A program made the translations under genes and the position numbers. A DNA stretch of 43,309 nt from a virus: positions 1 through 43,309 of IMG/VR virus record IMGVR_UViG_3300012170_000002, one strand, 5' to 3'. Of the stretch, positions 1-43,309 are shown piece by piece. The first letter of the stretch is position 1. Every line of letters begins with the position of its first letter. The notes beneath the pieces are model-generated. The model saw nothing but the letters and a program-made list of their open reading frames with translations. It was not told the DNA's origin and ran no database searches.

Positions 1-2
1 AA

Positions 3-620
3 ATAATATCAGAAGAAGAATACGAAAAAAAGGTTTTGTTAAATAAAATACAGAATCCATTATCTCAGGTGTCTTATGAGGTTTTAAAAGAAAATGAAAT
101 GAAAATAGTAAAGTATAACCAAAGTTATTACCATGATACAGAATTTAATTTTACAAATCTTCAGACCATTGGATCCCCGATTCGATATCTAGGAAATAGC
201 TTTAACTCTGATAATTTTACTTCTCCGGCTTATGCTGTTTCGTCTACAAAAGCATATAAAGGTTTGAGACCTAAAGGGAAGATTTCATTAGGAGTAAATA
301 TGCTTGTACATAAACATGATTTGAAAAATTTTAACGGGTCTATAGATGGAGCTAATGGAAAAATCAACTTTGATTTAAGTGATAAAAAGGATAGGGAAAG
401 ACTTGAAGTTCATTCAATGCAATCCACGGAGGGTCGTGCTAATGTTGCAGCAGCAAAAGTATGGGATAATTCAGATATTAAAAAAGAAAATCGGGTAAAT
501 TATTTTATTATTCCTGGAGCGATTATGGATCACGATCCTTACCGGTTAGCCTCTGTTGCTAAAGATGGTTTTATCGCGTCAGAAGACAGCAACAAAAACG
601 CACACAAGCTTTTAAAATAA
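3..620 (+). CDS. C-terminal part of a virion-block protein, 5' truncated
   Basis: The frame is open from the left edge, so the start lies outside the window; the TTG at 36 is only the first possible start inside it. About 205 residues are visible, with no recognisable motif. The visible part is mixed charged and polar, without membrane segments. It ends 8 bp before the giant gene and reads in the same direction, so it is probably co-transcribed with it and belongs to the same virion-protein cluster. In crAss-like phages the giant RNA polymerase protein is usually preceded by other large virion proteins, and this could be the end of one. That placement is inference from context. Function unknown. 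Confidence 0.75.
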   Translation: MISEEEYEKKVLLNKIQNPLSQVSYEVLKENEMKIVKYNQSYYHDTEFNFTNLQTIGSPIRYLGNSFNSDNFTSPAYAVSSTKAYKGLRPKGKISLGVNMLVHKHDLKNFNGSIDGANGKINFDLSDKKDRERLEVHSMQSTEGRANVAAAKVWDNSDIKKENRVNYFIIPGAIMDHDPYRLASVAKDGFIASEDSNKNAHKLLK

Positions 621-628
621 AAAGAGTT

Positions 629-3600
629 ATGCAAAGTAAAACAGAACAAACGCAAATAAATATACCTGAAAAAGAGTCTCTTGAACCACCAGAGCAAAAG
701 GTTAAATCAAAGGATAAAGACATTAATTCTCAAAATAGCTTTCTGCAAGAGCAAAATGATGAGCCCCCTTTAATGGATTTTTCGTATGCGCTGAGGGTAT
801 ATGATTACAATATTGCTGATGTAAAGCAAGACGAACTTCGCACAAAGGTTACGTATGCAATGCCTTCTCCTAAGCAATTTGCAGAGAATAATCCCAGGCT
901 CGCTAATGATGAAGAAGCCTTTAATACCATGTATTCTATAATAGAGGATAAATGGAGGCTTTATAAAGATGGCGATTTTTCTCAATGGTCAACAGAGGAT
1001 ATTTATGTTCCTGATAATAAGTATGGCGATTATTTAAAAAGAAAAACAGGCCAGAATTATCCTTCATTCATCCAGTATGATGATCCAAAACCTGTGTCAC
1101 AAACAAGCCGACGCTTCCCTGGTATTGGTACTGTAGAAATTGCCACTGCGGATGAGGTAGCAGATAAGACTCCTTTTATAAAAGATAAAGAAGGAAGGGT
1201 TCTCCCTGTTGATTATGAAAACCTCGAAACACAATATTTCAATGATTTTAAGCGTGTGCAAAACCTTGAGAAAGGCATCGATTTTTTTTGGCAAGAAGCG
1301 AAAGATGGAGAACGCATTGCCGGAGACAAAATAAGAAGTGCATTAGGTCCACGACATCTTGAGAGTTCATGGTATAAAGCTATACCGCGTGGATTGTGGT
1401 CAGGAACAGCACCAATGATGGTTAGAGGTAGCGGTCAGTTTATTGAGGTTATTGGCGATCTTATCGATCCTTCTGATCAGGATAAGTGGTCAGACCGTGT
1501 TGGCACAAACAGTTTAAATTGGGCAAATAAATACTCTAAACAGAATTACGATGAAATGGAAGGAGCTTTTAATAACTGGAGTTCTTTCAGGTATCAGGTA
1601 ATGAATGGTATAGGCCAAATTTCGTCTACAGTACTTCTGAACTATGCTACCGGTGGCATGTTCAGTTCTTTAGGATTATCCACTCAGCTTTCAGGAAAAA
1701 TAGCGAAGCATTTTGGAATGTCTTTTATGGCGGCAGAAGCTGCAGGAGCCTTCAGGGAAGAGGCGAAAAATCTTGGAATTGGAGAGTTTGATTCTGCTCT
1801 ATTGTTTCCGCTTATCATGGCAGCAACTTACGCTTCTGAAAGAGTAATACCCGCAGACTGGGAGCATCAAGGATTCAGTCGTTACACAAAACGCAATCTT
1901 AGAAAGACTATTAATAATGAATTTAAAGAATACGCGAAAACGACAGGGATTCCTATTACTTCTATAGGGAAAAATGGAAAAGAAACGCTTATCAAAAGAT
2001 CTTTAAATAAATGGAAGGAAGGCTTTAAAAATTGGGGTCCAAAAAGTGGCGTTTCAAGAAGTTTTCTTGGTGCTTTTGATGAAAGTCTTGAGGAAATTGG
2101 AGAAGGGTACATGCATTCAGGAATTAAAGACCTGTATAACTTATATGCAGATGCAGAAGCATCAGAAACTCTTAACAGGTATAATGAGTCTTCATGGAAA
2201 GAGTCAGATAATCCTGATAAAATGATTGAAATATTATCCGATGGATCTGAAGTTGAAATTCCTAAAAAAGAATATGAGGCTATTCAAAAAGATATAGAGC
2301 TTTCCACAAAAATTAAGAATAAAGAAGGCGGGATGTTTGACGACACTTCGGTTAACTTTGAAGAAGGGGCGATAGCTGGAATATCTTCACTGCTAACGGG
2401 ATTACCAATCAATTTAATGCAACAAAGGAAGGAAGATAATTCTGAGAATAAATTTATTGAACTTGCTTTGGCGCTTGAAAACGGAGATATTAAAGATAAG
2501 GATCTTGACGCTGCAATTAAAGAGGCAAAAAAAGATGGGGTATTGGGCTCTAAAGTAGCAACTGAAAACGGCGATGTCGTTAATGTTAAAGGAACAACTA
2601 AAGATGGGCAACCAGCCGAAACTCAAGCCAATCAATCCAAAAGAATTGTCAGGGAATCAATTGGGGTATTCCGTGATATTATTAAGCGTTACGGTATTAA
2701 CTCAGCCGAAGTACTGAAAGCAACCATGGGCGATAAATCTGTTATCAAGGAAGCAACAAAAATAGCCCGTAAACTTGATGAAGCTAAGAAAGCTCTTGAA
2801 GCTTTAGAAGTAGACCCTTCTATTTTCACAGAAGAAGACAGTCAAAAATATAATTCAGTTGAAGAAAAAACAAAGAAACTTGAAGCGGATGTTGAAAGGT
2901 ATTCTAAAAAGTTTGCAGATGCTACACAGCCTAAGGAAGGTGGCAAATATTCCAAGACTTATTCGTCATTATATTTTGAATCAGCACAGGTATTTTATGG
3001 AGCAGAAAAAAAACTCAAAAAGAAAATACTTGACAAAGATTTTGATGGGAAAAAATATGAAAATCTTACTCTTGAAGAGAGGGATAAATACAAAAAGAAA
3101 CTGAATAAACAACGTAAGGATCTAGTAGAAACGCAACGTCCTCAAATTCTTCAGGATATTTATCAATTTCAAGCTTTAAGATCTGCTTCTGGAGAAGAGG
3201 TTCATAAACAAACCCAAGCGCTTTTTGATGAAGTAGCGGAGAATTATTTAAAAGAAGAAGAGCGAGTTCTTAAATCAACTCAAGATCGTTTTGACAAATC
3301 TATATTGTCCGATGAAAAAAGGGAAAGTGTAGATAAAGCGATAACTGATTTAGAAAAACAAGTCGGAGAAATAGCCAATTATAAAGAGGGTAGCGAAGTA
3401 TCTCTTTCTGAAAAGTTTGAAAGTACCAAAAAAAGTTATCGGAAAATTCAAAACTTCATTGCAGATGTTGAAATCGGTGCTCTTCATGGTGATGCAAAAG
3501 CACAGCAATGGTTAGGTGAACTCGAAGGAATGAGGGCTCAAAGTGAAGCAGCTGTTGATCAAGCTCTCGGCAATCTTAACGATATGTTTGGCGAAGTCAA

Positions 3601-6600
3601 TGAAGCGAATAAAGTTGATCCTGAATTATTAGATGCTGATAGAGAAGTTGCTAGTGGGAATACTGAATTATTTAATCGTTTAAGGAATAAGCGTGGCAAA
3701 AGCATAGAAAATTTAACAGTGGAAGAACAGCTTGAGGTGCTTAATCAAATAATAGAAAAGCATCCTGTTTTTCTTGATGAGAAGAAAGAAGATCCAAGTA
3801 CGCTTGAAAGCGTATTTAGAAAATACAAGGAAATGATGGATAACAAGGTTGCAGTTATGAATCCTGCATCTATGGAAAAACATCTTGAACAGATTAAAGC
3901 GGTCCTTACTACTTTGCGCAATCAGTTTGAAATGAATGTTGAACTGATGCAAAATGATATTGAAGCAAATGAAAATACAGCAGAGCACTCACCGCTTCGT
4001 GATAAACCATATCAAAGGATAGATCAAGGAACCAGACCGGTCCTAAACAAAGAAGAATCAATTTCGGAAGGCGAATCTAACTATACTCAGATTATAGAAA
4101 AAATTGATAACTATCTTAATACCGTAAAAGACGTAAAAGAATATGTAGCGCAAACAAAATCTTCTCGTGATTCTTACAAAGTAAAAGCTAAGTCTTTACA
4201 CCTCGGGGCAAGAGTATTTGCTCTTAATGGATTTATGGAGATTGATTCAAAACTGAACATTAAAGAGCTTGATGATATTGAGAAAGTGCTTAACGAGCAC
4301 AATGTCAAAACGATAAACGAACTTCTTTACCTTTTCTCTAAAAGCAAAAAAGAAAAGCAAGAAGAAATACAAGGAGCAATAACAAAAATTGAAAGACTTA
4401 TTGTTCAGGCTGAAACTTTTCTTGAAGGAAAGATGGATAATGTGCTGAAAGAATTAGCGGAAGGCGCAACCACTTTTACTGCGCTTAAAGATTTTGTTTA
4501 CGGATCGGCTATTTCGCCAAATGAAAACTCAGGGCTTTTAAGTGAATCAAATTTAGAAGTTGGAAAGAAAGACTTTAATTCAGAGAATAAGAACACAGAC
4601 CTTGGAGAGCTTTATCAATACATAATGATAAGCAAAGCATTGCAGATTAATCGCTTTGGAGGAAAAGATTTCTCAAAGGAGGATCTTTATGCTATATATC
4701 GTGACATGCTTTCAGAGAAAGAGCAAAAAGGATCTGATGAATTTGTTCCAAACTACGAGCAAGAGCAGGCCTTAATGGAAATCGTTTCTTTCTTGTTTGA
4801 TCCGAAGTTTGATTCTTTTAAGAATTTCCTTAGTGAAGATGAACATGATACAATGATTAGAAACGGGCTTTATGTCCGTGGCTTTGCTGGCACGGGGAAG
4901 ACAACTATTGTACTTAAAAATTCTATTCAACTTCTTAGTAAGTTAAAAGGCCGGGGAGTTAAAGTAACAATAGTATCTCCTAATCATAACCTTCAATCAA
5001 ATATCGATAAAGATCTTCAAGATGTTTCAGAGATTGAAACGTCGAATAACATTCTTCTTAGTGAATTTCTTGAAGGAAAGGCAAGTATTGATCCAGATTC
5101 TGATATCGTTATTTTTGATGAAATAAGCGTTATTACAAGAGATCAATCTAATATCATCAAAGATAAACTTAACAATTCTCAAATACCTTCATTATTTCTT
5201 GGGGATGATAACCAGGTTTCTGACTTATCATATACTGACGATCAAGGAGCTGTACTTACTCCAAAGATGCCAATCATGGAGAAAACACAGCGCACTATTC
5301 CAATGACTGAGGTTTATCGTTCAGGAGTTAGTGATCTTCATTATATACAGGATTATTATCGTAACCTTAGAACCACCGCTTCTGAAGGCGATCGCACCGA
5401 TCTTCCAATAACTTCTTTTTCCGGAGAAGGAGCATCTATGAAAGGCGTTCGCTACATGGAAACTACTCAAGAAATTGAAGAGGCATTCATGGATTACATG
5501 AAAAATAATCCAAATGCTCCTGTAACAGAAGTTATGCTAATTGTAAAAAATAAAGCTGAGCGTGACGAGTTTTTGAGGAAACATCCTGAATATGAAAACC
5601 ATGTAAGAACAGTTGAATTTATTATTGGGAATGAAGAAAATGCGATATCAGGAATAGCTTCTAGGCATGTTTTCTTTGCTACCAATCCAGTTGTTACAAG
5701 TACTCCAAATGGAATTGTCACAGAGTCTCGGATAGGGCTGACAGGGGTTAGTCGTGCGTCTGAATCTCTTGTCATGATAGGGAAAGTTTCAAAGTCTAAA
5801 AAAACTGATAAAGTTCCTGAAAGTGAGAGTATAAATACAGAAGAAATTTCAGAGATAAGACAGGAAGAAATCAGAAGACTTCATGAAATTACTTCTAAAA
5901 AAGCTCCCGGAAATAAAACGGACAACGAGGATAATGAAATAGATTCTAAATCAGACTTCCGATCAATTAATTTAACTGAAGATGGGAAGAATCAGGTAAT
6001 CGTTGAATCGGAAGAAAAAATTAATGAGTTAAAAAACAAAGGAGTCAGTGCTTTAAAAGATCTTAATTCCGAAGATCCAACACTTACTCATATTACTGAA
6101 TCATTATTTGAAAAAACAGGTAATGAAAATGCCAATACCCGTTCGAGAAATTCTATGGTTAAGGCTGCATTGCTTTATAATTTCAACTCAAGTGAAACAA
6201 ACGAAAAAGCTTTCAGGGAAAGGATTCAAGAATACTTTGAAGCCACTGAAACAAAATATACAGAGGACGAACTTTTCAGTATTCTCTCTAATTCACTTTT
6301 TGCTTCTAAGGAAATTTTAGATATTCTTGATGAAGACCTAACATTGGTTAATCTTCCTTTTGTTTCCGGAGATAAAATTGCTATGCCGGCTATAGTTAAA
6401 ATTGTAGGTTACAGCAACGGGCAGCCGGTGGTTGACGTGTACGATTTTAGAATAACAAGTGGAAAATCTATCACTAAACTGTCTGAATACGATAAGAAAA
6501 AACTTGCTGCTTATGCAGATATTTTAAGAGCGAATGGCCTTAAAATAAATAACCTTAAAATATCAAATATTGTAGAGACATTTGAAAAGAAGGGTGATTC

Positions 6601-9600
6601 TGTTTCGCTTGAATATTTTTACGGTAAAACATTGAAGCTCGATTCGGAAGAAGCTATTAGCCTCATGTCATTTGAGAATGAAAATGAAGCGAATGAAACG
6701 TTTGTTGGGCAAGAAGAGTTTTTTGAAAACGAAAGATCTTTAACAGAGAACAAAGGATTTAAGCTTGGACAACTCATTCAGGATAAAGATTCTCTTATAT
6801 TTCATAAACTTCACGGTATTACTTCAAAAAGAATTGAAGGAAAGATTGTTACTCAATACCATATTGAGACAGAGAATGGAAATATTAAGGCTGTCAACCA
6901 ATCAGAATTTGAGAGTCAATATCAGGTTCCAAATACCGAAGATCCTGTAACGCGTTTTAAAACCACTGCTGAAGACTTTGAAAATGGAGTGGACACAAAT
7001 ACCACAAATACCTTTTTCGTTACTGATGCTGAAGCTGTGAAGATTCTCGGGGAGAATTCGAGCTCAGTTCCAGTAGAAGATTTTTATAACCCTGATAAGA
7101 ATGTTGTCTATGCAAGGAAAATGTTACTTGTTAAATACTTTTACCCTGGAGTTAGAGTAACAAAAGAATACCGTGATGGTGGCAAGGTGTTCGGAATGAA
7201 GAATGGTCAAATGTCACGATTTGAATATGACGGCAAAATAGCCATTAATCGTATGTCTGAAAAAGACATTGATAAAGCTTTAGATTTATTCAATTCTTAT
7301 GGAGAAGAAATAACAAAGCAGGAATTCATTGATCAGGGATTGGATATTGTTTCGGCAGATTTTGAGCCTGAGTTTAATTTTGGTGCTGTTGATAAAACCA
7401 ATACTGAAGGAAAGGTACGATCAATTCAGCCTAAAGCATACAACACTTACATGGAAGAAACAGACGATTCAAAGGCAGAAGCCCTTTTGGATAAAATGTT
7501 TGAAAATGCTTTTGACAATGATGATAATTTGGCAACCAGAGAAGCACTGATTGAAATGAATAAAGAGCGTATGCGAAGACTACGTTCAGAAGAAAAGGTT
7601 GAATCTGTTGTTAATTCTGTTGAGCCCGGAAAAATAATTCGTGTATTTGATGATTTTATTCCTATTAAGAACCTGATTGATAAACTTGTCAAAAAAAGGC
7701 AGGTTATTGAAGCGAAAGATCAAGATAATATGTATGTCATTTCTGAATCTAAAAGACAGAAAAACGGCAAATGGCGTAATACAATTACAATTAAGCTTGA
7801 TGGTGTTGGGGAGTTAACTTTTCTTATTGATCGGAAAATTGTTAAAAACAATAAAGACCTTGATTATTTCCTTCAGGATTTATCTGAGGTAGAAGATTTG
7901 ATTAAAGCATATGAAGAAAATTTTAAGGATCTTTCTAATAAAGAAAAGGCTGATTTATTCAAAGAGGTTGAAGAATCCGTTTTATTCCGTTTTGTGAAAA
8001 CCAATGCTAATATACTGAATAATTATAAAGATCAGTTACCATTAAGGTTTAACGATAAAGGAGTTAGCATAAAAGGAAGTACTCCACTTCAAAAGATTAA
8101 ATCTCTTAAAAGTATTGCGAAATTTATTTCTTCAGCAATAGCTAATAACAGTATTGATCAGTATTTCCGTTATCCTGCAAAAAATAAGAGTGGTAAAATT
8201 GATATAGCACATTTTGAATCTATTGTTCATGATGTTACGCAACCAAACTTAAATCTTGAGTTTAATCGTATAAGCAAAAGTGCTCCAAAAGAACAAGAAA
8301 CAAAAAAGCATGAGCCCGTTAAGCCAGAAAGCATATCATCATTAGATCTTAGTAGCAGAACAAGTCTTACGATTGATGATATTAATAACAATTCTGTTGA
8401 AGATATTGTAAGTGCTTTTGAAACTATTGGAGCCACAATAGATGAATTCGAAGCTGAAATTCTTTCTGAGGCCAAAAAGGGTGATGCAGATATGAATGAG
8501 ATTCTTGAAGCATTAAATCAAAAACTAAGCGATGATGAAGAGTATCCTAAGTTAGTATCAACAGAGAATAAGCTTTCTTTTGTTTCTCTTGAAAAAGCCA
8601 GGGAAACACTCAGAAGTATTATTGGTGATTTAACCGATACAAATGTCTTTTTCCATAATGGATATTTGTATACTAAAGATGGTCAGCGTGCACTTGGCCT
8701 TACCCGTGATGCATTAATAAAGCTTGCTATGCTGGATGGGAAAACATCTTCTCAAACAGTTCGACATGAAGCAATGCACTTCATCATTAATAATATGGTG
8801 AAGCCCGGACAACGTAAAAAAATATTAGAAACAGCACGTAAAGAAATGGAGGATAACGGAGAAAAAATAAATTCCGAAAGCGATATCCATGAATATATTT
8901 CAAAGCTTTATGAGAACTCCGAAAACATAAAATTTAAAAATCTACTTCAAAGATTCATTATGTGGTTAAAGAAAGTAGCTAATCAATTCGGAGCATATCA
9001 TTACACTTTTGACGAAATTTTATATCTCGCAGATCAGGGATATTTTAAAGATCGTCATGCATTATCATCTAACGAAAACACCTTTTACAAAGTTGAAAAT
9101 GAGCATAATAGCGAGGAAAGTATTAAGTATCTTGAATCAAGAATAGGTGATGTTCAGCTTGTGGATTGGGTGAAGAACAATATTTTTATACCTGAATTTA
9201 TTGAGCAATCACCATTTGGCAGAGGCTTAAACGAAAACAAAACAGTTGGAGAAGCTCTTCTTGCTCTTTATAACAAGTACGATAGTATTGATGAGAAAAC
9301 TCGTGAAAAACTTAGCAGGGTACTGGATAGAGACGGAAGCTTAAACTTTGAGAAAATCAAGAGAATGTTTAATACTCCATTAGGAAGGAAATATTTGAAA
9401 AGAGATATTTACCCTGTATTACTCAGTGACAAAAAGATTTTTGCTTCAATGACACAAATTGCTTTAGGTCGCGTAAACTTAAATGCGCTTGTGGATTTCA
9501 AGAGAAAAAAAGCCTTGGATAGTGAAAGTGTTAGTGGAGCTTCAGGACAAAAACTTGTAGAAGCTGAAAGCTTTGATCCTAACCTTTCACGTTCTGAGTT

Positions 9601-12600
9601 TCAGAAAATGTTACTGCAATCTATTCCTATATACGATGAAGGCAAAAAGGCTAAAGTTGAATACAATGGGAATATAGTTTATTATGCAAATCCAAATACA
9701 ATGGATCATATCCTTATCGATGCAGCTAATAGATTGAAGCAGATGGGTAAACGGCATTTTACAGATCAGGAGTTTTTTGATATGCTTGAAAAGATGAAGA
9801 ATGAAACAGATAAATCAAAATATAAAACACTGATTTATTCTTTCATGTCGACATTTGGAAATAAAAAATTTGCAGACTCAGAAGGGAATGCAGACCTTAA
9901 TTTCAGAATGCAGAATAACGGATATCAAGCCTTGGCAGAAGACGAGCAAGTTTCATTAGAAAAAAGAAAGCGTTACAGGGATATTGTTTCCGGATTCATA
10001 TCATATTATAGTTCACTCGGTAATGTGTCTTTAGCTTTAGTTAACCTAACAGAAAAACAATCCTGGGAAGTTAAATCTTCAGCTGATGACAAAGTGATGA
10101 AAGCATATATTCGGGAATCCATGAAAACACATTTCATTGGACAAGGAGGATTCCTTAATAAGGATGTTTCTGAAGTATTTGATTCAGCAAACCAAAAAAA
10201 TTTAAGTGTCACAAAAGAAGGAATTTTCTTTAACGGAAAGCTGTACATCAAAGGAGATATAAAAAAGCAATCTCCAATGGCCATTTCAATAATTCTTAAC
10301 AACCTTAAGCTTAATAAGAAGGGGATTTTTACTCAAAGAATCATTGAAGAATTAAACAAAGAAGTTATAGGCCAATCCAGTGAGAAAGGTAATAAGAATT
10401 GGTCTATGTCTCTTGGGCAATACCTTCATGCTATTACTGCAGGATTACAAGCAAGAGTCCTTGTGGACAAAGAATACACAAAGCATTTTGATAATGGTGG
10501 TAAAGCACGCGATTTGAAATTTTCAAAAGAAACAAAAGCCGCTCTTGATTTAGCAAAAAGCCTTTATCAAAAAGCAAGTATTCAGTGGGATAGTGTTGAA
10601 CAAAACACTAACCGGACGAGTGAACGTTCTGGTGTTCCTGATCTTCCAAGTCCTGCAGATTTCTATATGTATTATGAGTATATAGGCAACTTGATGAAGC
10701 AATACAATGCTGATATTGGTACGCGTATGATTGTTAACTCAGAAGGGAATTTTGAGTATTCACATCCACTTTCAAGCAATCTTTATGATGCAGCTATGGG
10801 CGGTTCTAGAAGCTTAATAGCTCATGTGTCGGATCTCAGTAAAAAAGATTATGTGTCGAATCTCCCTAGAAAAATTAAGAATGAAAATATAGATCCTGTT
10901 TCTCCGATAATCGGAAATAATGGGTATAACAATCCTATTCTTGCGAATGTAATTTCGGTTGATCCAATTCAAAAGTTTGATGGAATTAAAACCTTCCTTC
11001 GTTCAGGTGGCATAGATAAAATGACAGATAAAGATTTTGCTAAAGTAATTATTGAAGAACTTACTTATAAGCAAATCATTAAAGGCGGTAATGAAAGCGT
11101 ACTTCCTTCGCTGTATGGCACGCTTGCAGACAAAAAGAATAGGTCAGTATTTAACGTTGTTAGCGAAAGAAACCCTATCTTCTTTAAGTCGTTTGCTGAA
11201 GGATATGATTTCCTTGAAGAGCTTGGTGTAAATTACACTGGCCTTGCAAATTCAATCGATCTCTTTGTAAACTATTACGAGAAAACAAACAATCTTGCCT
11301 TGGGCAGATGGAACAATGTTCTAGGTAAAAATTTCAAATCAACAGAATCATTACAGAAATATATCGAGGAAGGATTGTCAGCAGCAGAGACAAAAGTAAT
11401 TATCAATCAACTCACAGAAAAAAAGGATTATTTTGAAAAATTTAATCCTGAAACTCGAACTATTAAGATTACAGGCCTTGGCAACTCTATAATTACAGAG
11501 GATTCCAATATTATTTATAAGCCTTCTTTTATTGCTGAATGGAGAAAAACTAATACAATAAAAGATCTAATCAAACGAGGTAGGAAGCAACAGGAACTTC
11601 TTGAAAAAGCTACGCTTGAAAGTCGTCAGCAATTTGCAGAATGGATTGCTGATTCAGGTTATAAAATGACTTCTAAAATGACCGATCTTTTTAAGCAGTT
11701 TGGTTATAATATGGAGTCAGGAGAACAAATTTCTGATATGATTGAAAAACATATTGAGGAACTTAGAGAAAAGGAGAAAAAACGAAAAGAAATTGGCTAT
11801 AAAATAGGAGAGCGTAAAAAGATTGAAGCAGAGATTGACAAACTTAGAGGAACCGAAAAGAAAGAGGCCTTAAAAGAAGCAGAAGAAAATCTTGAACAAT
11901 TTGATCAGCAATTTAAGAATCTTAACGAAATGTATGGAACGCTTAAAAAGGAAATAAAAGCTATCCAGCAAAAGCATACTAAAGAATCACGCAAGATTCG
12001 CAAACAAATAATTGAGAACAAATACCAATCTGAAGGTAATCAGATACACCCATTGATTGATATTGCTTTTTGGAATTTCCATGTATTAAATGAATCAATG
12101 GATCAAATTGTGCGTGGTTCTCAAACAAATTATGCAAATTTAACAGATTTTATTAAGAGAGGTTCTAGTCTTACTGGTCCTGGTACCCATGTCGACACTT
12201 CAAGAAAAGATGGTGTTGGTAAAACAGCAAACACGCTTATTCTACGTGATATTCCTGGATTGCAAAAGCAATTCAGTGAAAAATTTGAAGAGGAACTGCA
12301 TACAGATGGCCTTTCTATTGTCAACCCTATTTGGGCTGAAATGCTAAAACGAAGTGCCGGGCAAGAATTTGGTAATGTCCATAACGGAATGCTTAAGCCA
12401 ATGATTTTTGATTACAATCCTGTTACAGATGATTTGATATATGCTAAGCTTTCTCAAATGCCTATCAATAACCGTCAATTCAGAAACAATAAGATATTCA
12501 AACAAATGTTTGAAATGATGGTTGGCGAAGAGTTAATGCCTTACTTCATGGAAGAATACGAGAATAACGGGCAAGATATCCGGAAAGCTTCAACAGCATT

Positions 12601-15600
12601 AATTGACAGGGCAGCCAATGATACAGATATAAGAAAGTTAATTGATGATCAGATGGTTGGTTATATTTTGTTTGAATCTGCTGTAAAATCAGGGAAAAGA
12701 AAAATAATAGATTTTGATGTGCCTATAGGAGAAATGCTAACACTTCAAAATGTATCAATAAATAAAAGCTTAAACAATGAAAAGAACAGGATTAAGATAA
12801 ATAATGACGCTTATAAAATTCAGACTGTTACAAAGCAAGATGTGATTGAAGCTGAAAAAGTTATCCCTACTCAGATTCTTAGTGTTATCGGTGGCTTAGA
12901 TAACGAAACAAATGAGACAATTGTAAAGGAAGTAAACCATGGATTAGCCGGTACTGCAAATATTATTCGAGAGAAACTTGTTTCTATGAGTTCAGGCAAA
13001 AGCATAGAGTACATGAAAGAGTTGTTGCATTATACTGCAATGAAGCGTGGAGATACAGGAAAAGCAGGGCGGGTATCTGCATGGGCAAGTCCTGATGTTT
13101 CAAGAAATAAAGCTATTGCTGCTTTTCTTACCGCAGTGAATAAATATATAAAACCAAATATGGCCGGACAGTCTTTTGTTCAAGCTCCGGACCTTGGTAA
13201 TATGTATTTTGATAAAGACGGGAATGCATACTTGCCTTCTGATCTTGATCTTGATGATGATTCTCAAAATGTTGATGGTAAAGTAAGGCGGCCATTAAAG
13301 CCAATACTTTTTATAGTAGAAGGCAAAGAAACAAAAACTGACGGCACTTTATTCACAAAAGAAGAGCTTATTGAAGCTCAAAAGGCAGGGAAAAAAGTTG
13401 AGATTAAACCTGCTGAAGTGATTGCTCCTTTTGGCTACATGAAAGTATTCGGAATTACTCGTAACACTACGCTTCGTGATGTTATGAGTGTAGTCATAAA
13501 TGGCAAGGAAGTGAAATTTGATAATGCAAATCCTGAATATAAAGACGTTCAGAATAAAGTCAATAAAGCTTTTGAAGGAATGGAACTGGACGGCATACTT
13601 GATTCCTTCCATCCTGATATCAGAACAGAAATTATCAGAAGGTTTACACAGTCTATTCGTGTTAATGATAAATATGATCTGCTTGATACTATTCAAGAAA
13701 GCAATCCGAAACTATACAAAGAAATCGATAAGCAATTAAAAACTCTTGATGAAGAAGGAATTCCTGGAGAAGGTAGCAAGGCTTTTGGTTTAATGATGAA
13801 CGTGATATCCAATTATTATTATAACCTGAATAAAGCTTTAAACGTATTTGGGGTCCGTATTCCTACGACCAACGCATCTTCAGGGTGGGTCGGTCGTATT
13901 GTAGCTTTTGACTATGAAAGCGAAAATACAGTATATACTTCTGCAGAAAAGAACATTCTTGACGGTTCTGATTACGATATTGACCAAGTTTCTATGTATT
14001 TCCTTTCTCTTGATGAATGGGGAAATGAAATAACTCCTGATTCAGTCATTAAAGAAAGAATGAAGGCTGAGAAAAAAGCACATAAAGAAACAGGTAAACT
14101 AAAAGAGAAAGCAGAAGATCCGAATTCAATTGATGAAATAGATGCAGATTATTCAAAGGCAGAAAAATTTGATACTAAATATAATGGGAATATGATATTC
14201 ACTGCTTTGCAAAAGTTTTATCGTGAGTCCGGAAATATCGAAATGATTCTTGAAGAAATTAATCTTGATAGTTTCCGTGATAAAGCGGACCTTGTTCCTC
14301 AGGAATGGCAGGAATTTGTTTCTGATATTAGTTCTAACATGAAAGCTTCAGAGATTAATCTCTCAGGGCAAAAGCTTGTAGGGCACTTTCAAAACCTTGA
14401 AAAGTTTACGCTTAAATTGTTAGCAATTCCAAAAGCCACAAGGGATCAAATATTGCCTCCTGAAAAGTTTAAAATGTTTTCAGGTAATAAGGCTATTTCT
14501 GAGCAGATCGCTTTTGTTGCAAAGCTTATTAATGCCGCTACCGATAACGCCAAAGAAGGTGGACTTCTCGGTAGACTGAATATTACAGAATCAACTTCAC
14601 CTATTGTGAATGGAATGGTGATGGCCGGTCTTTCAGAAAAAGAAATACTAGATATTTTACAGAATGAAACAATTTTAAATGCTTCTAAAAAGAGCATGAC
14701 ATCTAAGTCTATTACCGGGTATAATGATAATGGAGTTCCTGAAAACGCACAATATAAAATAATTCCTATATGGGAAGCCATAAGTGAATATATATCAGGA
14801 GATTATTTTGATACTCCCACACACCAAATAAAAGATGAAAAAGATCGCTTTCTCGTTCAAATTCGTGAGTATGCATATATGGGAGAGCAATTGCGGAGAT
14901 TTGGAAACATTACTAATATTCAACAGGAGATTAGTATTGAAAATTCTAAGCGAAATAATGTAATCAATAGTATTAATGAAGCCATTGGAACCACTGATGC
15001 AGATGAATATATTCAGCGCAGGCTTGCAGGAGAATCTACAACTGGAATTATGAATATTCCTACTGACGGGCATGAGTCAAATATTAGAAAACAATTTAAT
15101 ATTGGTGATGCAATGATGGAAAACGAAATGCTTTATACACATGTAAGAACACTTGCTCAGGTACAAAAAACAATTAATGAATCTATTACTACAGATAAGG
15201 TTATTAATAAAGCCAAAGGAACAATTGAAAAACGTCTTGGGCAAAGCATTAATATTCCTGTTGTTTATGAAACGATAGAACGTGGTATTGAAGATTATAT
15301 TGTCGGCCAGTTTATTGCTGATAATTTTAAAGAAGTAACGGTTGGAGATCAGGCTTATGACTTATCGTTAGCAAAAAATAGGGTAAGATTTAGTATGGAT
15401 TTCCCTTTATTTATTGAGGAATATACTTTTAACTGGTATAAAAATGCACCAAAAGGGAAGAAGAATAATACTTTCTTGAGAAGGGTTAAGCAGCGTAGTA
15501 CAAAGTCCGGCTACCTTTATCTTGATTTTTCTTCATCTAATGATGTGAACGATACCCATAAAAAACTGTACCGAGATCATTTTGAGATAATTGATGAAAG

Positions 15601-18600
15601 TGTTAAAAATGCTTTTAGAGCGTATCAGTTATTAATGAATGGGTTCCGTTATAAGAATGGGTCTATGATTGATTTTACGGATGAAAAAGCAGAACGCCAA
15701 TACACAAATTGGATTCAATCTTTTGATCCGGAAAAGATAAATGAAAACGATCTTGCTGAGCAGGTTATTCTTCGCAATAAGGAACTTGTTCATTATGCAG
15801 CGGACACCGAAAAACTTATGAAAAAGTTGAAAAAGAATGATATCATTACGTCATTGATTTATTATACGCCAAAAAAGGCATCTTTCAACCCACACATTTA
15901 TAAGTTTGATATTAAAAAAGGAACTAAAGAGTATCTTAACAGTCCTTATCCTACATTGATAAACACGTATTCTGCTAAATCTGAAACAACAAATCTGCCT
16001 GTTATTGACGCTCTTTCCAGCAAGGAAATGAGAACGTTTAAGAATAATGATTCTGTTATAATCAAATCATATTTTCCTATAGTTGTATGGCACCAAAAAA
16101 ACAACGACTACCCTTACTCATTATCAAACAAGGATCAAGCTGTGCTTCAAGATGGAACTGTTGGAAATGTGGAAATTGTCGGTCCTAAACATAAAAAAGA
16201 CAATCTAACAAATACAAGTATAATAAAATTCACTAAGGCAAATAAGCCTCAAGCTTCAAGGATATCTAAAAATCAAAGTAAAGCTTCATACTATGTTTTA
16301 AAGTCATTCATGGATAAGTTACAAAAAGCTTTTCCAAATATCCGCATTAATTATGTGAATAACATTACGAGCAAACATCCTGAATTGATAGGGTATTTTG
16401 AGAACGGACAGGTCTTTTTCAATACAGATAAATTGCAGCTTGACACGCCTATTCACGAGATTACTCACGTGTTCATTGACATACTTGAAAGTGCAAATCA
16501 TGAACTGTATCGTGCTCTTGAAAATGAAGCTATAACTTTAATTGAAAGTAATCATGAGGTCGTTCAGGAAATCCTTAAAGAATATGCAGATATTTCAAAA
16601 GTGGATCTTGTTAAGGAAGTTATTGCAACTATGGCCGGATGGAATAGCCAGGAAGCCGTCAGAAATCTTTTAGACAAGACTCCGGGCATGAACTCTGATC
16701 AAAAAGCAAGTACGCTATATGGCAAAATTTCGGCCCTTGTCAATCGTTTTTATACATGGTTGAAGAATGCGGTTTATGGCGCGTTAGGTGTTCAGCAAAT
16801 AAACAGTAGAACATTAAAGGATTTCGATTTTAAAAATGCTACTATTAAATCATTCGCTGAAATGATGGTTAATGCTGTTAATAACGGACAGGTTCTATCG
16901 TATGTGTCCTCAAAGCAAATGAGTAATATAGCCAAGGCTGACGTTTATGCTTCAAAAATTAAAACGATTTATGATGTAAAGAAGATGGCCAAGGTGCTTA
17001 CGAACCCAAGTGACAGGTTTGATTTCGAGGAAATGTCAACTGATGCTAAGGTCGATTATGTTTACAATCTTATTGATACTAATACAGGTAAAATCGGGGC
17101 TGGTCTAACTGGAACAGAATATAATTTCAAAGGAATGACAGTAGATGAAATCAAATCTACTATTCGTAAAAAGGTTATTACTGAATACGAAACTCGTGAT
17201 AATAAATTTAAAGCGAAAATAAGTAACTGGATTAATGAACATGAAGCTTCTGTGCATGATTCTATAGAAACTTTTGGAAAAACTAGTAACGATATTCCTA
17301 TTTATAAGGTTCCTATTCTCAAAAAGTTTAAAAAGCAGATTGAATATGCTTCATTTAAAGAGTTTGGAAGAGTTTCTGAGCTTGAAAAAATGGAAGGTGG
17401 AGAAGAGATTGCGAAGCATTTGTCAAAAAGTATCCGAAGTTTCGATCCCCATATTTCAATAGAGAAAACGTCTGACGGTTCAATTTACGTGTCGCTTTAT
17501 GATATTACCATGGACAATATCGACAGGCCGGATATAGAAAATGAGCTTGGCAATATTGCTTCTCGATTTTTAACGGATAGAGAAGCTAAAAAAATGGGTC
17601 TGTCTATGACAAATAACCCAGGTGATGTTCGTCAGCTAATGCTTGTTTTAATGGCAAACAAACTAATGAATGCTAATCCTAATATTAAGATTAAGGAGGC
17701 AGGAGTTATCAGTCTTAAGCCTTCAGGTAGCCAAATGAAAATGATTGATTTTTTAAAGGTTAATAAGAACATTAGTGTATTGTCTCAAATAGATGATTTT
17801 ATAAATAGTTTGAGTCCGGAATTAAAAGAATTGTTTAAGCAGGAATTAAAAATTCCAAAAGTAGATTATGAAAAGCTTCTAAATAATTTTTATGAAAATG
17901 CAGCCGATAACTCGTTCCCTAAATATATAAAAATGCTATTTCAGAATCCTGAAAATTATACTGTTATACAGAAAAAGAACCTGTTAATGGCAAGACTCAG
18001 ATATGCGCTTGAAAATAATGACGAAACAAATAATTATCGTCAGGAAATTAATCTGCTTACGCAGACGTTACTTGATCTTAAGACGGTAAATGTGGTTGAC
18101 ACTGAAATGAATAGTGAGGATATGTCACTGCTTAGTGATATTGATAAATTCATTCAACCCGGACAATATATTGCCAATGATATCATTCAGGCTTTACGTG
18201 AAATAACCCTGGACACTTCCAATAAAATTGTTGAAGAAGTTCAGGAATTTCAATCTGAATTTAAGCCTATTCAAAAATGGTTTGAGAGTAGAAATAGTGG
18301 TATTTCAATAGGTTTTGGAGATAAGTCTCACAGGTTTTTCAAAGATTTATTTGTAAAACGTGACATTGACGGTTCTGGAAACGAAGTTTTTACTGGTGAA
18401 ATATTCTGGACTACTGATGAAACAAAAGATCCTGTTAACGCAAAAAAAGCAAAAGAACTTGGTCTTTCTGCAGAACTATTGGAACAGGGAGAAAAACTTG
18501 TGAATATGATTACGGATCAATATATCGACCTTGTTTATCATTATCATGAAATGCAAGGATATATGAAAAATCTTAAAACTGGTAAGCCTAATTATAATTT

Positions 18601-20446
18601 TACAAAGAAAGACGCTTATGAGTCGTTAATGCAAAATTCTTCATATCAGAAAGGGATGCTTCCTTTAATGACAAAAACTTCTGAACAATTATTTAATGAA
18701 GGAGAATTAGGGAAGTCTAGTAAAAAACGGCTGAGTCAGATTACTAACAACATGAACATGTTTGATGATGCAAATGATCTTTCAAAAACTGACGTGAAAG
18801 AAATAAATAAGCTTTCTGATCAATTCTTTAATCAAATTGGGTACATGCGTGAAGGCAGTAACACAAAGTTTGGTAGCCATGCAAGAACTTTTGATATTCT
18901 TGGAATTGGGAAAAATTCAAAAGGAGAAATTGTTCTTGACAGTCAGGAGAAAAACAACAATATCACTACTGATATTGAAACAATTATGAATTATTTTGCC
19001 ATGAGTTCTAAGCGAAAGATTCATTATGAAAACGATGTGCTACCTATAATCAATGGAGCAAAAGTTTTTATGACAGATATGAAAAATCATAAAGATAAAA
19101 ATCTGAGTAATGAAATTGATTATGTGGAAATGTTTACGGAAATGTCTATTCGCGGACAACGCCGTAACCTTGGTGGTGATATTGGAGGAGTAGAGCTACA
19201 ACCAACAATTAGTACACTTTCAACTGTTGGTGGTACAATTGCGCTTTTCGGTAATGTGAATGTTGGTGTTGTATCATCATTAATTAATGGAATGCACTCG
19301 TTCGTGGAAGGAATAGCGAACCAGTTTGTTGAACGTGGGATATTTAACTTTTCGGATCTTATCAAAGCAAACAGGTTAATATTCAGCGAATGGGGGAAGA
19401 TGTCTGAGCTTTGTAAGATGTATCAGAATATTTCAATGAGTGAATGGGAATTAATTTCACATCCTCAAAATATGAGCAAAACGAAAAAAGGACAGATTCT
19501 TTCAAGGTATTGGGGTCATATGTTTAACTATGCTTCTGACTATTATGGTCGTAATCTGGTAATGATTGCTCAAATGGTGCATGATGGAACCTGGGATGCT
19601 CATGAATTTGATAGCGAAACAGGGAAGATTAATTACAATCGGAAAAAAGACAAGCGTTTTTATGATGAAAACGGACAAATGACTGAAGACGGAAATGTAC
19701 TGTATGAAACAATTCGTAATCAAGTTTATAAAGATGGATTCAAAGGACAGAAAAAAGAAGGAGAACTTGTAAGGGCTTATACCCGTAAAGAATCGAGGAA
19801 GTTTAAAAATATTTCTGATATGTTTGTTGTGGGAGCTTATACGGATAAAGAAAAAGTCATGTTGACTCACTATACACTTGGCCGCTTCTTCGCTGTATTC
19901 CGTAATTACTTATTTACACACGTCCAAAATGCAGTAATGAAAGGTCATTATATTGGTGATGTTGGAAGGTACAAAGTGAAAAAGGATGCTCATGGCAAGC
20001 CTATGGCTGAATGGGAAAGACTTTACATGGAAGGATGGGTCAGAACAGCAACACGAATGATTGGCGATGTGGTTAAAACAAGAAGTCTTGACAACTTTAA
20101 GAATATGAGCGAATCTGAGAAATACAACTGGTTAAGAATTGCATCAAAAACATTGATGGTTCTTGGTGTTTCTATGCTTTACAACATGTCTGTGAAAGAC
20201 GATGATGATGATAAAACAGGTTTCGTTCCGGATTGGAGAATCCTTCGAAACATAAAATATTCTTATGCCGGTGTGTTTGCCTTGTTTGATAGTGGAATTA
20301 TCTCAAGTCCTTTTGCAATTATTTCTGTATTTAAACGAATACTTACTAATCCTATAGGAGAATTTGAAGTTGAAAATATTCAAAGATTTGCTCCGGGATA
20401 TACAACAATAGAAACACTTTATGAACCAATTAAAAATGAAGAATAA
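629..20446 (+). CDS. Giant 6605-aa multidomain virion-type protein: SF1 helicase, two zincins, DxDxD RNA polymerase core
   Basis: This single open frame covers 46% of the window. Visible in order: a polar N-terminus; hydrophobic helical segments around residues 255-275, 325-400 and 573-600; long charged coiled-coil stretches at 600-1370; an SF1 helicase at about 1370-1720; a possible RecB-like nuclease fold at 1870-1990; a zincin with HEAMH at 2713-2717; charged helices around 3720-3800; an RNA polymerase-like region at about 3900-4700 with D4448, D4450, D4452; a second zincin with HEITH at 5276-5280; and hydrophobic C-terminal segments at about 6190-6240, 6500-6520 and 6545-6575. Phage polyvalent proteins and the RNA polymerase proteins of crAss-like phages combine such domains and are thought to be packaged and injected. 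I infer the same role here: early transcription and DNA handling right after entry, possibly with self-cleavage. The stop TAA shares its last A with the next start. Confidence 0.93.
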   Translation: MQSKTEQTQINIPEKESLEPPEQKVKSKDKDINSQNSFLQEQNDEPPLMDFSYALRVYDYNIADVKQDELRTKVTYAMPSPKQFAENNPRLANDEEAFNTMYSIIEDKWRLYKDGDFSQWSTEDIYVPDNKYGDYLKRKTGQNYPSFIQYDDPKPVSQTSRRFPGIGTVEIATADEVADKTPFIKDKEGRVLPVDYENLETQYFNDFKRVQNLEKGIDFFWQEAKDGERIAGDKIRSALGPRHLESSWYKAIPRGLWSGTAPMMVRGSGQFIEVIGDLIDPSDQDKWSDRVGTNSLNWANKYSKQNYDEMEGAFNNWSSFRYQVMNGIGQISSTVLLNYATGGMFSSLGLSTQLSGKIAKHFGMSFMAAEAAGAFREEAKNLGIGEFDSALLFPLIMAATYASERVIPADWEHQGFSRYTKRNLRKTINNEFKEYAKTTGIPITSIGKNGKETLIKRSLNKWKEGFKNWGPKSGVSRSFLGAFDESLEEIGEGYMHSGIKDLYNLYADAEASETLNRYNESSWKESDNPDKMIEILSDGSEVEIPKKEYEAIQKDIELSTKIKNKEGGMFDDTSVNFEEGAIAGISSLLTGLPINLMQQRKEDNSENKFIELALALENGDIKDKDLDAAIKEAKKDGVLGSKVATENGDVVNVKGTTKDGQPAETQANQSKRIVRESIGVFRDIIKRYGINSAEVLKATMGDKSVIKEATKIARKLDEAKKALEALEVDPSIFTEEDSQKYNSVEEKTKKLEADVERYSKKFADATQPKEGGKYSKTYSSLYFESAQVFYGAEKKLKKKILDKDFDGKKYENLTLEERDKYKKKLNKQRKDLVETQRPQILQDIYQFQALRSASGEEVHKQTQALFDEVAENYLKEEERVLKSTQDRFDKSILSDEKRESVDKAITDLEKQVGEIANYKEGSEVSLSEKFESTKKSYRKIQNFIADVEIGALHGDAKAQQWLGELEGMRAQSEAAVDQALGNLNDMFGEVNEANKVDPELLDADREVASGNTELFNRLRNKRGKSIENLTVEEQLEVLNQIIEKHPVFLDEKKEDPSTLESVFRKYKEMMDNKVAVMNPASMEKHLEQIKAVLTTLRNQFEMNVELMQNDIEANENTAEHSPLRDKPYQRIDQGTRPVLNKEESISEGESNYTQIIEKIDNYLNTVKDVKEYVAQTKSSRDSYKVKAKSLHLGARVFALNGFMEIDSKLNIKELDDIEKVLNEHNVKTINELLYLFSKSKKEKQEEIQGAITKIERLIVQAETFLEGKMDNVLKELAEGATTFTALKDFVYGSAISPNENSGLLSESNLEVGKKDFNSENKNTDLGELYQYIMISKALQINRFGGKDFSKEDLYAIYRDMLSEKEQKGSDEFVPNYEQEQALMEIVSFLFDPKFDSFKNFLSEDEHDTMIRNGLYVRGFAGTGKTTIVLKNSIQLLSKLKGRGVKVTIVSPNHNLQSNIDKDLQDVSEIETSNNILLSEFLEGKASIDPDSDIVIFDEISVITRDQSNIIKDKLNNSQIPSLFLGDDNQVSDLSYTDDQGAVLTPKMPIMEKTQRTIPMTEVYRSGVSDLHYIQDYYRNLRTTASEGDRTDLPITSFSGEGASMKGVRYMETTQEIEEAFMDYMKNNPNAPVTEVMLIVKNKAERDEFLRKHPEYENHVRTVEFIIGNEENAISGIASRHVFFATNPVVTSTPNGIVTESRIGLTGVSRASESLVMIGKVSKSKKTDKVPESESINTEEISEIRQEEIRRLHEITSKKAPGNKTDNEDNEIDSKSDFRSINLTEDGKNQVIVESEEKINELKNKGVSALKDLNSEDPTLTHITESLFEKTGNENANTRSRNSMVKAALLYNFNSSETNEKAFRERIQEYFEATETKYTEDELFSILSNSLFASKEILDILDEDLTLVNLPFVSGDKIAMPAIVKIVGYSNGQPVVDVYDFRITSGKSITKLSEYDKKKLAAYADILRANGLKINNLKISNIVETFEKKGDSVSLEYFYGKTLKLDSEEAISLMSFENENEANETFVGQEEFFENERSLTENKGFKLGQLIQDKDSLIFHKLHGITSKRIEGKIVTQYHIETENGNIKAVNQSEFESQYQVPNTEDPVTRFKTTAEDFENGVDTNTTNTFFVTDAEAVKILGENSSSVPVEDFYNPDKNVVYARKMLLVKYFYPGVRVTKEYRDGGKVFGMKNGQMSRFEYDGKIAINRMSEKDIDKALDLFNSYGEEITKQEFIDQGLDIVSADFEPEFNFGAVDKTNTEGKVRSIQPKAYNTYMEETDDSKAEALLDKMFENAFDNDDNLATREALIEMNKERMRRLRSEEKVESVVNSVEPGKIIRVFDDFIPIKNLIDKLVKKRQVIEAKDQDNMYVISESKRQKNGKWRNTITIKLDGVGELTFLIDRKIVKNNKDLDYFLQDLSEVEDLIKAYEENFKDLSNKEKADLFKEVEESVLFRFVKTNANILNNYKDQLPLRFNDKGVSIKGSTPLQKIKSLKSIAKFISSAIANNSIDQYFRYPAKNKSGKIDIAHFESIVHDVTQPNLNLEFNRISKSAPKEQETKKHEPVKPESISSLDLSSRTSLTIDDINNNSVEDIVSAFETIGATIDEFEAEILSEAKKGDADMNEILEALNQKLSDDEEYPKLVSTENKLSFVSLEKARETLRSIIGDLTDTNVFFHNGYLYTKDGQRALGLTRDALIKLAMLDGKTSSQTVRHEAMHFIINNMVKPGQRKKILETARKEMEDNGEKINSESDIHEYISKLYENSENIKFKNLLQRFIMWLKKVANQFGAYHYTFDEILYLADQGYFKDRHALSSNENTFYKVENEHNSEESIKYLESRIGDVQLVDWVKNNIFIPEFIEQSPFGRGLNENKTVGEALLALYNKYDSIDEKTREKLSRVLDRDGSLNFEKIKRMFNTPLGRKYLKRDIYPVLLSDKKIFASMTQIALGRVNLNALVDFKRKKALDSESVSGASGQKLVEAESFDPNLSRSEFQKMLLQSIPIYDEGKKAKVEYNGNIVYYANPNTMDHILIDAANRLKQMGKRHFTDQEFFDMLEKMKNETDKSKYKTLIYSFMSTFGNKKFADSEGNADLNFRMQNNGYQALAEDEQVSLEKRKRYRDIVSGFISYYSSLGNVSLALVNLTEKQSWEVKSSADDKVMKAYIRESMKTHFIGQGGFLNKDVSEVFDSANQKNLSVTKEGIFFNGKLYIKGDIKKQSPMAISIILNNLKLNKKGIFTQRIIEELNKEVIGQSSEKGNKNWSMSLGQYLHAITAGLQARVLVDKEYTKHFDNGGKARDLKFSKETKAALDLAKSLYQKASIQWDSVEQNTNRTSERSGVPDLPSPADFYMYYEYIGNLMKQYNADIGTRMIVNSEGNFEYSHPLSSNLYDAAMGGSRSLIAHVSDLSKKDYVSNLPRKIKNENIDPVSPIIGNNGYNNPILANVISVDPIQKFDGIKTFLRSGGIDKMTDKDFAKVIIEELTYKQIIKGGNESVLPSLYGTLADKKNRSVFNVVSERNPIFFKSFAEGYDFLEELGVNYTGLANSIDLFVNYYEKTNNLALGRWNNVLGKNFKSTESLQKYIEEGLSAAETKVIINQLTEKKDYFEKFNPETRTIKITGLGNSIITEDSNIIYKPSFIAEWRKTNTIKDLIKRGRKQQELLEKATLESRQQFAEWIADSGYKMTSKMTDLFKQFGYNMESGEQISDMIEKHIEELREKEKKRKEIGYKIGERKKIEAEIDKLRGTEKKEALKEAEENLEQFDQQFKNLNEMYGTLKKEIKAIQQKHTKESRKIRKQIIENKYQSEGNQIHPLIDIAFWNFHVLNESMDQIVRGSQTNYANLTDFIKRGSSLTGPGTHVDTSRKDGVGKTANTLILRDIPGLQKQFSEKFEEELHTDGLSIVNPIWAEMLKRSAGQEFGNVHNGMLKPMIFDYNPVTDDLIYAKLSQMPINNRQFRNNKIFKQMFEMMVGEELMPYFMEEYENNGQDIRKASTALIDRAANDTDIRKLIDDQMVGYILFESAVKSGKRKIIDFDVPIGEMLTLQNVSINKSLNNEKNRIKINNDAYKIQTVTKQDVIEAEKVIPTQILSVIGGLDNETNETIVKEVNHGLAGTANIIREKLVSMSSGKSIEYMKELLHYTAMKRGDTGKAGRVSAWASPDVSRNKAIAAFLTAVNKYIKPNMAGQSFVQAPDLGNMYFDKDGNAYLPSDLDLDDDSQNVDGKVRRPLKPILFIVEGKETKTDGTLFTKEELIEAQKAGKKVEIKPAEVIAPFGYMKVFGITRNTTLRDVMSVVINGKEVKFDNANPEYKDVQNKVNKAFEGMELDGILDSFHPDIRTEIIRRFTQSIRVNDKYDLLDTIQESNPKLYKEIDKQLKTLDEEGIPGEGSKAFGLMMNVISNYYYNLNKALNVFGVRIPTTNASSGWVGRIVAFDYESENTVYTSAEKNILDGSDYDIDQVSMYFLSLDEWGNEITPDSVIKERMKAEKKAHKETGKLKEKAEDPNSIDEIDADYSKAEKFDTKYNGNMIFTALQKFYRESGNIEMILEEINLDSFRDKADLVPQEWQEFVSDISSNMKASEINLSGQKLVGHFQNLEKFTLKLLAIPKATRDQILPPEKFKMFSGNKAISEQIAFVAKLINAATDNAKEGGLLGRLNITESTSPIVNGMVMAGLSEKEILDILQNETILNASKKSMTSKSITGYNDNGVPENAQYKIIPIWEAISEYISGDYFDTPTHQIKDEKDRFLVQIREYAYMGEQLRRFGNITNIQQEISIENSKRNNVINSINEAIGTTDADEYIQRRLAGESTTGIMNIPTDGHESNIRKQFNIGDAMMENEMLYTHVRTLAQVQKTINESITTDKVINKAKGTIEKRLGQSINIPVVYETIERGIEDYIVGQFIADNFKEVTVGDQAYDLSLAKNRVRFSMDFPLFIEEYTFNWYKNAPKGKKNNTFLRRVKQRSTKSGYLYLDFSSSNDVNDTHKKLYRDHFEIIDESVKNAFRAYQLLMNGFRYKNGSMIDFTDEKAERQYTNWIQSFDPEKINENDLAEQVILRNKELVHYAADTEKLMKKLKKNDIITSLIYYTPKKASFNPHIYKFDIKKGTKEYLNSPYPTLINTYSAKSETTNLPVIDALSSKEMRTFKNNDSVIIKSYFPIVVWHQKNNDYPYSLSNKDQAVLQDGTVGNVEIVGPKHKKDNLTNTSIIKFTKANKPQASRISKNQSKASYYVLKSFMDKLQKAFPNIRINYVNNITSKHPELIGYFENGQVFFNTDKLQLDTPIHEITHVFIDILESANHELYRALENEAITLIESNHEVVQEILKEYADISKVDLVKEVIATMAGWNSQEAVRNLLDKTPGMNSDQKASTLYGKISALVNRFYTWLKNAVYGALGVQQINSRTLKDFDFKNATIKSFAEMMVNAVNNGQVLSYVSSKQMSNIAKADVYASKIKTIYDVKKMAKVLTNPSDRFDFEEMSTDAKVDYVYNLIDTNTGKIGAGLTGTEYNFKGMTVDEIKSTIRKKVITEYETRDNKFKAKISNWINEHEASVHDSIETFGKTSNDIPIYKVPILKKFKKQIEYASFKEFGRVSELEKMEGGEEIAKHLSKSIRSFDPHISIEKTSDGSIYVSLYDITMDNIDRPDIENELGNIASRFLTDREAKKMGLSMTNNPGDVRQLMLVLMANKLMNANPNIKIKEAGVISLKPSGSQMKMIDFLKVNKNISVLSQIDDFINSLSPELKELFKQELKIPKVDYEKLLNNFYENAADNSFPKYIKMLFQNPENYTVIQKKNLLMARLRYALENNDETNNYRQEINLLTQTLLDLKTVNVVDTEMNSEDMSLLSDIDKFIQPGQYIANDIIQALREITLDTSNKIVEEVQEFQSEFKPIQKWFESRNSGISIGFGDKSHRFFKDLFVKRDIDGSGNEVFTGEIFWTTDETKDPVNAKKAKELGLSAELLEQGEKLVNMITDQYIDLVYHYHEMQGYMKNLKTGKPNYNFTKKDAYESLMQNSSYQKGMLPLMTKTSEQLFNEGELGKSSKKRLSQITNNMNMFDDANDLSKTDVKEINKLSDQFFNQIGYMREGSNTKFGSHARTFDILGIGKNSKGEIVLDSQEKNNNITTDIETIMNYFAMSSKRKIHYENDVLPIINGAKVFMTDMKNHKDKNLSNEIDYVEMFTEMSIRGQRRNLGGDIGGVELQPTISTLSTVGGTIALFGNVNVGVVSSLINGMHSFVEGIANQFVERGIFNFSDLIKANRLIFSEWGKMSELCKMYQNISMSEWELISHPQNMSKTKKGQILSRYWGHMFNYASDYYGRNLVMIAQMVHDGTWDAHEFDSETGKINYNRKKDKRFYDENGQMTEDGNVLYETIRNQVYKDGFKGQKKEGELVRAYTRKESRKFKNISDMFVVGAYTDKEKVMLTHYTLGRFFAVFRNYLFTHVQNAVMKGHYIGDVGRYKVKKDAHGKPMAEWERLYMEGWVRTATRMIGDVVKTRSLDNFKNMSESEKYNWLRIASKTLMVLGVSMLYNMSVKDDDDDKTGFVPDWRILRNIKYSYAGVFALFDSGIISSPFAIISVFKRILTNPIGEFEVENIQRFAPGYTTIETLYEPIKNEE
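4736..5788 (+). other. SF1 (RecD/UvrD-like) helicase domain inside the giant protein
   Basis: Residues about 1370-1720 carry a near-complete SF1 helicase motif set. There is an upstream N-x-EQ-x-QA element. Walker A is GFAGTGKTT at 1418-1426. Walker B is VIFDE near 1493-1497. Motif III is of the LGDDNQ type near 1522. A TEVYRSG motif lies near 1556, and motif VI is GVSRASESLVMIGK near 1705. All key residues appear present, so the domain is probably active as an ATP-driven 5'-3' or 3'-5' translocase. The spacing resembles RecD/Pif1-type viral helicases. In an injected protein it could pull in or unwind incoming DNA; that role is inference. Confidence 0.85.
6236..6598 (+). other. Possible RecB-like PD-(D/E)XK nuclease fold inside the giant protein
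   Basis: Residues about 1870-1990, just after the helicase, contain a beta-strand pattern ending in VVDVYDFRIT, then a helix with KKLAAYADILRANG and another strand. RecB-family nucleases have G-x-VD-x-(I/V)-D-(F/Y)-K-T followed by a Q/Y-rich helix with the pattern LxxYxxxL. Here the usual catalytic Lys is an Arg (DFR) and the Q is absent, so the domain may be inactive or only structural. A helicase followed by a RecB-like fold is the AddAB/RecBCD arrangement. The call rests on pattern alone and needs structure prediction. Confidence 0.4.
8546..9118 (+). other. Zincin-like metallopeptidase domain 1 (HEAMH) inside the giant protein
   Basis: Residues about 2640-2830 contain FFHNGYLY, then TVRHEAMHFIINNMV with the zincin HExxH at 2713-2717. 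A helical segment with SDIHEYISKLYE follows, then FIMWLKKVANQF. HExxH gives two zinc-binding histidines and the catalytic Glu. The third ligand is probably an acidic residue in the helix about 40-60 residues downstream. Phage polyvalent proteins often contain such domains. Possible roles are cleavage of the giant protein itself, host factors or cell-wall peptides; the sequence does not decide between them. Confidence 0.7.
12326..14728 (+). other. Two-barrel (DPBB) RNA polymerase core inside the giant protein
   Basis: The signature is GSDYDIDQ at residues 4446-4453, giving three metal-binding aspartates D4448, D4450 and D4452. About 35 residues before it lies VFGVRIPTTN, matching the R-x-P-T element that precedes the NADFDGD loop of cellular beta' subunits. 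Further upstream, QSFVQAP near 4182-4190 and PAEVIAPFGY near 4262-4271 look like the first double-psi barrel, and MVGYILFESAVKSGK near 4010-4025 fits the region before it. The single-chain polymerase of crAss-like phage phi14:2 (gp66) and YonO-type enzymes use a DxDxD motif of this kind. I infer a virion-delivered polymerase for early genes. Domain limits are approximate. Confidence 0.78.
16301..16828 (+). other. Zincin-like metallopeptidase domain 2 (HEITH) inside the giant protein
   Basis: Residues about 5225-5400 show GYFENGQVFFNTD, a strand pair typical before a zincin helix, then TPIHEITHVFIDIL with HExxH at 5276-5280. A helix with KEVIATMAG about 55 residues later could supply the third ligand (E of KEVIA). 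The domain ends in VNRFYTWLKNAVYG, very like the FIMWLKKVAN that closes the first zincin. Two zincins with the same layout suggest an old internal duplication or two modules serving different cleavage events. Confidence 0.75.
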
Positions 20447-21585
20447 TGGCACATATTGATCCTACATTTATCATAGGCACAGAAGTCGAAAAAGAGAGCA
20501 AACATATTTTTGTAAGAGATCAAACTCTTAATTATGCAGAAACGCTTAATGAAGAAGATACAGGATATGCTTCAACAGAGTTTATCCGGGCAATATTTGT
20601 ATTTGAAAACAACACGATAAAGCCGTCTCTTTCTCAACTAACAGGGTTTGGTATGGAGTATCAATATCCTGTACTCAATAACAGAAGGTATAAAACCTTC
20701 ATGTATTTCATTCCAGTATATGATGATGCCCAGGAGTACCCTGTTGGAGTCATTGTATATAAAGACGGCGGTTTTTATAAGAAAATAAACAATGATGCGA
20801 TTTCTTATGAACCAGGTGAGGAGCCTGAAATAAGAGCGAGTGTCACCGACCAACCGTTATATGATGATGCCCAAATAGAGTTATGGCAGCGATTAACTAT
20901 AGATGATTTCGCTGAATTTGATGCGTGCTATACAAATGCTCAAGCAGGAAGCCTTGTTTATCCTGTTCAGTCTATTCAACAAGCAGTGTCATTTAGTAAT
21001 ACTGATTGGCAAGATTACAGCTTAAAAAAGATTGCTCCATACAGGTGGCAAATTTCAGACGATAGCAACGTTCCAGGTGCAAGAGGAATAAGAGTGCTTG
21101 ATGTTGAACAAAACGAGTTAGAGCCTGCGATTTCATTTTCTATTGAAAGTGGAGAAACCAAAGAGATAAACCTTGGAAATAATTCGGATGGAGTTTATTT
21201 AGTAAAGATATACAATGGGTCTATAGAAGAAATGAGAGACGCCGATCCGAATTCTGAAATCTTAATCGAAGAATCAACCAAGTGGCTTGTGATATATGAG
21301 TATTCAAAAGTAAATGATTATGTTCATCAAGCCATGAAAGAAGTGTATACTAAAAAGCATGAAAGCTATCAAGGTGTAATGGAGCAATACAAAAGAAGCC
21401 GTAATGTTATGAGTTCTTTCAAAATCTACTCGTTTTTTCTGACCGCAATGAGTACCATAAATTTTGAAAGGTTTGAATACATAGAGCATTACATGCTTAC
21501 TAACGACAGATATTCTGTTATTAAATTAGCAGATAAGTATATAAGAAAATCGCTTGAAATGGCGACTAACTACAAAGACGATTAA
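20446..21585 (+). CDS. Hypothetical structural-block protein, 379 aa
   Basis: The ATG overlaps the last base of the giant gene's TAA stop, so translation is probably coupled. No family is recognised. The first 250 residues look like mixed beta structure with aromatic-rich strands (GFGMEYQYPVLNN, FMYFIPVYDD). The last 100 residues are helical and charged (VNDYVHQAMKEVYTKKHESY). There is no signal peptide or membrane segment. The position, between an injected-type giant protein and a probable tail fibre gene, suggests a tail or baseplate component. This is inference from context only. Confidence 0.85.
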   Translation: MAHIDPTFIIGTEVEKESKHIFVRDQTLNYAETLNEEDTGYASTEFIRAIFVFENNTIKPSLSQLTGFGMEYQYPVLNNRRYKTFMYFIPVYDDAQEYPVGVIVYKDGGFYKKINNDAISYEPGEEPEIRASVTDQPLYDDAQIELWQRLTIDDFAEFDACYTNAQAGSLVYPVQSIQQAVSFSNTDWQDYSLKKIAPYRWQISDDSNVPGARGIRVLDVEQNELEPAISFSIESGETKEINLGNNSDGVYLVKIYNGSIEEMRDADPNSEILIEESTKWLVIYEYSKVNDYVHQAMKEVYTKKHESYQGVMEQYKRSRNVMSSFKIYSFFLTAMSTINFERFEYIEHYMLTNDRYSVIKLADKYIRKSLEMATNYKDD

Positions 21586-21586
21586 T

Positions 21587-22000
21587 ATGTTGAATGTATT
21601 AGCTTTCGAAACCATTCCTGATTATTTAGCAAAAAAAGGGTCTGATTTTTCTCAGTATTGGGCAGAGTTCTATAGTCTGGCTGATGATTTTTTAAGAGGA
21701 AACACAGAAAAATTATTGATTGTTGAAGAAGAAGGAGCCCAGGATGAAGCCGATGAATTATCGCTTCGGATTATGGAAATGCATATGCTGTTTATTTACT
21801 TCTTTATTATGAGGGAAGAATACGATCAGGAGGAAATAACAATTAAAGAGCTTTGGGAAGAATACGAAGTTCAAAAGATTGTGGATTACTTTTTATCAAT
21901 GAATATTAGTATATATCAATTGCTTGATATTTTTGAGCTTACCACCTATGAGCTTGGAATTGGAACAATGAAGATAGGTGATAATTTTCATGTTTTATAA
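21587..22000 (+). CDS. Small acidic helical protein of the tail block, 137 aa
   Basis: I chose the ATG at 21587, giving a start of MLNVLAFETIPDYLAKKG one base after the previous stop. A longer in-frame start at 21554 would overlap the preceding gene by 32 bp and adds only a basic stub. The protein is acidic and almost wholly helical, with stretches such as EEEGAQDEADEL and an aromatic LFIYFFIMREEYDQEE. No family is recognised. It sits between two probable tail genes in one transcription unit, so a structural accessory or assembly role is likely but not shown. Confidence 0.8.
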   Translation: MLNVLAFETIPDYLAKKGSDFSQYWAEFYSLADDFLRGNTEKLLIVEEEGAQDEADELSLRIMEMHMLFIYFFIMREEYDQEEITIKELWEEYEVQKIVDYFLSMNISIYQLLDIFELTTYELGIGTMKIGDNFHVL

Positions 22001-22014
22001 AACCATTTACTACT

Positions 22015-23418
22015 ATGAATAATATTATAAGAAAAAAACGCGAATTCTTCTTTGGTCCTGCCGGAAGTTCTTACAATAAGTTCTCTTCTATGAACAGGCC
22101 AAATGAGGCTACTTTCAGAAGGTTATTTTATTCCATTCCATTTTTTATGGAATCGGAAAGCACTGCTAAAGAAACCTCTCAAGGTTTGGTTAGATTAAGC
22201 AAAGATGATGATGCTTTTAATAGAAATACTATTAGTTCAGACGGCTTTGCAAGAGCAGTACAACCGCACCAGTTACCATCCATTAAGCGAAAGGATTCAG
22301 TAAAAAATATTTTGAAGATTACTGAAGCCAATAGTGCAGATAACAGAACAGGAGGAACTGGTTCTAATATTTTACTTTCTTCATATGAATTTGTTGGGGA
22401 TGGAGTTGGTATTGACGTTGATCATGTAAATGAAAAAATTACGTTTTCATATGTACCAATCAACCAGGATGATATCAGTGTATATATTGATGATGCATTG
22501 CAAATTTACAGGACAAATAGTGAAATTGGTAATGCTTTTGTTAGTACATCAATATTTAATAATTCCATTGCAAATATTAATAGTAACATTACATCCATTA
22601 AGGATTTGCAAGGAAACTTTACCGATGTACCTATTGCTCTTGGTAATACAATTTCAAAAGCATTAATCAATCTTAATACCGCTGTTGGTTCTGCCAGTTC
22701 TGAAGCAAATCAGAACACACAAGCCATTACCGGATTGAATCAATTCATAGGACAGATAAACACTTCTATTAATCAATTATTAGTAAATCAGGCCGATGTT
22801 TCTAATTTTGAATCACGACTTAATGACGTTGAAGCAACAGCTATCCCTATTTCTTTATGGCTAACAACCGCTGGCAAAGTTGAGGATATGCATAGAAGTT
22901 ATAATGAACATTATTTTACTCATTATGAAGAAATAAGTACGAATATAAACAATAGACTTGTTAAATCCGCATCTATACCAAGCAATGTTGCTAACAACAT
23001 GGATATGATTTCTATTGTTTCAGATTTCACATTTAGTCCTTCTTCAGGAGTCAATAAAATAAAACTGATAATTCAACAAGGATCAGAAAAAATAGAAATT
23101 GAGGTTACTGATAATGATACGGGTAACAAACAAATTTTAGAATCTTATTTTGAATTTGATGATGAGGGTAATGTTTTGTATTATGCTTACGAACATGGGC
23201 TTAATATAGACAGTAAAATGATTAAAGAAGGTAAATCTGAAATGATTAATTTATCTGAGGAATTTAATATTCATTTAATTGCTCTTATTTCTGATTCAAC
23301 GAAACAAATTACGTTTGGAAAACTTCTCGGTTCTGTTCAGCATAGACCAATAACTTCAGGAGCAAATATTACAGTTCAATCCACAACAATAGAATACGAT
23401 CCTGTTATGTATCAATAA
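22015..23418 (+). CDS. Probable tail fibre / appendage protein, 467 aa
   Basis: The N-terminus contains FRRLFYSIPFFMESES and TAKETSQGLVRLSKDDDAF, which resembles the attachment region and the T-x-x-GLV-x-LS repeat common in phage tail fibres. Residues about 165-290 form a long helical, Asn/Ser-rich stretch with heptad-like spacing (INSNITSIKDLQGNF, SNFESRLNDVEATA), as expected for a trimeric coiled-coil shaft. The C-terminal 170 residues are beta-rich and may form the tip. It is the last gene before the bidirectional terminator. A host-recognition fibre is the best reading; the exact receptor cannot be told. Confidence 0.65.
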   Translation: MNNIIRKKREFFFGPAGSSYNKFSSMNRPNEATFRRLFYSIPFFMESESTAKETSQGLVRLSKDDDAFNRNTISSDGFARAVQPHQLPSIKRKDSVKNILKITEANSADNRTGGTGSNILLSSYEFVGDGVGIDVDHVNEKITFSYVPINQDDISVYIDDALQIYRTNSEIGNAFVSTSIFNNSIANINSNITSIKDLQGNFTDVPIALGNTISKALINLNTAVGSASSEANQNTQAITGLNQFIGQINTSINQLLVNQADVSNFESRLNDVEATAIPISLWLTTAGKVEDMHRSYNEHYFTHYEEISTNINNRLVKSASIPSNVANNMDMISIVSDFTFSPSSGVNKIKLIIQQGSEKIEIEVTDNDTGNKQILESYFEFDDEGNVLYYAYEHGLNIDSKMIKEGKSEMINLSEEFNIHLIALISDSTKQITFGKLLGSVQHRPITSGANITVQSTTIEYDPVMYQ

Positions 23419-23420
23419 AA

Positions 23421-23448
23421 AAAGGCCGCTCATGGTTGGGCGGCCTTT
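23421..23448. terminator. Bidirectional rho-independent terminator between convergent blocks
   Basis: AAAGGCCGC and GCGGCCTTT form a perfect 9-bp stem around a 10-base loop. A-rich sequence lies to the left and TTTAAATTT to the right, so it can stop transcripts from either side. It lies between the last structural gene (+) and the HNH gene (-), and the right arm overlaps the last codons of the HNH gene. Confidence 0.85.
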
Positions 23449-23786
23449 AAATTTCTCAGTTTTCTTCTCATTAATTTTACTTTCACTTCAGGAGGTTCCT
23501 CAAGATATTCAAACTTATATCTTGGTTTCATAGTTCTTATAAAAGTAGCATGTGAAGTCTTAAGGAAAGAAAGATATTTTTTCTTGTCTCCGTATTCATC
23601 ATGCTCTTTTCTGTTTACGGCCATAATATTTTCGATATGATTAATTTCCGGATTATTTGTTCCTCCCATTCCTTTATTTTTGATATGGTGTATTTCAGTG
23701 GCTAAACGAAAGTTTAGTTCACTTGGAACAAAATCTCCTGGTGCATACCCAAAAAAGACGAAATATATTTTAGTATGTCTTTGCAT
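23430..23786 (-). CDS. HNH endonuclease, 118 aa
   Basis: The core is EIHHIKNKGMGG at residues 31-42, followed by ENIMAVNRKEHDEYG at 52-66. This gives the HH pair (H33, H34), the middle Asn N53 and the final His H62 of the HNH beta-beta-alpha-metal fold. There is no CxxC zinc pair. Small phage HNH proteins of this size are homing-like or packaging-associated nickases. Here the gene sits at the end of the leftward accessory block, next to the tail fibre, away from any terminase, so a free-standing homing type seems more likely. Its 3' end lies inside the terminator stem. Confidence 0.85.
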   Translation of the reverse strand: MQRHTKIYFVFFGYAPGDFVPSELNFRLATEIHHIKNKGMGGTNNPEINHIENIMAVNRKEHDEYGDKKKYLSFLKTSHATFIRTMKPRYKFEYLEEPPEVKVKLMRRKLRNLKAAQP

Positions 23787-23804
23787 GATACATCATATTA
23801 ATTT

Positions 23805-24518
23805 TTAATATTTTGTGTATGTAAAATATTTGATATTAAAATCAGAGTATTCAGTATGACCTTTTGGTGCTACATTTCTAATCATGTTGTTAATCACAAG
23901 ATTCATAGAGTATTCGTTTAAATAATCCATGGTAGATTTATTCGTAACGGTTCTAACAAGCTTATCATTATAAAAAAATTTTAGGCTGTCTTTTCTCCAT
24001 TCCAAAGCATATATCATATGCGTTTTATTCGGTGATTTAAAGCCAATCCAATGATCTCGTGCCGGTGGTGTATGTACGTAGTTTCCTCTGGTGTGAACAT
24101 TTGATTCAATGTTGTAAAGCGAGGGATTGTTAATGCTTGGCCTAAAGTACCCAAAATGTTTAGAAGAATAGGCTTCGAATATATCAATTTCAGGAGGCCA
24201 ATCCCCCCACGCCCACAACCAAAATGCCGGCCATAACCAACGGCCTTCAGGGAGCCTTGCTTTTATTTCAAACCTTCCCCACGTAAAGTGTTTTAAACAA
24301 GAAATAAGACCAACAGCATTAATAGATTTTACTTTCTTCCCATCTATCTCAAATATTTTAGGTTTCCATTGAGTTAATAGGCTTATAGAACCATCTGGCC
24401 TGAGTATAACAGAATTCTTATCATAATACGCCTGTCTTTTTTCTTTGTGTATCTGACCCCAACGTTCTTGTGTCAACCATTCATATCCACACCACTGAAA
24501 TGTTTTTCTTAATGACAT
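23805..24518 (-). CDS. GH16-type glycoside hydrolase, 237 aa
   Basis: The strand run WGRFEIKARLPEGRWLWPAF is typical of the GH16 jelly-roll substrate cleft. It is followed by PPEIDIFEA with the GH16 catalytic pattern E-x-D-x-x-E: E110 nucleophile, D112 helper, E115 acid/base. NVHTRGNY, ALEWRKDSLKFFYNDKLV and a final beta strand complete the usual fold. GH16 enzymes cut beta-1,3/1,4 glucans or galactans. There is no signal peptide, so it would leave the cell only at lysis or on a particle. Possible roles are a capsule/exopolysaccharide depolymerase or help in lysis. It overlaps the upstream gene's end by 10 bp, so it is part of the leftward operon. Confidence 0.82.
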   Translation of the reverse strand: MSLRKTFQWCGYEWLTQERWGQIHKEKRQAYYDKNSVILRPDGSISLLTQWKPKIFEIDGKKVKSINAVGLISCLKHFTWGRFEIKARLPEGRWLWPAFWLWAWGDWPPEIDIFEAYSSKHFGYFRPSINNPSLYNIESNVHTRGNYVHTPPARDHWIGFKSPNKTHMIYALEWRKDSLKFFYNDKLVRTVTNKSTMDYLNEYSMNLVINNMIRNVAPKGHTEYSDFNIKYFTYTKY

Positions 24519-24862
24519 TTTTTAATTTCGTTATCTATGATTGTTAATATTTCATTTCCTCCTTTGTCATAAACTCCAATTTCACCAATGAACAATCCGC
24601 TATCTGAAAACTTGGTTTCGGATGGTAATTCATAAGTTCGTGTAGTGTGGGATATTATTTCGTAAACAATATCGCCAAACAACACTACGTTAATATATGT
24701 ACCTTCTATTTCAAATTCTTCATTAATATTTACTGAAACGCTGCCTTCAAAGTCTTCATAGTTTATTAATTCAATGATGCCTGAATAGTTGAAGCTTAAT
24801 ATTTCTTCAATCTTTTTAATTACCAATTCTTTAAGATTGTCTGGTAAATTCATGTTTTTCAT
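24509..24862 (-). CDS. Hypothetical acidic protein, 117 aa
   Basis: No family is recognised. It is an acidic alpha/beta protein with an N-terminal helix (NLKELVIKKIEEILSF) and beta strands rich in Ile, Val and Glu (GSVSVNINEEFEIEGTYINV). There are no cysteines apart from one near the C-terminus and no membrane segment. It overlaps the KilA-N gene stop by 4 bp (ATGA type) and the GH16 start by 10 bp, so the three are translated as a coupled set. Confidence 0.75.
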   Translation of the reverse strand: MKNMNLPDNLKELVIKKIEEILSFNYSGIIELINYEDFEGSVSVNINEEFEIEGTYINVVLFGDIVYEIISHTTRTYELPSETKFSDSGLFIGEIGVYDKGGNEILTIIDNEIKKCH

Positions 24863-25632
24863 AATAATGCTTTTTTTTCGTTAATAAATAATCGTCCTTT
24901 TTCAGTCCATACGGTTTGCATCCTGGTTCTTTCATTCCCTTCGGTATCTGTAAAAACAAACGTTTTAGTTTTTGTCAGACTCTTATTTTGATACTTGTGG
25001 TACAGTAACCAAGTTTTGTTTTGTTTGTATTGAACGCCTAATTTGTTAAGTTTTTTGTTAAGTGTAACAGCACTCATCCCTAACTCCTTTGCAATCTGGT
25101 TTGTGTTATAAGTGCTATTACTCTGAAGAACGTTTTCATAATATTTGACTTTTGGAGCAGCTATTTGAAGCTCTTTTTGTTGTAGTTTGGTTTGAGTTTC
25201 AATCTGTTGTTTTTGCTCGTAAACATCAGCCCATGCTCGAGCAGCTTCAACAGGATTTTTAAAATCCGGCAATCCTTGGAAAGTTGTAGCGCCTGTTGTC
25301 ATTAACTCTTTGATTCTTTGATTGCACCAAATTGCAAAAGTTGGGGAGAGCCAACGTGCAAATTCTAAAGCTACGTCTTCATGAAACCAAGTTCCGCCAC
25401 CATTTTCAGGGCCTCCCATCACTGTCCTAACTAACTGGTTATCAGGTGTGTCCGGAAATCGGATACTACTCAAACTCTCTAAGAATGAGGTAGTTGAGGA
25501 TAATTCTAACCATTTACTTGGACGCTTACCAAAAATTTCTGCCATTTGCGTAGCGTTTACCATTGTGTCACCATTCCCTAATTGGAAGGTAATTTCATTT
25601 TCATTGTATTCAAATTTTTTAATGTCTTTCAT
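24859..25632 (-). CDS. KilA-N domain antirepressor-like protein, 257 aa
   Basis: The N-terminal 115 residues match the KilA-N DNA-binding domain: MVNATQMAEIFGKRPSKWLE, GGGTWFHEDVALEFARWLSP and FAIWCNQRIKELMTTG are hallmark segments. A Gln-rich linker/coiled coil follows at about 140-165. The C-terminus (NTNQIAKELGMSAVTLNKKL, then KTKTFVFTDTEGNERTRMQT and WTEKGRLFI) is the KilAC-type winged helix often called phage antirepressor C-terminal domain. Such proteins regulate early phage genes or counter repressors. No repressor or integrase is visible here. A structured leader lies just upstream. Confidence 0.9.
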   Translation of the reverse strand: MKDIKKFEYNENEITFQLGNGDTMVNATQMAEIFGKRPSKWLELSSTTSFLESLSSIRFPDTPDNQLVRTVMGGPENGGGTWFHEDVALEFARWLSPTFAIWCNQRIKELMTTGATTFQGLPDFKNPVEAARAWADVYEQKQQIETQTKLQQKELQIAAPKVKYYENVLQSNSTYNTNQIAKELGMSAVTLNKKLNKLGVQYKQNKTWLLYHKYQNKSLTKTKTFVFTDTEGNERTRMQTVWTEKGRLFINEKKALL

Positions 25633-25670
25633 TTCATTCTATTTAAGTTTTATTTGTTAATTAAAATAAA

Positions 25671-25766
25671 CAAGTGGGCTTTCAGTAGCGATTTTCTTCC
25701 TTCGGATGTGCATCCTTTTCAGAGTCTTTCTACCTACTATATATCTGCACAGATACGCCCACCAGT
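25671..25766 (-). promoter_or_regulatory. Structured leader RNA candidate upstream of the KilA-N gene
   Basis: Read on the - strand, the stretch folds as a nested set of pairings. GTGGGC at 25762-25757 pairs with GCCCAC at 25680-25675. Just inside, TATCTG and CAGATA form a 6-bp hairpin. AGTAG and CTACT pair across the middle, and GGAT-GCAC-ATCC makes an inner hairpin. It lies in the 222-bp gap between the KilA-N start and the next upstream gene, so it would be in the 5' untranslated region. The class is not recognised. Confidence 0.35.
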
Positions 25767-25812
25767 ATATAATTTAGTTAGCAGAAATAGGGGTGATGCT
25801 CTTTGATTAAAC

Positions 25813-25881
25813 ATTCGTGATGAAAAAAATAAAAGAAAAACATCACCTGCATTTTTAGTAAATCAAATCAACATCTTTTTC
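25813..25881. repeat. Direct repeat, copy 1 (shared gene tail and downstream flank)
   Basis: A 33-base run at 25849-25881 is identical to 29159-29191, and a 16-base run at 25813-25828 is identical to 29128-29143. The first encodes the C-terminal KDVDLIY and stop of the split gene; the second lies just beyond the stop. Similarity at protein level continues for about 50 residues into the gene. Confidence 0.85.
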
Positions 25882-26436
25882 ATTTTCGGAAAAATACTTC
25901 TGCAAGTAATCCTTACCATACAAATTCAATGTTTGTGGACTTACTTTAAATTTCCATTTCTTACCGCTTGGTGTCGATTGTGGATATTCTTCCCATTTAC
26001 CACCTATGAAAGTTTTACCATCGCTATATTTACTTTCATTGCTGAATGTAATATGGTTTGGCTTCTTGTAGGTATCAGGCAAATGTCCTGTTTGTGGGTC
26101 AAATTTAAGCTTTCCAGCCTTGATGTCTTTCCAAGCACCTTGTAAGTCGTAAGAACCCATTTCATAAAGAACATTATCTTGTCATTTATATTTGTCGTTA
26201 GCCCATTTGTAGTATTCATCAAATTCAGGCTGTGTTAATCCTGTATTATAATTTGACACATACTTTAATGATGGGTCTTTAGCCCTTTCATTTCTGATTT
26301 TATCAGTCAAAGAAAGTTGTAGAAGTTTAGCAGGTTCTTCTCTCAATTGGGTAGTATATTGTTTACCGTTAAAAGCAAATTGTGCTAATCCTTGTTTTCT
26401 TGCATTCGCAAATGCAATTTCAAATTCTGTTGGCAT
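25855..26436 (-). pseudogene. Phage protein gene interrupted by one in-frame TGA
   Basis: Two open stretches of 84 and 101 codons are in the same frame. They are separated only by a TGA at 26184-26182 and seven sense codons, so they make one 193-codon gene with an internal stop. The upstream half begins MPTEFEIAFANARKQGLAQF and ends ANDKYK. After the stop, QDNVLYEMGSYDLQGAW continues. The second half carries GHLPDTYKKPNHITFSNES, a motif I recall from many phage structural or polyvalent proteins of unknown function, and ends FSENEKDVDLIY. Either a nonsense mutation has split the gene or the TGA is read through; the next base is C, a context known to terminate weakly. Its last codons recur in a second copy at 29165. 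Confidence 0.7.
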
Positions 26437-26912
26437 TATTTTTTATTTTTAAATTGTTTAATTAAGTCCCACGCTTCTTTTTTTTTTATTTTTTCTTTAG
26501 TGCTTCGATTGAAGTTAGATGGTGGGAATACCCTACTTCTGTTAACAGCACCTAACAAAAAGCGGGGGCGACCTGCCTCGTAGAAACATTTGTGGTTTAT
26601 TAAATTTCATATCTTCGTATTTAATTTTGTAGTTAATTCCCCGCCTTCTGTTAGCCGCAAACCGTTGTAAAAAACAACCGAAATCAGATATAATTCGTTT
26701 TAATTAATGTGCCCTCGCCTTCTCACCAGTTTCATTTCAGCGTGTAAAGTTTCGTTTAATTTTAGGTTATAAATTGTTTTTTCCATTTCGGTATATTTAT
26801 TAAATACTATTTTGTTATCCATAATTTTAAGTGTTAAATTGTGAATGATTTAAATATTGATCTTTTTTTAATTTACATGATTATTTTATTTTAAGTTTGT
26901 AATTCTAATTCG
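26437..26912. other. 476-bp stretch with one small ORF and possible gene remnants
   Basis: Apart from the small ORF at 26700-26822, there are two short leftward open frames without convincing starts. One ends in KKKEAWDLIKQFKNKK just before the split gene. The other contains AANRRRGINYKIKYEDMKF and ends at a TAA near 26532. Two similar blocks, CTTCTGTTA plus a C/A-rich tail, occur at about 26537 and 26646. The look is of decayed small genes, not of a regulatory array. Confidence 0.4.
26700..26822 (-). CDS. Possible 40-aa hypothetical protein
   Basis: ATG at 26822 to TAA at 26700 encodes a small basic protein with KTIYNLKLNETLHAEMKLV and a C-terminal RRRGHIN. Codon choice resembles the neighbouring genes, and no overlapping longer frame exists. 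No Shine-Dalgarno sequence is seen, which is normal for Bacteroidetes. No family is recognised; it could be a remnant. Confidence 0.35.
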   Translation of the reverse strand: MDNKIVFNKYTEMEKTIYNLKLNETLHAEMKLVRRRGHIN

Positions 26913-27407
26913 TTAGCTGCAACTACTATCATACCGTTCTAGACTAGCTATTGTGTCGTGAATTGCCCCTCCGTGAGAAAACAATCCTATTTTTTCAACG
27001 TGAAAACCTCTATTTTTGCCCATCGTATTTGAATGATACCCGAATGTAATAACTATTCCCCCTTTATTTAATACATTATGTATTTCATCTTTTAGTTGTT
27101 TGAATGGACTGCATCGGATACCTTTATACATCTCGATACTTTTCCGGTATGCATAAGGTGGGTCAAGCAATATAGTATCAAACTTTTCCCTTTTCCAAGT
27201 TCTTAACAATTTTAAAGCATCCATTCTATAATCAGCCAATGCTTCTGGGTCTAAATCATTTCTTACTTCATCAATGTTCAGCTTTGTTCTACCAGCAAAA
27301 AGGTTTAAAGTTCTTCCTTCGCAATTAAGCTCAACCCATTCCCTAATGTTTTTTACCGAAAAAGTATATCGGTGCAATGGGCATTTTATGTAATCAAATT
27401 TTATCAT
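26913..27407 (-). CDS. Small DNA methyltransferase (DPPY type), 164 aa
   Basis: LNLFAGRTKLN at residues 34-44 fits the AdoMet-binding motif I. DTILLDPPYAYRK at 77-89 contains the catalytic DPPY (82-85) of amino-methyltransferases acting on adenine N6 or cytosine N4. NKGGIVITFGYHSNTMG fits the strand after it. At 164 residues it is shorter than typical restriction-linked enzymes but similar to small phage methylases that mask the phage's own sites. No restriction partner is adjacent. The start overlaps the upstream HTH gene's stop by 4 bp, so it is co-translated. Confidence 0.8.
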   Translation of the reverse strand: MIKFDYIKCPLHRYTFSVKNIREWVELNCEGRTLNLFAGRTKLNIDEVRNDLDPEALADYRMDALKLLRTWKREKFDTILLDPPYAYRKSIEMYKGIRCSPFKQLKDEIHNVLNKGGIVITFGYHSNTMGKNRGFHVEKIGLFSHGGAIHDTIASLERYDSSCS

Positions 27408-27949
27408 TTCATTTTTTTGTTTCCAAATAAATTTTTTGATATTAATTTGTAATAAACATATTTTGCACCGAGGTATTCCGATAATGTTTTAATGTCTTTT
27501 TTGTATACTGGAATCTCGATATATTTCCTTACTTTTTTTATTGAATACCGGACAGAAGTTTCTTTGATCGAAAAAATATCGGCAATTTGTTTTCGTGATA
27601 ATCCATTGTGATAGTAGAGAAAGAATATTACTATTTGTTTAGAATACCCACAAATGCCTTTATTCTTTAATTGGAAAATATTTTCTCGCTTTATATTAAA
27701 ATAGTAAACAATAATGTCAATCGTCAGGTCTTTTCCTGATTTTCTGCTGAACTCTTGTAATAGTATTTCCTTTAAATCCGAAGGTGAGTGGATAGTATGG
27801 CCGTTAACAATGTAATTGGATATCATCGTCAATACGTTGTTCACAGGCACTTCATATGCTTTTGAGATAGCGTTAATAATATCATCCCAATTATTTACAG
27901 GAAGTGCTATTATTTTTTCGATAAATTCAATACTTTCTTTCTTTGACAT
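27404..27949 (-). CDS. HTH protein resembling DnaA domain IV, 181 aa
   Basis: Residues 102-144, YSKQIVIFFLYYHNGLSRKQ then IADIFSIKETSVRYSIKKV, have the helix pattern of the DnaA C-terminal DNA-binding domain: a helix, then L-S-x-x-x-I-A-x-x-F and T-S-V-x-x-x-I. No ATP-binding motif is present, so it is not a full initiator. The first 95 residues are helical and not recognised. Such stand-alone DnaA-IV-like proteins are known as phage DNA-binding regulators or origin-binding proteins. It overlaps the methylase gene by 4 bp and the nuclease gene by 40 bp. Confidence 0.6.
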   Translation of the reverse strand: MSKKESIEFIEKIIALPVNNWDDIINAISKAYEVPVNNVLTMISNYIVNGHTIHSPSDLKEILLQEFSRKSGKDLTIDIIVYYFNIKRENIFQLKNKGICGYSKQIVIFFLYYHNGLSRKQIADIFSIKETSVRYSIKKVRKYIEIPVYKKDIKTLSEYLGAKYVYYKLISKNLFGNKKMK

Positions 27950-28497
27950 AGGTATTCTTTTAGTAGTTTGATTTTAAAATTAATCTTACGGCGTCTTGTG
28001 CCATTGTTCGTCCAGATATATCGTGTCGGAATAAAAGTTTTTTTAAACAATTCAACAGGTTTAATCAATTGGACATAAATATCGTGTTTATTATATATCC
28101 ATTTTTGATTAAGCGTAAATGCTCTTGTCATGTTGTGCTGATCAAAGGAAGGTTTAATCTCAATAATACTTCTTGGTTTATCTACAAATTTAAACGCAGA
28201 GTTTGCAAGTATAAATGGAGTATTTTTTTCATTGAACCCTCCAATATAAGAAGTAAATATATCAGCAGCTATTTCATTCCAAACAATTGTGAAATCCGGA
28301 GTATAAATGTGTTTATGCAGCAGCGTGTGCGATAAAGGTTTTTGTTTTGTCTTAAGCTGTTCAAACATTTTTATTTCTTTTTTATCGGAAAGAGAAATAA
28401 CAGGGTGTTGAGGAATAATTTCTTCAACAAACCCTATTTTTTTTAAATCCTCTAAATACCAGTAAAAATATTTTTCTTCGTCGCTATCAAATGTCAT
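27910..28497 (-). CDS. PD-(D/E)XK-type nuclease, 195 aa
   Basis: The core is YTPDFTIVW at residues 65-73 and SIIEIKPSFD at 110-119. This gives the P-D(68)...E(113)-x-K(115) catalytic set, with FTLNQKWIYNKHDIYVQLI at 127-145 as the following helix and strand. The arrangement resembles phage endonucleases and TnsA-like folds, in which a short N-terminal helix (EEKYFYWYLEDLK) precedes the core. A role in Holliday junction cutting, host DNA breakdown or recombination is possible. It overlaps the HTH gene by 40 bp. Confidence 0.75.
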   Translation of the reverse strand: MTFDSDEEKYFYWYLEDLKKIGFVEEIIPQHPVISLSDKKEIKMFEQLKTKQKPLSHTLLHKHIYTPDFTIVWNEIAADIFTSYIGGFNEKNTPFILANSAFKFVDKPRSIIEIKPSFDQHNMTRAFTLNQKWIYNKHDIYVQLIKPVELFKKTFIPTRYIWTNNGTRRRKINFKIKLLKEYLCQRKKVLNLSKK

Positions 28498-28522
28498 GGC
28501 TTATGATTCAAGTGTTCTAAGA

Positions 28523-28539
28523 ATACCTTGGAAAGGTAT
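28523..28539. repeat. Small perfect hairpin between genes
   Basis: ATACCTT and AAGGTAT form a perfect 7-bp stem with a 3-base loop in the 52-bp gap between two leftward genes. Only a weak T run follows on either side, so it may be an operator or a weak terminator. Confidence 0.4.
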
Positions 28540-28549
28540 CTGTTTTACT

Positions 28550-28858
28550 TTAAAATAATTTTCCTTGCTCATACACTATTTCTTTTTCGTTAGTTATATC
28601 TTCTCTTCTTGGCTCTCGTTTATTTTTAAAGATAAAACGAATAAAACTTTCATACCCATATTTAGCTTGATAGGCAGCAACCCATTTGTTTGGATGATTT
28701 TGGCTCATGCCTATTACCCGTTGCCACATATGATATTGAAAAATTTTTTTTTTGCCATTAACAAGTACTGTGTATTCAGCATTGGCGATTGTGTTTCCTT
28801 TTACAGAAACAAGCTCAATATTTTGTCCGTCTTCAAGTTTAAATGATGTTATTACCAT
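28550..28858 (-). CDS. Hypothetical protein, 102 aa
   Basis: No family is recognised. The N-terminal half is beta-rich (NIELVSVKGNTIANAEYTVL), the middle is aromatic and helical (KIFQYHMWQRVIGMSQ), and the C-terminus is charged. It has no membrane segment. Its start lies inside the end of the upstream small membrane protein gene (7-bp overlap), which supports it being real and co-expressed. Confidence 0.7.
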   Translation of the reverse strand: MVITSFKLEDGQNIELVSVKGNTIANAEYTVLVNGKKKIFQYHMWQRVIGMSQNHPNKWVAAYQAKYGYESFIRFIFKNKREPRREDITNEKEIVYEQGKLF

Positions 28859-29100
28859 AAGATTATCAGATAAATTATAAGGTTCAATAATGCAATTACG
28901 ATGCTTAAAAGCACAAATTGTTTTAGCTTAATAACATGTCTTGCTTTTGATATACGATAAATTATTTTTTCATGTCCATTTATATACCTTCCTCGACGAT
29001 CTCTTTTTGGAACTATTTTAATAGTGAAATCATTATTAAATACAATAGCAAAAACAAAAAAAATAAATATTACAGTCGGTAAAAAACTAATTATCTCCAT
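28852..29100 (-). CDS. Small membrane protein with two transmembrane segments, 82 aa
   Basis: Two hydrophobic stretches, IISFLPTVIFIFFVFAIVF at residues 3-21 and FVLLSIVIALLNLIIYLIIL at 62-81, flank a strongly basic loop (KIVPKRDRRGRYINGHEK). The topology is hairpin-like. Holins and other phage inner-membrane proteins have this size and shape, but no holin family is recognised and no endolysin is beside it. The start is followed by overlapping translation of the next gene. Confidence 0.65.
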   Translation of the reverse strand: MEIISFLPTVIFIFFVFAIVFNNDFTIKIVPKRDRRGRYINGHEKIIYRISKARHVIKLKQFVLLSIVIALLNLIIYLIILW

Positions 29101-29127
29101 GATTTTTTCTTATTTCGTTAAACAATC

Positions 29128-29191
29128 ATTCGTGATGAAAAAATAAAAAACCCCACCCGCATTTTTAGTAAATCAAATCAACATCTTTTTC
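29128..29191. repeat. Direct repeat, copy 2 (shared gene tail and downstream flank)
   Basis: This matches the copy at 25813-25881 with exact runs of 33 and 16 bases. The copy here ends the frameshifted remnant at 29165, giving the same C-terminal residues and the same stop. Confidence 0.85.
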
Positions 29192-29395
29192 GTTTTCAGA
29201 GAAATACTTTTTCAGGTAGTCAGCACCGTATCTATCCAAAACTTGTTTGCTTGGTTTATAAAAAGACCTTTTTGTGTCAGCGTTTTGCCCCCATTCGCCT
29301 TCGCCAAGCCCGAAAACGTTGCCTACAATTAAAGAAAAACGGAATAAACAAAAATCTGTTTTTAGGTGTATCGCTAGTTTTTCTACTTCCGTATT
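29165..29395 (-). pseudogene. Remnant of a paralogue of the split phage gene, out of frame with its upstream part
   Basis: The leftward frame from a TGA at 29398-29396 to a TAA at 29165 has no start codon of its own. It reads GLGEGEWGQNADTKRSFY, then PSKQVLDRYGADYLKKYF and SENEKDVDLIY. The last 25 residues are nearly identical to the end of the split gene at 25855, and both share GxW, a Y-G-x-D-Y-L-x-K-Y-F block and the same tail. The gene at 29277-29669 overlaps it in another frame, so an indel near 29330 probably separated an original fused gene. Confidence 0.6.
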
Positions 29396-29669
29396 TCACT
29401 CTCATTTCTAATTCAATCAACTCTTTTGGTTTCGCTAACTCTCTATCAAGCTCACACCTTAATTCAATCATTTTTAATTCAAATTGTATCATATATGGTG
29501 GTTTTTCCCAATAAGGAAGGGATAGGTAGTGCATAGCAAAAGCATCTTCTTTTTCTTGTGCTTTATAGAAAGCATCGCACTGTTTGGGGTGTACTCTTTT
29601 TAATATTCGGTGGCTATTGCCGTTACTATCTACATACTCACCGTAAGATTTCTTATTTTCTCTTTTCAT
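29277..29669 (-). CDS. Hypothetical protein with an out-of-frame C-terminus, 130 aa
   Basis: The first about 100 residues look like a normal charged soluble protein (GEYVDSNGNSHRILKRVH, EKEDAFAMHYLSLPYW). The last 28 residues, rich in Arg and Phe, lie over the remnant frame at 29165-29395 and read like an off-frame product. A one-base shift near 29330 (at a TTTTTCTTT run on the coding strand) would continue instead into LIVGNVFGLGEGEWGQN. No family is recognised. Confidence 0.5.
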   Translation of the reverse strand: MKRENKKSYGEYVDSNGNSHRILKRVHPKQCDAFYKAQEKEDAFAMHYLSLPYWEKPPYMIQFELKMIELRCELDRELAKPKELIELEMRVKYGSRKTSDTPKNRFLFIPFFFNCRQRFRAWRRRMGAKR

Positions 29670-29710
29670 TTTTAATATAAATTATCGTTAATAACTGTGG
29701 GTAACACTGT

Positions 29711-29850
29711 GTGAACTACCCACACACTAAAAAGATGTGTGGGCTTCCTGTACAACGCATAGCCTAATGGCTTACGTTAGCGTACAAAGGGTTGTCCCTA
29801 ACCCCGAAATTTTTTATATTATACGCAGCGTTAAGGTCTCTATCTATTGA
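29711..29850 (-). ncRNA. Candidate omega (reRNA) guide scaffold at the tnpB right end
   Basis: TnpB nucleases use a guide RNA made from the 3' end of the tnpB transcript and the element's right end, with the guide read from flanking DNA. Here the RE hairpin (29717-29741) and TAGTTCAC sit 3' of tnpB on the coding strand. The guide would begin at 29710 on the - strand. The 5' limit given is a guess, and no expression evidence exists. Confidence 0.4.
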
Positions 29851-30882
29851 ATTATTACACTTATCACAATTATATGTCCTATCTGAAAGTTTTAAATCTT
29901 TCTTGTGGTTTCCACAATTAGAACATACCTTACTGCTCGGTCCAAATCTACCAATTACAACAAGGTTTTTACCTTGCCAATCAGTCTTATATTCAAGCAT
30001 TGTTCTTAATTGTCGCCAACCCATATCAGATATTGCTTTAGCTAAATTATGGTTCTTAACCATATTACTAACAGCTAAATCTTCCAAAACAATCGTATCA
30101 TACGTGTTTACTAATTCAGTAGATATTTTATGCAAGTAATCAGTCCTTTGGTTACGGATTTTTTCTTGCAATAATGCTACTTTTAATTTTTGTTTTTCTC
30201 TATTTATCGAACCCTTTTGTTTTCTTGAAAGGCTTCTTTGTTCAACTCTTAATCTTCTTTGTTGTAATTTAAAGAAGTTTTTGTTTTCATATACTACGCC
30301 ATCAGAAGTAATTGCTAAATCTTTAATACCAAAATCAATACCAACAGACGTTTCTGTTTTTATACTTTTTTGTTTTGGTTTTTCAGTTTGAGTATCAACC
30401 AATATTGAAACAAAGTATTTACCAGTTACCGTTTTCGTTAGTGTAACTCTTTTTGGTAAGCCTTTAAATTCTCTATGGTAGCCAATAGCAACTTCTTTAA
30501 GTTTAGGTAATTTTAAAATATTATCCTTAAATGATATTTCAAATCCTTGTGGAAATGTAATTGACTGTTTAGAGTACTTATTTTTAAATTTAGGGAATTG
30601 ACCCCTACCTTTAAAAAAGTTTTGGTATGCAGTATCTAAATTAATTATACTATGTTGTAAAACTTGGCTTGGACACTCTTTAATGTAATCAAACTCTTTT
30701 TTTAATTCTGGCAGTTGTTTAATTAAATCATACTTAGATATTGATGTTTTATTTGAAGCATACGCAACACTCTTAGTTTCTAAACCAAGGTTATACACCA
30801 ATCTATTAACTCCAAAGTACCTTTGTAATTGGGCTTTTTGAGTTTCCGTTGGAAATATTCTGTATTTGTATCCTTTTAGCAT
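29764..30882 (-). CDS. tnpB: TnpB RNA-guided nuclease of an IS605-type element, 372 aa
   Basis: The OrfB N-terminal helix-turn-helix is clear (YRIFPTETQKAQLQRYFG, RLVYNLGLE, PSQVLQHSI). The RuvC core is intact: D183 in VGIDFGIKDLAI, E267 in IVLEDLAVSNM, and the third Asp in SIDRDLNAAYNI (D347/D349). The zinc ribbon has C320-x2-C323 and C339-x2-C342. Length matches full TnpB (about 370-400 aa), so the protein is probably active. TnpB cuts DNA next to a TAM using an omega RNA and helps IS605 elements persist. The motif TTTAT beside the left end is the expected TAM. Confidence 0.95.
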   Translation of the reverse strand: MLKGYKYRIFPTETQKAQLQRYFGVNRLVYNLGLETKSVAYASNKTSISKYDLIKQLPELKKEFDYIKECPSQVLQHSIINLDTAYQNFFKGRGQFPKFKNKYSKQSITFPQGFEISFKDNILKLPKLKEVAIGYHREFKGLPKRVTLTKTVTGKYFVSILVDTQTEKPKQKSIKTETSVGIDFGIKDLAITSDGVVYENKNFFKLQQRRLRVEQRSLSRKQKGSINREKQKLKVALLQEKIRNQRTDYLHKISTELVNTYDTIVLEDLAVSNMVKNHNLAKAISDMGWRQLRTMLEYKTDWQGKNLVVIGRFGPSSKVCSNCGNHKKDLKLSDRTYNCDKCNNSIDRDLNAAYNIKNFGVRDNPLYANVSH

Positions 30883-30908
30883 ATATTATTAAATAGTCTA
30901 AACTTTTG

Positions 30909-30939
30909 TAAAAGTACAATATTTTTTATCTAAAATCAA
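30909..30939 (-). promoter_or_regulatory. Bacteroidetes-type promoter for tnpB
   Basis: On the - strand TTG (30939-30937) is followed after 20 bases by TACTTTTA (30916-30909), one base off the Bacteroidetes -7 consensus TAnnTTTG. It lies 27 bp upstream of the tnpB start. Confidence 0.5.
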
Positions 30940-31301
30940 GTTCTGGTTAAAATTTGTTTAATTGATACCATTAAACAATACATATTATCACAAGGCTAAT
31001 AGTCGCTTACATCCCATCCACGCTAAAGCGATGAATGGGTTTTACGCTCCAACGTATAAAGTAATGCCGAAATGATTGGTAAATCTTAATAATTGTATTT
31101 GCATGATCTCTCGCTTTAATAATTCAATAACTATAGACAAAAGTAAAAAAAATGATAACATAATCAAAATAATGACAACTAAATAAATAAAAAGTAAGTA
31201 AAACCGTTGCTATTGATTGGTATATTTGCCGTGAGTTTATTTTAAAAAAATCATTTGTTTATATTTTTCAATGTCTTACCATCAATTCTTGCATACTACT
31301 G

Positions 31302-31334
31302 AAAAAAGCCGGATTCGTAGTCCGGCTTTTTTTT
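31302..31334. terminator. Bidirectional terminator at the end of the replication operon
   Basis: AAAAAAGCCGGA and TCCGGCTTTTTT form a perfect 12-bp stem around the loop TTCGTAG, with T runs on both strands. It lies 55 bp downstream of the SF2 helicase stop, so it ends the long leftward operon. It could also end any rightward transcript started near 31235. Confidence 0.92.
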
Positions 31335-31388
31335 ATGAATGCCCATGCCCTTGGGTCTTGTTAAGGCTTCTGGCACGCCTGATTCGTA

Positions 31389-32642
31389 TTATGCTTTTGT
31401 AGTATTTTCAGCCTTTTTTAAGGCTTTTTCAGATTTTAATTTGAATTTTGTTAGTGGCACTCCGGATATTTGCCCAACATTAGTCATAATAATGTCTTTA
31501 AACCCTCCTTTTTCTTTCATGATACGGATGGATTCAATCATTCCCATTCGGGTAACATTGTCCATAATATCGAGTACACGGCATAGTTTTTTAGGGTTGT
31601 TAGGATCTTTCCTGAGCCCTCGTCCAACCATTTGATAATACAAAGCAAGTGACATTGTTGCTCTTGCCAGTGTAATTCCGTCAAGTGAAGGAAAGTCAAA
31701 TCCAACAGTAAGCACACCCATATTAAACATATGCTTTATCTTTCCTTCCCGGAAAGCGTCAATCTTTTCTGTTCGTATGTTCATAGGTGTTTTCCCATGG
31801 ATATAGTCGGCACTCATTCCCATCTCGCGTAGCATTTCAGCACTACGTCTTGCTTGTCTTACTGAACTGCAGAATATAAGGTTGTGATTCACTTTCTTAT
31901 CAAACCAAGCAATATTCGCAGCGAGTTTTTTTAGTCTTGCATCACTCCAAAATCTTTCGAGCTCAGCTTCATCAAAGTCTCCACCTATAGTGTTGGTTTT
32001 AATTTTGCTTACATCAAAATGATTGCTGATGTGATATTTTATTGGTGACAAATACCCTTGTTTGAAAAGCGTATAATTGTCAATCTTGAAGGCTATTTTC
32101 TTGAAGAAAAACGGATAAATTCTGTTTACCATTTGAAGAGATTGGCTGTAAAATTTATCATCACCTTGGCTAAAATATTTTCCAACCATACGGTATGGGG
32201 AAGCTGTCAATCCGCAAACATTTTTTGGCTGTATAGCTTCAAAAAATTGATTATACATGCCATTGAAGTTTTTAGGATTCAGCAGGTGGCATTCGTCAAG
32301 AATGATGTACTTGAACCTTTTAAAAAGTTCAGGGTTTTTATAGATACTCCCTATTGTAGCGTACGTGAATGTTGATATTTCCTTTTGACCAAAGCTGGCT
32401 GAATAAATAGAAACATCTAATATTCCATATGACAATAGTTTCTGAAAATTTTGTTCTAATATTTCCTTTGTTGGTTGCAGAATAAGAACAGGCTCTTTTA
32501 TTTTTTGGACAATATCCGCTATTATAAGAGACTTTCCGCTACCAGTGGGTAATACTAACATGAAAGGCTTCTCGTAATTCATTAAGTGATATACAGCAGA
32601 TTCAGAAGCTTGTTTTTGATATGGTCTTAGTGTAAATTTCAT
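31389..32642 (-). CDS. SF2 DEAD/DECH-family helicase, 417 aa
   Basis: The SF2 motif set is complete. RPYQKQA is the Q-like start. Walker A is LPTGSGKS at residues 31-38, and LQPTKE (55-60) is motif Ia. DECH lies at 116-119 and TAS at 146-148. LIFCSSVRQA (255-264) is motif IV, GVLTVGFDFPSL motif V, and QMVGRGLRKD (337-346) motif VI. It resembles RadD/UvsW-like phage helicases, which act in recombination-dependent replication and fork repair. It is the last gene of the leftward replication operon. The start overlaps the preceding stop by 4 bp. Confidence 0.92.
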   Translation of the reverse strand: MKFTLRPYQKQASESAVYHLMNYEKPFMLVLPTGSGKSLIIADIVQKIKEPVLILQPTKEILEQNFQKLLSYGILDVSIYSASFGQKEISTFTYATIGSIYKNPELFKRFKYIILDECHLLNPKNFNGMYNQFFEAIQPKNVCGLTASPYRMVGKYFSQGDDKFYSQSLQMVNRIYPFFFKKIAFKIDNYTLFKQGYLSPIKYHISNHFDVSKIKTNTIGGDFDEAELERFWSDARLKKLAANIAWFDKKVNHNLIFCSSVRQARRSAEMLREMGMSADYIHGKTPMNIRTEKIDAFREGKIKHMFNMGVLTVGFDFPSLDGITLARATMSLALYYQMVGRGLRKDPNNPKKLCRVLDIMDNVTRMGMIESIRIMKEKGGFKDIIMTNVGQISGVPLTKFKLKSEKALKKAENTTKA

Positions 32643-33151
32643 ATGAAATGTTTTATCGTTGTAAGTGTTAATAGCCCATAATATTTAGTGATCAAACTAT
32701 CAAAATTTTCGTCATTAATATCATGAAGTTCTTCTGTTGATTCATAATTAAAGTATAAGATTAATTTTTTGATATTAATTGATATTTTGCCCATTAATAA
32801 CATGTTAAAATCAATAATCTTTACAAGATCAAAAGGCTTATTAAATATCCTTAAAAGATTCTTTATCATTTTGAGTTCATCAGGATCGGGTATTACAGCA
32901 ATTCCAAGAATTGCATCAGCTACCTGTGGATCGTATTGGTTTAAATAGGTTCCTTTAACTATTTCCTTTCCGTATTTGTAAAAGGCATCCTTTATTGTTT
33001 TAAAGTCGAAATCTAAAGGTTTTGGTAGAAAAATGGGCGTTACTTCAGAATAATTCAAACCCCTGAGAGGAATTTTGTCTTTAATCCTCTCAAGGGTTGT
33101 GAATGAGTTTGCAGAATAGTATTTGTTATTAATTTTGAAAATAGCTCGCAT
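32639..33151 (-). CDS. Hypothetical protein, 170 aa
   Basis: No family is recognised. The sequence is helical and charged with a Lys/Phe/Ile bias (FKINNKYYSANSFTTLERI, KKLILYFNYESTEELHD). No membrane segment or cysteine motif is seen. It overlaps the SF2 helicase start by 4 bp, so its product may accompany that helicase. This is inference from coupling alone. Confidence 0.75.
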   Translation of the reverse strand: MRAIFKINNKYYSANSFTTLERIKDKIPLRGLNYSEVTPIFLPKPLDFDFKTIKDAFYKYGKEIVKGTYLNQYDPQVADAILGIAVIPDPDELKMIKNLLRIFNKPFDLVKIIDFNMLLMGKISINIKKLILYFNYESTEELHDINDENFDSLITKYYGLLTLTTIKHFI

Positions 33152-33177
33152 ATGTTCTTTGTCTTTCTTTTGTGAAT

Positions 33178-33573
33178 CTATTCTGAAGTTTCGTTTAAGA
33201 TTTCTCTTGATATAAATATTTTTCTTGTTCTAATGCTTATGTAACCATTTTCGGATTTAAACCCAAAAAATATTTTAGATCTTCTCTCAAGTGATCTAAT
33301 AGTGACAGGGGTTTTGTTATCCATTAAAGCTTTAACCTTAGTTACTTCTGAATTTTCTTTTGAGGAGCTTAATATTAAGAATTTGGTGATTTCATTATTG
33401 TAAAATACTGAAATGTAATCATTATCAAAGATTACTAAGCCATCATGATTTGTTTCGGATGGTTCTTCAGATTCTGGATTATCGTACATTTCTAATTTTT
33501 CAATTTTGAAAACTGCATCCTGTGAGAATGAGATAAATGGAATTAATAATAGTATAAATATTAGTTTTTTCAT
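33178..33573 (-). CDS. Exported small protein with a Bacteroidetes signal peptide, 131 aa
   Basis: I chose the ATG at 33573, which gives MKKLIFILLLIPFISFSQDA, a textbook signal peptide with a KK head, hydrophobic core and SFSQ end as in many Bacteroidetes exported proteins. An upstream in-frame ATG at 33723 would add 50 residues encoded by the miniature element at 33624-33674 and by the previous gene's end, so it is unlikely. The mature part is beta-rich (VIFDNDYISVFYNNEITKFL) with a basic C-terminus. An envelope-targeted product is odd among replication genes. It may alter the host surface, for example in superinfection exclusion; that role is a guess. Confidence 0.7.
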   Translation of the reverse strand: MKKLIFILLLIPFISFSQDAVFKIEKLEMYDNPESEEPSETNHDGLVIFDNDYISVFYNNEITKFLILSSSKENSEVTKVKALMDNKTPVTIRSLERRSKIFFGFKSENGYISIRTRKIFISREILNETSE

Positions 33574-33623
33574 TGGTTTAAAGTTTAAATGATAATATTG
33601 TGAAATTTTTTTTAAGTCTTTAT

Positions 33624-33674
33624 AAAACGGAGCGTAAAACCCATTCATCGCTTTTGCGTAAGTGGGTAGTTTAT
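33624..33674 (+). mobile_element. Miniature IS605-type element (PATE-like), copy B
   Basis: It follows TTTAT (33619-33623), contains GGAGCGTAAAACCCATTCATC, a hairpin CCCATTCAtCGC-TTTT-GCG...TGGG, and ends in GGGTAGTTTAT. The same parts in the same order occur in the tnpB element (left end at 31055 on the other strand) and in copy C at 40159. At 51 bp it has no coding capacity. Its right end covers the stop codon of the zinc-ribbon gene, but removing it leaves an identical TAA. Confidence 0.6.
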
Positions 33675-34072
33675 GTTTTTTTCCATTTGAATAATCCTTT
33701 TGGTTTTTTTCCTGAATACTCAAAGTGTTTGGTTGCGCAGCGTATGCATAGTTGTTTGGTGATTGATATCCGAATTTTTTTTACATTGTAAAATATAGAT
33801 CGGTATCCACATTTTTTGCAATTGTATGCTACAAAATAGCCTTTAAGGTATTCTTGTAGTAAATTTTGTAACCTATCTCTTCCTATAGTTCTGTTCAGAA
33901 TCTCTTTATGAGGAATAGAAACATCTAAATTTCTCAGCTTAACAGCTTCTCCAATTTCATTTATGATCTCGGTATTAGATTGTTCATTCAGGAACATTAA
34001 AAGGTCACGCTTTACACTTTCAGGCAATTCATGGAAATCGTTTTCAATTTCTATATGCTTATAATAGTACAT
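33671..34072 (-). CDS. Zinc-ribbon protein, 133 aa
   Basis: C85-x2-C88 in YNCKKCGY and C109-x2-C112 in QLCIRCATKH form a zinc ribbon with a 20-residue spacer. The N-terminal 80 residues are helical and acidic (LPESVKRDLLMFLNEQ, EIGEAVKLRNL). Such ribbons bind DNA, RNA or protein and are common in small phage transcription and replication factors. The last codon and stop touch the miniature element at 33624-33674. Confidence 0.75.
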   Translation of the reverse strand: MYYYKHIEIENDFHELPESVKRDLLMFLNEQSNTEIINEIGEAVKLRNLDVSIPHKEILNRTIGRDRLQNLLQEYLKGYFVAYNCKKCGYRSIFYNVKKIRISITKQLCIRCATKHFEYSGKKPKGLFKWKKT

Positions 34073-34090
34073 GATTGTAAGTTTTAAAAA

Positions 34091-34122
34091 AAAAGCTATA
34101 ACATTACACTATAGCCTTTTTT
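34091..34122. terminator. Internal terminator in the replication operon
   Basis: GCTATA and TATAGC form a 6-bp stem with a 9-base loop, extended by A/T pairs past one A-C mismatch. Runs of nine A's (left) and six T's (right) give U tails on both strands. It lies just after the 34127-35020 gene, so it could lower expression of the downstream leftward genes. Confidence 0.7.
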
Positions 34123-34126
34123 AGGT

Positions 34127-35020
34127 TTATGACAAGAAAGATTTTGAAATAAAGTGGCCTAAGCTGTGATTAGCTTGGAATATTTCATTCATGGTAGTAA
34201 TTCCAGGTTTGTAAAGCTCTGTTCCCAAATTGTAAATCTGATACAGGTTAGAAACTTGCTCAGGATTTTCATCGTATTTTTCAATGTAGGATCCGACTAC
34301 CTTATTCACCTGTGATGAATTCAACGGTGGTACGCCATCATACTTGAGACTGGCATTGTTTTTCTTCACCGCATACATGGTAAGCCATCCGGCCAGTTCT
34401 GCCATGTCACGCTGCGTGAATGGCGTGTTGATCATCTTTTGAAGCATTTCCTGATAATACAAGCGCTTTTGCTCAAAGTCCTTAATCCATCCAGAAAGGG
34501 TATCGAACATATTCTTCAGTGGGGTCTTATTTGGTCCGTAAGACATAAGCAAATCACCACCCATGAGGCACATATTTTGGCATATGTGGACGTTTGCGCC
34601 AAAGGCTATCTCTACACCGTTCTGGTGGAAGTTAAGCCCTACAGCCGTATTTGTGAGCTCGTCACTCATGTCGTTAATGACAAAGCGGGTAAGTACTCTC
34701 CGGAAAAGAATATTCTCAATAGGATATTCTTTATCCTGATAGATTTCTTTGTTTTTCATGATGGAAATACCGGGCATGATTTTGCTTCTGTTGTTGGCTG
34801 CATAAATCGGATCTAATTGAAAGTTCATGTTGTGCTTATCCAGCACTTCGGATGCCTGGTCAATCAACTCAAAATGGCGGATACCATGAATAGGGCGTGA
34901 TCCGTCAAATGTTTCGTTGATACTGTTTTTCAAATCATTAAAGCTAATAGTATGTAAACTGTTTTGCTTTACCTCTAAGCTTTTGTTTTTTGTTTGTTGT
35001 GCTATTTGAATATCTTGCAT
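34127..35020 (-). CDS. Hypothetical replication-block protein, 297 aa
   Basis: The central part, HFELIDQASEVLDKHNMNFQ, RRVLTRFVINDMSDELTNTA and GVEIAFGANVHICQNMCLMG, is laid out like the DUF932 phage/plasmid family (about 270-300 aa, with an N-G-L or C-x-N segment near the middle). The resemblance is from memory and weak. The gene follows the Cas4-like nuclease by 20 bp and is followed by a terminator, so it closes the main part of the operon. DUF932-like genes commonly sit in phage recombination blocks. Function unknown. Confidence 0.75.
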   Translation of the reverse strand: MQDIQIAQQTKNKSLEVKQNSLHTISFNDLKNSINETFDGSRPIHGIRHFELIDQASEVLDKHNMNFQLDPIYAANNRSKIMPGISIMKNKEIYQDKEYPIENILFRRVLTRFVINDMSDELTNTAVGLNFHQNGVEIAFGANVHICQNMCLMGGDLLMSYGPNKTPLKNMFDTLSGWIKDFEQKRLYYQEMLQKMINTPFTQRDMAELAGWLTMYAVKKNNASLKYDGVPPLNSSQVNKVVGSYIEKYDENPEQVSNLYQIYNLGTELYKPGITTMNEIFQANHSLGHFISKSFLS

Positions 35021-35040
35021 AATAACTCATTTTTAAGATT

Positions 35041-35862
35041 TTAATAAATAATTTTTGCTGTTTGTTTTTCCATGGCCTTCGTGCATGACCCGTCTGTTTT
35101 AAGAGGGCATTTGCTACAGTTTTCAGCTGATGGCTTTTCAGTCCATTCCTGAAGTGATTCATGGAAATAAAATTCTTCAATGACTTTTCTTGTAGTCTCT
35201 TTAAATTCTGCTATGTCAGCAGAATTTATTTGCTTTAAGAAAAGTTGATTTTCTTGTTCAGAAGGTTTGTAATCGAATACCCAATAGAAGAAAGGGATTT
35301 GCTTGCCGTAATTTTGCATGAATAACCATGTGTACACATAGGCTTGCAGGTGATCCATGTTCTGTGGATATGCCCAGGCAAAATCGCCATATGTGGTATA
35401 CAGGTTTTCAGTAAGTTTTATATCAATCATAGCGAGTGGAACCTTTACGATCTCACCGGACTCACTATCTACATAAGAAATACCGCTAAACAAGTCCACC
35501 GTTCCTTCAATAATCACATTTTCATCATCCGGCCATTTAGCCGAAAGTTTGACTTGTGTCTGCTCAGGTTTTACTTCGATTTCATGAAGGTCTTTTAGCC
35601 TGTCAAAACGGAATATCTGATCATCAATACGCTTGTGATGTGCCGAACGGCTGCCATTCTTTAAGCGTGGTAAATCTGTTACTGCCTCTCCATGCGCTAC
35701 ACCTCCAATAGTGTTCGTTTCAAAATACTGTCCTCTCAGCATGGCTTCAGAAGTGATATCATATTTCTTGTCAATGTAGACTTCTTTGACTTTACGAGGA
35801 CAGTAGTTAAGAAGGTCGCCCTTCTTAACTACTTGTTTGATTAATGATTGTGATAGTTTCAT
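35041..35862 (-). CDS. RecB/Cas4-like PD-(D/E)XK exonuclease with four cysteines, 273 aa
   Basis: GTVDLF (D123), AMIDIKLT (D147, K149) and HLQAYVYTW (Q173, Y175) make the RecB-family nuclease core. C21 near the N-terminus and C249-x2-C252-x7-C260 near the C-terminus match the Cas4/AddB iron-sulfur cluster layout. It probably resects DNA ends for recombination. It overlaps the RecA-fold ATPase gene by 4 bp, a pairing like other phage exonuclease/recombinase modules. No CRISPR array or cas1 is present, so it is not part of CRISPR adaptation. Confidence 0.85.
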   Translation of the reverse strand: MKLSQSLIKQVVKKGDLLNYCPRKVKEVYIDKKYDITSEAMLRGQYFETNTIGGVAHGEAVTDLPRLKNGSRSAHHKRIDDQIFRFDRLKDLHEIEVKPEQTQVKLSAKWPDDENVIIEGTVDLFSGISYVDSESGEIVKVPLAMIDIKLTENLYTTYGDFAWAYPQNMDHLQAYVYTWLFMQNYGKQIPFFYWVFDYKPSEQENQLFLKQINSADIAEFKETTRKVIEEFYFHESLQEWTEKPSAENCSKCPLKTDGSCTKAMEKQTAKIIY

Positions 35863-36656
35863 ATGAATAGATTTTCATCTGATTCTTCGTTTGATTTTGC
35901 TATTGTTTCGGTTTCCTGTTTAGTACCGCCTTGCACATCAGTAAAATTTAATTTTGGATCGATTTCTCGATCCTCTTCAAAAGCTTTGACGTGTTCAATA
36001 ACTTTAGCAAGGTCATTCTCTACTATCTTGCCTGGAAACATATCTTTTGGTGATTTCACGGTATTGTCTCCACTGTTCTCAGTCAAGAAGTAATATTTGT
36101 TGAAGCCATTTTCTGAATATTCAACATAGGTTTGGATCACTGTTGTAAAGTTGGATTCCATTTTTATCTTTTCTTTCAGGAGCTTTCCACCAGGAACAAA
36201 GAAACTTGTTTCGTAATTTTCTGTCTCGATATGTGCCATAAACACTACAGTCAGATCTTCTCTTAGACCGTCTATCATTTTCACGATTTGATAGGTTGTG
36301 TTAGCTTGATTGCTGTATTTATCATACCCTTTGATACTGATTTGAGACATGAACATGTCTGTCATCATCAGGGTAAGTGTATCAACAATGATAAATTTTA
36401 TTTCGGGACGCTTGCTGCTGATTGCTTTGATAAGTTTCCAAATGGTATTTGGATCACTGGTCATTGTGTAATTGCTTTGCATGAAATCCGGTTCTCCGGC
36501 TTCATTTTTCACAATATGAAACTTCTTTCTCCATCCTTTAAAAGGCATGGATTTGCGGTCTACATTGATATAGAAAGATGTTTTCGGATCAATGTTTCGT
36601 AAACTGAATGTTTTGCCTGTGCCTGATCTGCCCAAGACTAAAATTTTGTCTGCCAT
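35859..36656 (-). CDS. RecA-fold ATPase, Sak4/AAA_24-like, 265 aa
   Basis: Walker A is GRSGTGKT at residues 9-16, and Walker B FIIVDTLT has D92. QIVKMIDGLREDLTVVFMAH and FVPGGKLLKEKIKMESNFTT match the RecA-like fold of phage nucleotide-binding proteins. The acidic C-terminal tail (EESDENLFI) may bind a partner such as SSB. Sak4 proteins are single-strand annealing recombinases that work with a phage SSB and exonuclease. The neighbours here are an SSB-like gene, a Cas4-like nuclease and an SMC-like ATPase, which fits. Confidence 0.85.
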   Translation of the reverse strand: MADKILVLGRSGTGKTFSLRNIDPKTSFYINVDRKSMPFKGWRKKFHIVKNEAGEPDFMQSNYTMTSDPNTIWKLIKAISSKRPEIKFIIVDTLTLMMTDMFMSQISIKGYDKYSNQANTTYQIVKMIDGLREDLTVVFMAHIETENYETSFFVPGGKLLKEKIKMESNFTTVIQTYVEYSENGFNKYYFLTENSGDNTVKSPKDMFPGKIVENDLAKVIEHVKAFEEDREIDPKLNFTDVQGGTKQETETIAKSNEESDENLFI

Positions 36657-36668
36657 AATTCGTTTAAT

Positions 36669-38192
36669 TTAAAAGTTAAAATTTGAAAAATCGTCCTCTT
36701 TACCGGTGTTTCCGGTGTCGGGTGATTCCATTTGATTTAGTTGATTAGAAAAGTCGGGTAGTTTCCGTTCTTTTTCTTCTTTAGATTTTGGAGGAGCCTC
36801 TACTTTTTGAATATCTGTGCTTTTTTTTGGCTTAGAATCGTAATTTATACGTTCCTCAAATTCAAGCTGAAAGTCACCTTTCTCTACTTTATCGATAAAG
36901 ATTTGGCAATTATTTTTCGTGGCTTGTTCTACTATTTTTTCAAGGCTTTCCGGATCAAGTGATTCAGCACGGCCTACCACAATGATTGGAGCCTTCTGAT
37001 TCATTTCAATAAGAACACTAATCGCTATTTCCATAATTTTGGAAGTGCTTATTTGATTCTTATTGAAAGGGAGGCCGTTAATTGATAATCCATCACTAGT
37101 AATCTCAAGACCTTCAACCGGAAGCTTATTCTTCTGTACCAGTAGTTCTTTTTCTTCCCTGGTATTTCGTAGCTTTGTATCTTCCTTTTTGATTAAGCTG
37201 GTATACTTATCAAGTTCATTTTTTTTCTTTGTGAAACTATCTACTCTTTTTAAAGCTTCATTAATTTTGTTGAACTTTATTCGGGTTGCTTCAACAGCTT
37301 TTTCAGCAGTGTCGAATTTCTCTTTATTGAATTTACCTAAAGCATGAAGATCTTCTTCTTTCTTTTTTTTATAAGTGCCGTAATCTTTTTCGAGTTTTGT
37401 AAGACCGGCTTCTTGTTCATCACGTCTTTTTTCCAATGCTTTGATTTGATCGTTAATTTGATCAATCATATCGCTATGTTGTCTTTTCCGTGATTCATAA
37501 GATGTTTGAGCTTTATCAAGCTCACCCTCAATAGTTTCCATATTTTTTTTGTGGATTTTTTGAGCATCCAATTCTTCTTCAGCTTTATGCCACTTTTTTT
37601 CGTACTTATCGACTTCATTAGCCATCTGTTTTTCTTCCTCAGAAGGTTTTTCGCTTTGAATCATTTTCTCGTATGCATCGGCATTACGCTTTAATTCTCT
37701 GCGTTGATCGAAAGCTTCCTTTTCTTCTTCCATTGCTTTTCTGAAGCTTTTTTGTATTTCATCAGGTAATAACTTAAGAACTTGATCTCTTTGCCATCTT
37801 CTTCCTTCAGCTGTTTCTGATTTTGCCACAAATTCTTCTGGAGAAAAAGCGTTGTAATTGAAAATATCACGAATCTCGGTAACTTTCCTGCTGATCTTGC
37901 CATTCGGGTAGGCAATTTTGATTTTAGATTTGTCATTTTCGAATTCGATTTTTACGGTATACTTGTCACCGTTGGGAGCTTCAAATACGCCTTCTAATGA
38001 ACCTTCTTTTTCCCCGGTTGTTACAGGAGTGTCTACACTTATTTTGGCTTCCAGTAAAGAAATAATGGCATTAGTAAAGGTTGTTTTCGCTTTGTTATTA
38101 CCACCTTTTACATAGATAATGTTGCCGTTAATGGGTGTATTGAGCTCTGTTAACTTTTTGAAGTTTTCTATTTTGATACGTTTTAATTGCAT
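36669..38192 (-). CDS. SMC/SbcC/RecN-like coiled-coil ATPase, 507 aa
   Basis: I chose the ATG at 38192 (MQLKRIKIENFKKL), the usual SMC-like start; an upstream ATG at 38270 adds 26 residues over the primase end. Walker A is GGNNKAKT at 30-37, with Ala in place of the usual Gly before Lys-Thr. A long coiled coil runs about 150-350. ISTSKIMEIAISVLIEMN then stands where the ABC signature lies, and PIIVVGRAESLD replaces the normal DE-containing Walker B. Many phage members of this family look like this, so ATP binding rather than fast hydrolysis is likely. The C-terminal 80 residues are charged. A role in end processing or recombination is inferred from its neighbours. Confidence 0.85.
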   Translation of the reverse strand: MQLKRIKIENFKKLTELNTPINGNIIYVKGGNNKAKTTFTNAIISLLEAKISVDTPVTTGEKEGSLEGVFEAPNGDKYTVKIEFENDKSKIKIAYPNGKISRKVTEIRDIFNYNAFSPEEFVAKSETAEGRRWQRDQVLKLLPDEIQKSFRKAMEEEKEAFDQRRELKRNADAYEKMIQSEKPSEEEKQMANEVDKYEKKWHKAEEELDAQKIHKKNMETIEGELDKAQTSYESRKRQHSDMIDQINDQIKALEKRRDEQEAGLTKLEKDYGTYKKKKEEDLHALGKFNKEKFDTAEKAVEATRIKFNKINEALKRVDSFTKKKNELDKYTSLIKKEDTKLRNTREEKELLVQKNKLPVEGLEITSDGLSINGLPFNKNQISTSKIMEIAISVLIEMNQKAPIIVVGRAESLDPESLEKIVEQATKNNCQIFIDKVEKGDFQLEFEERINYDSKPKKSTDIQKVEAPPKSKEEKERKLPDFSNQLNQMESPDTGNTGKEDDFSNFNF

Positions 38193-39186
38193 TGTAGATG
38201 TGTTTTTTGATATGATATGAGCTGACGTTTCTCTTGACAAATACACGCTCTGCATAATCTGTAATATCATTGATCCATGTACTGTTTTTCAGCGTACAGT
38301 AACCAAGGATATCTGATAAATGCACTATTGGTATATCGTAAATGTCAACATTTTTTCGCATTCCAAGAACACCGGTTTTGTCATTGTCGTACATGATAAA
38401 TAAATACGGTGTCTTTTTCATTAAATCCTTATACAGCCATTGCATAAGGAAAGCAGATTCACTGTTCAGGCTTACACACTTAATTCCTAGGTGTTCATAC
38501 ATTACAAGAACATCACGGTTCCCACCAATGATTCCAATGGCTGGTTCATGATCATTTAACGCTGAGTACCCGAATACTTCCTTTTCTGGGTTCATATTGT
38601 TTTTGAACTTAGATTTTTTCTCATGGAAAGGAGCATAAAATTTCTGTCCTTTGCCTTCTTGGAATAAGTATATAGGCTTTTGTTTTGTGGCGTGTGTGAC
38701 TATGTTTGGATGTTCTTTTAGATGAAACCACTTAATAGGAATTGTATTGTAAACTTTTAGTGTAGAAAGAGAGATACCTGTTTTCCACCAAAATTTTGTG
38801 TTGTCATTATCCCAATTTGTGGATTTATAAACAAACTCAGTTCTATCAAAGAATTTAGGTTTGGGGAGTTTAGGTATTTTCTTGATGGGTTTTCTTTTAT
38901 AGTCTTTAACATCTTCCAAATGGAAATCACTTGCAATAATATCAAGACCATCCCGGAAAGATACCTCATAATAGATCATTACATAACCAAAAGCGTCTAT
39001 AGCTTTAAATGCAAAGTCGTTATAAAGATACTTTCTGGAACGATTTCCATAAAATACATTAGCTGAAGGGTGTTTTTCTTCTCTTAACTCAGAAATGAAT
39101 GCCTTCCCTAATGTAAAATCATGGTTGATGTATTTCCGGAGGATATCAAGTTCATTGATGTGCTCAAGAATATCTTCTTTTTTCAT
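38128..39186 (-). CDS. DnaG-like primase (Toprim fold), 352 aa
   Basis: The N-terminus has the primase layout SELREEKHPSANVFYG and YNDFAFKAIDAFGYVMIYY but no zinc cysteines. The Toprim part is AIGIIGGNRDVLVMYEHLG, then VSLNSESAF and YLFIMYDNDKTGVLGMRKN. DND at 267-269 is the DxD motif. The usual Glu of motif I (GGEKD in related phage primases) is Asn here (GGNRD, 221-225), which is unusual. At 352 aa it lacks a helicase domain. It would prime DNA for the DnaB-family helicase two genes upstream. Its end overlaps the SMC-like gene by 65 bp. Confidence 0.8.
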   Translation of the reverse strand: MKKEDILEHINELDILRKYINHDFTLGKAFISELREEKHPSANVFYGNRSRKYLYNDFAFKAIDAFGYVMIYYEVSFRDGLDIIASDFHLEDVKDYKRKPIKKIPKLPKPKFFDRTEFVYKSTNWDNDNTKFWWKTGISLSTLKVYNTIPIKWFHLKEHPNIVTHATKQKPIYLFQEGKGQKFYAPFHEKKSKFKNNMNPEKEVFGYSALNDHEPAIGIIGGNRDVLVMYEHLGIKCVSLNSESAFLMQWLYKDLMKKTPYLFIMYDNDKTGVLGMRKNVDIYDIPIVHLSDILGYCTLKNSTWINDITDYAERVFVKRNVSSYHIKKHIYNAIKTYQNRKLQKVNRAQYTH

Positions 39187-39188
39187 CT

Positions 39189-39953
39189 CTAAAAAGGTAA
39201 ATCATCTTCTTTATCAGGGCTGGTTCCTATACTGTTCATATCAGCCGAAAAGTTATCGACATTGGAAGGAATACCTTCTTCGTTTTGATTGGGCAAGGAA
39301 GCGCTTTGATTACGTTTTTTGGCAAGCACTTTCTTTTTAGTAGTTTCACTGATTTTCCAAACCTTGTTTTTTATGCTTTTGTCAAGATTTTCAGCTTTTT
39401 TGATATCGCCTGTTATCGAAGTTATGGAAGGCATGTACAGCTCAGGAGAAAGAATAAGCCTGTCTTTGTAAACGATTTCACGGTGTATGACAATTCCGTA
39501 AAATGCTATTTCTCTTCCCTTGAAATGTTCTAATCCTTTAGTAAGAACTGTTGCAATTTCTTCAAGATCGGCTTCTTCATTTTTGAATTGAATTTGTTTA
39601 CCAAAAGCATCATCAATAAAACCATAAAGCTGTTCAAAAGAAATACATTTTGGATCTCCGGTTTCTTTATCTTCAAAGGTAAAGAATGGAAATTCCATAC
39701 GGAAATCAAAATAATTGTTTTTACTGTTTTTCAGGGCTGTATTTAATTTAAGAATAATTTTCTGAACTTTTTTTCTCTCGTCGGTTTTTTTATCGTTGAA
39801 CTCAAACGATGTGTGCTCAACGTCAACAATTACAAGTTTTCCAAGTCCTGTAGGAAATTTTTCCTTGTTCATGTTTTGAATGGATTTCTCTTTAGCTTCT
39901 TTACTCTCGCTAATTGTTTTTTCAAGTGCGTTTTTTCTTACATTAATTTTCAT
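39189..39953 (-). CDS. Phage single-stranded DNA-binding protein, 254 aa
   Basis: The tail SPDKEDDLPF is the acidic SSB C-terminal tip (compare DDDIPF in E. coli SSB), which recruits replication partners. The middle is beta-rich with aromatics (NNYFDFRMEFPFFTFEDKE, REIAFYGIVIHREIVY), as expected for an OB fold. A Lys/Asn/Ser-rich linker precedes the tip. No close family is recalled, but tip, size and position between helicase and primase agree. The start ATGA overlaps the stop of the small frame at 39950-40159. Its stop is 2 bp from the primase start. Confidence 0.75.
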   Translation of the reverse strand: MKINVRKNALEKTISESKEAKEKSIQNMNKEKFPTGLGKLVIVDVEHTSFEFNDKKTDERKKVQKIILKLNTALKNSKNNYFDFRMEFPFFTFEDKETGDPKCISFEQLYGFIDDAFGKQIQFKNEEADLEEIATVLTKGLEHFKGREIAFYGIVIHREIVYKDRLILSPELYMPSITSITGDIKKAENLDKSIKNKVWKISETTKKKVLAKKRNQSASLPNQNEEGIPSNVDNFSADMNSIGTSPDKEDDLPF

Positions 39954-40159
39954 AAGTTTGATTTTTTGTATAAATGTTTTAAACTCGTTATAAATATTAT
40001 AGCTAATGAAAAAGACATATTTTTTATTAATCCTTTTCGCATTGATAATTCATAAGCTGTACCAGGCTCTTTATTTAGTTGGTCAATAAGTTTCTTTTTT
40101 TTCTGATTTTTAAATGAATACGCAATGTCAATTATTTTTTGTACTCTTTGTGCTTTATA
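39950..40159 (-). pseudogene. Orphaned 3' part of a gene, probably the original DnaB C-terminus
   Basis: The leftward frame has no good start and begins right at the edge of the miniature element at 40159. It encodes 69 residues: KIIDIAYSFKNQKKKKLIDQ, then LNKEPGTAYELSMRKG, a hydrophobic SFSLAIIFITSL and a basic end. Its TGA overlaps the SSB gene ATG. Removing 40159-40217 joins it in frame with the DnaB gene (EW, then NKAQRVQK). An independent short protein from the ATG encoding MRKGLIKNM is possible but less likely. Confidence 0.5.
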
Positions 40160-40217
40160 TTAGGGAGCATAAAACCCATTCATCACTTTTGCGTGAAGCC
40201 GTGGGTGAGTAGTTCAC
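40159..40217 (+). mobile_element. Miniature IS605-type element (PATE-like), copy C
   Basis: It follows TTTAT (40154-40158), contains GGAGCATAAAACCCATTCATC, a TTCA-t-CaC-TTTT-GcG-TGAA hairpin, and ends in GTAGTTCAC, the same end as the tnpB right end at 29711. Length 59 bp, without coding capacity. It supplies the last eleven codons and TGA of the present DnaB gene. The insertion is not a multiple of three, so it shifts the frame. Confidence 0.65.
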
Positions 40218-41547
40218 TCCACTCATTAAATTTACAGTATTTTAGGTTTTCTAAATAACGAATTAGACCAAGTTCACTTTCCCTGTTTTTCGTCACGTCA
40301 AGAATAATCAAGTGTTCAAATACATTGTATTTTTCTTTGGACACTCGAAGTTTCTCTGCTATTTTTAAATCAGGAAATAATGAAGGGCGGTTCATAAGTA
40401 TAACCTGATTTGCATAATCTGCAATTCGAGAAGATCCCCGTACATCTGAATCTCTTAGTCTGTAACCTTCAGTCATGCGTTTTTTGTTCTGTGATTCCTT
40501 TGTTACGTGGTGAATAACGATAATAATGCCTTTGGTATAGTCACGTAATTCAACCAATTTTTTGGCAATTAAATCATCATTCTCCAATTGATGTTTCTTG
40601 TCAATTCCACTGACAAGACCAAGGTTATCAATAATCAAAACATTGGCTTTGGTTGGTCTCAAAATACAAAAGCGCTTAAAATCATTGCATATCTGATAGA
40701 TATTTTTCGGTTTGGTAATGAACTCTACATCATCCTTATCGTATTGATTGTAAATCGCTTCCATGTCCTTAATATTACGATCAGTTAAACTGTGATTTCG
40801 TGATTGAATTTGGCGTTCTGTTAAATTTAAGTAACTGCTAACAACATTACGAAGAATAGCTTCACCGGATACTTCATAAGTGTGCCAGTTAATTGCTACA
40901 TCTTTGTTGTGTTTTAATAAGTTAAAGGCATAATGAATAGAGAATTTTGTCTTTCCTGCCCCTTTTTGAGCAGCAATTAAAATGATGTTACCAGGACTAG
41001 TCGCTATGAAATGGTCAAAGTTTTTGTCTCCGGTTTCTAGGTAAGGCTTTTTTGCTCCAGATGCTTTCATTCGTACATCTTCAAGCATAGACTTGAAAGA
41101 TAATTTCAGTGTTTTTTGATCCTTGCTGTTTAAAGATAAATTGGAAATTTCTGTTTCGATTTTTTGTGTGATTTCGTCAGCAGGATATTCTCCAAGCATT
41201 TTTTTAATTGTTTGGCTGAGCTCTAAGAGTTTCTTTTCGTTGTAGTTACCAATAATTACTGAGAGGTGATATTGCCATTTATCTTCATCCTCATATTCGG
41301 TATTTATAAGGTTTTTGAAAATATCAATGTAATCTTCATTACCGCTTGATTCAAAAGCGTCAGTCATTGTTGATAAGCAGATTTCTTCATCTTGTTCTGA
41401 GATTAATTTGTAAATCGCCCAGAACATTGCATTTTTTTCATCCGTAAACATTGTTGCAGTAAGCTTTTTCTCTATAGAATAGTACACTGCCAGATGATTA
41501 AAGCATTGTTTTAAGATGTTTTTTTCATAATTTTTCTCCTTTACCAT
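40183..41547 (-). CDS. DnaB-family (SF4) replicative helicase, 454 aa, C-terminus cut by an insertion
   Basis: Residues 1-115 are a small helical N-terminal domain like that of DnaB. The RecA-like core starts at about 165, with Walker A AQKGAGKT at 193-200, TYEVSGEAILRN as motif 1a, IIDNLG with D307 as Walker B, IIVIHHVTKES as motif 3, and GYRLRDSDVRGSSRIADYAN as the arginine-finger region. KNRESELGLIRYLE is the usual DnaB end. The last residues, SELLTHGFTQK, are encoded by a miniature element at 40159-40217; without it the gene would read on for another 68 codons. It should still be functional as helicase. It overlaps the upstream gene by 23 bp. Confidence 0.9.
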   Translation of the reverse strand: MVKEKNYEKNILKQCFNHLAVYYSIEKKLTATMFTDEKNAMFWAIYKLISEQDEEICLSTMTDAFESSGNEDYIDIFKNLINTEYEDEDKWQYHLSVIIGNYNEKKLLELSQTIKKMLGEYPADEITQKIETEISNLSLNSKDQKTLKLSFKSMLEDVRMKASGAKKPYLETGDKNFDHFIATSPGNIILIAAQKGAGKTKFSIHYAFNLLKHNKDVAINWHTYEVSGEAILRNVVSSYLNLTERQIQSRNHSLTDRNIKDMEAIYNQYDKDDVEFITKPKNIYQICNDFKRFCILRPTKANVLIIDNLGLVSGIDKKHQLENDDLIAKKLVELRDYTKGIIIVIHHVTKESQNKKRMTEGYRLRDSDVRGSSRIADYANQVILMNRPSLFPDLKIAEKLRVSKEKYNVFEHLIILDVTKNRESELGLIRYLENLKYCKFNEWSELLTHGFTQK

Positions 41548-41854
41548 ATAGATAATAATCTAAATATTCATTTTTATCACTTTCCTTGAAGTCCTGAAGA
41601 AATATACGTTTTTCCAGATAATCAAAGAGATCTTTTTTTTTCGTATAGAACTGTTTTTCGCGACCCATATTTCGGCTGTCGATATACTCATTATACTCTT
41701 TGAATCGCTTTTTAATGAAGTCGAAATCAATGTTGTTACCATCGAGATCTGGAATCCACCCAAGAGCAAATTGCAAAGACGAAAATGCTTTATCAAAATC
41801 GCCAGTCGGATTTATTGGCCATAGTTCTTTATGAAACCGGTCTTTTAAATTCAT
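41525..41854 (-). CDS. Hypothetical replication-block protein, 109 aa
   Basis: No family is recognised. It is a small, charged, aromatic-rich helical protein (FHKELWPINPTGDFDKAF, KKKDLFDYLEKRIFLQDF). Its 3' end overlaps the DnaB helicase start by 23 bp, so the two are translated together. Phage helicase loaders are often small helical proteins encoded directly upstream of dnaB; this is possible here but unsupported by a motif. Confidence 0.75.
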   Translation of the reverse strand: MNLKDRFHKELWPINPTGDFDKAFSSLQFALGWIPDLDGNNIDFDFIKKRFKEYNEYIDSRNMGREKQFYTKKKDLFDYLEKRIFLQDFKESDKNEYLDYYLYGKGEKL

Positions 41855-41869
41855 AAGAATTTTTTAGTT

Positions 41870-42103
41870 TTAGTTCAACATTATTGTTGTGAATACAAAA
41901 TAGCGGGAAGGATACTTAAACGGAATACTTTTGAATTGGAGATAGTCGCCTTTTTCGTATATAATTTTCCTGTCCAAGATATAAAACTGATGTTTATCCA
42001 ACTCAGGGTTCATACGCAGAAAGTTGTCCAAACTCTCCACGTTTTTTTTCAACTTGAAGACGATTGGTGCTATCACTGTTCCAATTAATATTTCGTTTTT
42101 CAT
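41870..42103 (-). CDS. Hypothetical protein, 77 aa
   Basis: No family is recognised. A short N-terminal hydrophobic stretch (ILIGTVIAPIVFKL) may be a strand or a weak helix. The rest is basic and aromatic (QFYILDRKIIYEKGDYLQF). It is the first gene after the strong promoter at 42131-42160 and 15 bp before the next gene, which supports expression. Confidence 0.6.
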   Translation of the reverse strand: MKNEILIGTVIAPIVFKLKKNVESLDNFLRMNPELDKHQFYILDRKIIYEKGDYLQFKSIPFKYPSRYFVFTTIMLN

Positions 42104-42130
42104 AGTTTATCTTCTCGCAATTACTTGATA

Positions 42131-42160
42131 CAAATGTAAAGATAATATTAATTAATTCAA
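42131..42160 (-). promoter_or_regulatory. Strong Bacteroidetes-type promoter for the replication operon
   Basis: On the - strand TTG (42160-42158), a 19-base spacer and TACATTTG (42138-42131) match the Bacteroidetes -33/-7 consensus (TTG, TAnnTTTG) perfectly. Transcription would start near 42124, about 20 bp before the 77-aa gene. It overlaps the end of the preceding 109-aa gene. Use of the host primary sigma factor for the replication genes follows. Confidence 0.75.
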
Positions 42161-42481
42161 TAATTGTAACTCAATATTTATTCCTACATTTCTGTATTTG
42201 ATATTTCCATCTTTGTCTAATCCTGTGATTTTGAAATTGATAAGTTTTACTCTATGAGCAATTACATTTTCTAAGTATTTGAATTGCAGTTGTCCAATTT
42301 CTAATTTCATATTCCAATGTTTTACGGTACATTGAAGCGTATTTAAATCGATTTCAAAAGAAGATCGATCCATTTTATCAGGTAAAAGAGAAATATCAAA
42401 TAGGTTAAACTGGATTTTTGTTTTGGAAGTTCCAACCAATTTTGATCGGATAAATGTTCCATTTTCGTTGGTTATTAGCAT
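42152..42481 (-). CDS. Hypothetical protein, 109 aa
   Basis: No family is recognised. It is beta-rich with regular alternation (SKTKIQFNLFDISLL, LNTLQCTVKHWNMKLEIGQL, KLINFKITGLDKDGNIKY), consistent with a small barrel or sandwich. No cysteine motif or membrane segment. It is the first gene of the leftward block, divergent from the small rightward gene at 42552. Confidence 0.65.
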   Translation of the reverse strand: MLITNENGTFIRSKLVGTSKTKIQFNLFDISLLPDKMDRSSFEIDLNTLQCTVKHWNMKLEIGQLQFKYLENVIAHRVKLINFKITGLDKDGNIKYRNVGINIELQLLN

Positions 42482-42496
42482 TTTTCATTAAATTTG
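42468..42496 (+). promoter_or_regulatory. Bacteroidetes-type promoter for the small rightward gene
   Basis: TTG at 42468-42470, an 18-base spacer and TAAATTTG at 42489-42496 fit the Bacteroidetes consensus. It lies 55 bp upstream of the 77-aa gene on the + strand, overlapping the start of the divergent gene. Confidence 0.6.
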
Positions 42497-42551
42497 ATAA
42501 ATAATTATTGTAAATAAATTGTTATATTAATTAATTTCTAAATAAATTTAT

Positions 42552-42785
42552 ATGGTTTTGCAGGAGAAAAAAGTTATAAGTTACACAACATTAGTTAAAA
42601 CGAGACTTAGCAATGAATACGGAATTGAGCTTGATAGGCGTGCAATTCATCAAACAATTAATTATGCTCTTAAAAATATTGTAAACGCCATGTACCATTT
42701 ATGGTTAATCGAAATAAAGAATTATATGTTTATTCGGCCAAATCAACATCGAAGACAGCTAAAGTTGAATCAACTTAAAAGATAG
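42552..42785 (+). CDS. Small basic protein, 77 aa, divergent from the replication operon
   Basis: No family is recognised. It is strongly basic and helical: TTLVKTRLSNEYGIELDRRA, then IHQTINYALKNIVNAMYH, and a C-terminal NQHRRQLKLNQLKR. The composition suggests nucleic acid binding. A good promoter lies just upstream, and two tandem hairpins lie just downstream. It is the only rightward gene in this half. A role as early regulator or origin-region protein is possible but only inferred. Confidence 0.55.
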   Translation: MVLQEKKVISYTTLVKTRLSNEYGIELDRRAIHQTINYALKNIVNAMYHLWLIEIKNYMFIRPNQHRRQLKLNQLKR

Positions 42786-43309
42786 TTGTGATTATTGTAA
42801 AGTATGGCTTTCACAATAATTCGGAAGTACAAGATTGTACTTATCCTCTATTAATAGTTAAGAATTAATCTAAACTGTTATATTTATGAATTATTTTTCA
42901 CATTCATAAAATGTAAGCGTTTCATTTACAATATTATCATGTTATTCTATATGTGTTCCGGGGTTGAAAGTGTCAAAAAAAGTTTATAACTTCGTATCCT
43001 CAAATTACGCTCAGCATCTTTTTCTATTCTTATTCTATATTTTTTCTTTTCTTTTTAATCTTTTAAAAATTCCATTAATTTTCAAACTCTCGGAGATAAA
43101 CGCAGGGAAGGTGTAGTATAAAGCCAAAGCATCTGTATGCATTATATAGTAAATTCAATTGCTTTTTTTATAAATTGTCATATAGAAATTATTCAAGCAT
43201 TATAAAGGATTTGTGTCACAGGTTACATATACTTTGTTGGTTGTGCCAATCAAACTTTCCTGTCCTTCAGAATATACTTTCTCTACTAACATAACGTGCG
43301 CGTGCGCGT
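42786..43309. other. 524-bp non-coding end region
   Basis: Beyond the two hairpins there is no convincing gene on either strand. The sequence is AT-rich with pyrimidine tracts at about 43020-43070, and ends abruptly in alternating CG-rich bases (GTGCGCGTGCGCGT). It could hold an origin or early promoter region; nothing proves it. Confidence 0.5.
42791..42842. repeat. Two tandem hairpins after the 77-aa gene
   Basis: ATTATTGTAAAG/CTTTcACAATAAT (42791-42820) is a 12-bp stem with one bulged C and a 5-base loop. AAGTAC/GTACTT (42825-42842) is a second stem with loop AAGATT. No T run follows, so they are poor terminators. They may be protein-binding palindromes. Confidence 0.55.

Follow-up and report, generated by a model that had tools for sequence, protein, structure and literature searches.

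The 43,309-nt window analyzed here (IMG/VR virus record IMGVR_UViG_3300012170_000002) contains a giant open reading frame (ORF, 629-20446, plus strand) with an ATG start and 6605 codons, whose product is identified by comparative sequence analysis as an ejected transcription machine of a known type, joined throughout a phage lineage into a single chain that also includes a superfamily 1 (SF1)-type helicase. This protein, a fused virion RNA polymerase (RNAP) cargo, is very probably the virion RNAP system of crAss-like phages from a deep, environmental lineage, synthesized as one polypeptide.

The almost 20-kb frame without internal stops, described previously in a sequence-only reading, was borne out. 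The log10 probability of an open run of this length arising by chance is about -240 (stop probability of 0.080 per codon, window base composition). The frame is intact across three independently assembled contigs: it is ~99.9% identical in the 70.8-kb contig G001 and the 34.4-kb contig G002, which overlap and belong to the same phage species, and a part of it is found in contig G003 at 99.4% identity with gap-free codons. As the same frame occurs in separate contigs, an assembly or frameshift artefact, which the sequence-only reading had named as a ground for refutation, is excluded. Although the modules of the giant protein are separate genes in relatives, the idea that sequencing or assembly joined such genes into one long frame is refuted by the same single frame in three contigs of this phage and by single frames in six divergent phages from other datasets.

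The phage carrying the giant gene is crAss-like, as judged from its structural genes. In G001, which extends the window by 25.5 kb upstream, the terminase, portal, and major capsid proteins match PHROGs 6681, 6547, and 11589 (E 8.8e-66, 1.7e-41, and 6.5e-29, respectively), and a tblastn search with the terminase yielded 146 records, mostly Crassvirales and Flavobacterium phages. Among the phages of the human gut, the group that includes the crAss-like phages is the most abundant; the host of the present lineage is probably a Bacteroidota bacterium. The gene order in G001 is terminase, portal, scaffold-like, capsid, ring and tail genes, a 1286-aa protein at the muzzle position, a 747-aa protein at the cargo position, and the giant; the latter thus stands at the usual position of the virion RNAP block in crAss-like phages. 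The window starts inside the cargo-position gene, of which the 3' end remains (3-620, plus strand). Three short late genes follow the giant gene (20446-23418, plus strand); the first and the third are recognizable beside the giant gene in G005, and the third also in G007 and G008. The rest of the window holds an opposing replication module (DnaB, primase, Sak4-like and SbcC-like proteins). In a midpoint-rooted tree of major capsid proteins (11 taxa) the phage forms its own clade with G005, G007, and G009 (100/100), G013 joining next, apart from the Steigviridae and Suoliviridae representatives. A tree of the terminase large subunit was discarded, as the alignment was too gappy.

Several smaller features of the contigs were seen outside the giant gene. 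An IS605-type OrfB/TnpB element occupies 29708-31055; the sister contig G003 lacks it and has a different TnpB element, ~1.3 kb long, past window position 29134; TnpB elements have been recently mobile in this phage species. About 309 bp of G001 (59151-59459) are missing at window positions 33623-33635, which alters a small minus-strand gene. The left end of G001 (2-769) encodes a tandem-repeat protein with units like STPTPQEAQTPLMVINLS.

A motif scan and three profile-guided scans revealed six divergent phages with a single open frame of the same architecture, coding for 6,550-6,846 residues: G005 (6685 aa), G007 (6810), G008 (6550), G009 (6846, with the reading continued through the 127-bp terminal repeat of its contig), G014 (6788, located in a Bacteroidetes metagenome-assembled genome, MAG), and G015 (6668). 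The domain order common to the fused proteins is helicase, zincin, RNAP, zincin, and C-terminal module. The presence of this order in one ORF in seven phages indicates a lineage-wide single-chain fusion. Pairwise identity among the seven proteins is only about 17-28%; the predicted catalytic residues are unchanged in all of them, namely K1424, E1498, D1526, Q1529, R1564, and R1709 of the helicase, H2713, E2714, H2717, and E2755 of zincin 1, D4448, D4450, and D4452 of the RNAP, and H5276, E5277, H5280, and E5330 of zincin 2, which argues for four working enzymes in the giant protein. Two side observations concern these relatives. The contig PWLM01000149.1, which carries the giant of 6,668 residues, was binned in a MAG named Bacillus sp.; it is probably mis-binned, because crAss-like phages have Bacteroidota hosts. 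The terminase large subunit of G005 (10869-14045) has an intein-looking insertion of ~420 aa (about aa 199-619); inteins have been reported for other crAss-like phages.

All motifs listed in the sequence-only reading are present where it placed them, and its assignment of a helicase, two zincins, and an RNAP core agrees with the profile and conservation data. The N-terminal module (aa ~150-600; 1076-2428, plus strand) is Gly-rich, helix-rich, and conserved in all seven fused proteins, with invariant columns RG..SG, N306, D308, E309, E485, E488, E489, and E492. Its profile matches an ORF of G013 (E 1.4e-7) and, weakly, one of G012 (E 0.008), and the module is a candidate portal or membrane channel part. 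The hydrophobic segments noted at both ends of the protein do exist, but they are only moderate (Kyte-Doolittle maxima of 1.4 at 382-400, 1.4 at 6197-6215, and 1.8 at 6549-6567) and, taken alone, unconvincing as membrane helices. The SF1-type helicase (aa ~1380-1745; 4766-5863, plus strand) scored over the Pfam cut-off with AAA_30 (1.6e-8), SLFN-g3_helicase (8e-7), and AAA_19. It contains GFAGTGKT at aa 1418, LGDDNQ at 1524, and SRASESL at about 1708, so that the expected residues follow in order: G1421, G1423, and K1424 of motif I, E1498 of motif II, G1525-D1526..Q1529 of motif III, and the arginines R1564 and R1709. A PD-(D/E)xK nuclease was suspected at about aa 1870-2010; the region is not conserved in G008, and the nuclease is therefore not claimed.

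Zincin 1 (aa ~2600-2880; 8426-9268, plus strand) carries HEAMH at aa 2713, with H2713, E2714, and H2717 and E2755 as the candidate third ligand. The RNAP core (aa ~3800-4720; 12026-14788, plus strand) has the putative catalytic D4448, D4450, and D4452 in the motif DGSDYDIDQ (nt 13970-13984) and, upstream, K4020 in ESAVKSG. Zincin 2 (aa ~5160-5420; 16106-16888, plus strand) carries HEITH at aa 5276, with H5276, E5277, H5280, and E5330. Finally, the C-terminal module (aa ~6100-6605; 18926-20443, plus strand) belongs to the crAss "RNAP subunit" family (phi14:2 gp076, cr111_1 gp034). In shuffled versions of the giant protein at least one HExxH was found in 185 of 2000 sequences and two in 18, the loop G..G.GK[ST] in 35, and GSD[FY]D[ILV]D in none. 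A single HExxH is thus possible by chance at such length, and the reality of the motifs is settled by their conservation in the six divergent relatives.

The RNAP assignment is supported by profile comparison: hhalign of four fused RNAPs against six known crAss-like RNAPs, that of Cellulophaga phage phi14:2 included, gave a probability of 99.2% (E 2.3e-19) across 688 columns, and the catalytic sites coincide. D4448, D4450, and D4452 align with TGSDFDIDK. A hidden Markov model built from known crAss-like RNAPs matches the core at 1.3e-5 (best decoy 1.6), and by this homology the enzyme would be of the two-barrel crAss type. Iterated-search E-values are circular and were left out of the evidence in favor of decoy-controlled profile runs. 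In these, the profile of the phi14:2 family matches the C-terminal module at 5.6e-19, and a known-family profile matches the zincin 2 region at 6.2e-8. The profile of the seven fused proteins also picks up numerous RNAPs and, in every group, the C-terminal module. A tblastn search with the C-terminal module identified the "putative RNA-polymerase subunit" of cr111_1, and also MT835470.1. The seven-sequence profile of zincin 1 matches proteins from the RNAP block of gut crassviruses: the Kehishuvirus RNAP subunit WEU69768 (1.8e-15), cr53_1 gp57 (4.2e-12), and cr60_1 gp27 (2.1e-9; best decoy 0.1), and that of zincin 2 matches G013 (3.3e-22), a Leptolyngbya phage (3.2e-13), and MT835470.1 (9.6e-13; best decoy 2.1). 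No profile link was found between zincin 2 and phi14:2 gp076 (E 18), though the latter has HExxH at the matching place.

Tblastn searches with aa 1-2000 and 1801-3800 gave no matches among phage records, and in profile searches aa ~600-1380, 1760-2600, 2880-3750, and 5400-6100 had no or weak relatives beyond the fused lineage and the phages closest to it. Sequence searches of the PDB with the RNAP region returned nothing useful, and the AlphaFold model of aa 3700-4800 (four sequences; mean pLDDT 39), too low in confidence to show the two double-psi beta-barrels known from the phi14:2 RNAP (PDB 6VR4), was not used. The model of zincin 2 (pLDDT 75) has the order helix, three strands, HExxH helix, and Glu helix, described as the core of phage zincins (PMC5512222). 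Foldseek with this model detected no significant match in the PDB and one moderate match in BFVD, a phage protein (E 6.5e-5). A zincin fold of zincin 2 is thus suggested by the predicted structure but not by a PDB match.

Relatives make the same RNAP machinery as two to five separate proteins. In MT835470.1 (an unannotated human-gut phage) and the IMG/VR records G011 and G012, the helicase, RNAP, zincin 2, and C-terminal modules follow the order of the giant but occupy separate neighboring ORFs, and the helicases of the unfused relatives align with the fused one at an hhalign probability of 96.7% (reversed control 0.1%). G013 encodes a 4420-aa fusion with a separate C-terminal module. In MT835470.1 (13991-24830, minus strand) the RNAP is split by ~1 kb right at the DxDxD motif, whereas that of the giant is unsplit; the interruption is intron-like. 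The giant proteins of G011 and G012 contain in-frame TGA, and their frames are open under code 4; these phages appear to read TGA as sense.

Among the known systems, one of the closest counterparts is the virion RNAP block of Cellulophaga phage phi14:2, reportedly described by Drobysheva et al. in 2021. Its gp078-gp077-gp076 occupy the same place after the cargo genes and are annotated as virion proteins by MS/MS; they are three proteins (1797, 2180, and 1421 aa), in contrast to the one of 6605 aa here. The RNAP, gp077, has the site GSDFDID and is homologous to the giant core over about 690 columns, gp076 is homologous to the C-terminal module, and in gp078 neither a helicase nor HExxH was found. 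For phi14:2, packing of the RNAP in the capsid, its ejection, and its host-independent transcription of the early genes are reported to have been shown (PMC10136315). Mass spectrometry of Phi-crAss001 virions detected three RNAP-associated proteins (gp47, gp49, and gp50; 262.5, 154.5, and 276.9 kDa; Bayfield et al., 2023, PMC10172136), their combined ~694 kDa being near the mass of the giant. In Kehishuvirus and Phi-crAss001 the genes are separate, and no helicase was found; in Kehishuvirus, whose first RNAP subunit has a zincin 1 homolog (HEAFH) near the C-terminus, they lie on opposite strands. Partial fusions are also known: cr53_1 gp57 (4645 aa) and cr60_1 gp27 (4494 aa) of Suoliviridae combine zincin 1 and RNAP in one chain, like the giant, and gp32 of Flavobacterium phage Fpv3 (4287 aa) combines RNAP and an HExxH at the place of zincin 2; unlike in the giant, the C-terminal module is a separate gene in all three phages. 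TAG is read as sense in cr53_1 and cr60_1. No helicase was detected in the RNAP block of phi14:2, Kehishuvirus, cr111_1, Fpv3, cr53_1, or cr60_1. The 2748-aa protein of a cyanophage, Leptolyngbya phage Lbo-JY46 (PP438436.1, 62354-70600), combines the zincin 2 and C-terminal modules with a GNAT domain, and the crAss RNAP block system may reach beyond the phages of Bacteroidota.

The suggestion of a packaged and injected machine is supported by homology and gene position, and we infer virion location, ejection, and early transcription from the relatives phi14:2 and crAss001. The giant would be produced late, stored in the capsid, and ejected via the portal and tail ahead of or together with the DNA; with 6,550-6,846 residues, the chain must traverse the tail at least partly unfolded. 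The RNAP core would then transcribe early genes without the host RNAP, the helicase most likely cooperating with it on the incoming template by unwinding or translocating on DNA, and the zincins most likely processing the giant into modules equal to the separate proteins of relatives or cutting host proteins. Proteolytic maturation and the exact job of the helicase are conjectural. Large multidomain polyvalent proteins, with zincins and other enzymes, similarly enter the host with phage DNA (Iyer et al., 2017, PMC5512222).

Comparison of gene boundaries makes self-cutting plausible. The giant could be an autoproteolytic polyprotein, cut by one or both zincins close to its module borders (around aa 2880-3000, 5100-5180, and 5430) into subunits equal to the separate proteins of other crassviruses, a possibility whose chances we put a little short of even. 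The zincin 2 ORF of unfused relatives ends 144-163 aa past the HExxH start, corresponding to aa ~5420-5440 here (ORF end and HExxH start at 804 and 644 in MT835_B, 4420 and 4257 in G013, 1121 and 977 in G011, and 1225 and 1072 in G012). Recurring in four relatives, this border marks a natural edge of the module and makes aa ~5430 of the giant a candidate site of processing; in phi14:2 and cr53_1 a gene border precedes zincin 2 instead. The invariance of HExxH and the distal Glu and the zincin processing proposed for multidomain phage proteins (Iyer et al., PMC5512222) also agree with self-cutting, but zincins are present in unfused proteins too, where it is less needed. The zincins could, alternatively, cut host proteins involved in defense or the envelope after ejection, the giant itself working uncut. 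Injected polyvalent proteins commonly have zincins as effector domains (PMC5512222), and two different ones are conserved here; however, the gene borders that recur next to zincin 2 agree at least equally well with processing, so this option is somewhat doubtful, and we lean slightly toward self-processing.

As for the helicase, it could be an entry motor drawing the genome into the cell, after which transcription by the RNAP would finish the entry, in line with the machine of the sequence-only reading, which pulls in DNA and transcribes it. The helicase is intact, is placed toward the N-terminus, the side that may leave first, and comes after the Gly-rich module that could face the membrane. 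A general precedent for a virion RNAP in DNA entry is that of phage N4, also a large protein entering the host with DNA; it is a single-subunit T7-type polymerase, in contrast to the two-barrel crAss type predicted here. However, phi14:2, Kehishuvirus, cr111_1, cr53_1, cr60_1, and Fpv3 manage entry although no helicase is detectable in their block, and promoter unwinding is equally possible, so that a role as entry motor seems unlikely. Still less probable is the full combination, in which the ejected ~750-kDa chain would be an integrated entry-and-expression machine, the N-terminal module helping to cross the envelope, the helicase feeding DNA to the RNAP, and the zincins timing the cutting into subunits, with the fusion kept over deep divergence.

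Machines of this kind are already known; the motor and the two protease-like domains fused with it are unusual. Proteins of 6,550-6,846 residues are among the largest of phages, but giant RNAPs reaching about 6000 aa have been published as a hallmark of the crAss-like group (PMC10136315), and size alone is therefore less exceptional than the sequence-only reading held. To judge by the literature searched, three features are new: the whole machine in one chain, the persistence of this form throughout a deep lineage, and the helicase fused to it, although Yutin et al. may already depict in their figures a helicase within the transcription block of Zeta phages. The virion transcription machine that crAss-like phages build from several proteins thus occurs in a separate lineage as a single chain, in which a helicase and two zincins have a fixed order. 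The fusion reveals which crAss cargo proteins share one machine, stored at equal copy number, marks the RNAP-associated helicase as a part of this machine, and offers a direct test of zincin-driven maturation.
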